From an uncultured Eudoraea sp. (GTDB taxonomy: Bacteria > Bacteroidota > Bacteroidia > Flavobacteriales > Flavobacteriaceae): DNA of 41,957 bases. The notes beneath the pieces were generated by a model. The model was not told the origin of the DNA. It was given only the letters and a program-made list of their open reading frames with translations, and did no database searches. The stretch covers positions 1 to 41,957 of the forward strand of contig NZ_CAMYIP010000162.1 of assembly GCF_947258525.1 (NCBI RefSeq). The letters are read 5' to 3'. Positions 1 to 41,957 of this stretch are shown here, one piece after another. Numbering within the stretch: position 1 is the first letter of the stretch; the number at the start of each line of letters is the position of its first letter. The translations under genes and the position numbers were made by a program.

Positions 1-211
1 CTTGATGGAAATCATAACCGGAGCTGCAGAACCTTCTGCTTTACTACCTTTTCAAATGCCTGCGGACATGTTGACCGTTGAAGCCCAATTTGAAGATGTA
101 CCAAGAGATATGACGCCGTATGAAGATGCTAATGGTAATGTATATGACTTTGCATTTGGAATGAACTGGAAAGGGGTAATTTCTGATGACCGTGTGAAAA
201 AGTATAAATAA
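1..211 (+). CDS. C-terminal fragment of a GH3-type beta-glycosidase (5' end outside window)
   Basis: The frame is open from the window edge and stops at 211, so only the last ~70 residues are present. They contain LLPFQMPADM, EDVPRDM and NVYDFAFGMNWKGVI. This pattern (a phrase about percentages of methionine-rich PFQMP, then YDFxFGxNW) is what I recognise from the extreme C-terminus, after the fibronectin-III-like domain, of Bacteroidota glycoside hydrolase family 3 enzymes (beta-glucosidase/beta-xylosidase). The internal ATG codons are not real starts. A nearby GH67 gene fits a hemicellulose-degradation setting. Substrate cannot be judged from this fragment. Confidence 0.65.
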   Translation, partial: LMEIITGAAEPSALLPFQMPADMLTVEAQFEDVPRDMTPYEDANGNVYDFAFGMNWKGVISDDRVKKYK

Positions 212-271
212 TCACTTTTTAATTCAATCTTTGCAACGAATAAAATTCTAAACCATTTTAATACATAGATC

Positions 272-769
272 ATGTTGAAAAAAATCTTAACCGGGCTGTT
301 GGTTATTCTGATCATCATACAGTTTATACGTCCCGATAAAAACGAATCCAATGACCTAACCTATGATGTTTCCACCAAATATGAGGTTCCTGATGATGTC
401 AGCCACCTCTTGCAGGTTTCCTGTAATGATTGCCACTCCAATAAAACGGAGTATCCCTGGTATGCTAATATACAACCGGTTGCCTGGTGGCTTAATGATC
501 ATGTAGTAGATGGTAAAAGACATTTAAATTTTTCAACCTTTACCAAAATGCCCATAGCCATCCAGAATCATAAATTTGAAGAAACCATTGAAATGGTTGA
601 AGAGAACGAAATGCCTCTGCCGTCTTATACCAACTTCGGCTTACATAAAGAGGCTAATCTTTCCGAAGAACAAAGGCAAAAGATTATAGTCTGGGCAAAA
701 GATCAAATGACTTATCTAAAAGAAACCTATCCGGCAGATAGCCTTGTCATGCCCAAGAGACGGCAATAA
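272..769 (+). CDS. Haem-binding domain protein (single-haem c-type, membrane-anchored)
   Basis: 165 residues. An N-terminal hydrophobic segment (residues ~4-20, LTGLLVILIIIQFI) acts as signal or anchor, so the protein probably faces the periplasm. It is followed by CNDCHS at about residues 50-55, the C-x-x-C-H signature for covalent haem c attachment, and then YPWYANIQPVAWW. This arrangement is typical of the Haem_bd family (PF14376) of Bacteroidota. A methionine in MPLPSY is a possible distal ligand. The electron-transfer partner is unknown, and the gene lies alone between the GH3 end and a convergent PD40 gene. Confidence 0.8.
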   Translation: MLKKILTGLLVILIIIQFIRPDKNESNDLTYDVSTKYEVPDDVSHLLQVSCNDCHSNKTEYPWYANIQPVAWWLNDHVVDGKRHLNFSTFTKMPIAIQNHKFEETIEMVEENEMPLPSYTNFGLHKEANLSEEQRQKIIVWAKDQMTYLKETYPADSLVMPKRRQ

Positions 770-827
770 GGTCTAATGTGGAATAAACTAAAGTATTTAT
801 TAACCTTAAGGGTATTAATAAAAGTTA

Positions 828-2336
828 TTATTTGGTATTGGTCACAAAGGCAATTTTCTTGCTGTCAGGGGACCAGCTTGGTACATTTATGGAACCCTGC
901 CCTCCGTAGATATAGGCTATCACCTTAGGTTTACCTCCTTCATAAGGCATAATACGCAACAAACAGTGTTTATAAAAAGGATGATCTGAGGGGTCTATGT
1001 CTTTGGGGAAAGATATAAATGCAATCCACTTTTTATCCGGACTGACATGAGGAAACCAGTCATTATACGCATCAAAAGTCAGCTGAGTCTTATCTTCTCC
1101 ATTGGCTTTCATCCTCCAAAGTTTCATCTTTCCTGTGCGTGTAGAATTAAAAAAGATATATTCACCATCGGGGCTATACTCTGGACCATCATCTAGAGTA
1201 GTTTGATTGGTAAGCTGATTTTCCTTACCAGAACCTATATCAACGGAGTAAATATCATAAGCTCCATTTCGGTTGCCGGTAAACACCATTTTCTTGTTAT
1301 CCGGCGACCAGCCATGTAAATAAGATGCCCCTACCCCGGGTTTAGTAACCATGGTAGGAAGCGAATCTCCCTGAGCTGGTAAGTAATACAAAGCTGAAGT
1401 TCCGCCGTCATCCGGATTGTGATTGCTTATTCCCAATAGTTTACCATCAAAGGTGAGTACATGATCATTATTATTATTTACTGCAAATCCCGTATTCAAG
1501 GGAGAAATGGAATTGGTCGATAACTCATAGTTATACAAATGCCCTTTGGAATTGTAAATTAATCGTTTCCCGTCAGGTGTCCAGTTTGGCGCTTGAATAG
1601 AGTGAGCAGATCTGTAGATAATTTCCCGATGACCACTCCCAATATCCAAAATCTCGAGATTGCTTGCAAGATAGTCTCGATATGGCGTGAAATTTGGATC
1701 AACCGGCCTTATGATCCTTACGTTTCTAAATTCGGCAGATTCCATTACATCCGGATTATGAGAACAAACATATAATCCTATATAAACAGAATTGTCTAAT
1801 TCCATATTGGGCAATTCCACACTTGTAAACTCTTCCCCGAATTTGGCGGTAGACATAATAAATTTATTGCCGTTTCTTTCTAACTGAATAACATCCGGAT
1901 AAGTATCCTCTGAAATAACCTCATCGGTATCTCCACCTATTTCTTTGCGAAATTGTAATGTAGTAAGGCCATCGCCATGAGTAGTGGCATTTACATGTTT
2001 AGAATTGGCGTCCAAACTGTTTTTTACGATCCATCCGGCCTTTCTGTGCGGATCAACACCTTCGCCAAGAAATTTCACTTCTGCCCTTAGGATAAAGTCG
2101 CCCTGGATCGTTGTCCATAAATATTGAAAATCATCCTTGCCAAACCACATATTGGTCCCTGAACCAGAAATTTTATAAGTCTGATTTTTTTCTGAATATT
2201 CTGAAAATCCTTTTAACCTGCATTCCCCTATATCAGCATTTCTGTCAAAAATCCCAATTTTATTTTGGCTACTAACTACATTTATCCCAAATAGAATAAA
2301 ACATACTATGTAGTTATAAATCATTGATACTTTCAT
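828..2336 (-). CDS. Secreted PD40/TolB-like beta-propeller protein with N-terminal DUF1349-like domain
   Basis: 502 residues with a signal peptide (residues 1-23, ending VVSSQ). Residues ~30-210 look like a concanavalin-like DUF1349 domain (FILRAEVKF, HRKAGWIVKNSLD, TTLQFRK). The remainder is a TolB-type propeller built of PD40 repeats, with recurrent PNWTPDGKRLIYNS, GWSPDNKKMVFTG, PEYSPDGEYIFFNS and PSWSPDSKKIAFVT. It follows the GH67 gene by 29 bp on the same strand, so the two are probably co-transcribed. The role may be carbohydrate or surface binding; no catalytic residues are recognisable. Confidence 0.75.
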   Translation of the reverse strand: MKVSMIYNYIVCFILFGINVVSSQNKIGIFDRNADIGECRLKGFSEYSEKNQTYKISGSGTNMWFGKDDFQYLWTTIQGDFILRAEVKFLGEGVDPHRKAGWIVKNSLDANSKHVNATTHGDGLTTLQFRKEIGGDTDEVISEDTYPDVIQLERNGNKFIMSTAKFGEEFTSVELPNMELDNSVYIGLYVCSHNPDVMESAEFRNVRIIRPVDPNFTPYRDYLASNLEILDIGSGHREIIYRSAHSIQAPNWTPDGKRLIYNSKGHLYNYELSTNSISPLNTGFAVNNNNDHVLTFDGKLLGISNHNPDDGGTSALYYLPAQGDSLPTMVTKPGVGASYLHGWSPDNKKMVFTGNRNGAYDIYSVDIGSGKENQLTNQTTLDDGPEYSPDGEYIFFNSTRTGKMKLWRMKANGEDKTQLTFDAYNDWFPHVSPDKKWIAFISFPKDIDPSDHPFYKHCLLRIMPYEGGKPKVIAYIYGGQGSINVPSWSPDSKKIAFVTNTK

Positions 2337-2365
2337 TCGATTTTGTTTTTTATTGTCATTGAATC

Positions 2366-4537
2366 TTAATTTCCCGGTGCATAAGGGAATTTCAAGGATT
2401 TGTAATACTCCAGGTTTTCAGCAGGAAGTTCCATTCCGGGCGGAAATTCTCTTCCCGAAAAGGTTTGAAAATAAAGCAGGCAAGCATTTCTCCACCATTT
2501 TGCTTCCTTTAGCTGAATCTCCATAAGCATCCTTACTTCATTGTATTGATCATAAGTAATGTACTTTTTTGCTTGATCCCAGATACTAATCATTTCTTCT
2601 ACTTGTTCTACACCTTCCTGATATTTTAAAGCAATTGCATCCCACAATATCACTCCATTTTTTAATTTATAATCCCAGGGCAAATGATGAAACCACAAGA
2701 GGTATTCTTCGGGACAAGTTTCAGGGGCATTAAATATTTTGGCAATTTCCGGAGCGTACTGGGAGGTAGCATTGCTTCCTGAAGGCGTACGATCAAATCC
2801 AATACCATCCTTATCAGCCTTGTGATAATAAGTAGGGTTCCACTCAGGCCTGCTTAAATCACTCACCCATGGACCCGGACCATAATGATGTCCTGTATCC
2901 ATTAAATGGTGCAGCCCCAAAGGTGTCATGTAATTCACAACAGCTTCCCTGGAAACGGTCATCATGGCTTTAATTGGTTCTACAAATGCCGAATCATTGG
3001 TATAAGTTAAACGCAACCACTCTTCTGCTATAGTTTCAGAACTTAGGTATGGGTTCCATGCGAGGCGTCCGTAACCGTACCAGTTAGCCTGAGCGAAGGG
3101 ATGGCCGGTCCAGTTTAGGTCGGTTCCGATATTTGCCACTCCGGCCATTCCGGATATTTTGTTATTATACAGAGAGCCATCGATGACTTTTGCAACTGTC
3201 GCATTTTTGCCTTTTTTATAGGTCTCAGCGTATAACACTTCTTCGTACAGTTTAGGAAGAAATACCAGATGGGAACTAAAACCAAGATATTCCTGGGTAA
3301 TTTGGAACTCCATTACCAGTGGTGTATTTGGCATAGCTCCAAACATCGGATGAAAAGGTTCCCTGGGTTGAAAATCAATTGGCCCGTTCTTTACCTGAAC
3401 CAAAACATTATCCAGAAAATTACCATCATAGGGTACAAATTCTGTAAAGGCTTGTTTTGCCCTGTCTGTTGCATCCGTTTCAGAATACACAAAGGCTCTC
3501 CAAATTACCAATCCATCAAATGGTTTTAATGCAGTTGCCAGCATATTTGCCCCATCTACATGGGTTCTTCCATAATTCTGCGGGCCGGGTTGTCCTTCGG
3601 AATTGGCCTTAACCAAAAACCCACCAAAGTCCGGGATATATTTATAAACCTCTGTCACTTTATTATTCCACCATTCAATTACGTCCTTATCCAAAGGGTC
3701 TGCAGTATTTAAACCTCCTATTTCCATGGGAGCAGAAAACCTGGCCGTTAAATATACTTTTATCCCATACGGCCTAAAAACATCAGCTAAAGCAGCCACC
3801 TTTTCTAAATAAGCGGAAGTTAATACCAGCGCATTTGCATTTACATTGGTTAAGGCCGTTGCGTTGATTCCGATTGATGCATTGGCTCGGGCATAATCTT
3901 CATAACGCGGATCTTTATATTCGGGAAGTTTCTGCCAGTTCCAAAGCGAAAACCCGGCATATCCGCGTTCTATGGTGCGGTCAAGGTTGTCCCAATGATT
4001 AAGCATTCGCAAATCAATTTTTGGTGCTTCTATGAGATTAATCTCATCGAGTGATTTTTGCATTTTCATCAATTGCAAAAATTTAAATACTCCGTAAAGT
4101 ATCCCTATATCTTCGTTCGCTGAAATCAATAAAATATTCTTTCCATCTACTGAGACAGATTTAATAATAAAACCTTCTTTGCCAATCTGTTCAAAATTGC
4201 CTTTTAGTGCACTCTGTAACTCCTGGTTAAGACCATCTTTCTTAGCCACCCACATAGTATTCAATAAATTTGGAAAATCCTGAACATCGGATTCTCGTCC
4301 CAGTATCGCCTTAAGACCCTTGACAAGTTCTTTTTGCGCATTTAGAAGAATGCTATTGCCTCCTGAGAAAAATATAGAATTTGTGAAGTTTTGATACTCC
4401 AATAATATTGTTGGCTCTCTTATTTCGGAGTTCCCCAACCACAAGTCGTATCCGGCTGAAGTTTGTGAATTGCTAAATGCTATAGAAAGTAAAGCAAAAA
4501 CAAAAAACATTTTTAATTGGGAAAAGGAGAAATTCAT
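2366..4537 (-). CDS. aguA: Alpha-glucuronidase, glycoside hydrolase family 67
   Basis: 723 residues, close to the usual GH67 length, with a signal peptide at the N-terminus (a second Met at residue 10 could also start it). GH67 enzymes remove 4-O-methyl-D-glucuronic acid from the non-reducing end of xylo-oligosaccharides. By alignment from memory with Cellvibrio GlcA67A, the general acid is E314 (ANSEGQPGPQ) and the base pair is D388 (NGPIDFQPREP) and E416 (EFQITQEYLG). The spacings (74 and 28 residues) match that enzyme (73 and 28). WGGFLVK-like and GLGPWVSD-like GH67 blocks are also present. It heads a two-gene unit with the PD40 protein and implies xylan side-chain use. Confidence 0.95.
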   Translation of the reverse strand: MNFSFSQLKMFFVFALLSIAFSNSQTSAGYDLWLGNSEIREPTILLEYQNFTNSIFFSGGNSILLNAQKELVKGLKAILGRESDVQDFPNLLNTMWVAKKDGLNQELQSALKGNFEQIGKEGFIIKSVSVDGKNILLISANEDIGILYGVFKFLQLMKMQKSLDEINLIEAPKIDLRMLNHWDNLDRTIERGYAGFSLWNWQKLPEYKDPRYEDYARANASIGINATALTNVNANALVLTSAYLEKVAALADVFRPYGIKVYLTARFSAPMEIGGLNTADPLDKDVIEWWNNKVTEVYKYIPDFGGFLVKANSEGQPGPQNYGRTHVDGANMLATALKPFDGLVIWRAFVYSETDATDRAKQAFTEFVPYDGNFLDNVLVQVKNGPIDFQPREPFHPMFGAMPNTPLVMEFQITQEYLGFSSHLVFLPKLYEEVLYAETYKKGKNATVAKVIDGSLYNNKISGMAGVANIGTDLNWTGHPFAQANWYGYGRLAWNPYLSSETIAEEWLRLTYTNDSAFVEPIKAMMTVSREAVVNYMTPLGLHHLMDTGHHYGPGPWVSDLSRPEWNPTYYHKADKDGIGFDRTPSGSNATSQYAPEIAKIFNAPETCPEEYLLWFHHLPWDYKLKNGVILWDAIALKYQEGVEQVEEMISIWDQAKKYITYDQYNEVRMLMEIQLKEAKWWRNACLLYFQTFSGREFPPGMELPAENLEYYKSLKFPYAPGN

Positions 4538-4681
4538 CTTTAAGGATATCTATTTTTAAATTTAAGTAAGTATTGTACGGCCAGGAACCAAGATGAACTT
4601 AAGGTTAAATTATTACTCCATCGGTTATTTAGAAAGATGCAATAACTAGCCACTGTCAACTAATTTGTAAGTTACTAGTTA

Positions 4682-5101
4682 CTAATAATCAGTTGCAAAA
4701 ATCTCACCTTCCCTCATAAAACTTTTGAACTCCACCATATAATCATTTGGGTCGCGTACAAAAAAAGACAAATGTTCCCCTGTCCTATCTTTCAAAAAAG
4801 TAGCTTCTGTTGTTATTTCAAGATCCATTTCTGACAATCTGCCATACAAATTCTTCCATACCCCTGCATTAACTATTACTCCAAAGTGGAATGAGGGAAG
4901 TACATGATCACCAAATCGGTAACTTTTAAAGTCAAAATTAAAATTTCCTGCCTGGGTAAAAGTCAATTGGTTTCCATAAAGATTTATGTCAAGCCAATTC
5001 TCTCCCGATCTTCCTGATTCTGCCTTAAGGATTTCCAGATAAAATTTCCTAGTTTCTTTAATATTGATACAAGGGAGGGCAAGATGAAATTTTGAATTCA
5101 T
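4682..5101 (-). CDS. VOC (glyoxalase/bleomycin-resistance fold) family protein
   Basis: 139 residues. It opens with FHLALPCINIKETRKFYLEI, the usual first beta-alpha unit of a VOC domain. It ends with GEHLSFFVRDPNDYMVEFK, the typical last strand carrying the metal-ligand glutamate. Potential metal ligands are H7, a central His near FHFGVIV, and E near the end. Homologues of this type are often annotated as bleomycin resistance or dioxygenase-like, but the substrate cannot be deduced. The gene is single on the minus strand and not clearly in an operon. Confidence 0.85.
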   Translation of the reverse strand: MNSKFHLALPCINIKETRKFYLEILKAESGRSGENWLDINLYGNQLTFTQAGNFNFDFKSYRFGDHVLPSFHFGVIVNAGVWKNLYGRLSEMDLEITTEATFLKDRTGEHLSFFVRDPNDYMVEFKSFMREGEIFATDY

Positions 5102-5155
5102 TGTTTAGTTTTGGTTAGTGAGTAACTTTTAATCGACTAAATAAGAGTTGTTCCT

Positions 5156-5446
5156 TTATTCTTCCTCATCATCTATGTCTTCTATTGGTAATTCATTCTC
5201 AACATCTTCTTCTATTATTTCATCTTCATCCAGGTCATGATCTTCCATTGCCGCTACAAGACGTTTGCTAACTTTTACCAAGTAAACTGTATCATCCGTC
5301 CTGACTTCTACACATTCTACTATTTCGTTCAGAGTGTTTTTAAAAGTGATAATATCGTCATCATCGTACCCATCCGGATATTTGGTTACAAGGAGATCAA
5401 GAATATCCTTGTTTAATTTTTTGAAATCTACGATTACACGTCGCAT
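5156..5446 (-). CDS. Conserved small acidic protein of Flavobacteria, function unknown
   Basis: 96 residues. The N-terminus MRRVIVDFKKLNKDILDLL and the block YPDGYDDDDIITFKN are followed by a short beta-rich part (VEVRTDDTVYLVKVS). The tail is very acidic, from about residue 70 onward (DLDEDEIIEEDVENEL). I recognise this as a widespread flavobacterial small protein, sometimes mislabelled DNA primase in databases; there is no primase motif here. It has no signal peptide and is presumably cytoplasmic. Confidence 0.7.
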   Translation of the reverse strand: MRRVIVDFKKLNKDILDLLVTKYPDGYDDDDIITFKNTLNEIVECVEVRTDDTVYLVKVSKRLVAAMEDHDLDEDEIIEEDVENELPIEDIDDEEE

Positions 5447-5582
5447 GATGAGGGTTTCTTTTGACGTTTAAATTACAAATTAAATTAATACGTAAAACGC
5501 AAAATCACACTTACAACCCATAGGGGTTACCAAAAGTAAATTTTATGAAAGATGACCAGACTTAATCAATAGAATTGGACAA

Positions 5583-6242
5583 TTAAAGGCTTGATGTAGC
5601 TTCGTTGTCTTCTTCTTTGTGGAAAATCAAATCTTGTTCTTCCAGGGCAAAAACAACAAGTTTTACATAATCATCCACCGTATTTTTAATATTCGAAGGA
5701 TCTGTAATATCAATTATACCGCGCCATATTAGTTGGCGTTCCTTGCCAACACAAATACAATAAAGGGAAGTCTCTGCTCGATATACTTTATACTCATCAT
5801 AATAATTTTCATCATAATATATATCCTGATGAGAGATATAGTCTTCTTTGAATGTTCCGTAATAACTATCCAAATCGGCCATGTTTTTTCTAAAAGTCTG
5901 TTTATCTTCAGCTCCCAGAATTTTAGTAAATAAAATAGCATCAAAATCCTTGTCTAATAGTGATTGTTCAACATCATCAAGTTCTTCCTCAGACCTTTCT
6001 GAATCCGTAAATCCTACATCAAACAAATCTATGCTGCGCATAGCTTCCACGCCCCTTTTAGTAAATTGGCGCTTCATTTTAGTTTCGAAATCTTCCTGCC
6101 CTTTGAGATTAGATGTCATGCCAACGACAAGCACTTTGCTGGCATCGAAAATTACGATGTCGGGGTTTTTCCAACTATCTACCAACTCCGTAGACGAACA
6201 TCCCATAACTAATAATGCAACTACAATCAGTGCCTTTTTCAT
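5583..6242 (-). CDS. Putative lipoprotein, DUF4136-like, co-transcribed with a coiled-coil protein
   Basis: 219 residues. The lipobox VALLVMGC puts the lipidated Cys at residue 15, followed by SSTELVDSWKNPD. This start resembles small DUF4136-like lipoproteins. There is a run of Tyr/Asp/Glu at about residues 127-151. The start lies 9 bp downstream of the 147-aa gene at 6252-6695, so both probably share the promoter at 6797-6839 and belong to the stress regulon described in the findings. The function is not known. Confidence 0.7.
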   Translation of the reverse strand: MKKALIVVALLVMGCSSTELVDSWKNPDIVIFDASKVLVVGMTSNLKGQEDFETKMKRQFTKRGVEAMRSIDLFDVGFTDSERSEEELDDVEQSLLDKDFDAILFTKILGAEDKQTFRKNMADLDSYYGTFKEDYISHQDIYYDENYYDEYKVYRAETSLYCICVGKERQLIWRGIIDITDPSNIKNTVDDYVKLVVFALEEQDLIFHKEEDNEATSSL

Positions 6243-6251
6243 TTGCTTAAA

Positions 6252-6695
6252 TTAATTTAATAATCGCTTTTGTTTTTCTTTCTTTAGTACACTTGAAACT
6301 AAATCAAAAAGCCCTGTTTTAATCTGCATGTATTCTTCCTTGTAACGATCCATAGTGCTGGTTAATTCTCTATGTGTATCCCTATAGGCCTTTTCTAATT
6401 CTAACTGATCAACGTCGTCAATCATTATTTCCAATTTATTTTCGTGTGCCTGTATCTTTTTCATTAGAGAAATGGATTCCTTTTCAAGATCAGTAAGCTT
6501 GGAAACAATTTCTTTACTTTTTCCAAAGACTTTTGAATCCACTAATTGTACAGTATAATGTTTTACCAAATTGTTTAAAAACATTTGCTCATCTCTCATA
6601 AATTTTACTTCTGAAAGCCAAAGGACGGTTGCCCTGTGCATCTCTTCAGGATCTATCCATTCTATATACCGATGGGTGTTATCTTTGATATTCAT
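6252..6695 (-). CDS. Small helical protein, member 1 of a three-paralogue family
   Basis: 147 residues, no signal peptide, strongly charged and almost entirely predicted helical. It resembles the proteins at 6869-7288 and 23895-24344. All three have W-x(8-11)-[MY]-[KR]-D-[ED]-x-x-F-[LI] near the start, a central H-[EQ]-N-x-L, and a late K-x-x-[LV]-F segment. Here these are WLSEVKFMRDEQMFLNNLV, AHENKLEIM and IKTGLFDLV. I do not recognise a named family. It is the first gene of a unit with the lipoprotein at 5583 and has an Fnr-like site with a -7 element about 100 bp upstream. Confidence 0.7.
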   Translation of the reverse strand: MNIKDNTHRYIEWIDPEEMHRATVLWLSEVKFMRDEQMFLNNLVKHYTVQLVDSKVFGKSKEIVSKLTDLEKESISLMKKIQAHENKLEIMIDDVDQLELEKAYRDTHRELTSTMDRYKEEYMQIKTGLFDLVSSVLKKEKQKRLLN

Positions 6696-6796
6696 TTTGT
6701 TAAATTTTAAAATAGCACTTGTTTAAACTCTTAATGTGTTGATGTCTGGTATAATATTCTTTTTTGATATTGTTTAGGATTATTACTTATTTGATT

Positions 6797-6839
6797 ACAA
6801 TTTAGCCAATAGGATAACAATAAGAAATGATAATTATCA
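6797..6839 (-). promoter_or_regulatory. Fnr-like operator plus -7 element for the 147-aa gene
   Basis: The operator core TGATAATTATCA (6828-6839) is a perfect 12-bp palindrome, flanked as A..G. On the minus strand, 23 bp further on, lies TAAATTGT (6804-6797), a partial TAnnTTTG. The gene start at 6695 is about 100 bp beyond, giving the longest leader of the set. Confidence 0.6.
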
Positions 6840-6868
6840 GGAGTATTGCGGAGTTATTTCAATTAGAA

Positions 6869-7288
6869 TTAGTCCGGTCTTCGCTTCTTTAAAATGCCCC
6901 CGGCATAATTGAATACCTCTGATTTCAGGACTTGAAATTGTTGTAAACAATTCACCACATTAGCTTTTAGTTGCTCATGTTCAGCATGTACATCTTCATC
7001 TCCCTGACCATACTTACATTCCAAAGCACCACCCAGTTTATTTTCATGTTGTACTATTTGTCCTTCTAATCTGGTTTTATACTCATTAATCGTCTTAAGT
7101 CGCTCGAGATAATCCTGTAAACGCTCAAACAAGTTAGGTGTATCGGGTTCAAAAACATAGGAGTGAAGCAATTCTTCAATAAACAGCAATTCATCTTTCA
7201 TTAAATGAAAGGAGGATTTCCATTGTTGTGAATCTATATGGAATTTTTCCAGTGCATTTAGTTTGCTATCTTCCGTTTTATTCTTCAT
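6869..7288 (-). CDS. Small helical protein, member 2 of the three-paralogue family
   Basis: 139 residues from the ATG at 7288 (a TTG lies just before at 7291). It is helical, charged and cytoplasmic, ending in a basic tail LKKRRPD. Shared features with its two paralogues are WKSSFHLMKDELLFIEELL, VQHENKLGG and LKSEVFNYAGGILKK. It is adjacent to the 147-aa paralogue on the same strand but separated by 173 bp containing that gene's own operator, so it is probably a separate transcription unit. Its own operator lies 51 bp upstream of the start. No function is known to me. Confidence 0.7.
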   Translation of the reverse strand: MKNKTEDSKLNALEKFHIDSQQWKSSFHLMKDELLFIEELLHSYVFEPDTPNLFERLQDYLERLKTINEYKTRLEGQIVQHENKLGGALECKYGQGDEDVHAEHEQLKANVVNCLQQFQVLKSEVFNYAGGILKKRRPD

Positions 7289-7307
7289 CAAAATGAATCC
7301 TATATTT

Positions 7308-7350
7308 TAAAACTACTTCCGATTTAAAGTAAGGACAATGATCTAAATCA
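7308..7350 (-). promoter_or_regulatory. Fnr-like operator plus -7 element for the 139-aa gene
   Basis: The operator is TGATCTAAATCA (7339-7350), flanked A..T. After 23 bp on the minus strand comes TAGTTTTA (7315-7308), five of six matches to TAnnTTTG. The start codon lies 19 bp further on. The site falls just beyond the stop codon of the MBL gene (7359). Confidence 0.65.
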
Positions 7351-7358
7351 TGTGCCAG

Positions 7359-8723
7359 TTAAAAAATAAGCTCTGCGGTTTCAAATAATTCCGGAATTTG
7401 GACATTCCATTTATAGATCTCTTCTATTTTATCCTTGAATTCATCTAAAGCTTCCTGCTCTCCATGTATCAAAAAAACGCGTTCCGGAATATTTTTTATG
7501 GAAGCCATCCAGTCCAGCAACTCTTTTTGATCTGAGTGGGCCGACAGACTTTCTTCGTGATAAACACTGGCTTTTACGTCATAATATTTTCCAAAGATCT
7601 TAATCTCACTAGCCTCTTCTAAAAGGGCCCTTCCGCGTGTTCCTTCGGCCATGTAACCAACCAGTAAAATATTGGTATTCGGAATATCTACCATTTGTTG
7701 TAAATAGGTGAGAATTCTTCCCCCTGTAACCATGCCACTTCCGGCAATAATAATTTTTGGTCTGGGATCGTCTATTGTTTCCCAGGTTTGTCTATATGAA
7801 TCAATAATATTTACATGCCCGCACATTGCACTATATTCCTTTGCCGACAATTTATGCCAGTCGGGGAATCGTTCGAAAATGGTAAGTACATTATTGCCCA
7901 TAGGGCTATCAACAAAAATGGGAATATTAGGTATTTTATTCTTCTTATAAAGTTTCCAGAATAAATACATCAACGATTGCAAACGTTCTACTGCAAAAGA
8001 AGGAATAAGGAGATTACCTCTTTCGTATAGTGTTTTATTTACGAGTGAAATCAATCTGTCTTCAACCTTATCCGGGGGATGTAATTTGTTTCCATAGGTA
8101 CTTTCAACAAAAAGGAAATCGGCCCACTCAGGCTTAACCGGTGAGTCCAACAATAAATCGTCTGGCCTTCCAACATCACCTGAAAAAACAAAACGCTTCC
8201 CGGAAATTTCCAATTCAATAAAGGTACTACCAATTATGTGCCCATTATATCTGAATCTAAAACGGATATTCTCAGAAAGTTGCGCCCACTGGTTCAATTC
8301 TTCCACCCTGAATAAATCTATTGCATTTTCTGCATCTTGTAAATTGTACAATGGCATTGCCGGCTTATGCTTACTATAGCCCTCCCTATTTGCAATTTCT
8401 GCTTCTTCCTCATTTATCTTTGCGCTATCGAGCAATATTATTCTGGCAATTGCCAGTGTAGGAGCAGTTCCAACAATAATACCTTTAAAGCCCGCTTTTA
8501 CTAATCTGGGCAAGTAGCCTGTATGATCCAGGTGACCATGTGTTAATAAAACAATATCTATTGAACTAACCGGAACGGGCAGTGGTTTCCAATTGGAAAT
8601 TCTAAGATCTTTCCTCCCCTGAAACAAACCGCAGTCTATGAGAATATTCTTCTCAGAACTTTCGAGATAGAATTTAGATCCGGTTACAGTACCCGAAGCC
8701 CCTAAAAAATGTACTTTAACCAT
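7359..8723 (-). CDS. Beta-CASP metallo-beta-lactamase protein (CPSF/Ysh1-like RNA-processing nuclease)
   Basis: 454 residues. The metal motif THGHLDHTGYLP gives H62, H64, D66 and H67. GHIIGSTFIEL supplies the next His and FSGDVGRPDD the bridging Asp. Beta-CASP features follow: FVDSPMG (motif A), IAGSGMVTGGR (a GxGM-type block) and EESLSAHSDQKELLDW with the late His, then FLIHGEQEAL. The family comprises zinc-dependent RNA endo/exonucleases related to CPSF-73. It lies 18 bp downstream of the ATP-cone/nuclease gene and is likely the last gene of a three-gene unit starting at 10044. No KH or other RNA-binding domain is fused. Confidence 0.92.
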   Translation of the reverse strand: MVKVHFLGASGTVTGSKFYLESSEKNILIDCGLFQGRKDLRISNWKPLPVPVSSIDIVLLTHGHLDHTGYLPRLVKAGFKGIIVGTAPTLAIARIILLDSAKINEEEAEIANREGYSKHKPAMPLYNLQDAENAIDLFRVEELNQWAQLSENIRFRFRYNGHIIGSTFIELEISGKRFVFSGDVGRPDDLLLDSPVKPEWADFLFVESTYGNKLHPPDKVEDRLISLVNKTLYERGNLLIPSFAVERLQSLMYLFWKLYKKNKIPNIPIFVDSPMGNNVLTIFERFPDWHKLSAKEYSAMCGHVNIIDSYRQTWETIDDPRPKIIIAGSGMVTGGRILTYLQQMVDIPNTNILLVGYMAEGTRGRALLEEASEIKIFGKYYDVKASVYHEESLSAHSDQKELLDWMASIKNIPERVFLIHGEQEALDEFKDKIEEIYKWNVQIPELFETAELIF

Positions 8724-8741
8724 TATTTCAATTTAATGGTA

Positions 8742-9584
8742 TCAAAACTTGCAAAGCGATCCTACTTCTTTGAGAATTTTAGTTTTCCTTGTATCGGACA
8801 CCCCTAAGTGGTCCAGGTAGAAACTATCTTTTAACAATTGACGACACAATACTACATCTCTGCTTAACAAAAATTGTTTTTCTCTTTTCGTCAAAAGTGT
8901 TGAAACTGTAATGGGATATAGCCCAAGCCTGTCTATACGATCTTTTATGCTATTTCCTTTTGGATAGTCCCAACTAAGAAGATAAAGCCCTGTACAATTA
9001 CCATAAATTATAGCGTCTTTGGTAAATCGTGTATTTGTGGCTACCCAGCATTCATCGGGCTCCCTGATATTTGAAATACTGTTATCCTCAGTATTTTTAA
9101 TATCCTGATATCTGGAATAAATGTATAAAGGAATCTTAACATTACAATTGCGACCCTGTTCTCCGTGAAATTTACACTCAATAATTATAATAGATCCGTT
9201 TTTTTCAGCAACCACATCTATTTCATGACTTACGCATTTACCAACAACAGTCTTGCCAACCTCAGTTTTGTATCCCGAATACTTTAATACCGAACTTAAA
9301 AACTTTTCAAATGGAAAACCAGTAGGGCCCAACTCATATATGGCCTTTTTTAGTTTATATTTTGATGCGTAAACCGGTTTCTTGCGTCTTAGAAAGCTAT
9401 AGGCCCTATTATATAATTCTTTGGTTGTAATTCCATCATATAATTCTTCCTTGACTAGAGTTAAAATTTGGGAAATTAATTTACTGTCTGCCCCACTTCG
9501 CTTTAAAGAAGAGCGTAACTTCTCTTCCGAGAATAGCACTTTGTCCCCCGAAGCTTTAATAATGAAAAAATCTTCATTTGCCAT
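8742..9584 (-). CDS. ATP-cone domain fused to a PD-(D/E)XK (Mrr-like) nuclease domain
   Basis: 280 residues. Residues ~5-85 match an ATP-cone (IIKASGDKVLFSEEKLRSSL, YDGITTKELYNRAYSFL), the nucleotide-sensing module known from NrdR and ribonucleotide reductases. Residues ~90-200 look like a Mrr/restriction-endonuclease-like fold: GFPFEKFLSSVL, then GKCVSHEIDVVAEK (D123) and SIIIIECKFH (E136, K138), giving the D-x(12)-E-x-K catalytic signature. The C-terminal ~70 residues are unassigned. It is positioned between the baeRF-like and beta-CASP genes. No methylase or specificity gene lies nearby, so a role in classical restriction is unlikely. Confidence 0.82.
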   Translation of the reverse strand: MANEDFFIIKASGDKVLFSEEKLRSSLKRSGADSKLISQILTLVKEELYDGITTKELYNRAYSFLRRKKPVYASKYKLKKAIYELGPTGFPFEKFLSSVLKYSGYKTEVGKTVVGKCVSHEIDVVAEKNGSIIIIECKFHGEQGRNCNVKIPLYIYSRYQDIKNTEDNSISNIREPDECWVATNTRFTKDAIIYGNCTGLYLLSWDYPKGNSIKDRIDRLGLYPITVSTLLTKREKQFLLSRDVVLCRQLLKDSFYLDHLGVSDTRKTKILKEVGSLCKF

Positions 9585-9639
9585 TATATACTCTAATTAA
9601 GGTGGTCCAAAACGTAATTATAATATCCTAAGCGATACT

Positions 9640-10044
9640 TTATTTATTAAAATATTCCCTTACCAATGCTTTGACCTGATTTTCAGTCATACTATCTGCC
9701 TTCTCCACAGTTTTGACTTTTGATGCCAGAGTTTTATAATTTTCATTTAATTCTTTGTAAAATTTGGCATTAGTATCTGCCGGACCAAAAATTGCTATGG
9801 CTTGCGCATCTTTTATTGTCTTAGCCAATTCCTTAAAATATTGTCTCAATTGATGTTTCTCTCTTTCCAGATATTTGCTGTCCTGAACAACATCCTGTGG
9901 ACCCCATCTGGTCTTAGAGCGTGCTCCGCCCTTTGGGTTGAAGAAATCAATTTCTGAATAAACAGTATTGAATCTAATATCTTCATTTTGTAGTGTTACC
10001 AGATGTGCCTTTTCCTTATCTAACCAAATTCCAATTTTCTTCAT
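9640..10044 (-). CDS. Probable baeRF (bacterial eRF1/Pelota domain-2-like) protein
   Basis: 134 residues. It opens with KKIGIWLDKEKAHLVTL, an RNase H-like first strand pair as in eRF1 domain 2. After a variable insert it has AIAIFGPADTNAKFYKEL and then VEKADSMTENQVKALVREYF. The GPA-x-x-K-x-x-x-x-K-E-L plus final helix matches bacterial eRF1-like proteins, often annotated as translational machinery or host-attachment-like protein. It is the first gene of a likely operon with the ATP-cone nuclease and beta-CASP gene. The family is known from comparative genomics to be associated with ribosome hibernation and stress genes. The assignment rests on motif recognition only. Confidence 0.55.
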   Translation of the reverse strand: MKKIGIWLDKEKAHLVTLQNEDIRFNTVYSEIDFFNPKGGARSKTRWGPQDVVQDSKYLEREKHQLRQYFKELAKTIKDAQAIAIFGPADTNAKFYKELNENYKTLASKVKTVEKADSMTENQVKALVREYFNK

Positions 10045-10100
10045 GGCTATATTGTTGTGAGTTACTATTGAATTCCTATGTCCAAATTATAATGCCCCTA

Positions 10101-10142
10101 TAATCTTAATCCGAATCATCATTTGTAAAATGATGGTTATCA
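10101..10142 (-). promoter_or_regulatory. Fnr-like operator with weak -7 element for the baeRF-like gene
   Basis: TGATGGTTATCA (10131-10142), flanked A..G, overlaps the stop codon of the USP gene above it. The best -7 element is TAAGATTA (10108-10101) after 22 bp, only four of six matches. This is the least certain site of the set. Confidence 0.4.
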
Positions 10143-10988
10143 GTCTGTGTATGGGAGTATAAGAAATGGTATATTGATATTAAAACTAACCTTTTCTATT
10201 ACGGGTTCGCGGGTTAATTTCTCTAAAAAACCATGTTGGTAACGAATCATTGCCAGCATATCAATACCCAATTCATCAATGAAATCAGTTATTGCCTTGG
10301 TTTTGTTAGTAAAATCGGGCATCCAATGAATCGTATGTCTTATTTGACCTAAATACTCCCTTAGTGTATATAAATTTGATTTCTGAACCGGGCTAAGTCT
10401 TTCTTCTTCATTTATATGTACTATGCAAATGTTAGAACTACAATTTGATGCCAATGTTTGAAGTGGCTGCAAAACTCTGGCATTGTAACTCTGTTTGTAA
10501 TCTGTTGCAAAAGCAATCTCTGTAGGTAACATGAACTCTATTTCCCCCGGTATAGTTAATATGGGACAATCCTTAACGGCATTTATAGCATTAATTACGC
10601 TGCTTCCCAGAAATATAGATTTGGCTCCCGTCTTCCCTTTATTGCCCATTACAATGAGATCGGCACTGGTTTCTTTAATGGCTTGTTTTAATGCATCAGT
10701 CAAAGTTTCATTTTTTGAATGAATACTAATATGATGCCTGGGATTTCCTGAATCAAGATTTATTTTATGTAAAAATCCATTAAGCCCCTCCATAGATTCC
10801 TCGCCCAATTGTTGTAATAAACTTAGTTTACGACCTGCGGCCAGGCTATTGCTTTTAAGGGGTGTATGCTCAGTGTATGCATTAAGAATATGGAATGAAC
10901 AATTGTAATCTTGAAATAATTGCTTGATATAAAAGAGCGCATTATAGGAACTATGCGAAAAGTCTGTTGCAACAAGAATATTTTTCAT
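10140..10988 (-). CDS. Universal stress protein, two tandem USP domains
   Basis: 282 residues: two USP folds, ~1-140 and ~150-282. The first keeps the ATP-type motif G-x2-G-x9-G-S in MGNKGKTGAKSIFLGSS. The second has lost it and carries the sequence HGFLEKLTREPVIEKVSF shared with its neighbours. It starts with the usual KNILVATDFSHSSYNAL. It is the third gene of a three-USP run (gaps of 18 bp), so it is very likely expressed from the promoter at 12730-12772. Confidence 0.95.
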   Translation of the reverse strand: MKNILVATDFSHSSYNALFYIKQLFQDYNCSFHILNAYTEHTPLKSNSLAAGRKLSLLQQLGEESMEGLNGFLHKINLDSGNPRHHISIHSKNETLTDALKQAIKETSADLIVMGNKGKTGAKSIFLGSSVINAINAVKDCPILTIPGEIEFMLPTEIAFATDYKQSYNARVLQPLQTLASNCSSNICIVHINEEERLSPVQKSNLYTLREYLGQIRHTIHWMPDFTNKTKAITDFIDELGIDMLAMIRYQHGFLEKLTREPVIEKVSFNINIPFLILPYTD

Positions 10989-11006
10989 TAAATTTTCTGA
11001 TTTACA

Positions 11007-11840
11007 TTAGGTAATTACCATAAAAGGTATGCTAACATGAAACCCTATTTTCTTGATAACAGGTTCTATAAAAAGACTTTCAAGGAAAGTGTGTTTGTTC
11101 TGGATCATTACCAACATATTCATCTTGTTTTTTAATTGGAAATTATTTATTCCTGTTATAATTTCCTGACTAGGCAGGTCATGGAACAAATGAGGGATCT
11201 TTCCTAATAATTTTTCCAGTTTGGCCTTATTTTCCGATTGAACTTCGGTAAGGTCGTAACCACTGGAAATATGTATTACCTGAATTCTGGATTTGTGTAA
11301 TTCAGCTAAATCAAGAAGAGCCTTTAACTGTTCTTCAGTGTAGGCAACTTCGTAGTCTGTAGGAAATAGTATTTCTAGGGGCTTTTCATAATCAAAATCT
11401 GAAGGTATTGCGATAACAGGACAAGTTGCTTTCTTAATGACATGAACAGTATGTGTGCCAAGGAAAATTTCCTTTGCCCCGGTTGCTCCCTGCGTGCCCA
11501 TTATCACCATATCGGCCTCTTCATTTGCAACCATTGAAGACACCTCATCAACAAGGATATTGAAAGCAGAATGCGTTAATATGGTATGCTTTGGATTCTC
11601 AAACTCCTTTTGTAGTTGTTTTTGAAGCTCTTCAAGCTGATTTATAGATTCTGATTGATAAATATCTCCCAGACCAATCTGACCCGGACTGTGCAGCAAA
11701 TATTCTGTTTGGTAAATAGCAGGCGTGTACGTATTTAAAAGATAAAAAGTTGCCTCCTCATCCTTTAACAGGTTCATCGTATAAGAGATAGCATTATATG
11801 CATTATAAGAAAAATCGGTAGGAAGAATTACTTTTTTCAT
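11007..11840 (-). CDS. Universal stress protein, two tandem USP domains
   Basis: 277 residues. The N-terminal domain begins KKVILPTDFSYNAYNA and keeps the nucleotide-binding motif as MGTQGATGAKEIFLGT. The C-terminal domain is degenerate in that position (KHTFLESLFIEPVIKKIGF). It is the middle gene of the three-USP unit, 18 bp from each neighbour. USPs of this kind bind ATP or hydrolyse it and act in starvation, low-energy or redox stress; the exact target is unknown. Confidence 0.95.
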   Translation of the reverse strand: MKKVILPTDFSYNAYNAISYTMNLLKDEEATFYLLNTYTPAIYQTEYLLHSPGQIGLGDIYQSESINQLEELQKQLQKEFENPKHTILTHSAFNILVDEVSSMVANEEADMVIMGTQGATGAKEIFLGTHTVHVIKKATCPVIAIPSDFDYEKPLEILFPTDYEVAYTEEQLKALLDLAELHKSRIQVIHISSGYDLTEVQSENKAKLEKLLGKIPHLFHDLPSQEIITGINNFQLKNKMNMLVMIQNKHTFLESLFIEPVIKKIGFHVSIPFMVIT

Positions 11841-11858
11841 TGGTACGAATTTTAAATG

Positions 11859-12704
11859 TTAACGAGACAGATTTTGTAAAACCAAAAATGGTATTTTTAT
11901 ATGTAACCCTATTTTTTCAATGGTGGATTGATGCAACATTTGCTCTAGATGCGAACGTCTTGAATTAACCATTATGAGAATGTCTATTTCTTTATGGACA
12001 ATGTATTTTGTGATTGCAATTGTCTTATCCTTTCCTTCAGTTGTTTCAAAATACAGGTTAGCTTTATACAAGCATTCTTTTATAAAACTCATGTTATCTT
12101 CTTGTCGAAGCGATAGTTTCTTATTAGAATTAATATAAAGCATATGAATAGATGACTTGAAGGAACCGGTTAATTCGCATACTAGTTTTAATTCTCGCCT
12201 TTTATAAGGCACCAAATAATCTGAAGGAAATAAAAGTTCTTTTGGAGGATGGTATTTGTAATTCTCGGGAATAGCCAGAACAGGGCATTGCACATACTTT
12301 AAAACCTGAACAGTATTGCTGCCAAAGGTTATGGTTCTGTCATTAGACTCACCTCTTGTACCCATTACCACAATATCCGCGTTCTCCAGATTAATGAGGT
12401 CATTAATCTCATCTGTAAGTGTCCCAAAGGCTGAAATTGATTTAAATTTATGCTTTGGATTGGGTGAATACTCAAATATATCTTTGATTATTTTTGCAAG
12501 TTGTTTTTCAGAATTTTTGTAGGTTACCTCCTTGAGTTCGTCCAAGGAAGTTCGTTTAACAATCCGGTCTTGTTGATAAACCTCATCAGCATAAGCATGC
12601 AAAATAAAAAAGTCAGTCCTGGTATATTTAAATAATTGACAGGCATATTTGAGTGCATTAAATGCATTTTTAGAAAAATCTGTTGGCACTACTACTTTTC
12701 GCAT
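11859..12704 (-). CDS. Universal stress protein, two tandem USP domains
   Basis: 281 residues, first gene of the three-USP unit. The N-terminal domain starts RKVVVPTDFSKNAFNAL and contains MGTRGESNDRTITFGS, which fits G-x2-G-x9-G-S. The C-terminal half has SRRSHLEQMLHQSTIEKIGL in place of a nucleotide motif. It is divergently arranged with the thioredoxin gene, with one Fnr-like palindrome between them that could serve both directions. Confidence 0.95.
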   Translation of the reverse strand: MRKVVVPTDFSKNAFNALKYACQLFKYTRTDFFILHAYADEVYQQDRIVKRTSLDELKEVTYKNSEKQLAKIIKDIFEYSPNPKHKFKSISAFGTLTDEINDLINLENADIVVMGTRGESNDRTITFGSNTVQVLKYVQCPVLAIPENYKYHPPKELLFPSDYLVPYKRRELKLVCELTGSFKSSIHMLYINSNKKLSLRQEDNMSFIKECLYKANLYFETTEGKDKTIAITKYIVHKEIDILIMVNSRRSHLEQMLHQSTIEKIGLHIKIPFLVLQNLSR

Positions 12705-12729
12705 AACTAATTCATCTTATGTACTGCAT

Positions 12730-12772
12730 TAAAAGTACTACTTAGCAGTACAGGAAACCATGACATTAATCA
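12730..12772 (-). promoter_or_regulatory. Shared Fnr-like operator plus -7 element, minus direction (three-USP unit)
   Basis: The core TGACATTAATCA (12761-12772) is flanked A..G. On the minus strand, TACTTTTA (12737-12730) follows after 23 bp, five of six matches to TAnnTTTG, and lies 25 bp before the USP start at 12704. Confidence 0.65.
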
Positions 12773-12803
12773 GTTAATCAACTCTTTAAATTTTTTAAAT
12801 TAG
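12761..12803 (+). promoter_or_regulatory. Same operator used in the plus direction, for the thioredoxin gene
   Basis: From the same core (12761-12772) the plus strand has TAAATTAG (12796-12803) after 23 bp, five of six matches, 19 bp before the trxA start. A palindromic site at equal distance from two divergent -7 elements suggests co-activation of both genes. Confidence 0.6.
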
Positions 12804-12822
12804 CTACATGTAATTAAAAAAA

Positions 12823-13122
12823 ATGAAACAAAATTTTCGCAAATTAACATCTGGTGATATTCCCGTGCTTGTAGATTTTTATGCAGATTGGTGCGGTCCA
12901 TGTAAAACGCTGGGGCCCATTTTAAAACAGGTCAAAGAGGAATTGGGTGATACTATCAAAATTGTTAAGATAGATGTGGATAAAAATCAGTCCATTGCTT
13001 CCAAATATCAGGTAAGGGGTGTTCCCACAATGCTTCTGTTTAAAGATGGTAAGCAGCTATGGAGACAATCAGGGGTTTTACCAAAAAATGAAATAATTAA
13101 TATCGTTGAATCCTATAGATAG
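12823..13122 (+). CDS. trxA: Thioredoxin
   Basis: 99 residues, the normal size of a bare cytoplasmic thioredoxin with no signal peptide. The active site is DWCGPCK (C24 and C27). Other hallmarks are VDFYADWCGPC, KIDVDKN, the cis-proline in RGVPTMLLFKDG and a C-terminal helix. It reduces protein disulfides using thioredoxin reductase. Isolated among USP genes and sharing an operator with them, it is probably a stress-specific thioredoxin rather than the housekeeping copy; that part is inference. Confidence 0.95.
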   Translation: MKQNFRKLTSGDIPVLVDFYADWCGPCKTLGPILKQVKEELGDTIKIVKIDVDKNQSIASKYQVRGVPTMLLFKDGKQLWRQSGVLPKNEIINIVESYR

Positions 13123-13171
13123 TTAACTGAAACCTATAAGGAATTAAAAGCTTATAAACTTCTGCCAGTTA

Positions 13172-14011
13172 TCATTCATGCAATACCAGGAAAGGAATAT
13201 CTGTATGGTAACTAATTTCTTCAACTGCCGGCGTGAAGAGAATTCGTTGAAAAAAGTTTAGATTTTTGGCCACCATAGCTACAAGGTCTATATCTCTGCT
13301 TTCTACAAAACACTGAATAGACGTTTCCAATTTGGATCCTGTTAAGGTGTGAAAACTATGATCTATACCCCGAAGATAATCATGTAAAAAATCTTTGTTT
13401 CTCAATTGATCTTCAGTTAAAACTTCACCTTTTTTAGAAATATGAACAACTCTCAAAATAGAATTATTCATAGCCGCCATTTCAACCAGAGTGTCCAGAA
13501 CTTTGACATCATATGCAATATGAAAATCTGTTGGGAAGGCTATTTCTTTAGGTGTTTTGTATGTAGAATTTTCGGGTACTGCCAATAAAGGACATTTTAC
13601 CTTAGTTATCACATCACCGGTATTGCTTCCCATGGCTACTTTTTTAAGTCCGGAAGCACCTTTAGTACCCATGATAATAAGGTCAATCTTTTTATCTTCT
13701 AATTCCCTCTTTATGCCGTCTGTGAAAAAGTCATATTTTGCTGTTGAAACAAAGGAATGCAGTTCATTATGGTGCTGTTCTTCAATATATTCTAATAGCT
13801 TTTTAAGGTCCTTTTTACTTTGAGTCAAAACCGTTTCCTTTAACATTACGGAGCTACCTTTAACTGATGTCCCGGCACCTGAATAGGGAGGAATTGGATT
13901 GATATGGATTATGTGGAAAATACATTTTGTTTTTTTAAATAATTCAAGCCCATAATTTATGGCATTACTTGAATTCTTTGAAAAATCTGTCGGGATTAAA
14001 ATTCGTTTCAT
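13172..14011 (-). CDS. Universal stress protein, two tandem USP domains
   Basis: 279 residues. The N-terminal domain begins KRILIPTDFSKNSSNA and carries MGTKGASGLKKVAMGSNT, a good G-x2-G-x9-G-S motif. The C-terminal domain has NLNFFQRILFTPAVEEISY in the corresponding place, so nucleotide binding there is unlikely. It is convergent with trxA and transcribed from its own Fnr-like promoter, with the best -7 element of the minus-strand set. Confidence 0.95.
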   Translation of the reverse strand: MKRILIPTDFSKNSSNAINYGLELFKKTKCIFHIIHINPIPPYSGAGTSVKGSSVMLKETVLTQSKKDLKKLLEYIEEQHHNELHSFVSTAKYDFFTDGIKRELEDKKIDLIIMGTKGASGLKKVAMGSNTGDVITKVKCPLLAVPENSTYKTPKEIAFPTDFHIAYDVKVLDTLVEMAAMNNSILRVVHISKKGEVLTEDQLRNKDFLHDYLRGIDHSFHTLTGSKLETSIQCFVESRDIDLVAMVAKNLNFFQRILFTPAVEEISYHTDIPFLVLHE

Positions 14012-14033
14012 CTTAGTCTGATTTGTTGAAAAA

Positions 14034-14076
14034 CAAAATTACAATCACTATAATAACCGTAAAATGACTACCATCA
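14034..14076 (-). promoter_or_regulatory. Fnr-like operator plus perfect -7 element for a USP gene
   Basis: The core TGACTACCATCA (14065-14076) is flanked A..T. After 23 bp on the minus strand comes TAATTTTG (14041-14034), a full TAnnTTTG match, 22 bp before the start at 14011. The site sits 27 bp beyond the stop codon of the response-regulator gene. Confidence 0.7.
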
Positions 14077-14103
14077 TGTACATCAACTTTTCATTATCAA
14101 AAA

Positions 14104-15162
14104 TTAATATGGAATCCTTTGTAACCGATCCATATCTAAAATTTTGATGTCCCGGTCTTTAATCTCAATTATTCCCTCTTTCTTAAAGTTAGATAAGGTT
14201 CTTATCAGGGTTTCCGTAGCCATTCCGGCAACACTGGCCAGATCACTCCTTAAAACGTGAATATTGCCAGCTTCATCTTCCTGCAACTTCTCTGCAAACT
14301 TAAGTAAGGTGGACGCCGTTTTTTTACGTACAGAACCATAGGCCATTTGGAGTAACTGATCTTTAATCTGTGTAAGGTCTTCAGATAAAAGCTGTAATAA
14401 CTCCAGAACCAATTCGCTATTTTGCTCTAAAACCATTTTTAACTGATCCTTGTGTAGGCCAATAAGTACAGAATCTTCCATGGCAGTAGCATATTCCTGG
14501 TAGGGTATATTCTTTGTAAAACTTGTAAAACCAAAAAAATCATCCGACCTGTAAATTCCAGTGATTAACTCCTTCCCCTGTTCATCCAGCTTATGGGTTT
14601 TTGCATTCCCTTCTATCACCAGATAAACCAAATTGGAGTTGTCGCCCTCGCGGTATATTGTATCACCCAATTGAAACCGGAATTCCTCTCCATTATCATC
14701 AATAAAATTCTTAAGCTGATGAATGTTCCTGACCCGCTGATCAATTCCTGCATCAAGGTCTATTATATTTTGTTGCGCCTCTTTGAGAATGTTGGCCTTG
14801 GCAATCCTGCTTTCAATTGCACCAATAAGTTCCGATTCTTCAAATGGTTTAGTGAGGTAGTCATCTGCTCCCATTTCCATTCCCAGCCTAACATCTTTAT
14901 GCTCCGTTTTAGCGGATAGAAATATAAAAGGGATTGTATTGGTTTTATTGTCACCAGACAAAGCCTTTAAAACCCCATAGCCATCTAGTTTTGGCATCAT
15001 TATATCACAAATAATAACGTCCGGGTGGCTGGCTTTGGCCATCAAAACTCCCTTTTCACCGTCGGGGGCGGTAAGGACTTTGTAATTTGCCAATTCCAAT
15101 AATTCTGCCGTGCTCTCCCTTAAAGCATTATCATCTTCAATTAATAAGATCTTTTTCATCAT
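14104..15162 (-). CDS. Response regulator: receiver domain fused to a Crp/Fnr-type DNA-binding protein
   Basis: 352 residues. The receiver domain spans ~1-125, with acidic pair E9-D10, phospho-acceptor D53 (ICDIMMPKLDG) and K105 (YLTKPFEES). A helical linker (~125-155) leads to a cyclic-nucleotide-fold domain (~155-260; FQLGDTIYREGD, YLVIEGNAK). A Crp-type winged helix (~275-345) follows, with the recognition helix around ATETLIRTL, keeping the E317-x3-R321 pair that Crp/Fnr proteins use on TGA/TCA half-sites. I see no cAMP-binding signature and no Fnr iron-sulfur cysteines, so control is probably by phosphorylation. A second ATG at 15159 is an equally good start. It lies 51 bp after the LOV kinase gene, its likely partner. 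Confidence 0.88.
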   Translation of the reverse strand: MMKKILLIEDDNALRESTAELLELANYKVLTAPDGEKGVLMAKASHPDVIICDIMMPKLDGYGVLKALSGDNKTNTIPFIFLSAKTEHKDVRLGMEMGADDYLTKPFEESELIGAIESRIAKANILKEAQQNIIDLDAGIDQRVRNIHQLKNFIDDNGEEFRFQLGDTIYREGDNSNLVYLVIEGNAKTHKLDEQGKELITGIYRSDDFFGFTSFTKNIPYQEYATAMEDSVLIGLHKDQLKMVLEQNSELVLELLQLLSEDLTQIKDQLLQMAYGSVRKKTASTLLKFAEKLQEDEAGNIHVLRSDLASVAGMATETLIRTLSNFKKEGIIEIKDRDIKILDMDRLQRIPY

Positions 15163-15213
15163 AATTACAGCTATTAAGGTTTAAAAAGAACCTCAAGGCA
15201 CAAGAACTATTTT

Positions 15214-17019
15214 CTAGAATTCTTCACCATTGCCACCGGATGGGAGTGTTACTGTGAATGTACTCCCTTTGTTTTCCACACTTTTAAAGCTAATATCCCC
15301 CCCGAGATTTTCAACATGAGATTTGACAATATTAAGACCTATTCCGGTTCCCTGGGTGAGAAGAACATTATCGGCTCTGAAATATCGCTCAAATATGTGT
15401 TTCTGATCTTTCTTTGGAATACCAATTCCCCTGTCTATAATATGGAAATAAATCGTATTTTCATCCAAATTAATTTGTAGGTCTATTTCAGTTTCTTCCG
15501 GAGAATACTTAATGGCGTTGTGCAATAAATTAGTTAATACCAATGAAACAATCTTCTCATCCTGATGTACAATTACATCCTCAATATTCATAGGATAGTT
15601 GATTTTTTGGCCGGTCTTAAGCAGCATATACAAAAAATCATTCAATATACCAGTAAGATAATGCACGCCGCTGGTAATCGATTTCAAGTGTTTAGTTCTT
15701 AATTCCTGCTGATCAGCTGCGGTATATTTGCCAACCAATGTAGCCGAGGTTAGAATAGTACTTAAAGGAGTTTTAAACTCATGAGAAACCATGGAAAGGA
15801 ATTTAGTCTTGAGATCACTTAGTTCCTTTTCTTTTAGTAAAGCATCATTGAGCTCCTGGGTTCTGCGCGCAACGGTTTTCTCGAGATTTTGAGTATAATT
15901 TTTTCTTTCGGAGATATCAAGAGCAATAACTACTGTTAATACTTTATCCTCCAGGTTGGAAGATTGTAAATGAACTTCAACAGGGTAAGTAGTTCCATCC
16001 TTGCGCTTGAAAAGGGTTTCGAAAGTAACTTTCTTATGGTTGTTTAAATTCAAGGGATCAAGAATTTCCCTTAGCCTATCTTCCGAAATACCGGTAATTA
16101 AATCCTTAATGGTCATTTTTCTTAATTCTCTTGAACTATAACCGGTATTTTTCTTAGCGCCATAATTCACATGTGAAAATCTTAGTGTTTCTGGATCAAA
16201 AACATAAATTTCGTTTAGTGAATCATCAAAAATCTTTAAGAAATGTCTTATTTCTTCTTCAGCTTTTACTCGTTTGGTAATATCATTTTGTATTCCTACA
16301 AAATGAGTGATCTTACCCTCTTCATTACGGATTGGGTTAATGGATACCTCGTTCCAGAATAGAGTGCCGTCTTTTTTATAATTCCTCACCTGAACCTGAC
16401 ATTTTTTGCCTGTCTTAATGGCATTGCGCATTATTTTAACCCCTCTTTGATCGTTATCATCATTCTGAAGGAACCGGCAGTTTCTGTTAAGTACTTCAGA
16501 TTCTGAATATCCTGTAAGCTTCCTAAATGCCTTGTTCACATAAATAATGGGGTGATCCTCTTTTAAGGCATCTGAAATAATAACACCATTCTCTGTAGCT
16601 TCCAGGGCCTCACTTTTTATATCAAGATTTTTTTCAATTTGCACTCTTTCAGACAAATCATTAACTAAGACCAGGACATAGGTATTCCCGTATATGGAAA
16701 ATGGATTAAATCTGACATTCAGAGGAAATTCCTCTCCGGATTTTCGCTGCCCATGAACGCATCGGCCTCCGGCCATTTTTTCCTTCTTTACATCTCTGTA
16801 ATATTTTGTTACGTGTTCTTTATGGGCTTTTTTATATTTGTCAGGAATTAATTCGGCGAGTGGTTTCCCTAAAAGCTCTTTATGCGTATATTCAAACAAG
16901 TGGGACGCCTTTTTATTAATGGAGACAATTAACTGATCTTTATTTACAACGATTATTCCTTCCGATACGGCTTCGGAAAGTAAATGACATATATCAATAT
17001 TTTTATCAAAAACACGCAT
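15214..17019 (-). CDS. PAS-LOV-PAS sensor histidine kinase, soluble, probable blue-light receptor
   Basis: 601 residues with no membrane segments. PAS1 is ~10-125. The second PAS domain (~138-250) has LOV hallmarks: NRNCRFLQ with the candidate flavin-adduct cysteine C181, then VRNYKKDGTLFWNEV and HFVGIQNDIT. PAS3 is ~258-372. A coiled coil leads to HisKA with H413 (MVSHEFKTPLS), then HATPase with N box NLLHNAIKYS, G1 DRGIGIPKKD, F IFERYF and G2 GTGIGLNIVK. It sits in the order HPF, USP, kinase, response regulator, with gaps of 24-51 bp. The flavin is inferred from motifs; other ligands for PAS1 and PAS3 remain open. Confidence 0.9.
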   Translation of the reverse strand: MRVFDKNIDICHLLSEAVSEGIIVVNKDQLIVSINKKASHLFEYTHKELLGKPLAELIPDKYKKAHKEHVTKYYRDVKKEKMAGGRCVHGQRKSGEEFPLNVRFNPFSIYGNTYVLVLVNDLSERVQIEKNLDIKSEALEATENGVIISDALKEDHPIIYVNKAFRKLTGYSESEVLNRNCRFLQNDDNDQRGVKIMRNAIKTGKKCQVQVRNYKKDGTLFWNEVSINPIRNEEGKITHFVGIQNDITKRVKAEEEIRHFLKIFDDSLNEIYVFDPETLRFSHVNYGAKKNTGYSSRELRKMTIKDLITGISEDRLREILDPLNLNNHKKVTFETLFKRKDGTTYPVEVHLQSSNLEDKVLTVVIALDISERKNYTQNLEKTVARRTQELNDALLKEKELSDLKTKFLSMVSHEFKTPLSTILTSATLVGKYTAADQQELRTKHLKSITSGVHYLTGILNDFLYMLLKTGQKINYPMNIEDVIVHQDEKIVSLVLTNLLHNAIKYSPEETEIDLQINLDENTIYFHIIDRGIGIPKKDQKHIFERYFRADNVLLTQGTGIGLNIVKSHVENLGGDISFKSVENKGSTFTVTLPSGGNGEEF

Positions 17020-17066
17020 CCTTTAAAATAAGGAATTAATACTCCGAAAGTATATTGTAAGTCACG

Positions 17067-17903
17067 CTAGACCCTAAAAGTAATTACAGGCAATTTGGCA
17101 TGATTAACTACATCTTCTCCAATACTACCTTTGAAAAAATGTGCTATTCCGCTTCTTCCATGTGTAGGAATGGCTATCAAATCGGCATTTACCTCATTTG
17201 CATGATTAAAAATGCCTCCTTCAATTGAATAATCAGAAACGTATATGATTTCAGTATTTGAAGGCAATTCTCCATTGTGAGCTACTTTAATGAATAAATC
17301 TGCTTTCTTTCTAATCTCTTCCGTACTCATAAATTCTTCATTGGGTAAATTCACAAATACCAGATGAAGCTTAAGGTTCCATTCAGCAAAAAGCGCCCTG
17401 GCACTATGATAGGCCTTAATACTCTCAACGCGAAGATCACAGGCAAAAACAACCAATTCAGGATTAAATGAAGGAGTAGGTTTTTTAATAACTAAAACCG
17501 GAATGTCTGAAGTTCGCACCACCTTTTCAGTATTGGAACCAACGAATATCTCACTGACACCACTTGCACCATGAGATCCCATAATTATTAAGTCAATATT
17601 TCTCTCTTTGGCCAACTCATTGATCTCACTGAATATCTTGTAGTTTTGAACCATTTCTGTAACCTTAACTCCTTTTAAATATGGTTTATCCAAAAAAGTT
17701 TCATAACGTTTTTTGGCTAATTTCATATAAAAGTGAGCTTCTGCCGCTTCCTCAGATTCACTTTTGGTTAAGTAAGCTTCAGACAGACCCATCATGTGGA
17801 GTACAAGAATTTCTGAATTAAAATCTTTTGCCAGTTTAGCTGCTACTTCCAGTGCATATGCGGCGTGTTCCGAAAAATCTACAGGGACTAATATTTTGTT
17901 CAT
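17067..17903 (-). CDS. Universal stress protein with two intact nucleotide-binding USP domains
   Basis: 278 residues. Unlike the other five USPs here, both halves keep the motif: MGSHGASGVSEIFVGSNT in the N-terminal domain and PTHGRSGIAHFFKGS in the C-terminal one. The start NKILVPVDFSEHAAYAL is standard. It is located between the hibernation factor (24 bp upstream) and the LOV kinase (47 bp downstream) in one likely operon, so it would be made with the signalling pair and the ribosome factor. Confidence 0.95.
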   Translation of the reverse strand: MNKILVPVDFSEHAAYALEVAAKLAKDFNSEILVLHMMGLSEAYLTKSESEEAAEAHFYMKLAKKRYETFLDKPYLKGVKVTEMVQNYKIFSEINELAKERNIDLIIMGSHGASGVSEIFVGSNTEKVVRTSDIPVLVIKKPTPSFNPELVVFACDLRVESIKAYHSARALFAEWNLKLHLVFVNLPNEEFMSTEEIRKKADLFIKVAHNGELPSNTEIIYVSDYSIEGGIFNHANEVNADLIAIPTHGRSGIAHFFKGSIGEDVVNHAKLPVITFRV

Positions 17904-17927
17904 GGTAATTTATTTATGGTATCTAAT

Positions 17928-18227
17928 TCAATACTTTTTAAAAATTTCCTTTCTCTTTCTTAGTTGGTTTTCCAATTCCTTTATTGTTGTGGCTGCGGCC
18001 TTTTCAAAGTTATCCTGACTAGATTTAGCAAAAATTCTTGGGCCCGGGGCACTCAATTGTATTTCACATACTTTACCCTTACCCGATGGGTCATTTTCTA
18101 ATTTAAAAAAGACATCTGCCTTAATGATCCAATCATATTTATTTGCCAGTTTTTCCAATTTAGAAGTTACAATTGCGCTCATAGATTCACTGGTTGGCAT
18201 TTGAACATATTGAATATTTATCGTCAT
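17928..18227 (-). CDS. hpf: Ribosome hibernation promoting factor, short HPF/RaiA type
   Basis: 99 residues, the length of short HPF/RaiA without the C-terminal dimerisation domain of long HPF. It shows the HPF/RaiA pattern: INIQYVQMPTSESMSAIVTSKLEKL in pieces, then ADVFFKLE, CEIQLSAPG, IFAKSSQDNFEKAAATTIKEL. These proteins bind the 30S decoding region and inactivate ribosomes in stationary phase. It is the first gene of the operon containing a USP, the LOV kinase and the Crp-fusion regulator, and is preceded by an exact Fnr-like palindrome. Confidence 0.92.
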   Translation of the reverse strand: MTINIQYVQMPTSESMSAIVTSKLEKLANKYDWIIKADVFFKLENDPSGKGKVCEIQLSAPGPRIFAKSSQDNFEKAAATTIKELENQLRKRKEIFKKY

Positions 18228-18250
18228 AATAGAATATTTAAAGTTTAGAT

Positions 18251-18293
18251 TAAAGATCGCACGGAGTATAATGTTAAACTATGACATTTGTCA
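18251..18293 (-). promoter_or_regulatory. Fnr-like operator plus -7 element for hpf-USP-kinase-regulator operon
   Basis: TGACATTTGTCA (18282-18293), flanked A..T, has 5-bp inverted arms around a two-base centre. The minus-strand -7 candidate GATCTTTA (18258-18251) is 23 bp away, four of six matches, and 23 bp before the hpf start. The same 12-mer recurs in inverse orientation upstream of the DoxX-like gene. Confidence 0.65.
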
Positions 18294-18386
18294 TTGTTGA
18301 CAGGTGTTGATCATAATTATACAGATACACCTTCCTCTAATTTAGAGATACTAATTAACCTGACCAAAAAACAATGAGAAATAGGC

Positions 18387-18824
18387 TCAAGTCCTGCCGT
18401 GATTACTTTCTTTCAGCAAAACAACAAGAACACCCATAATGATTACATTTTTAATAATATACTGCCCCAGAAGAGTAAGACCAAAGGGTGCTTGTGAGAA
18501 TACAAGATCCGGGAAAAAAAGAAATGGTAAGAAGGTCAGGATAATATGGATCAAAGCCAGCTTTAGGGCAAATTTCACAAAAAGGTGGCCTATTAATAAC
18601 AATCCAATCAAGGTTTCCCAAATTGCAAGTAAAATAATGGATATTTCCGGAGTAAGAATTCCAAATGTCAACTGCTCAATGGTTGCCTTGGCAAGATCCT
18701 CAGCGGGACTTACCCCTACAAAGAATTTGAGCATCCCGAACCACAGATATACAATACCTATGCTTACCGAAATGAAGTTGATTTTTGTTCTTCTATAAAT
18801 TAGGCGAGCTACTAATTCCTTCAT
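18387..18824 (-). CDS. DoxX-like small integral membrane protein
   Basis: 145 residues with four likely membrane helices: ~17-36 (FISVSIGIVYLWFGMLKFF), ~58-78, ~85-105 and ~115-137. The first carries the YLWFGMLKFFVGVSPAE pattern common in DoxX/DUF417-like proteins of Bacteroidota. Biochemical function is not established; family members have been linked to redox and sulfur chemistry at the membrane. It is a single gene, but has its own Fnr-like promoter and so likely belongs to the same regulon. Confidence 0.75.
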   Translation of the reverse strand: MKELVARLIYRRTKINFISVSIGIVYLWFGMLKFFVGVSPAEDLAKATIEQLTFGILTPEISIILLAIWETLIGLLLIGHLFVKFALKLALIHIILTFLPFLFFPDLVFSQAPFGLTLLGQYIIKNVIIMGVLVVLLKESNHGRT

Positions 18825-18840
18825 CTTATTTCAAAAAAAG

Positions 18841-18883
18841 CTAAACTAAGGTATCTAAATACTATAAAAAGTGACAAATGTCA
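18841..18883 (-). promoter_or_regulatory. Fnr-like operator plus -7 element for the DoxX-like gene
   Basis: TGACAAATGTCA (18872-18883), flanked G..T, is the exact reverse complement of the site before hpf. TAGTTTAG (18848-18841) follows 23 bp on, five of six matches, 16 bp before the start at 18824. Confidence 0.68.
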
Positions 18884-19047
18884 TTTTTCTCTTACCAATT
18901 TAACCTTATAACAAGTCTTTTCAAGTGGATAAAGACTTAGATAATTTCTGTGCTGTAAAATAAAATTAAGAATAGTAATGCTTAAGTATTCTCAATTCGT
19001 TTACGATCCATAAAACTATTCTTAGTCCCAGAATACTAAAATGGCAA

Positions 19048-19090
19048 TGATCAAAGTCATTCTTTTATTTACTTAATGCGCTTAACTTTG
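19048..19090 (+). promoter_or_regulatory. Fnr-like operator plus perfect -7 element for the LytTR operon
   Basis: TGATCAAAGTCA (19048-19059), flanked A..T. TAACTTTG (19083-19090), a full TAnnTTTG match, follows after 23 bp. The ATG begins only 7 bp later, so the transcript would be leaderless or nearly so. Confidence 0.7.
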
Positions 19091-19097
19091 TTTTTGT

Positions 19098-19805
19098 ATG
19101 AAAAATAAATGCTTAAATACATTGGTTGTAGAGAATTCAAAGGTACAGCAGATTATTATATGTAAGCTGGTACATAATCATGATGACCTGCATTTGTCCG
19201 GCATATGCAACAACGCCATAGATGCTAACAGAATTATTAAAAATCACAAAATTGATTTAATTCTGCTCGATATTGAAATGCCCCATATAAATGGTTTTGA
19301 TCTTCTGGAGTCTTTAGATAAAAATATTGAGATCATAATTATTACAGCTAATCCAAATCACGCATTAAAAGCGTTTGACTATGGAGTAACCGATTATTTA
19401 TTAAAACCTGTAAAAATCGATCGATTTTACAAAGCCGTTAAGAAAGCATCTATTAATTATGGCAAAGTCTGTGAGCCTTCGGAAGAAGTTGAATTTTTAA
19501 AGGTGAGGAGCAACATGAAAAGTAGGAAGATCAATATAAAAGAAATTAAATGGGTGGAAGCGCTTGGCGATTACATAAAAATTATCACCGAAAATGAGAA
19601 CCTCATAGTGCTAAGTTCTATGAAATCAATTTCCGATAAATTACCTCATGATAGATTTCTTAGGATTCATAGATCATATATTGTAAATTTAAACAAGGTA
19701 GAAAAATTCGGATGTACAAGTGTGGAGATAGATCAACATCAACTACCCATGAGCAGAAAGCAAAAACAAAAACTTGAATTGCTTTTGGAGAAGGTTGATA
19801 TTTAG
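19098..19805 (+). CDS. LytTR-family response regulator without an adjacent kinase
   Basis: 235 residues. Receiver domain ~5-125: phospho-acceptor Asp in LILLDIEMPHING, Thr in IIITANPN and Lys in YLLKPVKID. The usual acidic pair is reduced (VVENSKV), so phosphorylation may be atypical. The LytTR DNA-binding domain is ~135-232 (IKEIKWVEALGDYIKI, FLRIHRSYIVNLNKV). It leads a run with a HlyD-type adaptor, an FtsX-type permease and an ABC ATPase, 37 bp to the next start. No LytS-type sensor is seen nearby. Confidence 0.92.
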   Translation: MKNKCLNTLVVENSKVQQIIICKLVHNHDDLHLSGICNNAIDANRIIKNHKIDLILLDIEMPHINGFDLLESLDKNIEIIIITANPNHALKAFDYGVTDYLLKPVKIDRFYKAVKKASINYGKVCEPSEEVEFLKVRSNMKSRKINIKEIKWVEALGDYIKIITENENLIVLSSMKSISDKLPHDRFLRIHRSYIVNLNKVEKFGCTSVEIDQHQLPMSRKQKQKLELLLEKVDI

Positions 19806-19842
19806 CAAGTTAAATTATACCCGATAACTCAAAACAAACTTG

Positions 19843-20946
19843 ATGAGATGCATTCCTTTTTCGTATAGAATACTTTCTAGCTTTCTCTTAATTTCTGTCT
19901 TTACAGGCTGTAATGATGGCCAGGAAAAGATACTACCCTCAGAAGTAACCATCACAGAATCTGTTTATTCATCAGTAACTATTCAACCAGATAGTCTTTA
20001 CCAGGTATACGCGGCTGTAGGAGGTATTCTGGATAAAAATTTCGTCGACGAAGGTGATACCCTGGCCAAAGGCACACCCATAGCTCAAATCATTAACAAC
20101 ACCCCTAAGCTCAACACCGAAAATGCAAAATTAAACCTGGAATTGGCAAGAGAGAATTATAGCGGTAGTAATGCTATAATTAAAGCCCTGATAGATGAAA
20201 TAAACGCTGCAGAACTTAAATACAAAAATGATTCTGTGAATTTTGCACGACAAAAAAATCTCTGGGAGCAAAATATTGGATCAAAAATAGAATATGAAAA
20301 TCGCAAACTGGCTTATGAATTATCAAGTAATAACCTGGCTTTGCTAAAAGGAAATTTCGAAAGAACAAAGTCAGAATTAAAAACAAAATTAAGGCAGGCA
20401 GAAAACAACTATCAGACTTCTTTAATCGCAACAAAAGATTTTACTGTAAAAAGTAAAATTAACGGCAAACTCTACGCGTTATACAAAAACCAGGGCGAAA
20501 TAATTAATACGATGGAACCCATTGCCGCTGTGGGGAGTGCAACTGATTTTGTAATTGAAATGTTAGTCGACGAAGTTGATATTGTGAAGTTGAAAACTGG
20601 TCAAACAGCATTGATAACTCTTGATGCCTATGGGACAAAAGTATACACCGCAGTTATCAGCAAAATTTATCCGAGAAAAGATGAGCGATCCCAGACTTTC
20701 AAAATCGAAGCACTTTTTACAGACCCGCCTGAAATACTGTATCCGGGATTGGCCGGAGAAGGCAATATTATTGTTTCCCAAAAAGAAAGTGCCTTGACTA
20801 TTCCCAAGGAATACCTTATTGGTGAAAACAAAGTGAGAACGGAAGAAGGCGTTGTCGAAATTGTAACGGGGATACAAGACATGGAACGCGTTGAAGTTCG
20901 ATCAGGTTTGGATGTGAATACCTACCTATTAAAGCCCAAAGAATGA
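19843..20946 (+). CDS. HlyD/MacA-type periplasmic adaptor lipoprotein
   Basis: 367 residues from the ATG at 19843 (a TTG lies just before). The signal ends in a lipobox SVFTGC with the lipidated Cys at about residue 22, so it is anchored in the inner membrane facing the periplasm. A biotinyl-lipoyl half (VGGILDKNFVDEGDTLAKG) is followed by a long helical hairpin (~90-200), the second lipoyl half (KINGKLYALYKNQGEIIN) and a beta-barrel part. It overlaps the permease gene by 4 bp (ATGA). It probably joins the ABC pump to an outer-membrane channel encoded elsewhere. Confidence 0.88.
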   Translation: MRCIPFSYRILSSFLLISVFTGCNDGQEKILPSEVTITESVYSSVTIQPDSLYQVYAAVGGILDKNFVDEGDTLAKGTPIAQIINNTPKLNTENAKLNLELARENYSGSNAIIKALIDEINAAELKYKNDSVNFARQKNLWEQNIGSKIEYENRKLAYELSSNNLALLKGNFERTKSELKTKLRQAENNYQTSLIATKDFTVKSKINGKLYALYKNQGEIINTMEPIAAVGSATDFVIEMLVDEVDIVKLKTGQTALITLDAYGTKVYTAVISKIYPRKDERSQTFKIEALFTDPPEILYPGLAGEGNIIVSQKESALTIPKEYLIGENKVRTEEGVVEIVTGIQDMERVEVRSGLDVNTYLLKPKE

Positions 20947-22205
20947 CTAACTGGAAGTTAATAATAAGTATTGCCAAAACGCATCTGTTAACCAAGATGA
21001 AGTCTACGGTAACCGCCTCTCTTGGTGTTACGTTTGGTATTGGAGCCTATATTACATTAGTAAGTTTTATGACCGGTTTAAATGGAATGTTAGATGACCT
21101 CATTCTAAATCAGACTCCTCATATACACATGTTTAATGAAATTGAACCTTCGGCAGAACAACCAATTTCTTTATACGACAAATTTGACGAAGGCTTCAAC
21201 GTGGTACATTCTATTAAGCCTAAGCAGAGCCAACTCAATATACATAATGCACTTCCCATATTACATTATTTAAAAGATCAGGAAAATGTGAAAGGTGCAA
21301 CACCTCAGCTCCGGTCACAGATATTTTACCTGTCCGGTTCCATAGAATTAGGTGGCAATCTTGTAGGTGTAGACATTATGGAGGAAGTGCGACTTTCAAA
21401 TATTCAGGATAACATTGTATCGGGTAGCCCGGAGGCACTTAGAAATACGGACAATGGAATTTTACTGGGATCAGGGCTGGCCAAAAAAATGTCATTAAGT
21501 GTTGGAAACCGTATACAGGTAAGCACCGTTAAAGGAACCGTTTTTCCCTTAAAGATCGTTGGAATCTATCAGAGCGGAATTGCTGAAATAGATAATGTTC
21601 AAAGTTTTGCGAATCTTAAAACCGTTCAGAGAATACTTGGAGAGGCAGAGAATTATATTACCGATATCAATATTAAACTATTCGACCTATCAGAAGCTCC
21701 AACCATGGCCAGGCAACTGGAAAAGCAGTTTAAAATTAAAGCCACTGATATTAATGAAGCAAATGCCCAGTTCGAAACAGGTAGCAATATCAGAAATATC
21801 ATTACCTATGCAGTTTCAATTACGCTGCTCATAGTAGCCGGCTTCGGAATCTACAATATTCTGAATATGCTTATTTATGAAAAAATGAAAGACATAGCCA
21901 TCCTTAAGGCAACGGGGTTTTCGGGAACAGATGTTCAGCTTATATTTATGAGTCAGGCCATGATAATTGGTGTTGCAGGGGGATTTATTGGATTGATAAT
22001 CGGATTTATTTTATCAAGGGTTATCGATAATATTCCGTTCGAAACCGAGGCATTGCCAACTATTAGTACATTTCCTGTAAATTACAATCCGGGCTATTAT
22101 GTTATCGGAATTACATTTGCACTTATTTCTACATTTATTGCCGGCTATTTACCCTCTAATAAAGCCAAAAAAATAGATCCTGTGCGAATTATTCGCGGAA
22201 CCTAA
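20943..22205 (+). CDS. ABC transporter permease, FtsX/MacB/LolE family
   Basis: 420 residues. One N-terminal helix (~20-40) precedes a large periplasmic domain (~45-285), and three C-terminal helices (~290-310, ~337-358, ~385-405) form the FtsX-like permease block, including MLIYEKMKDIAILKATGFS. This topology is shared by MacB and LolC/E-type permeases that move substrates from the periplasmic face (mechanotransmission type). With the preceding adaptor and following ATPase it forms a MacAB-like tripartite exporter; the substrate is unknown. Confidence 0.92.
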   Translation: MTNWKLIISIAKTHLLTKMKSTVTASLGVTFGIGAYITLVSFMTGLNGMLDDLILNQTPHIHMFNEIEPSAEQPISLYDKFDEGFNVVHSIKPKQSQLNIHNALPILHYLKDQENVKGATPQLRSQIFYLSGSIELGGNLVGVDIMEEVRLSNIQDNIVSGSPEALRNTDNGILLGSGLAKKMSLSVGNRIQVSTVKGTVFPLKIVGIYQSGIAEIDNVQSFANLKTVQRILGEAENYITDINIKLFDLSEAPTMARQLEKQFKIKATDINEANAQFETGSNIRNIITYAVSITLLIVAGFGIYNILNMLIYEKMKDIAILKATGFSGTDVQLIFMSQAMIIGVAGGFIGLIIGFILSRVIDNIPFETEALPTISTFPVNYNPGYYVIGITFALISTFIAGYLPSNKAKKIDPVRIIRGT

Positions 22206-22214
22206 TTCACAATT

Positions 22215-22889
22215 ATGGGAACGGTACTGGAAACAAACACTATTAACAAGCATTTTAGAAAACCTGTAGATTTTCATGTCTTAAAAGATATTAGCTTTAG
22301 CGTTAAAGAAGGAGAATTTGCCTCTATTATGGGCAAATCGGGTTCCGGAAAATCAACTTTACTTTATATTCTTTCCACTATGGATACCGACTATGAAGGT
22401 GAGCTGTTTTTAAATGAAGAACTCGTTACCGGTAAACCGCATAAAGAATTGTCGCAAATCAGGAACAGGCATATTGGTTTTGTATTTCAATTTCATTACC
22501 TGCTGTCGGAATTCACTGTGCTGGAGAATGTAATGCTCCCGGCTAAAAAATTAGCCTCTAAATCCTTTCAGGAAATTGAACACGATGCAATGGAGAAACT
22601 TAATATGCTGAACATTGGACATTTAGCAAAAAAAAGAGCTTTCCGGGTTTCCGGTGGTGAAAAACAACGCGTGGCTATTGCAAGAGCGCTTATCAATAAT
22701 CCCGATATCCTAATGGGTGACGAGCCTACAGGAAATCTTGATAGTTATAATGCCGAAAACGTTTTCCAAATATTTAAGAAGCTAAAAGAAGAGGAAGGGC
22801 TTTCTTTATTGGTCGTAACGCATGATTTAGATTTTGCAAAACGCACAGATCGAATAATAGAAATGGAAGATGGCACCATTGTTTCCTGA
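22215..22889 (+). CDS. ABC transporter ATP-binding protein (MacB/LolD type)
   Basis: 224 residues, a single nucleotide-binding domain. Walker A is GKSGSGKST, the Q-loop is in FVFQFHYLLSEFTVLENV, the signature is RVSGGEKQRVAIARAL, Walker B is ILMGDEPTGNLD and the H-loop is VVTHD. The length and the PTGNLD block place it with the LolD/MacB group. It starts 9 bp after the permease stop and closes the LytTR-led unit. Confidence 0.95.
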   Translation: MGTVLETNTINKHFRKPVDFHVLKDISFSVKEGEFASIMGKSGSGKSTLLYILSTMDTDYEGELFLNEELVTGKPHKELSQIRNRHIGFVFQFHYLLSEFTVLENVMLPAKKLASKSFQEIEHDAMEKLNMLNIGHLAKKRAFRVSGGEKQRVAIARALINNPDILMGDEPTGNLDSYNAENVFQIFKKLKEEEGLSLLVVTHDLDFAKRTDRIIEMEDGTIVS

Positions 22890-22912
22890 AATCTAGTAGC
22901 CAAATCCCAAAT

Positions 22913-23746
22913 TCAGGAATTATAACACAGTATCGGAACAGTAACCAAAGTTTCCATTCTTTTAACAATATCTCTATTAAAAACAGTGGCAAAGAGACCC
23001 TTATTCTCCCTTTCCAACATAACTAATACATCTGCATTCTCATCCCCTATATGCATCCTTAAACCTTGTTCTATACTATTGGCCAGTACCATGTGAAAAC
23101 TTATTTTTTTATATGGCACCTGAGCTTCCAATAATTCTTTAAACCATTCCATCTGCTGCATAGCAGCATATTCCTCTAAAGTGGGTATATGTACAACTTC
23201 TATTTCAGCGTCGTACTGTTCAGCTATTTCCGCCAGTTTTTCTATGGCAATAATATCTGCAGCTTCGAAATCGCTGGCGTAAGCAATCTTTTCAATGCTT
23301 TTATAACTATATTCAGGAGGAATAATTAGTATCGGGCACAGGTTTTTATCTATTAATTTATTCGCAATATTCCCACTGAAAAAACCCCGGGCAGAATGTT
23401 CATCTTTCATGCCAATGATAAGCAAATCAACAGGATCTTTTTGTATTCTGTCTCTAATTCCCTTGCTTATTGATGAATTTTCTGCAACCTCACAGCTTAG
23501 TTGATTTTTTTTTAAGTCCTGATTTAGATTTGTTAGGCAATAGTTTTTCAGAAGTTCCTTTTGCTCTTTCATTGCCAATACTTTTAATTGCTCAGAAGAC
23601 CTGATATTGGATGTGCCCACAGGGGGAATATCATATACATGAAATACCACCAGCCTGGCTTTTAATGTTTCACTTAGTTTCTTGGCATAAATTAGTGTTG
23701 AAATAGAATTCCTGTTACAATCAGTAGCATAGAGTATAGTGTCCAT
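22913..23746 (-). CDS. Universal stress protein, two USP domains with degenerate nucleotide motifs
   Basis: 277 residues. It begins DTILYATDCNRNSISTL, where the common TDFS is altered. The N-terminal motif reads IGMKDEHSARGFFSGN, so the second glycine and the terminal Ser/Thr of G-x2-G-x9-G-S are replaced. The C-terminal half also lacks the motif (ENKGLFATVFNRDIVKRM). It is therefore probably unable to bind ATP in the classical way. It is convergent with the ABC operon and divergent from the 149-aa gene, with two operators between them. Confidence 0.93.
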   Translation of the reverse strand: MDTILYATDCNRNSISTLIYAKKLSETLKARLVVFHVYDIPPVGTSNIRSSEQLKVLAMKEQKELLKNYCLTNLNQDLKKNQLSCEVAENSSISKGIRDRIQKDPVDLLIIGMKDEHSARGFFSGNIANKLIDKNLCPILIIPPEYSYKSIEKIAYASDFEAADIIAIEKLAEIAEQYDAEIEVVHIPTLEEYAAMQQMEWFKELLEAQVPYKKISFHMVLANSIEQGLRMHIGDENADVLVMLERENKGLFATVFNRDIVKRMETLVTVPILCYNS

Positions 23747-23768
23747 AACAAATCATTTAAATATGAAG

Positions 23769-23811
23769 TCAATTTACCTCATTTTACACCTGAATAATAT
23801 GATATTGGTCA
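23769..23811 (-). promoter_or_regulatory. Fnr-like operator plus -7 element for the last USP gene
   Basis: TGATATTGGTCA (23800-23811), flanked A..C. The minus-strand element TAAATTGA (23776-23769) follows after 23 bp, four of six matches, 22 bp before the start at 23746. Confidence 0.55.
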
Positions 23812-23824
23812 CAAAAGATCAACA

Positions 23825-23867
23825 TGACTTATATCATAAAAATTAGACCTAAGCTGAACTACTTTTA
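23825..23867 (+). promoter_or_regulatory. Fnr-like operator plus -7 element for the 149-aa gene
   Basis: TGACTTATATCA (23825-23836), flanked A..T. TACTTTTA (23860-23867) follows after 23 bp, five of six matches, 27 bp before the start at 23895. It lies only 13 bp from the oppositely oriented USP site. Confidence 0.65.
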
Positions 23868-23894
23868 GCTTAATAACCAAAAGATAATTTAATC

Positions 23895-24344
23895 ATGAAT
23901 GACGACACGAAATCAACTCAGGAAAATAATATTGGAGAGGTTAAATGGCAAGAACTATATATCCTTACCGATCACTGGAAGTCAGATCTGGACTTCTATA
24001 AAGATGACCTTAGGTTTTTACATCATTTGATAGATAAATATATTATTTGGATAACAAAAGACGAAAACCTGAATATGGTACAGGACATAAAGAAAAATCT
24101 ATTTGAAATTCAAAATAAAAGTGCGGACTTAATGAAAGAAGTAAATATACACCAGGGAAATTTGGGACTGATGGTAGAAAATCCGGTTCAGAGTTCAAAC
24201 CCTCAATTTCTGGAAGATCATGGAATCCTTGAAGATAAAATGGCAAACTTCGTAAAATTGTTCAGGTCCAACAGAAAAGAAGTTTTTAATATCACGGAAT
24301 ACATTATAGACAGTGAAGAGTTGCCTAATATTCTAAAGTCCTGA
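23895..24344 (+). CDS. Small helical protein, member 3 of the three-paralogue family
   Basis: 149 residues, charged, no signal peptide, predicted all-helical. It shares with the proteins at 6252-6695 and 6869-7288 an N-terminal HWKSDLDFYKDDLRFLHHLI, a central IHQGNLGLM and a late SNRKEVFNIT. It is located 17 kb away from the other two members but has the same operator type. The function is unknown; the conserved Trp, Asp-Glu and His-x-Asn positions suggest a common four-helix-bundle-like fold, which is inference. Confidence 0.7.
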   Translation: MNDDTKSTQENNIGEVKWQELYILTDHWKSDLDFYKDDLRFLHHLIDKYIIWITKDENLNMVQDIKKNLFEIQNKSADLMKEVNIHQGNLGLMVENPVQSSNPQFLEDHGILEDKMANFVKLFRSNRKEVFNITEYIIDSEELPNILKS

Positions 24345-24447
24345 TCCTTTGTAAAACACCATTTACATCCTTGTTAGTTGATTTATCGAATAGTATATTT
24401 TAAAGCATGAAGTAACAGTGATACGCTTCTAAAAAGAAATTCTTCGT

Positions 24448-24455
24448 TATATTTG
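24448..24455 (+). promoter_or_regulatory. -7 element of the tRNA-Leu promoter
   Basis: TATATTTG is a full TAnnTTTG match, ending 18 bp before the first tRNA base. I see no clear TTG at the -33 position. Confidence 0.5.
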
Positions 24456-24473
24456 CACCTCAATTTTAGTAAA

Positions 24474-24557
24474 GCCCACGTGGTGAAATTGGTATACACG
24501 CTACCTTGAGGGGGTAGTGTTCGAAAGGACGTGCTGGTTCGACTCCAGTCGTGGGCA
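24474..24557 (+). tRNA. tRNA-Leu, anticodon GAG
   Basis: 84 nt. The acceptor stem GCCCACG (24474-24480) pairs with CGTGGGC (24550-24556), with discriminator A at 24557. The anticodon arm is CTACC-TTGAGGG-GGTAG, giving anticodon GAG, which reads CUU/CUC. A long variable arm (class II) and a GGTTCGACTCC T-arm are present, both as expected for leucine. The 3' CCA is not encoded (ACAA follows). Confidence 0.96.
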
Positions 24558-24560
24558 CAA

Positions 24561-24595
24561 AAAAACTGCTTCAGTTTAAGACAGAAGCAGTTTTT
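24561..24595. terminator. Bidirectional hairpin terminator between tRNA-Leu and the DUF1080 gene
   Basis: Arms AAAAACTGCTTC (24561-24572) and GAAGCAGTTTTT (24584-24595) form a 12-bp inverted repeat with an 11-nt loop. T-runs on both strands let it end the tRNA transcript and the convergent DUF1080 transcript. Confidence 0.85.
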
Positions 24596-24610
24596 CTTTT
24601 TAAAATTTGT

Positions 24611-25327
24611 TTATAAGCGTCTTACCCTTACATTTCTGAACCACACACCCGCACCGTGGTCTTGCAGCGCTAAATAGCCATCATTGGATTTGCCATAATC
24701 AGGAAAGTCATTCCATTTACCGCTATTGCGTTTTTCTAACCAGTCCTGGGAATTCTTATCAAATTCAACAATTTTCTGACCATTGAGCCAGTGTTCGGCC
24801 TTACCTCGGTTAAAAACAATCTTACTTGTATTCCACTCACCTACCGGTTTCAGGGTTTTATTTTCATTGGCTACATGCATGGCATAATTTGCTCCGGTCT
24901 TTTGCCAATCTTCAATCGGTTCTTCAAAACCAACATCATCCAATAACTGGTATTCCGGGCCGGTTTCATATGGCGAGTGATATATAGTATCCTCCACCAC
25001 ATGATAAAAAGCACCGCTATTACCACCCTTGGTTATTTTCCATTCAAAAGCGAATTCAAAATTGTCGTAGGTTTCCATGCTAATGATATCACCTCCCACA
25101 TCACCAGCCTCACCAAAACACTCTATAATATTATCTTTAATTGACCAATTTGAAGGCAGGGAGTCCTGGTTGTAGCCCCTCCAGTCTGATGGGTCCATAA
25201 GATCTACCCATTCACTTGCTACCACTTCATCTTCTTCTGCAGTAGGTTTTTCCACTTTTTTCTTCTCAGTATTCTTGCATGCTCCCACCAAAAGCAGCAA
25301 TCCTATTATTACAATTCGTAGTTTCAT
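24611..25327 (-). CDS. DUF1080 (3-keto-disaccharide hydrolase-like) lipoprotein
   Basis: 238 residues from the ATG at 25327, chosen because MKLRIVIIGLLLLVGAC is a good lipoprotein signal; an upstream in-frame start at 25369 would add 14 residues before it. The body is a concanavalin-like DUF1080 domain: WVDLMDPSDWRGYN, FEFAFEWKITKGGNSGAFYH, GPEYQLLDD and GYLALQDHGAGVWFRNVRVR. DUF1080 members include enzymes acting on 3-keto-glycosides. It follows the Gfo/Idh/MocA oxidoreductase by 11 bp, and the pair fits a 3-keto sugar oxidation/cleavage route. Confidence 0.88.
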   Translation of the reverse strand: MKLRIVIIGLLLLVGACKNTEKKKVEKPTAEEDEVVASEWVDLMDPSDWRGYNQDSLPSNWSIKDNIIECFGEAGDVGGDIISMETYDNFEFAFEWKITKGGNSGAFYHVVEDTIYHSPYETGPEYQLLDDVGFEEPIEDWQKTGANYAMHVANENKTLKPVGEWNTSKIVFNRGKAEHWLNGQKIVEFDKNSQDWLEKRNSGKWNDFPDYGKSNDGYLALQDHGAGVWFRNVRVRRL

Positions 25328-25338
25328 AATCTTAAAAT

Positions 25339-26694
25339 TTAAAGGAGTTTCATCCCAACAGGATCCCATTTAATTGCTTTATCTAAATAATAACTATCGT
25401 TGCACGCTAAAGCCGGAGCCGCCGCCCGATAGCCAAATACAGCATCTTCCGATACAGCTTTGCCTCCTCTGATAGCATTGAACCAATTACTAAAATGATC
25501 ATAGTGGGCTCCCTGATATCCGTCCTCTACCTCAAAAACAATTTCTTCAGGAGGAAGCATCTTTCTTCTGGAACTGGTTGTCCCGGTTTGCGAGGCTTTG
25601 GCCTGAAAAAACGGGTCATTATCAAATTGCTCATTATTTCTTCTTAAAATTACCTTGGTCCATTGAACATCCATAGAACCCTCACTTCCTACAATCCTCA
25701 AATACGTTGTTCCCGAAGTACCATCTACAAAATTACAGCGCAGTGAAAGGTTAAAAGCAGGGTGTTCATCAGAATCGGGATAATCAAATACCCCGAGTAG
25801 TACGTCAGGTACTTCCCTGCCGTCTTTCCAGTAACGCAACCCTCCGGATGAATAAATTTGATTAGGGCCTTTTGATTGGGTGATAAAATGAAGGCTGGAA
25901 AAAAGATGCACAAACAAATCGCCAGACATCCCGGTTCCATAGTCTTTGTAGTTTCTCCATCTAAAAAATCGGGTAGCATCAAAAGGTCGCTTATTTGTAT
26001 TCATTAAAAAAGTGTCCCAATCTACCGTTTTAGGAGAAGCATCCTTTGGAATATTATATTGCCAGGCGCCCGTAGGACTTCTTCTTGCCCAAAAACCTTC
26101 CGCATAATTTATATCCCCTATTGCTCCCTGGGCTAATAACTCTTTTGCCTTCTCATTACCTAAGGAAGACATCCCCTGACTACCGACCTGGAATACCATA
26201 CCGGTCTCTTTCTGGGCCTTAATAACGTCAGGTCCTTCGTCTAAAGAATGGACCATTGGTTTTTCACAATATACATGCTTACCCGCACGCATGGCATCTA
26301 TTGAAATTTGCTTGTGCCAATGATCAGGGGTTCCAATAATAACCGCGTCCACATCTTTCCGGGCCAGTATTTCCTTATATTGTTTGGTAGTGAACAGATC
26401 TTTGCCCCATCTTTCCTTAGCCCTTTCAAGATGACCATCATAAAGATCGCACACGGCTACAAGCTTTACCCCATCATGTTTTAAGGCCGTATTAGTATCT
26501 TCCGAGCCCATTCCCCCGGCACCAATCAGCGCAATTTGTATATTGCTGTTGGCGCTGTATTTTTTTCTGCTTAAGTAAGAAATTCTAGGGGCTGTTCCCG
26601 CGCCTATTAGTGCAGGAGTGCTTGCCAAAGCCAATGTACCGGCTCCTATATTCTTTAAAAACTGCTTTCTGGTTTGGGTGGTTTTTTTTGACAT
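25339..26694 (-). CDS. Gfo/Idh/MocA family oxidoreductase, exported
   Basis: 451 residues. The N-terminus has TRKQFLKNIGAGTLALAST, a Tat-like signal with RK rather than RR. The NAD(P)-binding Rossmann motif is IALIGAGGMGSED. The family motif EKPMVHS (EKP) is present, as is GTPDHWHKQISIDAM. The C-terminal domain ends with ALACNDSYYLDKAIKWDP, common in the Bacteroidota Tat-exported members (often near GH109-like or inositol-type enzymes). It is first of two genes with the DUF1080 lipoprotein; the substrate is not defined. Confidence 0.9.
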   Translation of the reverse strand: MSKKTTQTRKQFLKNIGAGTLALASTPALIGAGTAPRISYLSRKKYSANSNIQIALIGAGGMGSEDTNTALKHDGVKLVAVCDLYDGHLERAKERWGKDLFTTKQYKEILARKDVDAVIIGTPDHWHKQISIDAMRAGKHVYCEKPMVHSLDEGPDVIKAQKETGMVFQVGSQGMSSLGNEKAKELLAQGAIGDINYAEGFWARRSPTGAWQYNIPKDASPKTVDWDTFLMNTNKRPFDATRFFRWRNYKDYGTGMSGDLFVHLFSSLHFITQSKGPNQIYSSGGLRYWKDGREVPDVLLGVFDYPDSDEHPAFNLSLRCNFVDGTSGTTYLRIVGSEGSMDVQWTKVILRRNNEQFDNDPFFQAKASQTGTTSSRRKMLPPEEIVFEVEDGYQGAHYDHFSNWFNAIRGGKAVSEDAVFGYRAAAPALACNDSYYLDKAIKWDPVGMKLL

Positions 26695-26841
26695 AATTTT
26701 CCTAGATTAACAAGGCTAAATATATCCAATTCTAATAGAATTTTTCAAAATTTAGTGACATAAACTAAAAAAAATCAATTTTTTACTGATTCCTTCGGAA
26801 AAAATTAACGAAACTATTAAATACTTCCGCTTATAAAATTG

Positions 26842-26849
26842 TAAATTTG
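26842..26849 (+). promoter_or_regulatory. -7 element upstream of the CarH-like gene
   Basis: TAAATTTG is a full TAnnTTTG match, 21 bp before the start codon. It is followed directly by TTTAACGA and an ATTTATAAAT palindrome (26859-26868), which could be where the MerR-type regulator binds its own promoter. That last point is only a suggestion. Confidence 0.5.
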
Positions 26850-26870
26850 TTTAACGATTATTTATAAATC

Positions 26871-27767
26871 ATGAACAATGTAAAAAAATCTTTTAGTATC
26901 CGGGATTTGGAAAACCTGTCCGGTATAAAAGCACATACAATTCGAATCTGGGAAAAGAGATACCAGCTATTATCACCTGAGCGAACCAGCACGAACATCA
27001 GGACATACAGTTTGTCCAGTCTTCAGAAATTGCTGAATATCACTCTTCTCTACAATAACGGATACAAAATATCTAAGATTGCAAAACTAAAGGAGACAGA
27101 TATTCCTCTTGTTGTGAGAGAGATTGTGGCCAAAAGCAGCACTAAAAATCATGCAATTAATGCTTTTAAATTGTCCATGATTAACTTTGACCTCTCCTTG
27201 TTCCAAAATACTTATAACAGCCTTCTTGGGGAAAAATCATTTCGGGAAATTTTTTGGGAGTACTTCATTCCTTTGTTAAATGAGCTTGGGTTGCTCTGGC
27301 AGACAGATACAATAAGCCCTTCACATGAGCATTTTATTACCAATTTGATTAAACAGAAGATTTACACGAGTACCGAAAAATTACAGTTGATGGAGCCAAT
27401 TAACAATGAAAAGGTATTTGTTCTTTTTCTACCTGAAAATGAAATTCATGAAATTGGGCTATTATTTATTAATTATGAAATACTTTTACGCGGTTATAAA
27501 ACAATTTATTTGGGGCAGACAATGCCTCTGGAAAACCTTGTAGACCTCCAGAATTATTACACAAATATACATTATGTGTCTTACTTCACCGTGGTACCAA
27601 CTAAGGACAGATTGGGTAAATATATTGATGATTTCACAGTAATGAGAGATAAGAGTAACTCTAAATTATGGGTTTTGGGTAGGCAAATTCGTCATATAAA
27701 TAAAGAAAAACTTCCGCCATACATTCGTACCTTTGCATCTGTTGAACAACTGTCTAAAGCATTATAA
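26871..27767 (+). CDS. MerR-type regulator with cobalamin-binding domain, CarH/LitR-like photoreceptor
   Basis: 298 residues. The MerR winged helix is at ~8-75 (IKAHTIRIWEKRYQLLSPERT). A helical-bundle domain carries W143-x9-E153-H154 (LLWQTDTISPSHEHF), the signature of adenosylcobalamin-binding CarH. The Rossmann-like B12 domain has EIHEIG (E-x-H-x-x-G, with H193 as lower axial ligand). The residue after W143 is Gln, whereas Thermus CarH has the light-state ligand His at that place. It heads the crtI-crtB-crtZ cluster and is expected to repress it in the dark; that is inference from the family. Confidence 0.88.
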   Translation: MNNVKKSFSIRDLENLSGIKAHTIRIWEKRYQLLSPERTSTNIRTYSLSSLQKLLNITLLYNNGYKISKIAKLKETDIPLVVREIVAKSSTKNHAINAFKLSMINFDLSLFQNTYNSLLGEKSFREIFWEYFIPLLNELGLLWQTDTISPSHEHFITNLIKQKIYTSTEKLQLMEPINNEKVFVLFLPENEIHEIGLLFINYEILLRGYKTIYLGQTMPLENLVDLQNYYTNIHYVSYFTVVPTKDRLGKYIDDFTVMRDKSNSKLWVLGRQIRHINKEKLPPYIRTFASVEQLSKAL

Positions 27768-27788
27768 ATTTTAAATAGCCGTCAAACC

Positions 27789-29246
27789 ATGAATAGCAAC
27801 AAAAAAAAAGTTGTAATCATTGGATCTGGGTTTTCTTCACTCTCGGCTTCCTGCTATCTGGCCAAAAAAGGCTTTGATGTTAGTCTTTTCGAAAAGAACG
27901 ATACTGTAGGTGGAAGGGCGCGGCAACTTTCTAAAGATGGGTTTACCTTTGATATTGGTCCAAGTTGGTACTGGATGCCCGATATTTTTGATCGCTTCTT
28001 TGCCGATTTTGGAAAAAAAACCTCAGACTATTACCAATTGGATAAATTAAGTCCGGCATATAAAATTTTCTTTGATGATGATATTATAACTATTGGGGAT
28101 TGTATGGATAAAATTTGCGAGGAATTTGAACGAATTGAAAAAGGCAGTTCCAAACATCTTAAAAAATTTATAGCCAAGGCCCAAAGTAACTATGATATTG
28201 CCATTAATGAAATAGTCTATCGCCCGGGGCTTTCTCCTTTAGAGTTGGTAACCAAGGATACAGTGATTAGGGTAGACCAATTCTTTAAAACTATAAGTCA
28301 GGAAGTTCGAAAAAAATTTAAAAACCCGAAACTCATTTCCACATTGGAATTTCCGGTGTTATTCCTTGGGGCGAAACCTAATAAAACTCCGGCATTTTAC
28401 AGTTTTATGAACTTTGCAGATTTTGGACTCGGTACCTGGCATCCCAAGGGTGGAATGTACCAGATAATCATTGCAATGAAAAGTTTAGCTCAGGAATTAG
28501 GTGTTACCATTCATACGGACAGTGCTGTAGATAAAATCCTTGTTAAAGACGGTAAGGCCACAGGGATTATCGTAAATTCTGAGACAATAGATGCCGATAT
28601 GGTATTAAGTGGAGCTGATTATCATCATACGGAAACCCTTCTGGATAAACAATACAGGCAATATTCTGAAAAATATTGGCAGAGAAAAACTTTTGCACCA
28701 TCCTCCTTGCTCTTCTTTGTTGGCTTTGATAAAAAATTAGATAATATTCAACATCATAATCTGTTTTTTGACACAGATTTCGGCGAGCACGCCACTGAGA
28801 TTTATGATAATCCAAAATGGCCATCCAGGCCTTTGTTTTATGCAAACTTCCCGTCTGTAACAGACAAAAGCATGGCACCAACTAATAATGAAACAGGTTT
28901 TTTCCTAATTCCAATAGCCCCGGGATTGGAAGATACCCCAGAACTTAGGGACCAATACTTTGAAATTATCTTAAAAAGATTCCAGGAACGTACTGGGCAG
29001 CGTGTAGAAAATAATATTATATTTAAAAAATCTTTTTGTGTCAACGACTTTAAAGAACAGTACAACTCATATAAGGGAAATGCTTATGGTATGGCAAATA
29101 CATTATCGCAAACAGCTTTTATGAGACCTGGATTGAAGAGTAAAAAAATTAATAATTTATTTTTCACCGGACAATTAACTGTACCCGGGCCAGGAGTTCC
29201 TCCTTCTTTAATTTCAGGAAAATTAGTTTCTGAGTTAATGGAGTAA
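27789..29246 (+). CDS. crtI: Phytoene desaturase (CrtI type)
   Basis: 485 residues. The N-terminal FAD motif is VVIIGSGFSSLSASCYLAKK with the following FEKNDTVGGRARQ and FDIGPSWYWMPD typical of CrtI. The C-terminal FAD/substrate block is NLFFTGQLTVPGPGVPPSLISG. The enzyme converts phytoene to lycopene in several steps at the membrane. It begins 21 bp after the CarH-like gene and is 18 bp before crtB, so the four genes are likely one transcript. Confidence 0.96.
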   Translation: MNSNKKKVVIIGSGFSSLSASCYLAKKGFDVSLFEKNDTVGGRARQLSKDGFTFDIGPSWYWMPDIFDRFFADFGKKTSDYYQLDKLSPAYKIFFDDDIITIGDCMDKICEEFERIEKGSSKHLKKFIAKAQSNYDIAINEIVYRPGLSPLELVTKDTVIRVDQFFKTISQEVRKKFKNPKLISTLEFPVLFLGAKPNKTPAFYSFMNFADFGLGTWHPKGGMYQIIIAMKSLAQELGVTIHTDSAVDKILVKDGKATGIIVNSETIDADMVLSGADYHHTETLLDKQYRQYSEKYWQRKTFAPSSLLFFVGFDKKLDNIQHHNLFFDTDFGEHATEIYDNPKWPSRPLFYANFPSVTDKSMAPTNNETGFFLIPIAPGLEDTPELRDQYFEIILKRFQERTGQRVENNIIFKKSFCVNDFKEQYNSYKGNAYGMANTLSQTAFMRPGLKSKKINNLFFTGQLTVPGPGVPPSLISGKLVSELME

Positions 29247-29264
29247 AATATTAATTTATAGTAA

Positions 29265-30104
29265 ATGAAAGCAATTTTCGATCAAATTTCCTATGAATGC
29301 AGCAAAAATGTGACCCAATCTTACAGTACATCATTTTCGCTCGCTACAAAAATGTTATCTTCCTCCATAAGGGGCGATATATACAACATATATGGTTTTG
29401 TTCGATGTGCAGACGAAATAGTCGACGCCTTCCACGATTATGATAAAGAAACCTTATTTAATAATTTTGAAAAGGATCTTGAGAGGAGCCTTGTAGATAA
29501 GATTAGCCTTAATCCTATATTAAATGCCTTTCAACATACCTACCATAAATACAAAATTCCGCATCATTTGGTTGATTCATTTATGAAAAGTATGAGAATG
29601 GATCTGAACAAGAGTGTCTACAGTACAGAAGCGGAATTTAAAGAATACATTTACGGATCCGCAGATGTAGTGGGTTTAATGTGCCTTCGTGTTTTTGTCA
29701 ATGGGAATGATGAACGATATGAAGCCCTAAAAGATTCTGCCATGGCGTTAGGTTCTGCGTTTCAAAAAGTGAATTTTCTCAGGGACCTAAAGGCAGATTA
29801 TGAGCATTTAAACCGTTCCTATTTTCCAAATACAAACCTCCTGGAGTTGGATGAAGCATCCAAACTGAGAATTGTTGAAGAAATAAAAGCGGATTTTAAA
29901 AGGGGATATGAAGGAATAGTCCAACTTCCCAATGAAGCAAAATTTGGTGTTTATACGGCCTATAAATACTACTATAAATTGCTTCGTAAATTACAAAAAA
30001 CTCCGTCGATGGAAATTAAAAATGCGCGGATACGGGTACCTAATTATCAAAAATTCGGACTTCTTGCAAAGTCCTATGTAAATTATAAACTGAACTTATA
30101 TTAG
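29265..30104 (+). CDS. crtB: Phytoene synthase (CrtB)
   Basis: 279 residues. It has the two Asp-rich metal sites of squalene/phytoene synthases: DEIVD in FVRCADEIVDAFHD and DLKAD in NFLRDLKADYEHLNR. It condenses two geranylgeranyl diphosphates into phytoene. The start follows crtI closely, and the crtZ start is 1 bp after its stop. Confidence 0.96.
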   Translation: MKAIFDQISYECSKNVTQSYSTSFSLATKMLSSSIRGDIYNIYGFVRCADEIVDAFHDYDKETLFNNFEKDLERSLVDKISLNPILNAFQHTYHKYKIPHHLVDSFMKSMRMDLNKSVYSTEAEFKEYIYGSADVVGLMCLRVFVNGNDERYEALKDSAMALGSAFQKVNFLRDLKADYEHLNRSYFPNTNLLELDEASKLRIVEEIKADFKRGYEGIVQLPNEAKFGVYTAYKYYYKLLRKLQKTPSMEIKNARIRVPNYQKFGLLAKSYVNYKLNLY

Positions 30105-30105
30105 C

Positions 30106-30555
30106 ATGAAAATTGTAATTTGGATCTTAATTTTCCTGGGTACATTTAGTTTTATGGAGTTTATGGCTTGGTTTACTCACAAGTACATAATGCATGGTTT
30201 TTTATGGAGCTTACATAAAGATCATCATAAAAAAGATCATGGTTCGTGGTTTGAACGCAATGATGCATTCTTTATTTTTTATGCAGTTGTTAGTATGACA
30301 TTTTTTTACCTGGCTACATACACATCCTTTTGGTACGGTTGGCCATTAGGCTTTGGCATTATGGCTTATGGAGCAACTTACTTCATGGTTCACGACATTT
30401 TTATTCACCAAAGATTTAAAATGTTCAGAAATGCCAATAATTGGTATGCAAGGGGTGTAAGAAGGGCGCATAAAATGCACCACAAGCACATAGGTAAAGA
30501 AGAAGGCGAGTGTTTTGGTATGCTGATTGTTCCTTTTAAGTATTTTAAGAAATAA
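30106..30555 (+). CDS. crtZ: Beta-carotene hydroxylase (CrtZ, fatty-acid-hydroxylase superfamily)
   Basis: 149 residues with about four membrane helices. The di-iron histidine motifs are HKYIMHGFLWSLHKDHH, HDIFIHQR and HKMHHKHIGKEEGE. It hydroxylates beta-ionone rings at C3, giving zeaxanthin. It is the last gene of the cluster. The lycopene cyclase needed to produce its substrate is not in this window. Confidence 0.93.
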   Translation: MKIVIWILIFLGTFSFMEFMAWFTHKYIMHGFLWSLHKDHHKKDHGSWFERNDAFFIFYAVVSMTFFYLATYTSFWYGWPLGFGIMAYGATYFMVHDIFIHQRFKMFRNANNWYARGVRRAHKMHHKHIGKEEGECFGMLIVPFKYFKK

Positions 30556-30612
30556 TTAGTTTCGTATACTTAATTTAAGATGATCTACAAAAGAATATCA
30601 GAAGTCATTCTA

Positions 30613-31170
30613 TTATTTTATTAGGCCATCCAATAAATCACGTACGCTTTCAGCATTCCAATCCGCAGAACCTGTCTCTGCTACAACAATATTTCCCTCT
30701 TTACCAATTATGAATGTCGTGGGCAAAGCTCCCGAATAAAGGGATTTAGGTGTAAATCCGGATTCAAAATAAACCGGTAAATCATAATTTTTCTTCACTA
30801 AGAAGTTTGTCACCCTTTCTTCTTTATCCCTTGCAATAAACAAAAATGTAACCTTCTCCCCGTACGAGTTATATAATAATTGTAAATCCGGCATTTCCGC
30901 AACACATGGCGGACACCAGGTCGCCCAGAAATTTATAAATACAACCTCCCCTTTGTAATCCATGAGATTAACCCTATTACCTTTTGCATCCACCAATTTA
31001 AAATCATAATCCTCCAGAACTTCCTGGGTTCTCTCTGCAACAGGTACAGGATTGTGAGATATTAACCTGTTAAGATATACTTTGGCATGAAAACCTATCG
31101 GCGTAAAAAAATAAAGCGCCAACAATAGAATAATGGCAATATTAATTAGTTGTGTCCTTTTTAGTTTCAC
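30613..31170 (-). CDS. TlpA-like thioredoxin-fold protein, membrane-anchored, with intact CxxC
   Basis: 185 residues from a GTG that overlaps the stop of the previous gene by 4 bp. One N-terminal helix (~8-26, LINIAIILLLALYFFTPIGF) anchors a periplasmic thioredoxin fold. The active site is FWATWCPPCVAE and the cis-Pro loop GALPTTFIIG. It probably reduces or isomerises periplasmic disulfides. It is a tandem duplicate of the upstream gene: the same anchor motif F-x-T-P-[IL]-G-[FY]-H-[AG]-K and the same C-terminal ADWN. Confidence 0.9.
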   Translation of the reverse strand: MKLKRTQLINIAIILLLALYFFTPIGFHAKVYLNRLISHNPVPVAERTQEVLEDYDFKLVDAKGNRVNLMDYKGEVVFINFWATWCPPCVAEMPDLQLLYNSYGEKVTFLFIARDKEERVTNFLVKKNYDLPVYFESGFTPKSLYSGALPTTFIIGKEGNIVVAETGSADWNAESVRDLLDGLIK

Positions 31171-31730
31171 TTCTGTTCTGTTAGTTCATTTAAGAGGTTA
31201 TAGATAGTCTTGTTATCCCAATCGGCTATTCCTTCTTGTTCCACCCTAATATAGCCCTTTTTATCAATTATATATGACGAAGGCGGCTCAAGAAGTGTCA
31301 GGGGAGTCCTCTCTCCAATAATTAGATAGGTTACCGGGAAAGTAAATTTATTTTCCTTCATAAACGCTTCTACCGGGAGCCTTTCCTCATCTGTTATTAT
31401 ATAAAAATCAACCTTATTCTTATAGCTATCGTAAAGATTCTGTATGCTTTTGAGTTCTGCCGCGCACGGCAATCGCCATGAGGCCCAGAAGTTTATAAAA
31501 ACGACATTATCCCTGGAGTTTTCAAAATTGAAGAACTCCCAGTTCGCATCTTTCAATTTCCAGTTATAATCCGTTATTCGTTTTTCCTCATTAACTTCAA
31601 TTACGTCCGGACTAAAAGAAAATATTCGGTTCAATAAAATTTTACCATGATACCCAAGCGGAGTTACAAAAAAAGAAAGCACGAAAGCCATCAGAAGCAC
31701 ATTTAATATGGTTTTCCTGCTTATTTTCAT
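31167..31730 (-). CDS. TlpA-like protein with degenerate active site (first Cys replaced by Arg)
   Basis: 187 residues, the same architecture as the next gene: an anchor helix (~8-26, ending FFVTPLGYHGK) and a thioredoxin fold. The active site reads FWASWRLPCAAEL, so the nucleophilic cysteine of W-C-x-P-C is Arg and only the second Cys remains. The cis-Pro block is EPPSSYIID. It can hardly act as a normal disulfide reductase. The frame is intact and length normal, so it does not look like a decaying gene. Confidence 0.85.
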   Translation of the reverse strand: MKISRKTILNVLLMAFVLSFFVTPLGYHGKILLNRIFSFSPDVIEVNEEKRITDYNWKLKDANWEFFNFENSRDNVVFINFWASWRLPCAAELKSIQNLYDSYKNKVDFYIITDEERLPVEAFMKENKFTFPVTYLIIGERTPLTLLEPPSSYIIDKKGYIRVEQEGIADWDNKTIYNLLNELTEQK

Positions 31731-31755
31731 AATATTACAGATTTATAAAACTAAA

Positions 31756-31781
31756 TAACTCCCGAAGAATATCGGGAGTTA
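31756..31781 (-). terminator. Hairpin terminator after aconitase
   Basis: Arms TAACTCCCGA (31756-31765) and TCGGGAGTTA (31772-31781) with loop AGAATA. In the minus direction it is followed by TTTAGTTTT. Confidence 0.8.
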
Positions 31782-31804
31782 CAGTACTTACTTTAAGCGG
31801 CAAT

Positions 31805-34072
31805 TTATGCTGCATTTTCTTTCTTTATTACATTTAGAGCAGAACCTTCGTGAAACCATTCAATCTGTGGAAGATTATAGGTATGTTTCGCTTCGATCAG
31901 ATCCTTTGTTCCATCGGCATGTACTACTTCGATAGTCAAAGGTTTGTCCGGAGCAAATTCATTGATATCAATAAAGTTAAAGGTGTCATCCTCCTGGATA
32001 AGGTCATAGTCACTTTCCTTAGCAAAGGTTAAAGCCAACATCCCTTGTTTTTTAAGATTGGTTTCATGAATACGGGCAAATGACTTCACAAGAACTGCCG
32101 CTACTCCCAAATGTCTGGGTTGCATAGCAGCATGTTCGCGGGAAGAACCTTCACCATAATTGTGATCACCAACTACAATGGTTTTGATACCCTCGGCTTT
32201 ATACGCCCGCTGTGTATCGGGCACACCACCATATTCCCCACTTAATTGGTTTTTTACAAAATTGGTTTTTTTATTAAAGGCATTTACAGCGCCTATCAAG
32301 GTATTATTGGCAATATTATCAAGGTGTCCTCTGTATCTGAGCCACGGACCGGCCATTGAAATATGATCTGTAGTACATTTACCAAATGCTTTAATAAGAA
32401 GCTTCATATTTTGAAGACTATCTGCTGAAATAGGTTCAAAAGGTTCCAAAACCTGCAGCCTTTCGGAGTCTTTAGCTACTATAACTTCTACCCCACTGCC
32501 ATCTTCATCAGGTGCCAGGTAACCGGCATCCTCCACCTCAAAACCTTTAGGGGGTAATTCAATTCCTACCGGTTCTTCTAATTTAACTTCCTTTCCATCT
32601 TCATTTAGCAGTGTATCATTCATAGGGTCAAAATCTAACCTTCCGGAAAGTGCAATGGCCGCGACCATTTCAGGAGAACCCACAAAGGCATGTGTGTTTG
32701 GATTACCGTCTGCTCTTTTAGAAAAATTTCGATTAAAAGAATGTACAATAGTATTTTTCTCTTCTCCTTTGAGATCACTTCTATCCCATTGCCCTATACA
32801 AGGTCCACAGGCATTGGTAAATATGGTTGCCCCCAGATTTTCAAATATCTGCAATAATCCATCGCGTTCAGCGGTATATCTTATTTGTTCTGATCCCGGA
32901 TTAATTCCAAAGTCTGATTTGGGTTTTATGTTATTATCCACGGCTTGTTTTGCAATTGATGCCGCCCTGGTTAAATCTTCATAGGAAGAATTGGTACACG
33001 ACCCAATAAGCCCCCAATCAACCTGAATAGGCCAATCATTTGTCCTGGCTTTGTCACCTAGTTCACCAACAGGTGTTGCCAAATCTGGTGTAAAAGGACC
33101 GTTCAGGTGAGGTCTCAGTTCATCCAAATTTATTTCTATGAGTTCATCAAAGTACTTTTCCGGTTCTGCATAAACCTCTGAATCTGCCGTGAGATAATCC
33201 TTAACTCCATTGGCTGCGTCCGCGATATCACTTCTGTCTGTTGCACGAAGATATCGTTCCATTGAATCATCATAACCAAATGTTGATGTTGTAGCCCCTA
33301 TTTCTGCACCCATATTGCAGATTGTTCCTTTACCTGTGCATGAAAGATTCTTAGCGCCTTCTCCAAAATATTCCACAATTGCACCGGTTCCTCCTTTTAC
33401 AGTTAGGATACCGGCAACTTTTAAAATTACATCTTTTGCGGAGGTCCAACCGGAAATCTTACCTGTTAGTTTAACCCCAATTAATTTAGGAAACTTAAGT
33501 TCCCAGGCCATACCTGCCATAACATCAACGGCATCGGCACCTCCAACTCCAATTGCCAGCATTCCTAAACCTCCTGCGTTTACGGTATGTGAGTCTGTTC
33601 CAATCATCATGCCACCGGGAAATGCATAATTTTCCAGTACTACCTGATGAATTATTCCGGCACCCGGTTTCCAAAACCCTATTCCGTATTTATTAGAAAC
33701 CGATTCCAGAAAATTGAATACCTCAGCACTTGTACTATTAGCCGTTCTTAAATCTATTGCAGCCCCACTTTTGGCCTGGATTAAGTGATCACAATGAACC
33801 GTAGTAGGAACGGCAACCTTAGGTTTACCAGCCTGCATAAATTGTAAAAGGGCCATCTGAGCCGTTGCATCCTGGCAAGCCACCCTATCCGGTGCAAAAT
33901 CTACATAATCCTTACCTCGTTTAAAAGCTTTGGTAGGCATTCCCTCCCAAAGATGGGCATATAATATTTTCTCGGATAGTGTTAATGGTCTTCCAACTAT
34001 ATCGCGTGCCTTGTCAATACGTTCCGCTATATTAGCGTAGACCCCTTTAATCATATCAATATCAAATGCCAT
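31805..34072 (-). CDS. acn: Aconitate hydratase, mitochondrial-type
   Basis: 755 residues, the size of mitochondrial aconitase and about 130 shorter than E. coli AcnA. The 4Fe-4S cysteines are C359 ([11 protein letters not shown]), C422 and C425 ([11 protein letters not shown]), nearly the same numbering as the animal enzyme. Substrate-binding blocks are [25 protein letters not shown] and [14 protein letters not shown]. It catalyses citrate to isocitrate in the TCA cycle. It is monocistronic, with a terminator after it. Confidence 0.96.
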
Positions 34073-34103
34073 TACTTTGAGTTTTTCTGTTAAACGAATT
34101 CCG

Positions 34104-34111
34104 CAAAATTA
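34104..34111 (-). promoter_or_regulatory. -7 element upstream of aconitase
   Basis: On the minus strand TAATTTTG, a full TAnnTTTG match, lies 31 bp before the aconitase start. No clear -33 TTG and no Fnr-like palindrome accompany it. Confidence 0.45.
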
Positions 34112-34212
34112 CTAAAATCGGTGGGGTATAGGAAATTTTTAGAATAGGATTACCTATTAAATGTGGATAAAAATTGTTTTATTTTTCAATCCTTCCGGCT
34201 TTGAGAAAAATG

Positions 34213-34227
34213 GGAAATCAGATTTCC
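34213..34227. terminator. Possible short terminator in the aconitase-MoxR gap
   Basis: GGAAAT (34213-34218) and ATTTCC (34222-34227) with loop CAG, flanked by A- and T-runs. It could end the MoxR transcript. The arms are short and the site lies ~130 bp from the MoxR stop, so confidence is modest. The rest of this gap shows nothing coding. Confidence 0.4.
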
Positions 34228-34354
34228 TTTTTTTCATGCTCCCCCATATACTTTTCTTATTCGCAATCAATTCTGAAACCGGGTTTTTACCATCATGATT
34301 TTTCATATAGTTTTTAACCCCGGACAATGTTCATAGAATGTTGATGAAGATATT

Positions 34355-35308
34355 TTAAAGAAGTTTTTTTATTATATCCTCCTCAGAGATTCCTTCGGCT
34401 TCTGCCTTGTAGTTCTTAATTATTCTATGTCTTAGAATTCCCATGGCCACAGCCTGCACGTCTTCTATATCCGGGGAGAATTTGCCATTAATTGCCGCAT
34501 GGGCCTTGGCCCCCAAAATGAGGTTTTGCGAAGCCCTGGGTCCTGCTCCCCAATCCAGGTATTGCTTTACATAATCTGAAGAAGTTTCCAATCCTGGTCG
34601 CGTGCTGCTAACTAATTTTACTGCATAATCAACTACATTATCCGGAACAGGTATTCTTCGGACCAGATGCTGTACCTCCAATATTTCCTCGGCATTGAAC
34701 AAGGCATCAACTTCGGGGAATTCATCATTGGTAGTAGTCTTTACTACTTGAGTTTCTTCCTCAACAGAGGGATATTTTAACTCAATTGCAAACATAAATC
34801 TATCTAGCTGGGCCTCCGGCAGGGGATACGTGCCTTCCTGTTCAATAGGATTTTGTGTGGCAAGAACAAAATATGGTGCGGAAAGTTTGTGCTGTACTCC
34901 CGTTATTGTCACTGCCCTTTCCTGCATAGCCTCTAAAAGAGCTGCCTGTGTTTTAGGGGGTGTTCTATTAATTTCATCGGCCAGAATAATATTGGCAAAA
35001 ATGGGGCCTTTAATAAATTTAAAATTCCTGTTCTGGTCCAATACCTCACTACCTAAAATATCACTGGGCATAAGATCTGGCGTAAACTGTATTCTTTTAA
35101 AGTCGAGCCCCAGGGTACGGGCAATTGTATTTACCATTAAGGTTTTGGCTAAGCCAGGAACACCAATTAACAGCGAATGACCTCCCGTATAGATAGATAA
35201 AAGAATTTGGTCTATCACGGAGTCCTGACCTATAATTATTTTAGCTATTTCTTCCCTTAAAGCCTTGTGTTTGGCTACTAAATTATTGATTGCTGTAACG
35301 TCAGACAT
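34355..35308 (-). CDS. MoxR-family AAA+ ATPase
   Basis: 317 residues from MSDVTAINN at 35308; a GTG 60 bp upstream would place the start inside the SurA-like gene and is less likely. Walker A is IGVPGLAKT, Walker B is IILADEINRTPPKTQ, sensor 1 is LATQNPIEQEGTYPLPEAQLD in pieces, and a lid domain is at the C-terminus. MoxR ATPases act as chaperones in assembly of metal enzymes or envelope complexes. The usual DUF58 and Bat genes do not follow; it comes 4 bp after the SurA-like gene. Confidence 0.93.
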   Translation of the reverse strand: MSDVTAINNLVAKHKALREEIAKIIIGQDSVIDQILLSIYTGGHSLLIGVPGLAKTLMVNTIARTLGLDFKRIQFTPDLMPSDILGSEVLDQNRNFKFIKGPIFANIILADEINRTPPKTQAALLEAMQERAVTITGVQHKLSAPYFVLATQNPIEQEGTYPLPEAQLDRFMFAIELKYPSVEEETQVVKTTTNDEFPEVDALFNAEEILEVQHLVRRIPVPDNVVDYAVKLVSSTRPGLETSSDYVKQYLDWGAGPRASQNLILGAKAHAAINGKFSPDIEDVQAVAMGILRHRIIKNYKAEAEGISEEDIIKKLL

Positions 35309-35312
35309 CCCG

Positions 35313-36764
35313 TTATTCCTTGACCCATTTATTGGCAAATTCACAATCTCTATTTTCCCCGCCAACACTTACATAAGTTTCTGCGATATGATCGTTAAGC
35401 CATTTCCTGATAGTATTAAACTGTTTATCCCTTAGTGCCAGTTCCTGAATTTTAATATAATCCTGGGCAAAATTCGCCTCATGTTCGTCATATCTATTTG
35501 TCACCATCAAAATCTTATACCTTGGAGGTCCTCCGGTTGGATCCTGTTCAAGCGTAGGCTGAGAAATTTCATTATCCTTTAAGTTCCTTACCTGGTTATA
35601 TAGTGATGGATCCATTTTAGTTAGTTCAAAACGCGAATCAAAATTAATAGGGTTTCTCAATAAGCCGCCATCAAACTTGGTTTCTTTTTCGTCTGAAAAA
35701 TTCAGGGCTGCCTCCGCGAATGTATATTTACCTTCCATAAGATGTTTTCTTATAGTATCTAACTCAACTCTCGCTTTGTCAATGGATGCTTGTGGAATCT
35801 CAGGCTGTAAAAGAATATGGCGCAAGTCTAGTTCCTGACCTCTTATTTTTTCAATATAAATAATATGGTATCCGAAAGAAGTTTCAAATGGATCGGAAAT
35901 TTCTCCTTGGCGCAAGCTAAAAGCTACATCCTTAAATTCTTTTACAAAAGGTGTTTCTCTCGTCATGCTGTAAAAACCGCCTTTGGATTTAGAACCAGGA
36001 TCTTGTGAATACAAAATAGCTTTTACACTAAAACTCGCATCATTGTCTTCACAATCCGCTTTTATCTCATTTAGTTTATTTATTGTTTTTTGCTTTTCCT
36101 CCTCAGGAATTTCAGGAATCTTAACTATCTGCGAAATTTCAAGTTCTGCTCCAAAAACAGGTTTTTCATCTTTGGGAATTTTATTGAAAAATTGTCTTAC
36201 TTCCTCGGGTGTAACTTCTATTTCACTGATAATTTTTTGTTGCATTTTCTCCGACAACATTCTCAACTTGTTAATATTGTACAATTCTTCCCGGAAATCT
36301 TCAACACTTTCTTTATTGTAAAAATCTAGCACTTTCTGCATAGAACCTACCTGCTGTACCAATTGTTGCATTTGGCGGTCACTTGTGGCATTTACCTCAT
36401 CATCAGAAACTAAAATACTATCCTGCACAGCCTGATGTGCATAAAGTCGGTCTTCCATTAATTTTCCTAATAACCCACAGTGCGTAATATCGTCCATGGC
36501 GGCACCCTGACTGCGAAGGTCTATCAGTGTTTTTTCAATATCAGAATCCAGGATAAGGTAATCTCCAACTACGGCTGAAATCCCGTCGAGCTTTATTTTC
36601 TTAAATGTGTTCGTCGTATCTTTTTTTATATCAGCATCAGCCACCATAGGTGTTTCCGGTGGTTCTATTTGCGTATCCGGGATAGAATCATATTCCTGTG
36701 CCTTTATACTGATAAAAACCATAAAAAAGCATAAAATACTTAGTACGCTGCTCCTATTTTTCAT
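35313..36764 (-). CDS. SurA-like periplasmic peptidyl-prolyl isomerase (parvulin)
   Basis: 483 residues from the ATG at 36764, chosen since MKNRSSVLSILCFFMVFISIKAQ is a signal peptide; an ATG at 36797 would add 11 residues. A SurA N-terminal chaperone domain (~55-190) is followed by two parvulin (PpiC) domains, ~195-310 (SKGGFYSMTRETPFVKEFKDVAF in pieces, then DPFETSFGYHIIYIE) and ~315-420 (LDLRHILLQPEIP, FDGGLLRNP). It assists outer-membrane protein folding. It overlaps the gene above by 11 bp. Confidence 0.92.
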   Translation of the reverse strand: MKNRSSVLSILCFFMVFISIKAQEYDSIPDTQIEPPETPMVADADIKKDTTNTFKKIKLDGISAVVGDYLILDSDIEKTLIDLRSQGAAMDDITHCGLLGKLMEDRLYAHQAVQDSILVSDDEVNATSDRQMQQLVQQVGSMQKVLDFYNKESVEDFREELYNINKLRMLSEKMQQKIISEIEVTPEEVRQFFNKIPKDEKPVFGAELEISQIVKIPEIPEEEKQKTINKLNEIKADCEDNDASFSVKAILYSQDPGSKSKGGFYSMTRETPFVKEFKDVAFSLRQGEISDPFETSFGYHIIYIEKIRGQELDLRHILLQPEIPQASIDKARVELDTIRKHLMEGKYTFAEAALNFSDEKETKFDGGLLRNPINFDSRFELTKMDPSLYNQVRNLKDNEISQPTLEQDPTGGPPRYKILMVTNRYDEHEANFAQDYIKIQELALRDKQFNTIRKWLNDHIAETYVSVGGENRDCEFANKWVKE

Positions 36765-37641
36765 AAACTTCAAATACTTTTTCCTTAGTTGCTTCATCTA
36801 TAATATCTGTTTCCAGTTTTCGTATATAGTCCAGTTTTCTTCTATTGAGAAGTACCTGTCTTATTCGCGGTTCAACATATGAGAGTGGTGCAATTTCATT
36901 GACCTCAAGCACATCGTTTATCTTTGTCAAATATACCCCCATTGCGTCCTCCAATTCAAAAAATTGTGATTTTTTTAAGTATCTGTCCTCATTATCACTA
37001 TTCAAGGGGGGTATTTCTTCTATAACCCGTGAAACAGGTACCCAAAGCGAATCATTAAAATTCAACTTTTTAAATTGCACCCCAATGGAATCTAAATACC
37101 TAATATCTTCCTGATTAAACCGCCTTAAACTTTCGGTCACTTCTTTGGTATTTAGAAATTGAAGAGGCAATTGAATAAACCTAAGTTTAATGATTTTTTC
37201 CTTGAGCTTAAAATTCTCTTTCTCTTCTTCATAAAACCTGCGCAAATCTTCCTCAGTAATTACTGTATCCTGCACCTGATTAACCAAAGCTTCTTTATAA
37301 GCCCTTGTATATAAATCTTTGCGGTAGTTAGAAACCAATTGTTCAAATTCTGAAATCTTCTCATCGGGCAAGTTAATCTTTGCTTTTTCGAGGAGTATTT
37401 GTTTTGTAGCCCAATTATTTATGTAATTGGAAACTTTAGATGCACTATCCGTTTTTGTGATAGTATTGCCAAGATCAACAGCCACCTCATCCCAGTACAA
37501 ATAGGTATCACCCACCCTTGCAAGGGGATCCTCGTTGGCATCACTTTTCAGGAAGGAATTACATGAAAACAAAAGGGTCACCAATGCGGCACTCCCTATA
37601 GATAATCTGATTTTTCTTGTTTCCAGGTTTAAAAAACGCAT
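36754..37641 (-). CDS. SurA N-domain-like lipoprotein (PPIase-related chaperone)
   Basis: 295 residues from the ATG at 37641; an ATG at 37662 is also in frame, but MRFLNLETRKIRL then the hydrophobic stretch ending LVTLLFSC (lipobox) fits better. The body starts DPLARVGDTYLYWDEVAVDL, typical of SurA/PrsA-like N-terminal domains, and has helices and a segment resembling a parvulin domain without clear active-site residues. It overlaps the SurA-like gene by 11 bp, forming a unit lipoprotein, SurA-like, MoxR. Confidence 0.75.
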   Translation of the reverse strand: MRFLNLETRKIRLSIGSAALVTLLFSCNSFLKSDANEDPLARVGDTYLYWDEVAVDLGNTITKTDSASKVSNYINNWATKQILLEKAKINLPDEKISEFEQLVSNYRKDLYTRAYKEALVNQVQDTVITEEDLRRFYEEEKENFKLKEKIIKLRFIQLPLQFLNTKEVTESLRRFNQEDIRYLDSIGVQFKKLNFNDSLWVPVSRVIEEIPPLNSDNEDRYLKKSQFFELEDAMGVYLTKINDVLEVNEIAPLSYVEPRIRQVLLNRRKLDYIRKLETDIIDEATKEKVFEVYEK

Positions 37642-37848
37642 TCGACAAAAATAAGAATTCAATCCTGCTGGGCAAGCAATAGTACTGTGGATTAACAGAT
37701 TTTTAGTACCTCATTTTTTTTATTTAGTACATTAGTAGAAGTTACCCCTTTATTTAATTACATATATTAAGAGTGTTTTGAATTAAGAATTTCAATGGTA
37801 ATACCTGCGTTTAATAGGTATATCAGCAATCAAATAACGAGAATTATT

Positions 37849-38097
37849 ATGAATAGAAGAATAAAATTAATCTGGGATTTCAGAGGACCTACAGCCAAAG
37901 AAATTGCCATGCACCACCAAAAGCATTTAAAAGACTTTATTGAGGCAGAAAAATTGAACCTGAACATTACCGGTAATACGGATTTAAGTTCTATGCATAG
38001 CATAGCGTTTATGGTAGTCGAAGAAGTTAATATGCCGGGTGTACGCGACGCCCTGAAACCACATCGGGGTGAAGTTTATTCAGAACAACAGGACTAA
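37849..38097 (+). CDS. Small conserved flavobacterial protein
   Basis: 82 residues from MNRRIKLIWDFRGP at 37849; the frame is open further upstream (ATG-like start at 37795) but homologues I recall begin with a short basic segment before KLIWDFRGPTA. Key blocks are RGPTAKEIAMHHQKHL, HSIAFMVVEE and RDALKPHRGEVY. There is no signal peptide and no known activity. The start choice is inferred from family memory. Confidence 0.7.
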   Translation: MNRRIKLIWDFRGPTAKEIAMHHQKHLKDFIEAEKLNLNITGNTDLSSMHSIAFMVVEEVNMPGVRDALKPHRGEVYSEQQD

Positions 38098-38112
38098 CTA
38101 TATTTTCATGCA

Positions 38113-39255
38113 TTGAAAGCATTAAAACTTACTTTTTTCATATTATTCTTAGTATCACTATCATGTACAACTAAGAGTGCGGAAACCAACCCTATGAACC
38201 GGGTTTTAAATTCTCAAAATTTATCCATCCGGAAGGTATTGGACAGTATTGATCAATATGAAGTCCAATTACTTTATACACAAATAGATCGCAACGGTGA
38301 CAGTTTAATCTTAACTGATTATGAATTTCAGTTGGATGAGAGGAATTACTTCTATCCGGCAAGCACGGTTAAACTGCCCATTGCTGTTCTTGCCCTGGAA
38401 AAATTAAATTTTACAGATACATTAGACAGAGATACGAGGTACTATATTGAAGGAGATTCTATTGAAAATACCTTTGCTGAAGATATTTCCAAGGTTTTCT
38501 CCGTAAGTGACAACCATGCGAATAATAGATTGCTCGAATATCAGGGACAAGATGATATTAACGCAAGACTAGAAGCAAAGGGCGTTACTCCGGTAAGGAT
38601 TTCGCACAGACTGGGGATTCATTCAGACGATTTAACTACAAAACCCCTCATACTATACATGAATGATAGTACTACCGGAATATCCGAATCGATCATTAAT
38701 TCTGAACCTTTACCACTAAATCTAAACGGAATAAAAAAGGGCATCGGGTACTATAAAAATGATTCATTACACAGCGAACCGTTTGATTTCAGCCTTAAAA
38801 ATTACTATCCTATTAATTCACAACACCAGGTGCTGAAACGAATTATATTTCCGGATTTATTTGATAAAACCCAAAGGTTTAATCTTAGTGAGGATCAAAG
38901 AGAATTTCTGCTAAGCGCGATGCATACATTACCCAAAAATGCAGGTTATGACGCCGAAGAGTATTATGATGGTTATTGCAAATTTTTTATTTATGGAGAC
39001 TCTAAAGAAAATATTCCTGATCATATAAAAATATACAATAAGGTGGGGTTTGCTTATGGCACCTTAACGGATTGCGCATATATTGTTGATGAGAAGAACC
39101 AGATAGAATTTATGCTTACTGCAACCATATTAGTGAATAAAGATGGGGTTTTCAACGATGATAAATATGAATATGATGAAATAGGCATTCCTTTTTTAGC
39201 TGCACTTGGGAGGGAATTTTACAAGTATGAACTGGAAATAAAAAAAGCACCGTAA
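38113..39255 (+). CDS. Serine hydrolase lipoprotein, class A beta-lactamase-like fold
   Basis: 380 residues. It begins with a TTG, supported by the signal it opens (KALKLTFFILFLVSLSC, lipobox Cys at 18); the next in-frame ATG lies beyond the lipobox. The S84-x-x-K87 motif is PASTVKLP and the SDN motif is VSDNHANN (S132-D133-N134). The third box reads NKVG in place of KTG. The Glu166 omega-loop is not evident. It resembles PF13354 enzymes without proven beta-lactamase activity. The start is 15 bp after the previous gene. Confidence 0.82.
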   Translation: MKALKLTFFILFLVSLSCTTKSAETNPMNRVLNSQNLSIRKVLDSIDQYEVQLLYTQIDRNGDSLILTDYEFQLDERNYFYPASTVKLPIAVLALEKLNFTDTLDRDTRYYIEGDSIENTFAEDISKVFSVSDNHANNRLLEYQGQDDINARLEAKGVTPVRISHRLGIHSDDLTTKPLILYMNDSTTGISESIINSEPLPLNLNGIKKGIGYYKNDSLHSEPFDFSLKNYYPINSQHQVLKRIIFPDLFDKTQRFNLSEDQREFLLSAMHTLPKNAGYDAEEYYDGYCKFFIYGDSKENIPDHIKIYNKVGFAYGTLTDCAYIVDEKNQIEFMLTATILVNKDGVFNDDKYEYDEIGIPFLAALGREFYKYELEIKKAP

Positions 39256-39268
39256 TAACGGTGCTTTT
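39243..39268. terminator. Bidirectional terminator between serine hydrolase and fasciclin genes
   Basis: Arms AAAAGCACCGT (39243-39253) and ACGGTGCTTTT (39258-39268) with loop AATA. The left arm runs into the TAA stop codon (39253-39255). It serves two convergent genes. Confidence 0.85.
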
Positions 39269-39290
39269 AGTTTTGGAAGTGTGTCTCGAA

Positions 39291-39809
39291 TTATGGCATA
39301 ACCACGTCTTCAATGATGTGGATGACCCCGTTAGAAGCCATTACATCTGTCTTAGCGATCTTACTGTAATTACCACTCTGATCCATTAGGTAAATCCCAC
39401 CGTCTTTAGCAACAGCTGTAAGCGTTGCGCCATTTAGCGTTGTCAATTCTGCTTTACCGTTTCCTGCCTCCAAAGCGGCCCCAACAGCAGCGGCATCAAC
39501 TTTTCCCGCTACAACGTGGTAAGTTAAAATTGCAGATAACTTTTCTTTGTTTTCAGGAGCTAGAAGTGAATTAAGCGTATTGGTATCTATTTTAGCAAAT
39601 CCCGCATTAACCGGGGCAAAAACTGTAAAAGGCCCATCACCCTGAAGAGCAGTTACCAGGTCTGCTGCTTTTAAAGCACTAACCAGGGTAGAGAAATCAT
39701 CTACAGATACTGCGATGTCCACGATATCCATAGATTTGTCTTGAGCTGTTGTAGTTTGGGTAGCAAACATCAAAGCTACTGTTGAAAGAATTAAGAAAAC
39801 TTTTTTCAT
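39291..39809 (-). CDS. Secreted fasciclin (FAS1) domain protein
   Basis: 172 residues. The signal peptide (1-22, ending TTTAQ) precedes one FAS1 domain: FSTLVSALKAADLVTALQ, GPFTVFAPVNAGFAKI, LSAILTYHVVAGKV, ASNGVIHIIEDVVMP. FAS1 proteins act in adhesion or surface association. It is divergent from an ECF sigma factor gene 119 bp away, a common arrangement in Flavobacteria; control by that sigma factor is plausible but unproven. Confidence 0.94.
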   Translation of the reverse strand: MKKVFLILSTVALMFATQTTTAQDKSMDIVDIAVSVDDFSTLVSALKAADLVTALQGDGPFTVFAPVNAGFAKIDTNTLNSLLAPENKEKLSAILTYHVVAGKVDAAAVGAALEAGNGKAELTTLNGATLTAVAKDGGIYLMDQSGNYSKIAKTDVMASNGVIHIIEDVVMP

Positions 39810-39928
39810 GATTTGTTTAAAGATTTAATATTAGTATTTATTTAAGTGCACTTTGCATTAGTAAGTACACACAGTTGATGGTCATGGATGAGGAAAGTTA
39901 TTTTTTATCATATCTTTAACATTAGTTT

Positions 39929-40495
39929 ATGGCAGTAGACCTAAAAGACACACAATTTATCAATCAACTTCTCAATGGAGATAAGAATGCTTTATACCTG
40001 CTGTATGACAAGTATTCTTCAGCCCTTTATGGGGTAATCTTAAGAATGTGTGGAGACGAAGGTATAGCTCAGGACCTTCTTCAGGAAAGTTTTATAAAAA
40101 TTTGGCAAAATATTGGTAGCTACGATTCCCAAAAAGGAAAGTTTTATACATGGGCTTATAGAATCGCAAAGAATACCACCTTAAATTCTTTAAGAAAATC
40201 AAGTCCTCTCATCCAAACAGATGATTTAAGTGTATATGAAAATAAGAACCCCGAAGCGGAAATTAAAGATTATTCAGATTTGAATGGAATACTTGCAGAA
40301 TTAGAGCCGCAACATCAAACGGCCATTAATTTGGTTTACTTTAAAGGGCTTACGCATCAGGAGGCCCATAAAGAAATGAACGTACCATTAGGATCATTTA
40401 AATCGTATATCAGGCAAGCCCTGCTAATCTTGCGTGAAAGGCGTTCTGAGCTTTTAATGATTGTATTATTAATCAACGTTTGTGGGCATGGATAA
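39929..40495 (+). CDS. ECF-type RNA polymerase sigma factor
   Basis: 188 residues. Region 2 is LYDKYSSALYGVILRMCGD, LLQESFIKIWQNI and GKFYTWAYRIAKNTTLNSLR; region 4 is LEPQHQTAINLVYFKGLTHQEA with GSFKSYIRQALLILRE as recognition helix. The end overlaps the anti-sigma start by 8 bp, so the two are translationally coupled. An 8-bp TATCTTTA, close to TAnnTTTG, lies at 39911-39918. Confidence 0.94.
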   Translation: MAVDLKDTQFINQLLNGDKNALYLLYDKYSSALYGVILRMCGDEGIAQDLLQESFIKIWQNIGSYDSQKGKFYTWAYRIAKNTTLNSLRKSSPLIQTDDLSVYENKNPEAEIKDYSDLNGILAELEPQHQTAINLVYFKGLTHQEAHKEMNVPLGSFKSYIRQALLILRERRSELLMIVLLINVCGHG

Positions 40496-41279
40496 GAAGC
40501 AGATATTAGAAGACGGGCTCTTAGAGCAGTATCTTTTAGGAGAACTTCCAAATGATCAGGAAATCCTCATTCAAAATGTACTTGCAAAAGATGATGATTT
40601 AAAAAACATATTTAATGAGATCGAAGAGGAATTTGAAAGAATTGCCTTCGAGAATGCGATTAACCCCCCGGAAAAAGCAAAAAAGGCTTTGATAAGAGAA
40701 TTGGAATCATCCAAGGAAAATATCAAAATCAGGAACATTAATGTACCTCAAAAAAGGAACACTCTCTATTCCGGGCGTCTCGCCGTAGCGGCAAGTATGG
40801 CTGCAATCTTCGCCTTGAGTTCATTCTGGTTGTACAATCGCTGGCAGGCTTCTGAACAAAATTTAAATGGCCTGCAGGAGCAAACTATTGCCTTGCAGGA
40901 ACGATTGATGATTCTTGAACAAAATATTGAGGTCTCTACACAACGTTACAAGACTATTAACAATCGTAATGTAATTCCATTATTACTAAAAGGAAATCAG
41001 ACATTGCCTGAATCGAGAGCCGTGGCATACGTCAATCATGAAACTAAGAGTGTTCTGGTGAACTCTCAGGGACTTCCGCCTTTAGAAGAAGATAAGACTT
41101 ATCAGATGTGGGCAGATGTTGATGGGGTTATGATTAATATGGGCCTTTTACCTGCAGACAGCGATTTGATACCTGTGAAATATATAGACAAGGCAGAATC
41201 TTTCAATATTACGATTGAACCCGCCGGTGGTAACGATCATCCTACGGTTGAAAACCTGATCTCGAATGTTCTTCTTTAA
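40488..41279 (+). CDS. Anti-sigma factor, RskA C-terminal domain type
   Basis: 263 residues from the ATG at 40488 (a GTG lies 6 bp upstream). A cytoplasmic N-terminal part (~1-90, LLEQYLLGELPNDQEI) precedes a single membrane helix (~98-117, LAVAASMAAIFALSSFWLY), a coiled coil, and a periplasmic RskA-like domain (PPLEEDKTYQMWADVDGVMINMG in pieces, then FNITIEPAGGNDHPTVENL). No zinc-binding H-x3-C-x2-C motif. It probably holds the adjacent sigma factor inactive until released. Confidence 0.9.
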   Translation: MDKKQILEDGLLEQYLLGELPNDQEILIQNVLAKDDDLKNIFNEIEEEFERIAFENAINPPEKAKKALIRELESSKENIKIRNINVPQKRNTLYSGRLAVAASMAAIFALSSFWLYNRWQASEQNLNGLQEQTIALQERLMILEQNIEVSTQRYKTINNRNVIPLLLKGNQTLPESRAVAYVNHETKSVLVNSQGLPPLEEDKTYQMWADVDGVMINMGLLPADSDLIPVKYIDKAESFNITIEPAGGNDHPTVENLISNVLL

Positions 41280-41330
41280 AATGAGTTGAGTATTTCGGGT
41301 TATCTGGAAATTCGCCTTGAGCTTCCCGAA

Positions 41331-41957
41331 CTATCTAACAACAGGTTGTCCATAAAGGTCAAAGTCCGAAGCTTCTGTTATTTCAAGTTCCACGAAATCA
41401 CCGATTTTAACATAGAAATTACGTGCATCCACTAAAACTTCATTATCCACATCAGGCGAATCATATTCGGTTCTTCCTATAAAATAATTCCCTTCTTTCC
41501 TGTCGATGATGCAACGAAAATTTTTACTAATTTTTTCCTGGTTTAGTTCCCAGGAAATGGCTGATTGTAATTCCATTATTTCATTTGCCCTGTTCTGTTT
41601 TACTTCTTCCGGCACATTGTCTTCTAAATTATAGGCATGGGTATTCTCTTCATGACTGTAGGTAAAACAACCCAGTCGCTCAAAACGCATTTCTTTTACC
41701 CATTCCTTTAATATTTTGAAATCTTCCTCTGTTTCACCGGGGTAACCAACAATTAGGGTCGTTCTGATGGCCATTTCAGGTACCATCTGCCTAAAATCCT
41801 TAAGCAGGCGGGTAGTTTTGGCTTTGGTTGTTCCCCTGCGCATGCTCTTAAGGACAGGGTCGGAAATATGCTGGAGTGGTATGTCAATGTAATTACAGAT
41901 TTTGGGCTCTTCTTTCATAACCTCCAGAACATCCATAGGAAAACCTGTTGGAAAGGC
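41331..41957 (-). CDS. rimO: Ribosomal protein S12 methylthiotransferase RimO, C-terminal part (5' end outside window)
   Basis: The frame is open to the window edge and reads AFPTGFPMDVLEVM, so the ATG at 41936 is internal. The visible 209 codons cover the radical-SAM barrel end (CNYIDIPLQHISDPVLKSMRRGTTK, TTLIVGYPGETEEDF) and the TRAM domain (GRTEYDSPDVDNEVLVD). These match RimO rather than MiaB, notably the EYDSPDVDNEV block. RimO methylthiolates Asp of ribosomal protein S12. The 4Fe-4S CxxxCxxC site lies outside the window. Confidence 0.95.
   Translation of the reverse strand, partial: AFPTGFPMDVLEVMKEEPKICNYIDIPLQHISDPVLKSMRRGTTKAKTTRLLKDFRQMVPEMAIRTTLIVGYPGETEEDFKILKEWVKEMRFERLGCFTYSHEENTHAYNLEDNVPEEVKQNRANEIMELQSAISWELNQEKISKNFRCIIDRKEGNYFIGRTEYDSPDVDNEVLVDARNFYVKIGDFVELEITEASDFDLYGQPVVR

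Follow-up and report, generated by a model that had tools for sequence, protein, structure and literature searches.

A fixed-spacing Crp/Fnr-type promoter family in flavobacteria, probably read by a receiver-CRP fusion and an FNR-like protein

The window studied here, a stretch of 41,957 nucleotides from an uncultured Eudoraea sp., carries genes for a regulator that joins a receiver to a CRP-type DNA-binding half (receiver-CRP) and for its neighboring histidine kinase, together with USP genes, hpf and trxA. Ten palindromic cores make eleven promoters, each with an element resembling the Bacteroidota -7 box TAnnTTTG; one core serves two directions.

14104–15162, minus strand: receiver-CRP regulator, with REC, a cNMP_binding-type domain and HTH_Crp_2 with helix GMATETLIRTLS
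15214–17019, minus strand: histidine kinase, with FixL-like PAS1 (H66, R86), LOV (NRNCRFLQ), third PAS, HisKA and HATPase_c
17067–17903 and 17928–18227, minus strand: USP and hpf-type ribosome-associated protein, upstream of kinase and regulator
Core 6828–6839, minus strand: CTGATAATTATCAT (promoter orientation, with flanks); element TAAATTGT at 6797–6804, gap 23; towards 6252–6695 (minus)
Core 7339–7350, minus strand: element TAGTTTTA at 7308–7315, gap 23; towards 6869–7291 (minus)
Core 10131–10142, minus strand: element TAAGATTA at 10101–10108, gap 22; towards 9640–10044 (minus), the ATP-cone/Mrr gene and the beta-CASP MBL gene
Core 12761–12772, bidirectional: on the plus strand, element TAAATTAG at 12796–12803, gap 23, towards trxA
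Core 12761–12772, bidirectional: on the minus strand, element TACTTTTA at 12730–12737, gap 23, towards three USP genes
Core 14065–14076, minus strand: perfect element TAATTTTG at 14034–14041, gap 23; towards USP 13172–14011 (minus)
Core 18282–18293, minus strand: element GATCTTTA at 18251–18258, gap 23; towards hpf, USP, kinase and regulator
Core 18872–18883, minus strand: element TAGTTTAG at 18841–18848, gap 23; towards 18387–18824 (minus)
Core 19048–19059, plus strand: perfect element TAACTTTG at 19083–19090, gap 23; towards the LytTR regulator and HlyD/FtsX/ABC genes
Core 23800–23811, minus strand: element TAAATTGA at 23769–23776, gap 23; towards USP 22913–23746 (minus)
Core 23825–23836, plus strand: element TACTTTTA at 23860–23867, gap 23; towards 23895–24344 (plus)

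All ten cores were present where the original prediction had placed them, and its account of the spacing (23 bp in 10 of 11 promoters, 22 bp at 10131) and of the elements (two perfect, at 14034–14041 and 19083–19090, five with one mismatch in six positions and four with two) was reproduced. The cores are intergenic, that at 10131–10142 overlapping the stop codon of ORF 10140–10988 by 3 bp. The palindrome had been said to exceed chance expectation, and it does so by far: its strict form, RTGAYN4RTCAY, occurs 7 times in the window against 0.55 expected (7 or more in 0 of 100 shuffles), and TGAYN4RTCA occurs 14 times against a mean of 3.1 and a maximum of 9 in 200 dinucleotide shuffles. Core and element together (at most two mismatches, gap 23) were found 10 times, compared to 0.37 on average and at most 3 in 200 dinucleotide shuffles. 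A chance origin of motif and spacing was rejected on these shuffle tests. The remaining TGAYN4RTCA cores of the window, at 3, 16448, 16985 and 28616, have no good element at gap 23. Elements with up to two mismatches occasionally score at other gaps in the window too (up to 5 at gap 27), and the four weakest elements are therefore individually soft. Across 253 sites in 40 relatives the core, in promoter orientation, could be refined to [A/C]TGAY-N4-RTCAT: 96% of the sites have the promoter-proximal T and 92% have A or C as the distal base. These relatives comprised 28 of the 30 family genomes with receiver-CRP only (G089 and G124, where it lies at contig ends, were left out) and 12 of the 36 with both regulators described below. 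The repeated motif marks a real promoter family with fixed spacing.

The same distance dominates elsewhere. Gap 23 accounts for 25 of the 35 exact core/-7 pairs at gaps of 9–38 in the source genome, for 107 exact sites in the 40 relatives, where no other gap of 5–44 has more than 4, and for 25 sites in 80 named loci against at most 3 at gaps of 10–39. Mapped transcription starts of F. psychrophilum, as given in the available text of PMC9723704, put the -7 box at -12 to -5, and because of this the palindrome centre would fall at -41.5. This agrees with the class II-like position that had been proposed, and the sequence evidence supports a Crp/Fnr-type, class II-like promoter family, in which the direction of regulation would be activation.

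The idea that the regulon is local to the window did not hold. The exact 43-bp pattern (core, gap 23, -7 element) occurs 25 times in the source draft genome, and 23 of these sites fall outside the window; a local regulon was rejected since the pattern is genome-wide. The outside sites precede genes that serve microaerobic metabolism, protein quality control and other functions; among their targets are cbb3-oxidase assembly genes, ferredoxin oxidoreductases, cytochrome c, USPs and Hsp20, together with a ribosome hibernation factor (19 targets were chosen by eye from the site table for a Pfam scan, 15 of them with Pfam matches). The original prediction had named a pattern common before unrelated genes as evidence against itself, and on this the genome scan was divided: several targets are unnamed lipoproteins or have no Pfam match, but many form the expected low-oxygen set. 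Several, such as lipoproteins and a Na/Ca exchanger, have no evident tie to oxygen. Our best reading of these sequences is that, in flavobacteria, the regulon would serve low-oxygen, redox and dormancy-type functions across the whole genome.

In the 14104–15162 protein, the cNMP_binding-type and HTH_Crp_2 domains both score above the Pfam cut-off, and the phospho-acceptor D53 of the N-terminal REC is found in 41 of 41 aligned orthologues. The N terminus being a receiver domain, an N-terminal Fe-S cysteine cluster is absent from this protein, which is FNR-like in its site only. A second regulator, missed by the original prediction, is FNR-like itself; its gene (C187:6896–7591) lies beside cbb3-oxidase genes that carry the motif. 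It has cysteines at 7, 10, 56 and 109, an unusual arrangement whose spacing differs from that of E. coli FNR, and four cysteines are present in 25 of 25 parsed orthologues. Judged by these residues, Fe-S or redox sensing is probable. The FNR-like proteins were parsed in 25 of 30 loci via the helix pattern, so the conservation of their helix is partly circular, while the cysteine count is unaffected. Among seven CRP-type proteins of the source genome (of eight cNMP_binding proteins, with C58, a 147-aa frame, left out), a TE[ST]xxIR recognition helix occurs only in the FNR-like protein (GTATESCIRIIS) and in receiver-CRP (GMATETLIRTLS).

The neighboring kinase contains a FixL-like PAS and, in this lineage, a LOV domain, both of which had also gone unnoticed. 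The 13 best PDB matches of PAS1 are FixL/DosP haem oxygen sensors (best E 1.8e-21). A FixL-type haem PAS carries a proximal His and a distal Arg, and here H66 is present in 39 of 40 kinases and R86 in 35 of 40 (missing in 5), and the PAS histidine in about 69 of 75 named loci, an approximate count since row L237 is represented by a different PAS. Against the NCBIfam FixL model the kinase scores 125.5 bits, well short of the cut-off of 850. PAS1 is a candidate for haem and oxygen sensing. LOV in the window kinase has the NCRFLQ-type motif of LOV photoreceptors (NRNCRFLQ) with its cysteine motif intact, and matches solved LOV domains strongly; light input through it is putative. As LOV is present in only 4 of 39 relative kinases (and in 4 of 75 named loci), it is disfavored as the ancestral input. 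The signal might still be other than oxygen: the kinase could respond to light through LOV or to energy stress in general, and the FNR-like protein to nitric oxide or redox. This would suit the intact LOV cysteine motif, the fact that the best single match of the window kinase is a LOV protein, and the USP, hpf and hibernation-factor targets, which fit energy stress. However, 35 of 39 relative kinases do without LOV while all 39 keep the FixL-like PAS, cbb3 assembly genes are among the targets, and in F. psychrophilum the expression of cbb3 and haem genes increases when oxygen is limiting (PMC9723704, available text). We therefore consider a non-oxygen signal unlikely.

Motif number depends on the presence of the two regulator genes. 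In 149 family genomes, the mean number of exact motifs per genome is 14.2 with both (n = 36), 8.9 with receiver-CRP only (n = 30), 6.6 with the FNR-like gene only (n = 54) and 1.2 with neither (n = 29). In a strict set with a receiver-CRP orthologue and no FNR-like match at 1e-25 it is 9.2 (n = 17), against 1.1 where both are absent (n = 27; p = 1.4e-7, a value that overstates independence, the genomes being related); these means, and those for the wider class given below, were computed from hand-copied tables. The contrast supports the earlier proposal of the 14104–15162 protein as regulator. Four of the 29 genomes with neither gene hold 3–9 motifs, namely G138 (99% complete) and G048, G051 and G147 (73–88% complete).

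Sites of this kind classically belong to FNR-like proteins, and the FNR-like gene adjoins motif-bearing cbb3 genes; it could be that only this protein binds the motif and that receiver-CRP acts elsewhere, being merely among its targets. This seems improbable to us, because the 17 strict-set genomes keep their motifs, because 75 of 256 exact sites (26% or more) crowd into islands round receiver-CRP that make up 1.1% of the DNA in 28 genomes without an FNR-like gene, and because 38 of 40 relatives, most of which lack that gene, retain a gap-23 site between receiver-CRP and the USP next to it. Site density is highest round receiver-CRP, but the 6.6 motifs of genomes with only the FNR-like gene, against 1.2 with neither, make it highly improbable that receiver-CRP alone binds and the FNR-like protein uses another site. 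Eight cNMP_binding matches in the source genome, and another family at about 35% identity in some receiver-CRP-only genomes, would speak for a further Crp/Fnr paralogue as main binder with the two named genes as correlates. We consider this highly improbable, given that five of the seven CRP-type proteins have other helices (e.g., GTTRAVVSR, GTVREVVSR) and that the strict set contains no such paralogue at 1e-25. A single regulator is disfavored by the counts in genomes with one gene or the other; two different regulators probably read the same motif, and we infer that both proteins bind it. An extension to the whole phylum was rejected, receiver-CRP being confined to the class (17 of 118 genomes surveyed) and motif number outside the family, within the class, showing no difference between genomes with it (3.6, n = 11) and without (3.9, n = 7).

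It is thus likely, in our judgment, that an oxygen-type class II regulon is served in parallel by the FNR-like factor and by the FixL-type kinase with receiver-CRP. A Crp/Fnr-type activator would occupy [A/C]TGAY-N4-RTCAT as a dimer, the centre of the site lying at -41.5, and assist RNA polymerase at the -7 box. One reader of the site would be the FNR-like protein, which has four conserved cysteines and is encoded next to the cbb3 oxidase genes. The other would be receiver-CRP, at home in the USP/hpf/thioredoxin island of the window, phosphorylated by the kinase with the FixL/DosP-like first PAS and uniting the roles of FixJ and FixK; LOV in this lineage may add blue light or flavin redox input. 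We give an even chance to the wider proposal that Bacteroidia evolved, apart from rhizobial FixL-FixJ-FixK, a one-step version in which a haem-PAS kinase (with LOV in some marine lineages, reading oxygen and blue light together) feeds a receiver-CRP fusion that shares the -41.5 promoter code with an Fe-S FNR-like factor, the two jointly controlling, throughout the class, a regulon of dormancy and microaerobic genes like that of DosR.

In our searches of the open-licence PMC literature we found no such low-oxygen regulon described for this group of bacteria, and the available portions of PMC8510549 and PMC9723704 do not describe the system. The window kinase resembles LOV histidine kinases in its NCRFLQ motif and LOV matches, but here LOV follows a FixL-like PAS and has been added only in some cases (the window and 4 of 39 relatives). 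The mycobacterial DosS/T-DosR dormancy regulon likewise combines an oxygen-type kinase, many USPs and a hibernation factor; DosR is LuxR-type with a different site, and the likeness would be one of analogy only.

In the FixL-FixJ-FixK system of Alphaproteobacteria, a haem-PAS kinase acts through a two-component regulator on a Crp/Fnr-type activator, which in turn switches on cbb3 and hemN (PMC4999443 and PMC2908626, in part). The flavobacterial system shares the haem-PAS-like kinase, the two-component regulator and the Crp/Fnr-type output, but differs in phylum (Bacteroidota, with its own -7 box, USP/hpf island and, in some lineages, LOV) and in that the receiver and the CRP-type half are one protein, so that there is no separate FixJ and FixK. 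The window regulator falls outside both families, having a CRP-type output in place of the LuxR-type output of FixJ and 66 bits against a cut-off of 255 for FixJ, and being fused to REC, whereas FixK stands alone, with 73 bits against 300 for FixK. With FNR/FnrL/FnrN, whose targets include UspA and HemN (PMC2908626, in part), the flavobacterial system shares the TGAY-N4-RTCA site, the class II distance, a gene beside cbb3 assembly genes and UspA/HemN targets; the cysteines of the C187 protein set it apart from FNR, its Fe-S cluster being putative. Site sharing is itself known in Alphaproteobacteria, between FixK and FNR-type factors (PMC4999443 and PMC2908626, in part). For low-oxygen control in this large and ecologically central group, our analysis yields two named regulators and a promoter code that is explicit and can be tested. 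If the proposal is right, the two-sensor layout of Alphaproteobacteria, in which an Fe-S FNR and a haem-kinase path serve one site, arose again with a different fusion, tying USPs and ribosome hibernation to it.

We propose that the palindromic cores in the window belong to a class II, oxygen-type regulon served by two parallel regulators, with binding, activation and sensing all predicted from sequence. The features concerned are the following:

7359-9584, genes of a beta-CASP RNA-type metallo-beta-lactamase and an ATP-cone/Mrr-like protein
14065, core of a perfect promoter facing a USP (universal stress protein) gene
14104-15162, minus strand, receiver-CRP (REC, cNMP_binding and HTH_Crp_2 domains)
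15214-17019, minus strand, partner kinase (PAS1, LOV and a third PAS domain)
19048, core of a perfect promoter facing the LytTR unit
Contig C187, 6896-7591, FNR-like protein, the second regulator, adjoining cbb3-oxidase genes

All ten TGAY-N4-RTCA cores of the original prediction, with their TAnnTTTG (-7) elements and gaps, were borne out on recheck. The window holds 7 strict palindromes (0.55 expected) and 10 pairings of a core with an element 23 bp away (0.37 expected). The start codon of LytTR is at 19098, 8 nt on from the last base of the -7 element (19090; window 19083-19098), so the LytTR mRNA would be almost leaderless.

The pattern had been read as a local regulon, for which a full-genome scan was proposed. 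The geometry held but the confinement did not: in the draft genome (3.8 Mb, 249 contigs, the window being C162), only 2 of the 25 exact 43-bp patterns (core, 23-bp gap, element) fall in the window. With up to 2 mismatches there were 267 (130 backwards), and strict palindromes numbered 105 (37 backwards). When the gap was left free from 9 to 38, 25 of the 35 exact pairs had gap 23, the remaining ten being scattered over the other 29 gaps. In 40 stretches fetched round matches, where ORFs of about 80 aa or longer cover 85% of bases, 65 of 69 sites (≤1 mismatch, gap 23) lay outside such ORFs, and for 61 an ORF began on the same strand no more than 300 bp away. Contigs C95 (L090) and C103 (L091) both terminate in one 43-bp site, identical in sequence, which points to some redundancy of the draft.

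Nineteen downstream proteins were picked by eye from the motif-target list, and gene names lacking model support are our reading. Pfam matched 15: 2-oxoacid:ferredoxin and pyruvate:ferredoxin oxidoreductases, an acetyl-CoA-synthetase-type enzyme, a radical-SAM protein (which reads as HemN), cytochrome c, Rrf2, a CcoI-type P-ATPase, FixS/CcoS, PPDK, FtsH, a LonB-like protease, ribonucleotide reductase, Hsp20, a Ca-type ATPase and a Na/Ca exchanger. CcoNO is encoded by the gene after ccoS. Further targets include USPs, and others are lipoproteins or proteins of unknown kind. A C133 target (L068:6059-7249) scored 98.7 bits against the NCBIfam ribosome-hibernation model NF052287, below its 330-bit cut-off; it would be a second hibernation-type protein with a site, besides hpf of the window.

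The two regulators have near-identical recognition helices (receiver-CRP GMATETLIRTLS, FNR-like GTATESCIRIIS), which differ from those of the other five among the seven CRP-type proteins read, out of eight in the genome. Receiver-CRP residues D10, D11, D53 and K105 are conserved in 41/41 sequences, and FNR-like cysteines 7, 10, 56 and 109 in all 25 parsed orthologues. Before the FNR-like gene itself (C187:7618-7646; L073, in the window's own genome, G000), an exact core and a perfect -7 element are just 9 bp apart. At that distance the core would overlap polymerase, making autorepression possible. With a PAS1 profile built from 12 kinases, the 13 best PDB matches were all to FixL or DosP (E 1.8e-21 to 1.3e-14); a multi-sensor kinase came next, and LOV domains followed at 2.2e-7 or weaker. 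His66 is kept in 39/40 kinases and Arg86 in 35/40, positions which, from the PAS1-FixL alignment and FixL numbering, we take to be the FixL haem contacts. The LOV domain of the window kinase has an intact motif, but such a domain is rare among relatives' kinases.

Motif number follows the regulators across 149 family genomes, which hold 1169 exact motifs against 21 in the backwards control (counted by hand). Receiver-CRP (E ≤1e-40) was present in 66/149 and the FNR-like protein in 90/149 at 1e-50 (105/149 at 1e-25).

Exact motifs by regulator content: mean per genome; per Mb
Both regulators (n=36): 14.2; 3.8
Receiver-CRP only (n=30): 8.9; 2.7
FNR-like only (n=54): 6.6; 2.0
Neither (n=29): 1.2; 0.5

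Although genomes lacking both regulators are smaller (2.4 Mb), the order is kept per Mb. A strict comparison of receiver-CRP without FNR-like against neither gave 9.2 (n=17) versus 1.1 (n=27), with p=1.4e-7 uncorrected for kinship. In class genomes outside the family, motif number was no different with receiver-CRP (3.6, n=11) and without (3.9, n=7); genomes outside the class averaged about 0.4 (35 in 89, counted by hand).

We surveyed the islands of roughly 40 kb that surround receiver-CRP in 40 relatives, 1.51 Mb altogether. They contained 107 exact pairs at gap 23 and at most 4 at every other gap from 5 to 44. In 28 of these genomes, which lack the FNR-like gene, the islands make up 1.1% of the DNA but carry 75 of the 256 exact sites, a 26-fold enrichment. 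Across 80 named loci of the class (Eudoraea, Arenibacter, Winogradskyella, Mucilaginibacter, Pedobacter and others), gap 23 accounted for 25 exact pairs against at most 3 at other gaps; the window regulator's closest named relative is from an uncultured Eudoraea (85%). Between receiver-CRP and its neighbouring USP, a site is kept in 38/40 relatives, the exceptions being G042 (no USP seen) and G111 (USP 7.9 kb off). Own sites (≤1 mismatch, gap 23) precede ccoS in 9/9 islands, hsp20 in 6/7, ccoI in 7/11, hpf in 11 of the 16 genomes having it there, and trxA in only 4/25. In five genomes (G061, G071, G110, G121, G134), about 1 kb separates the genes of the two regulators. The metallo-beta-lactamase and ATP-cone/Mrr-like pair recurs in 20/40 islands, and recurrent targets in many islands include a protein of about 134 aa (FYQKLGELFYAIAAADKVVR type) and a secreted one of about 200 aa (GTSxxHDWE type).

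The Flavobacterium psychrophilum sigma-A box TAnnTTTG is placed at -12 to -5 in PMC9723704. With a 23-bp gap, the 12-bp core would then span -47 to -36, and its centre at -41.5 agrees with the predicted position near -42. According to this paper, oxygen limitation raises cbb3 and haem genes in the species; 'fnr' and 'crp' are absent from its main text. In Alphaproteobacteria, PMC2908626 and PMC4999443 describe FNR and FixK sites as alike, with cbb3, hemN and uspA as common targets. The layout of the proposed two-regulator regulon resembles that of FnrN beside FixLJ-FixK. Unlike in that system, the receiver and the CRP half are here fused in one protein, and the setting is another phylum, with its own -7 box and a USP/hpf island.
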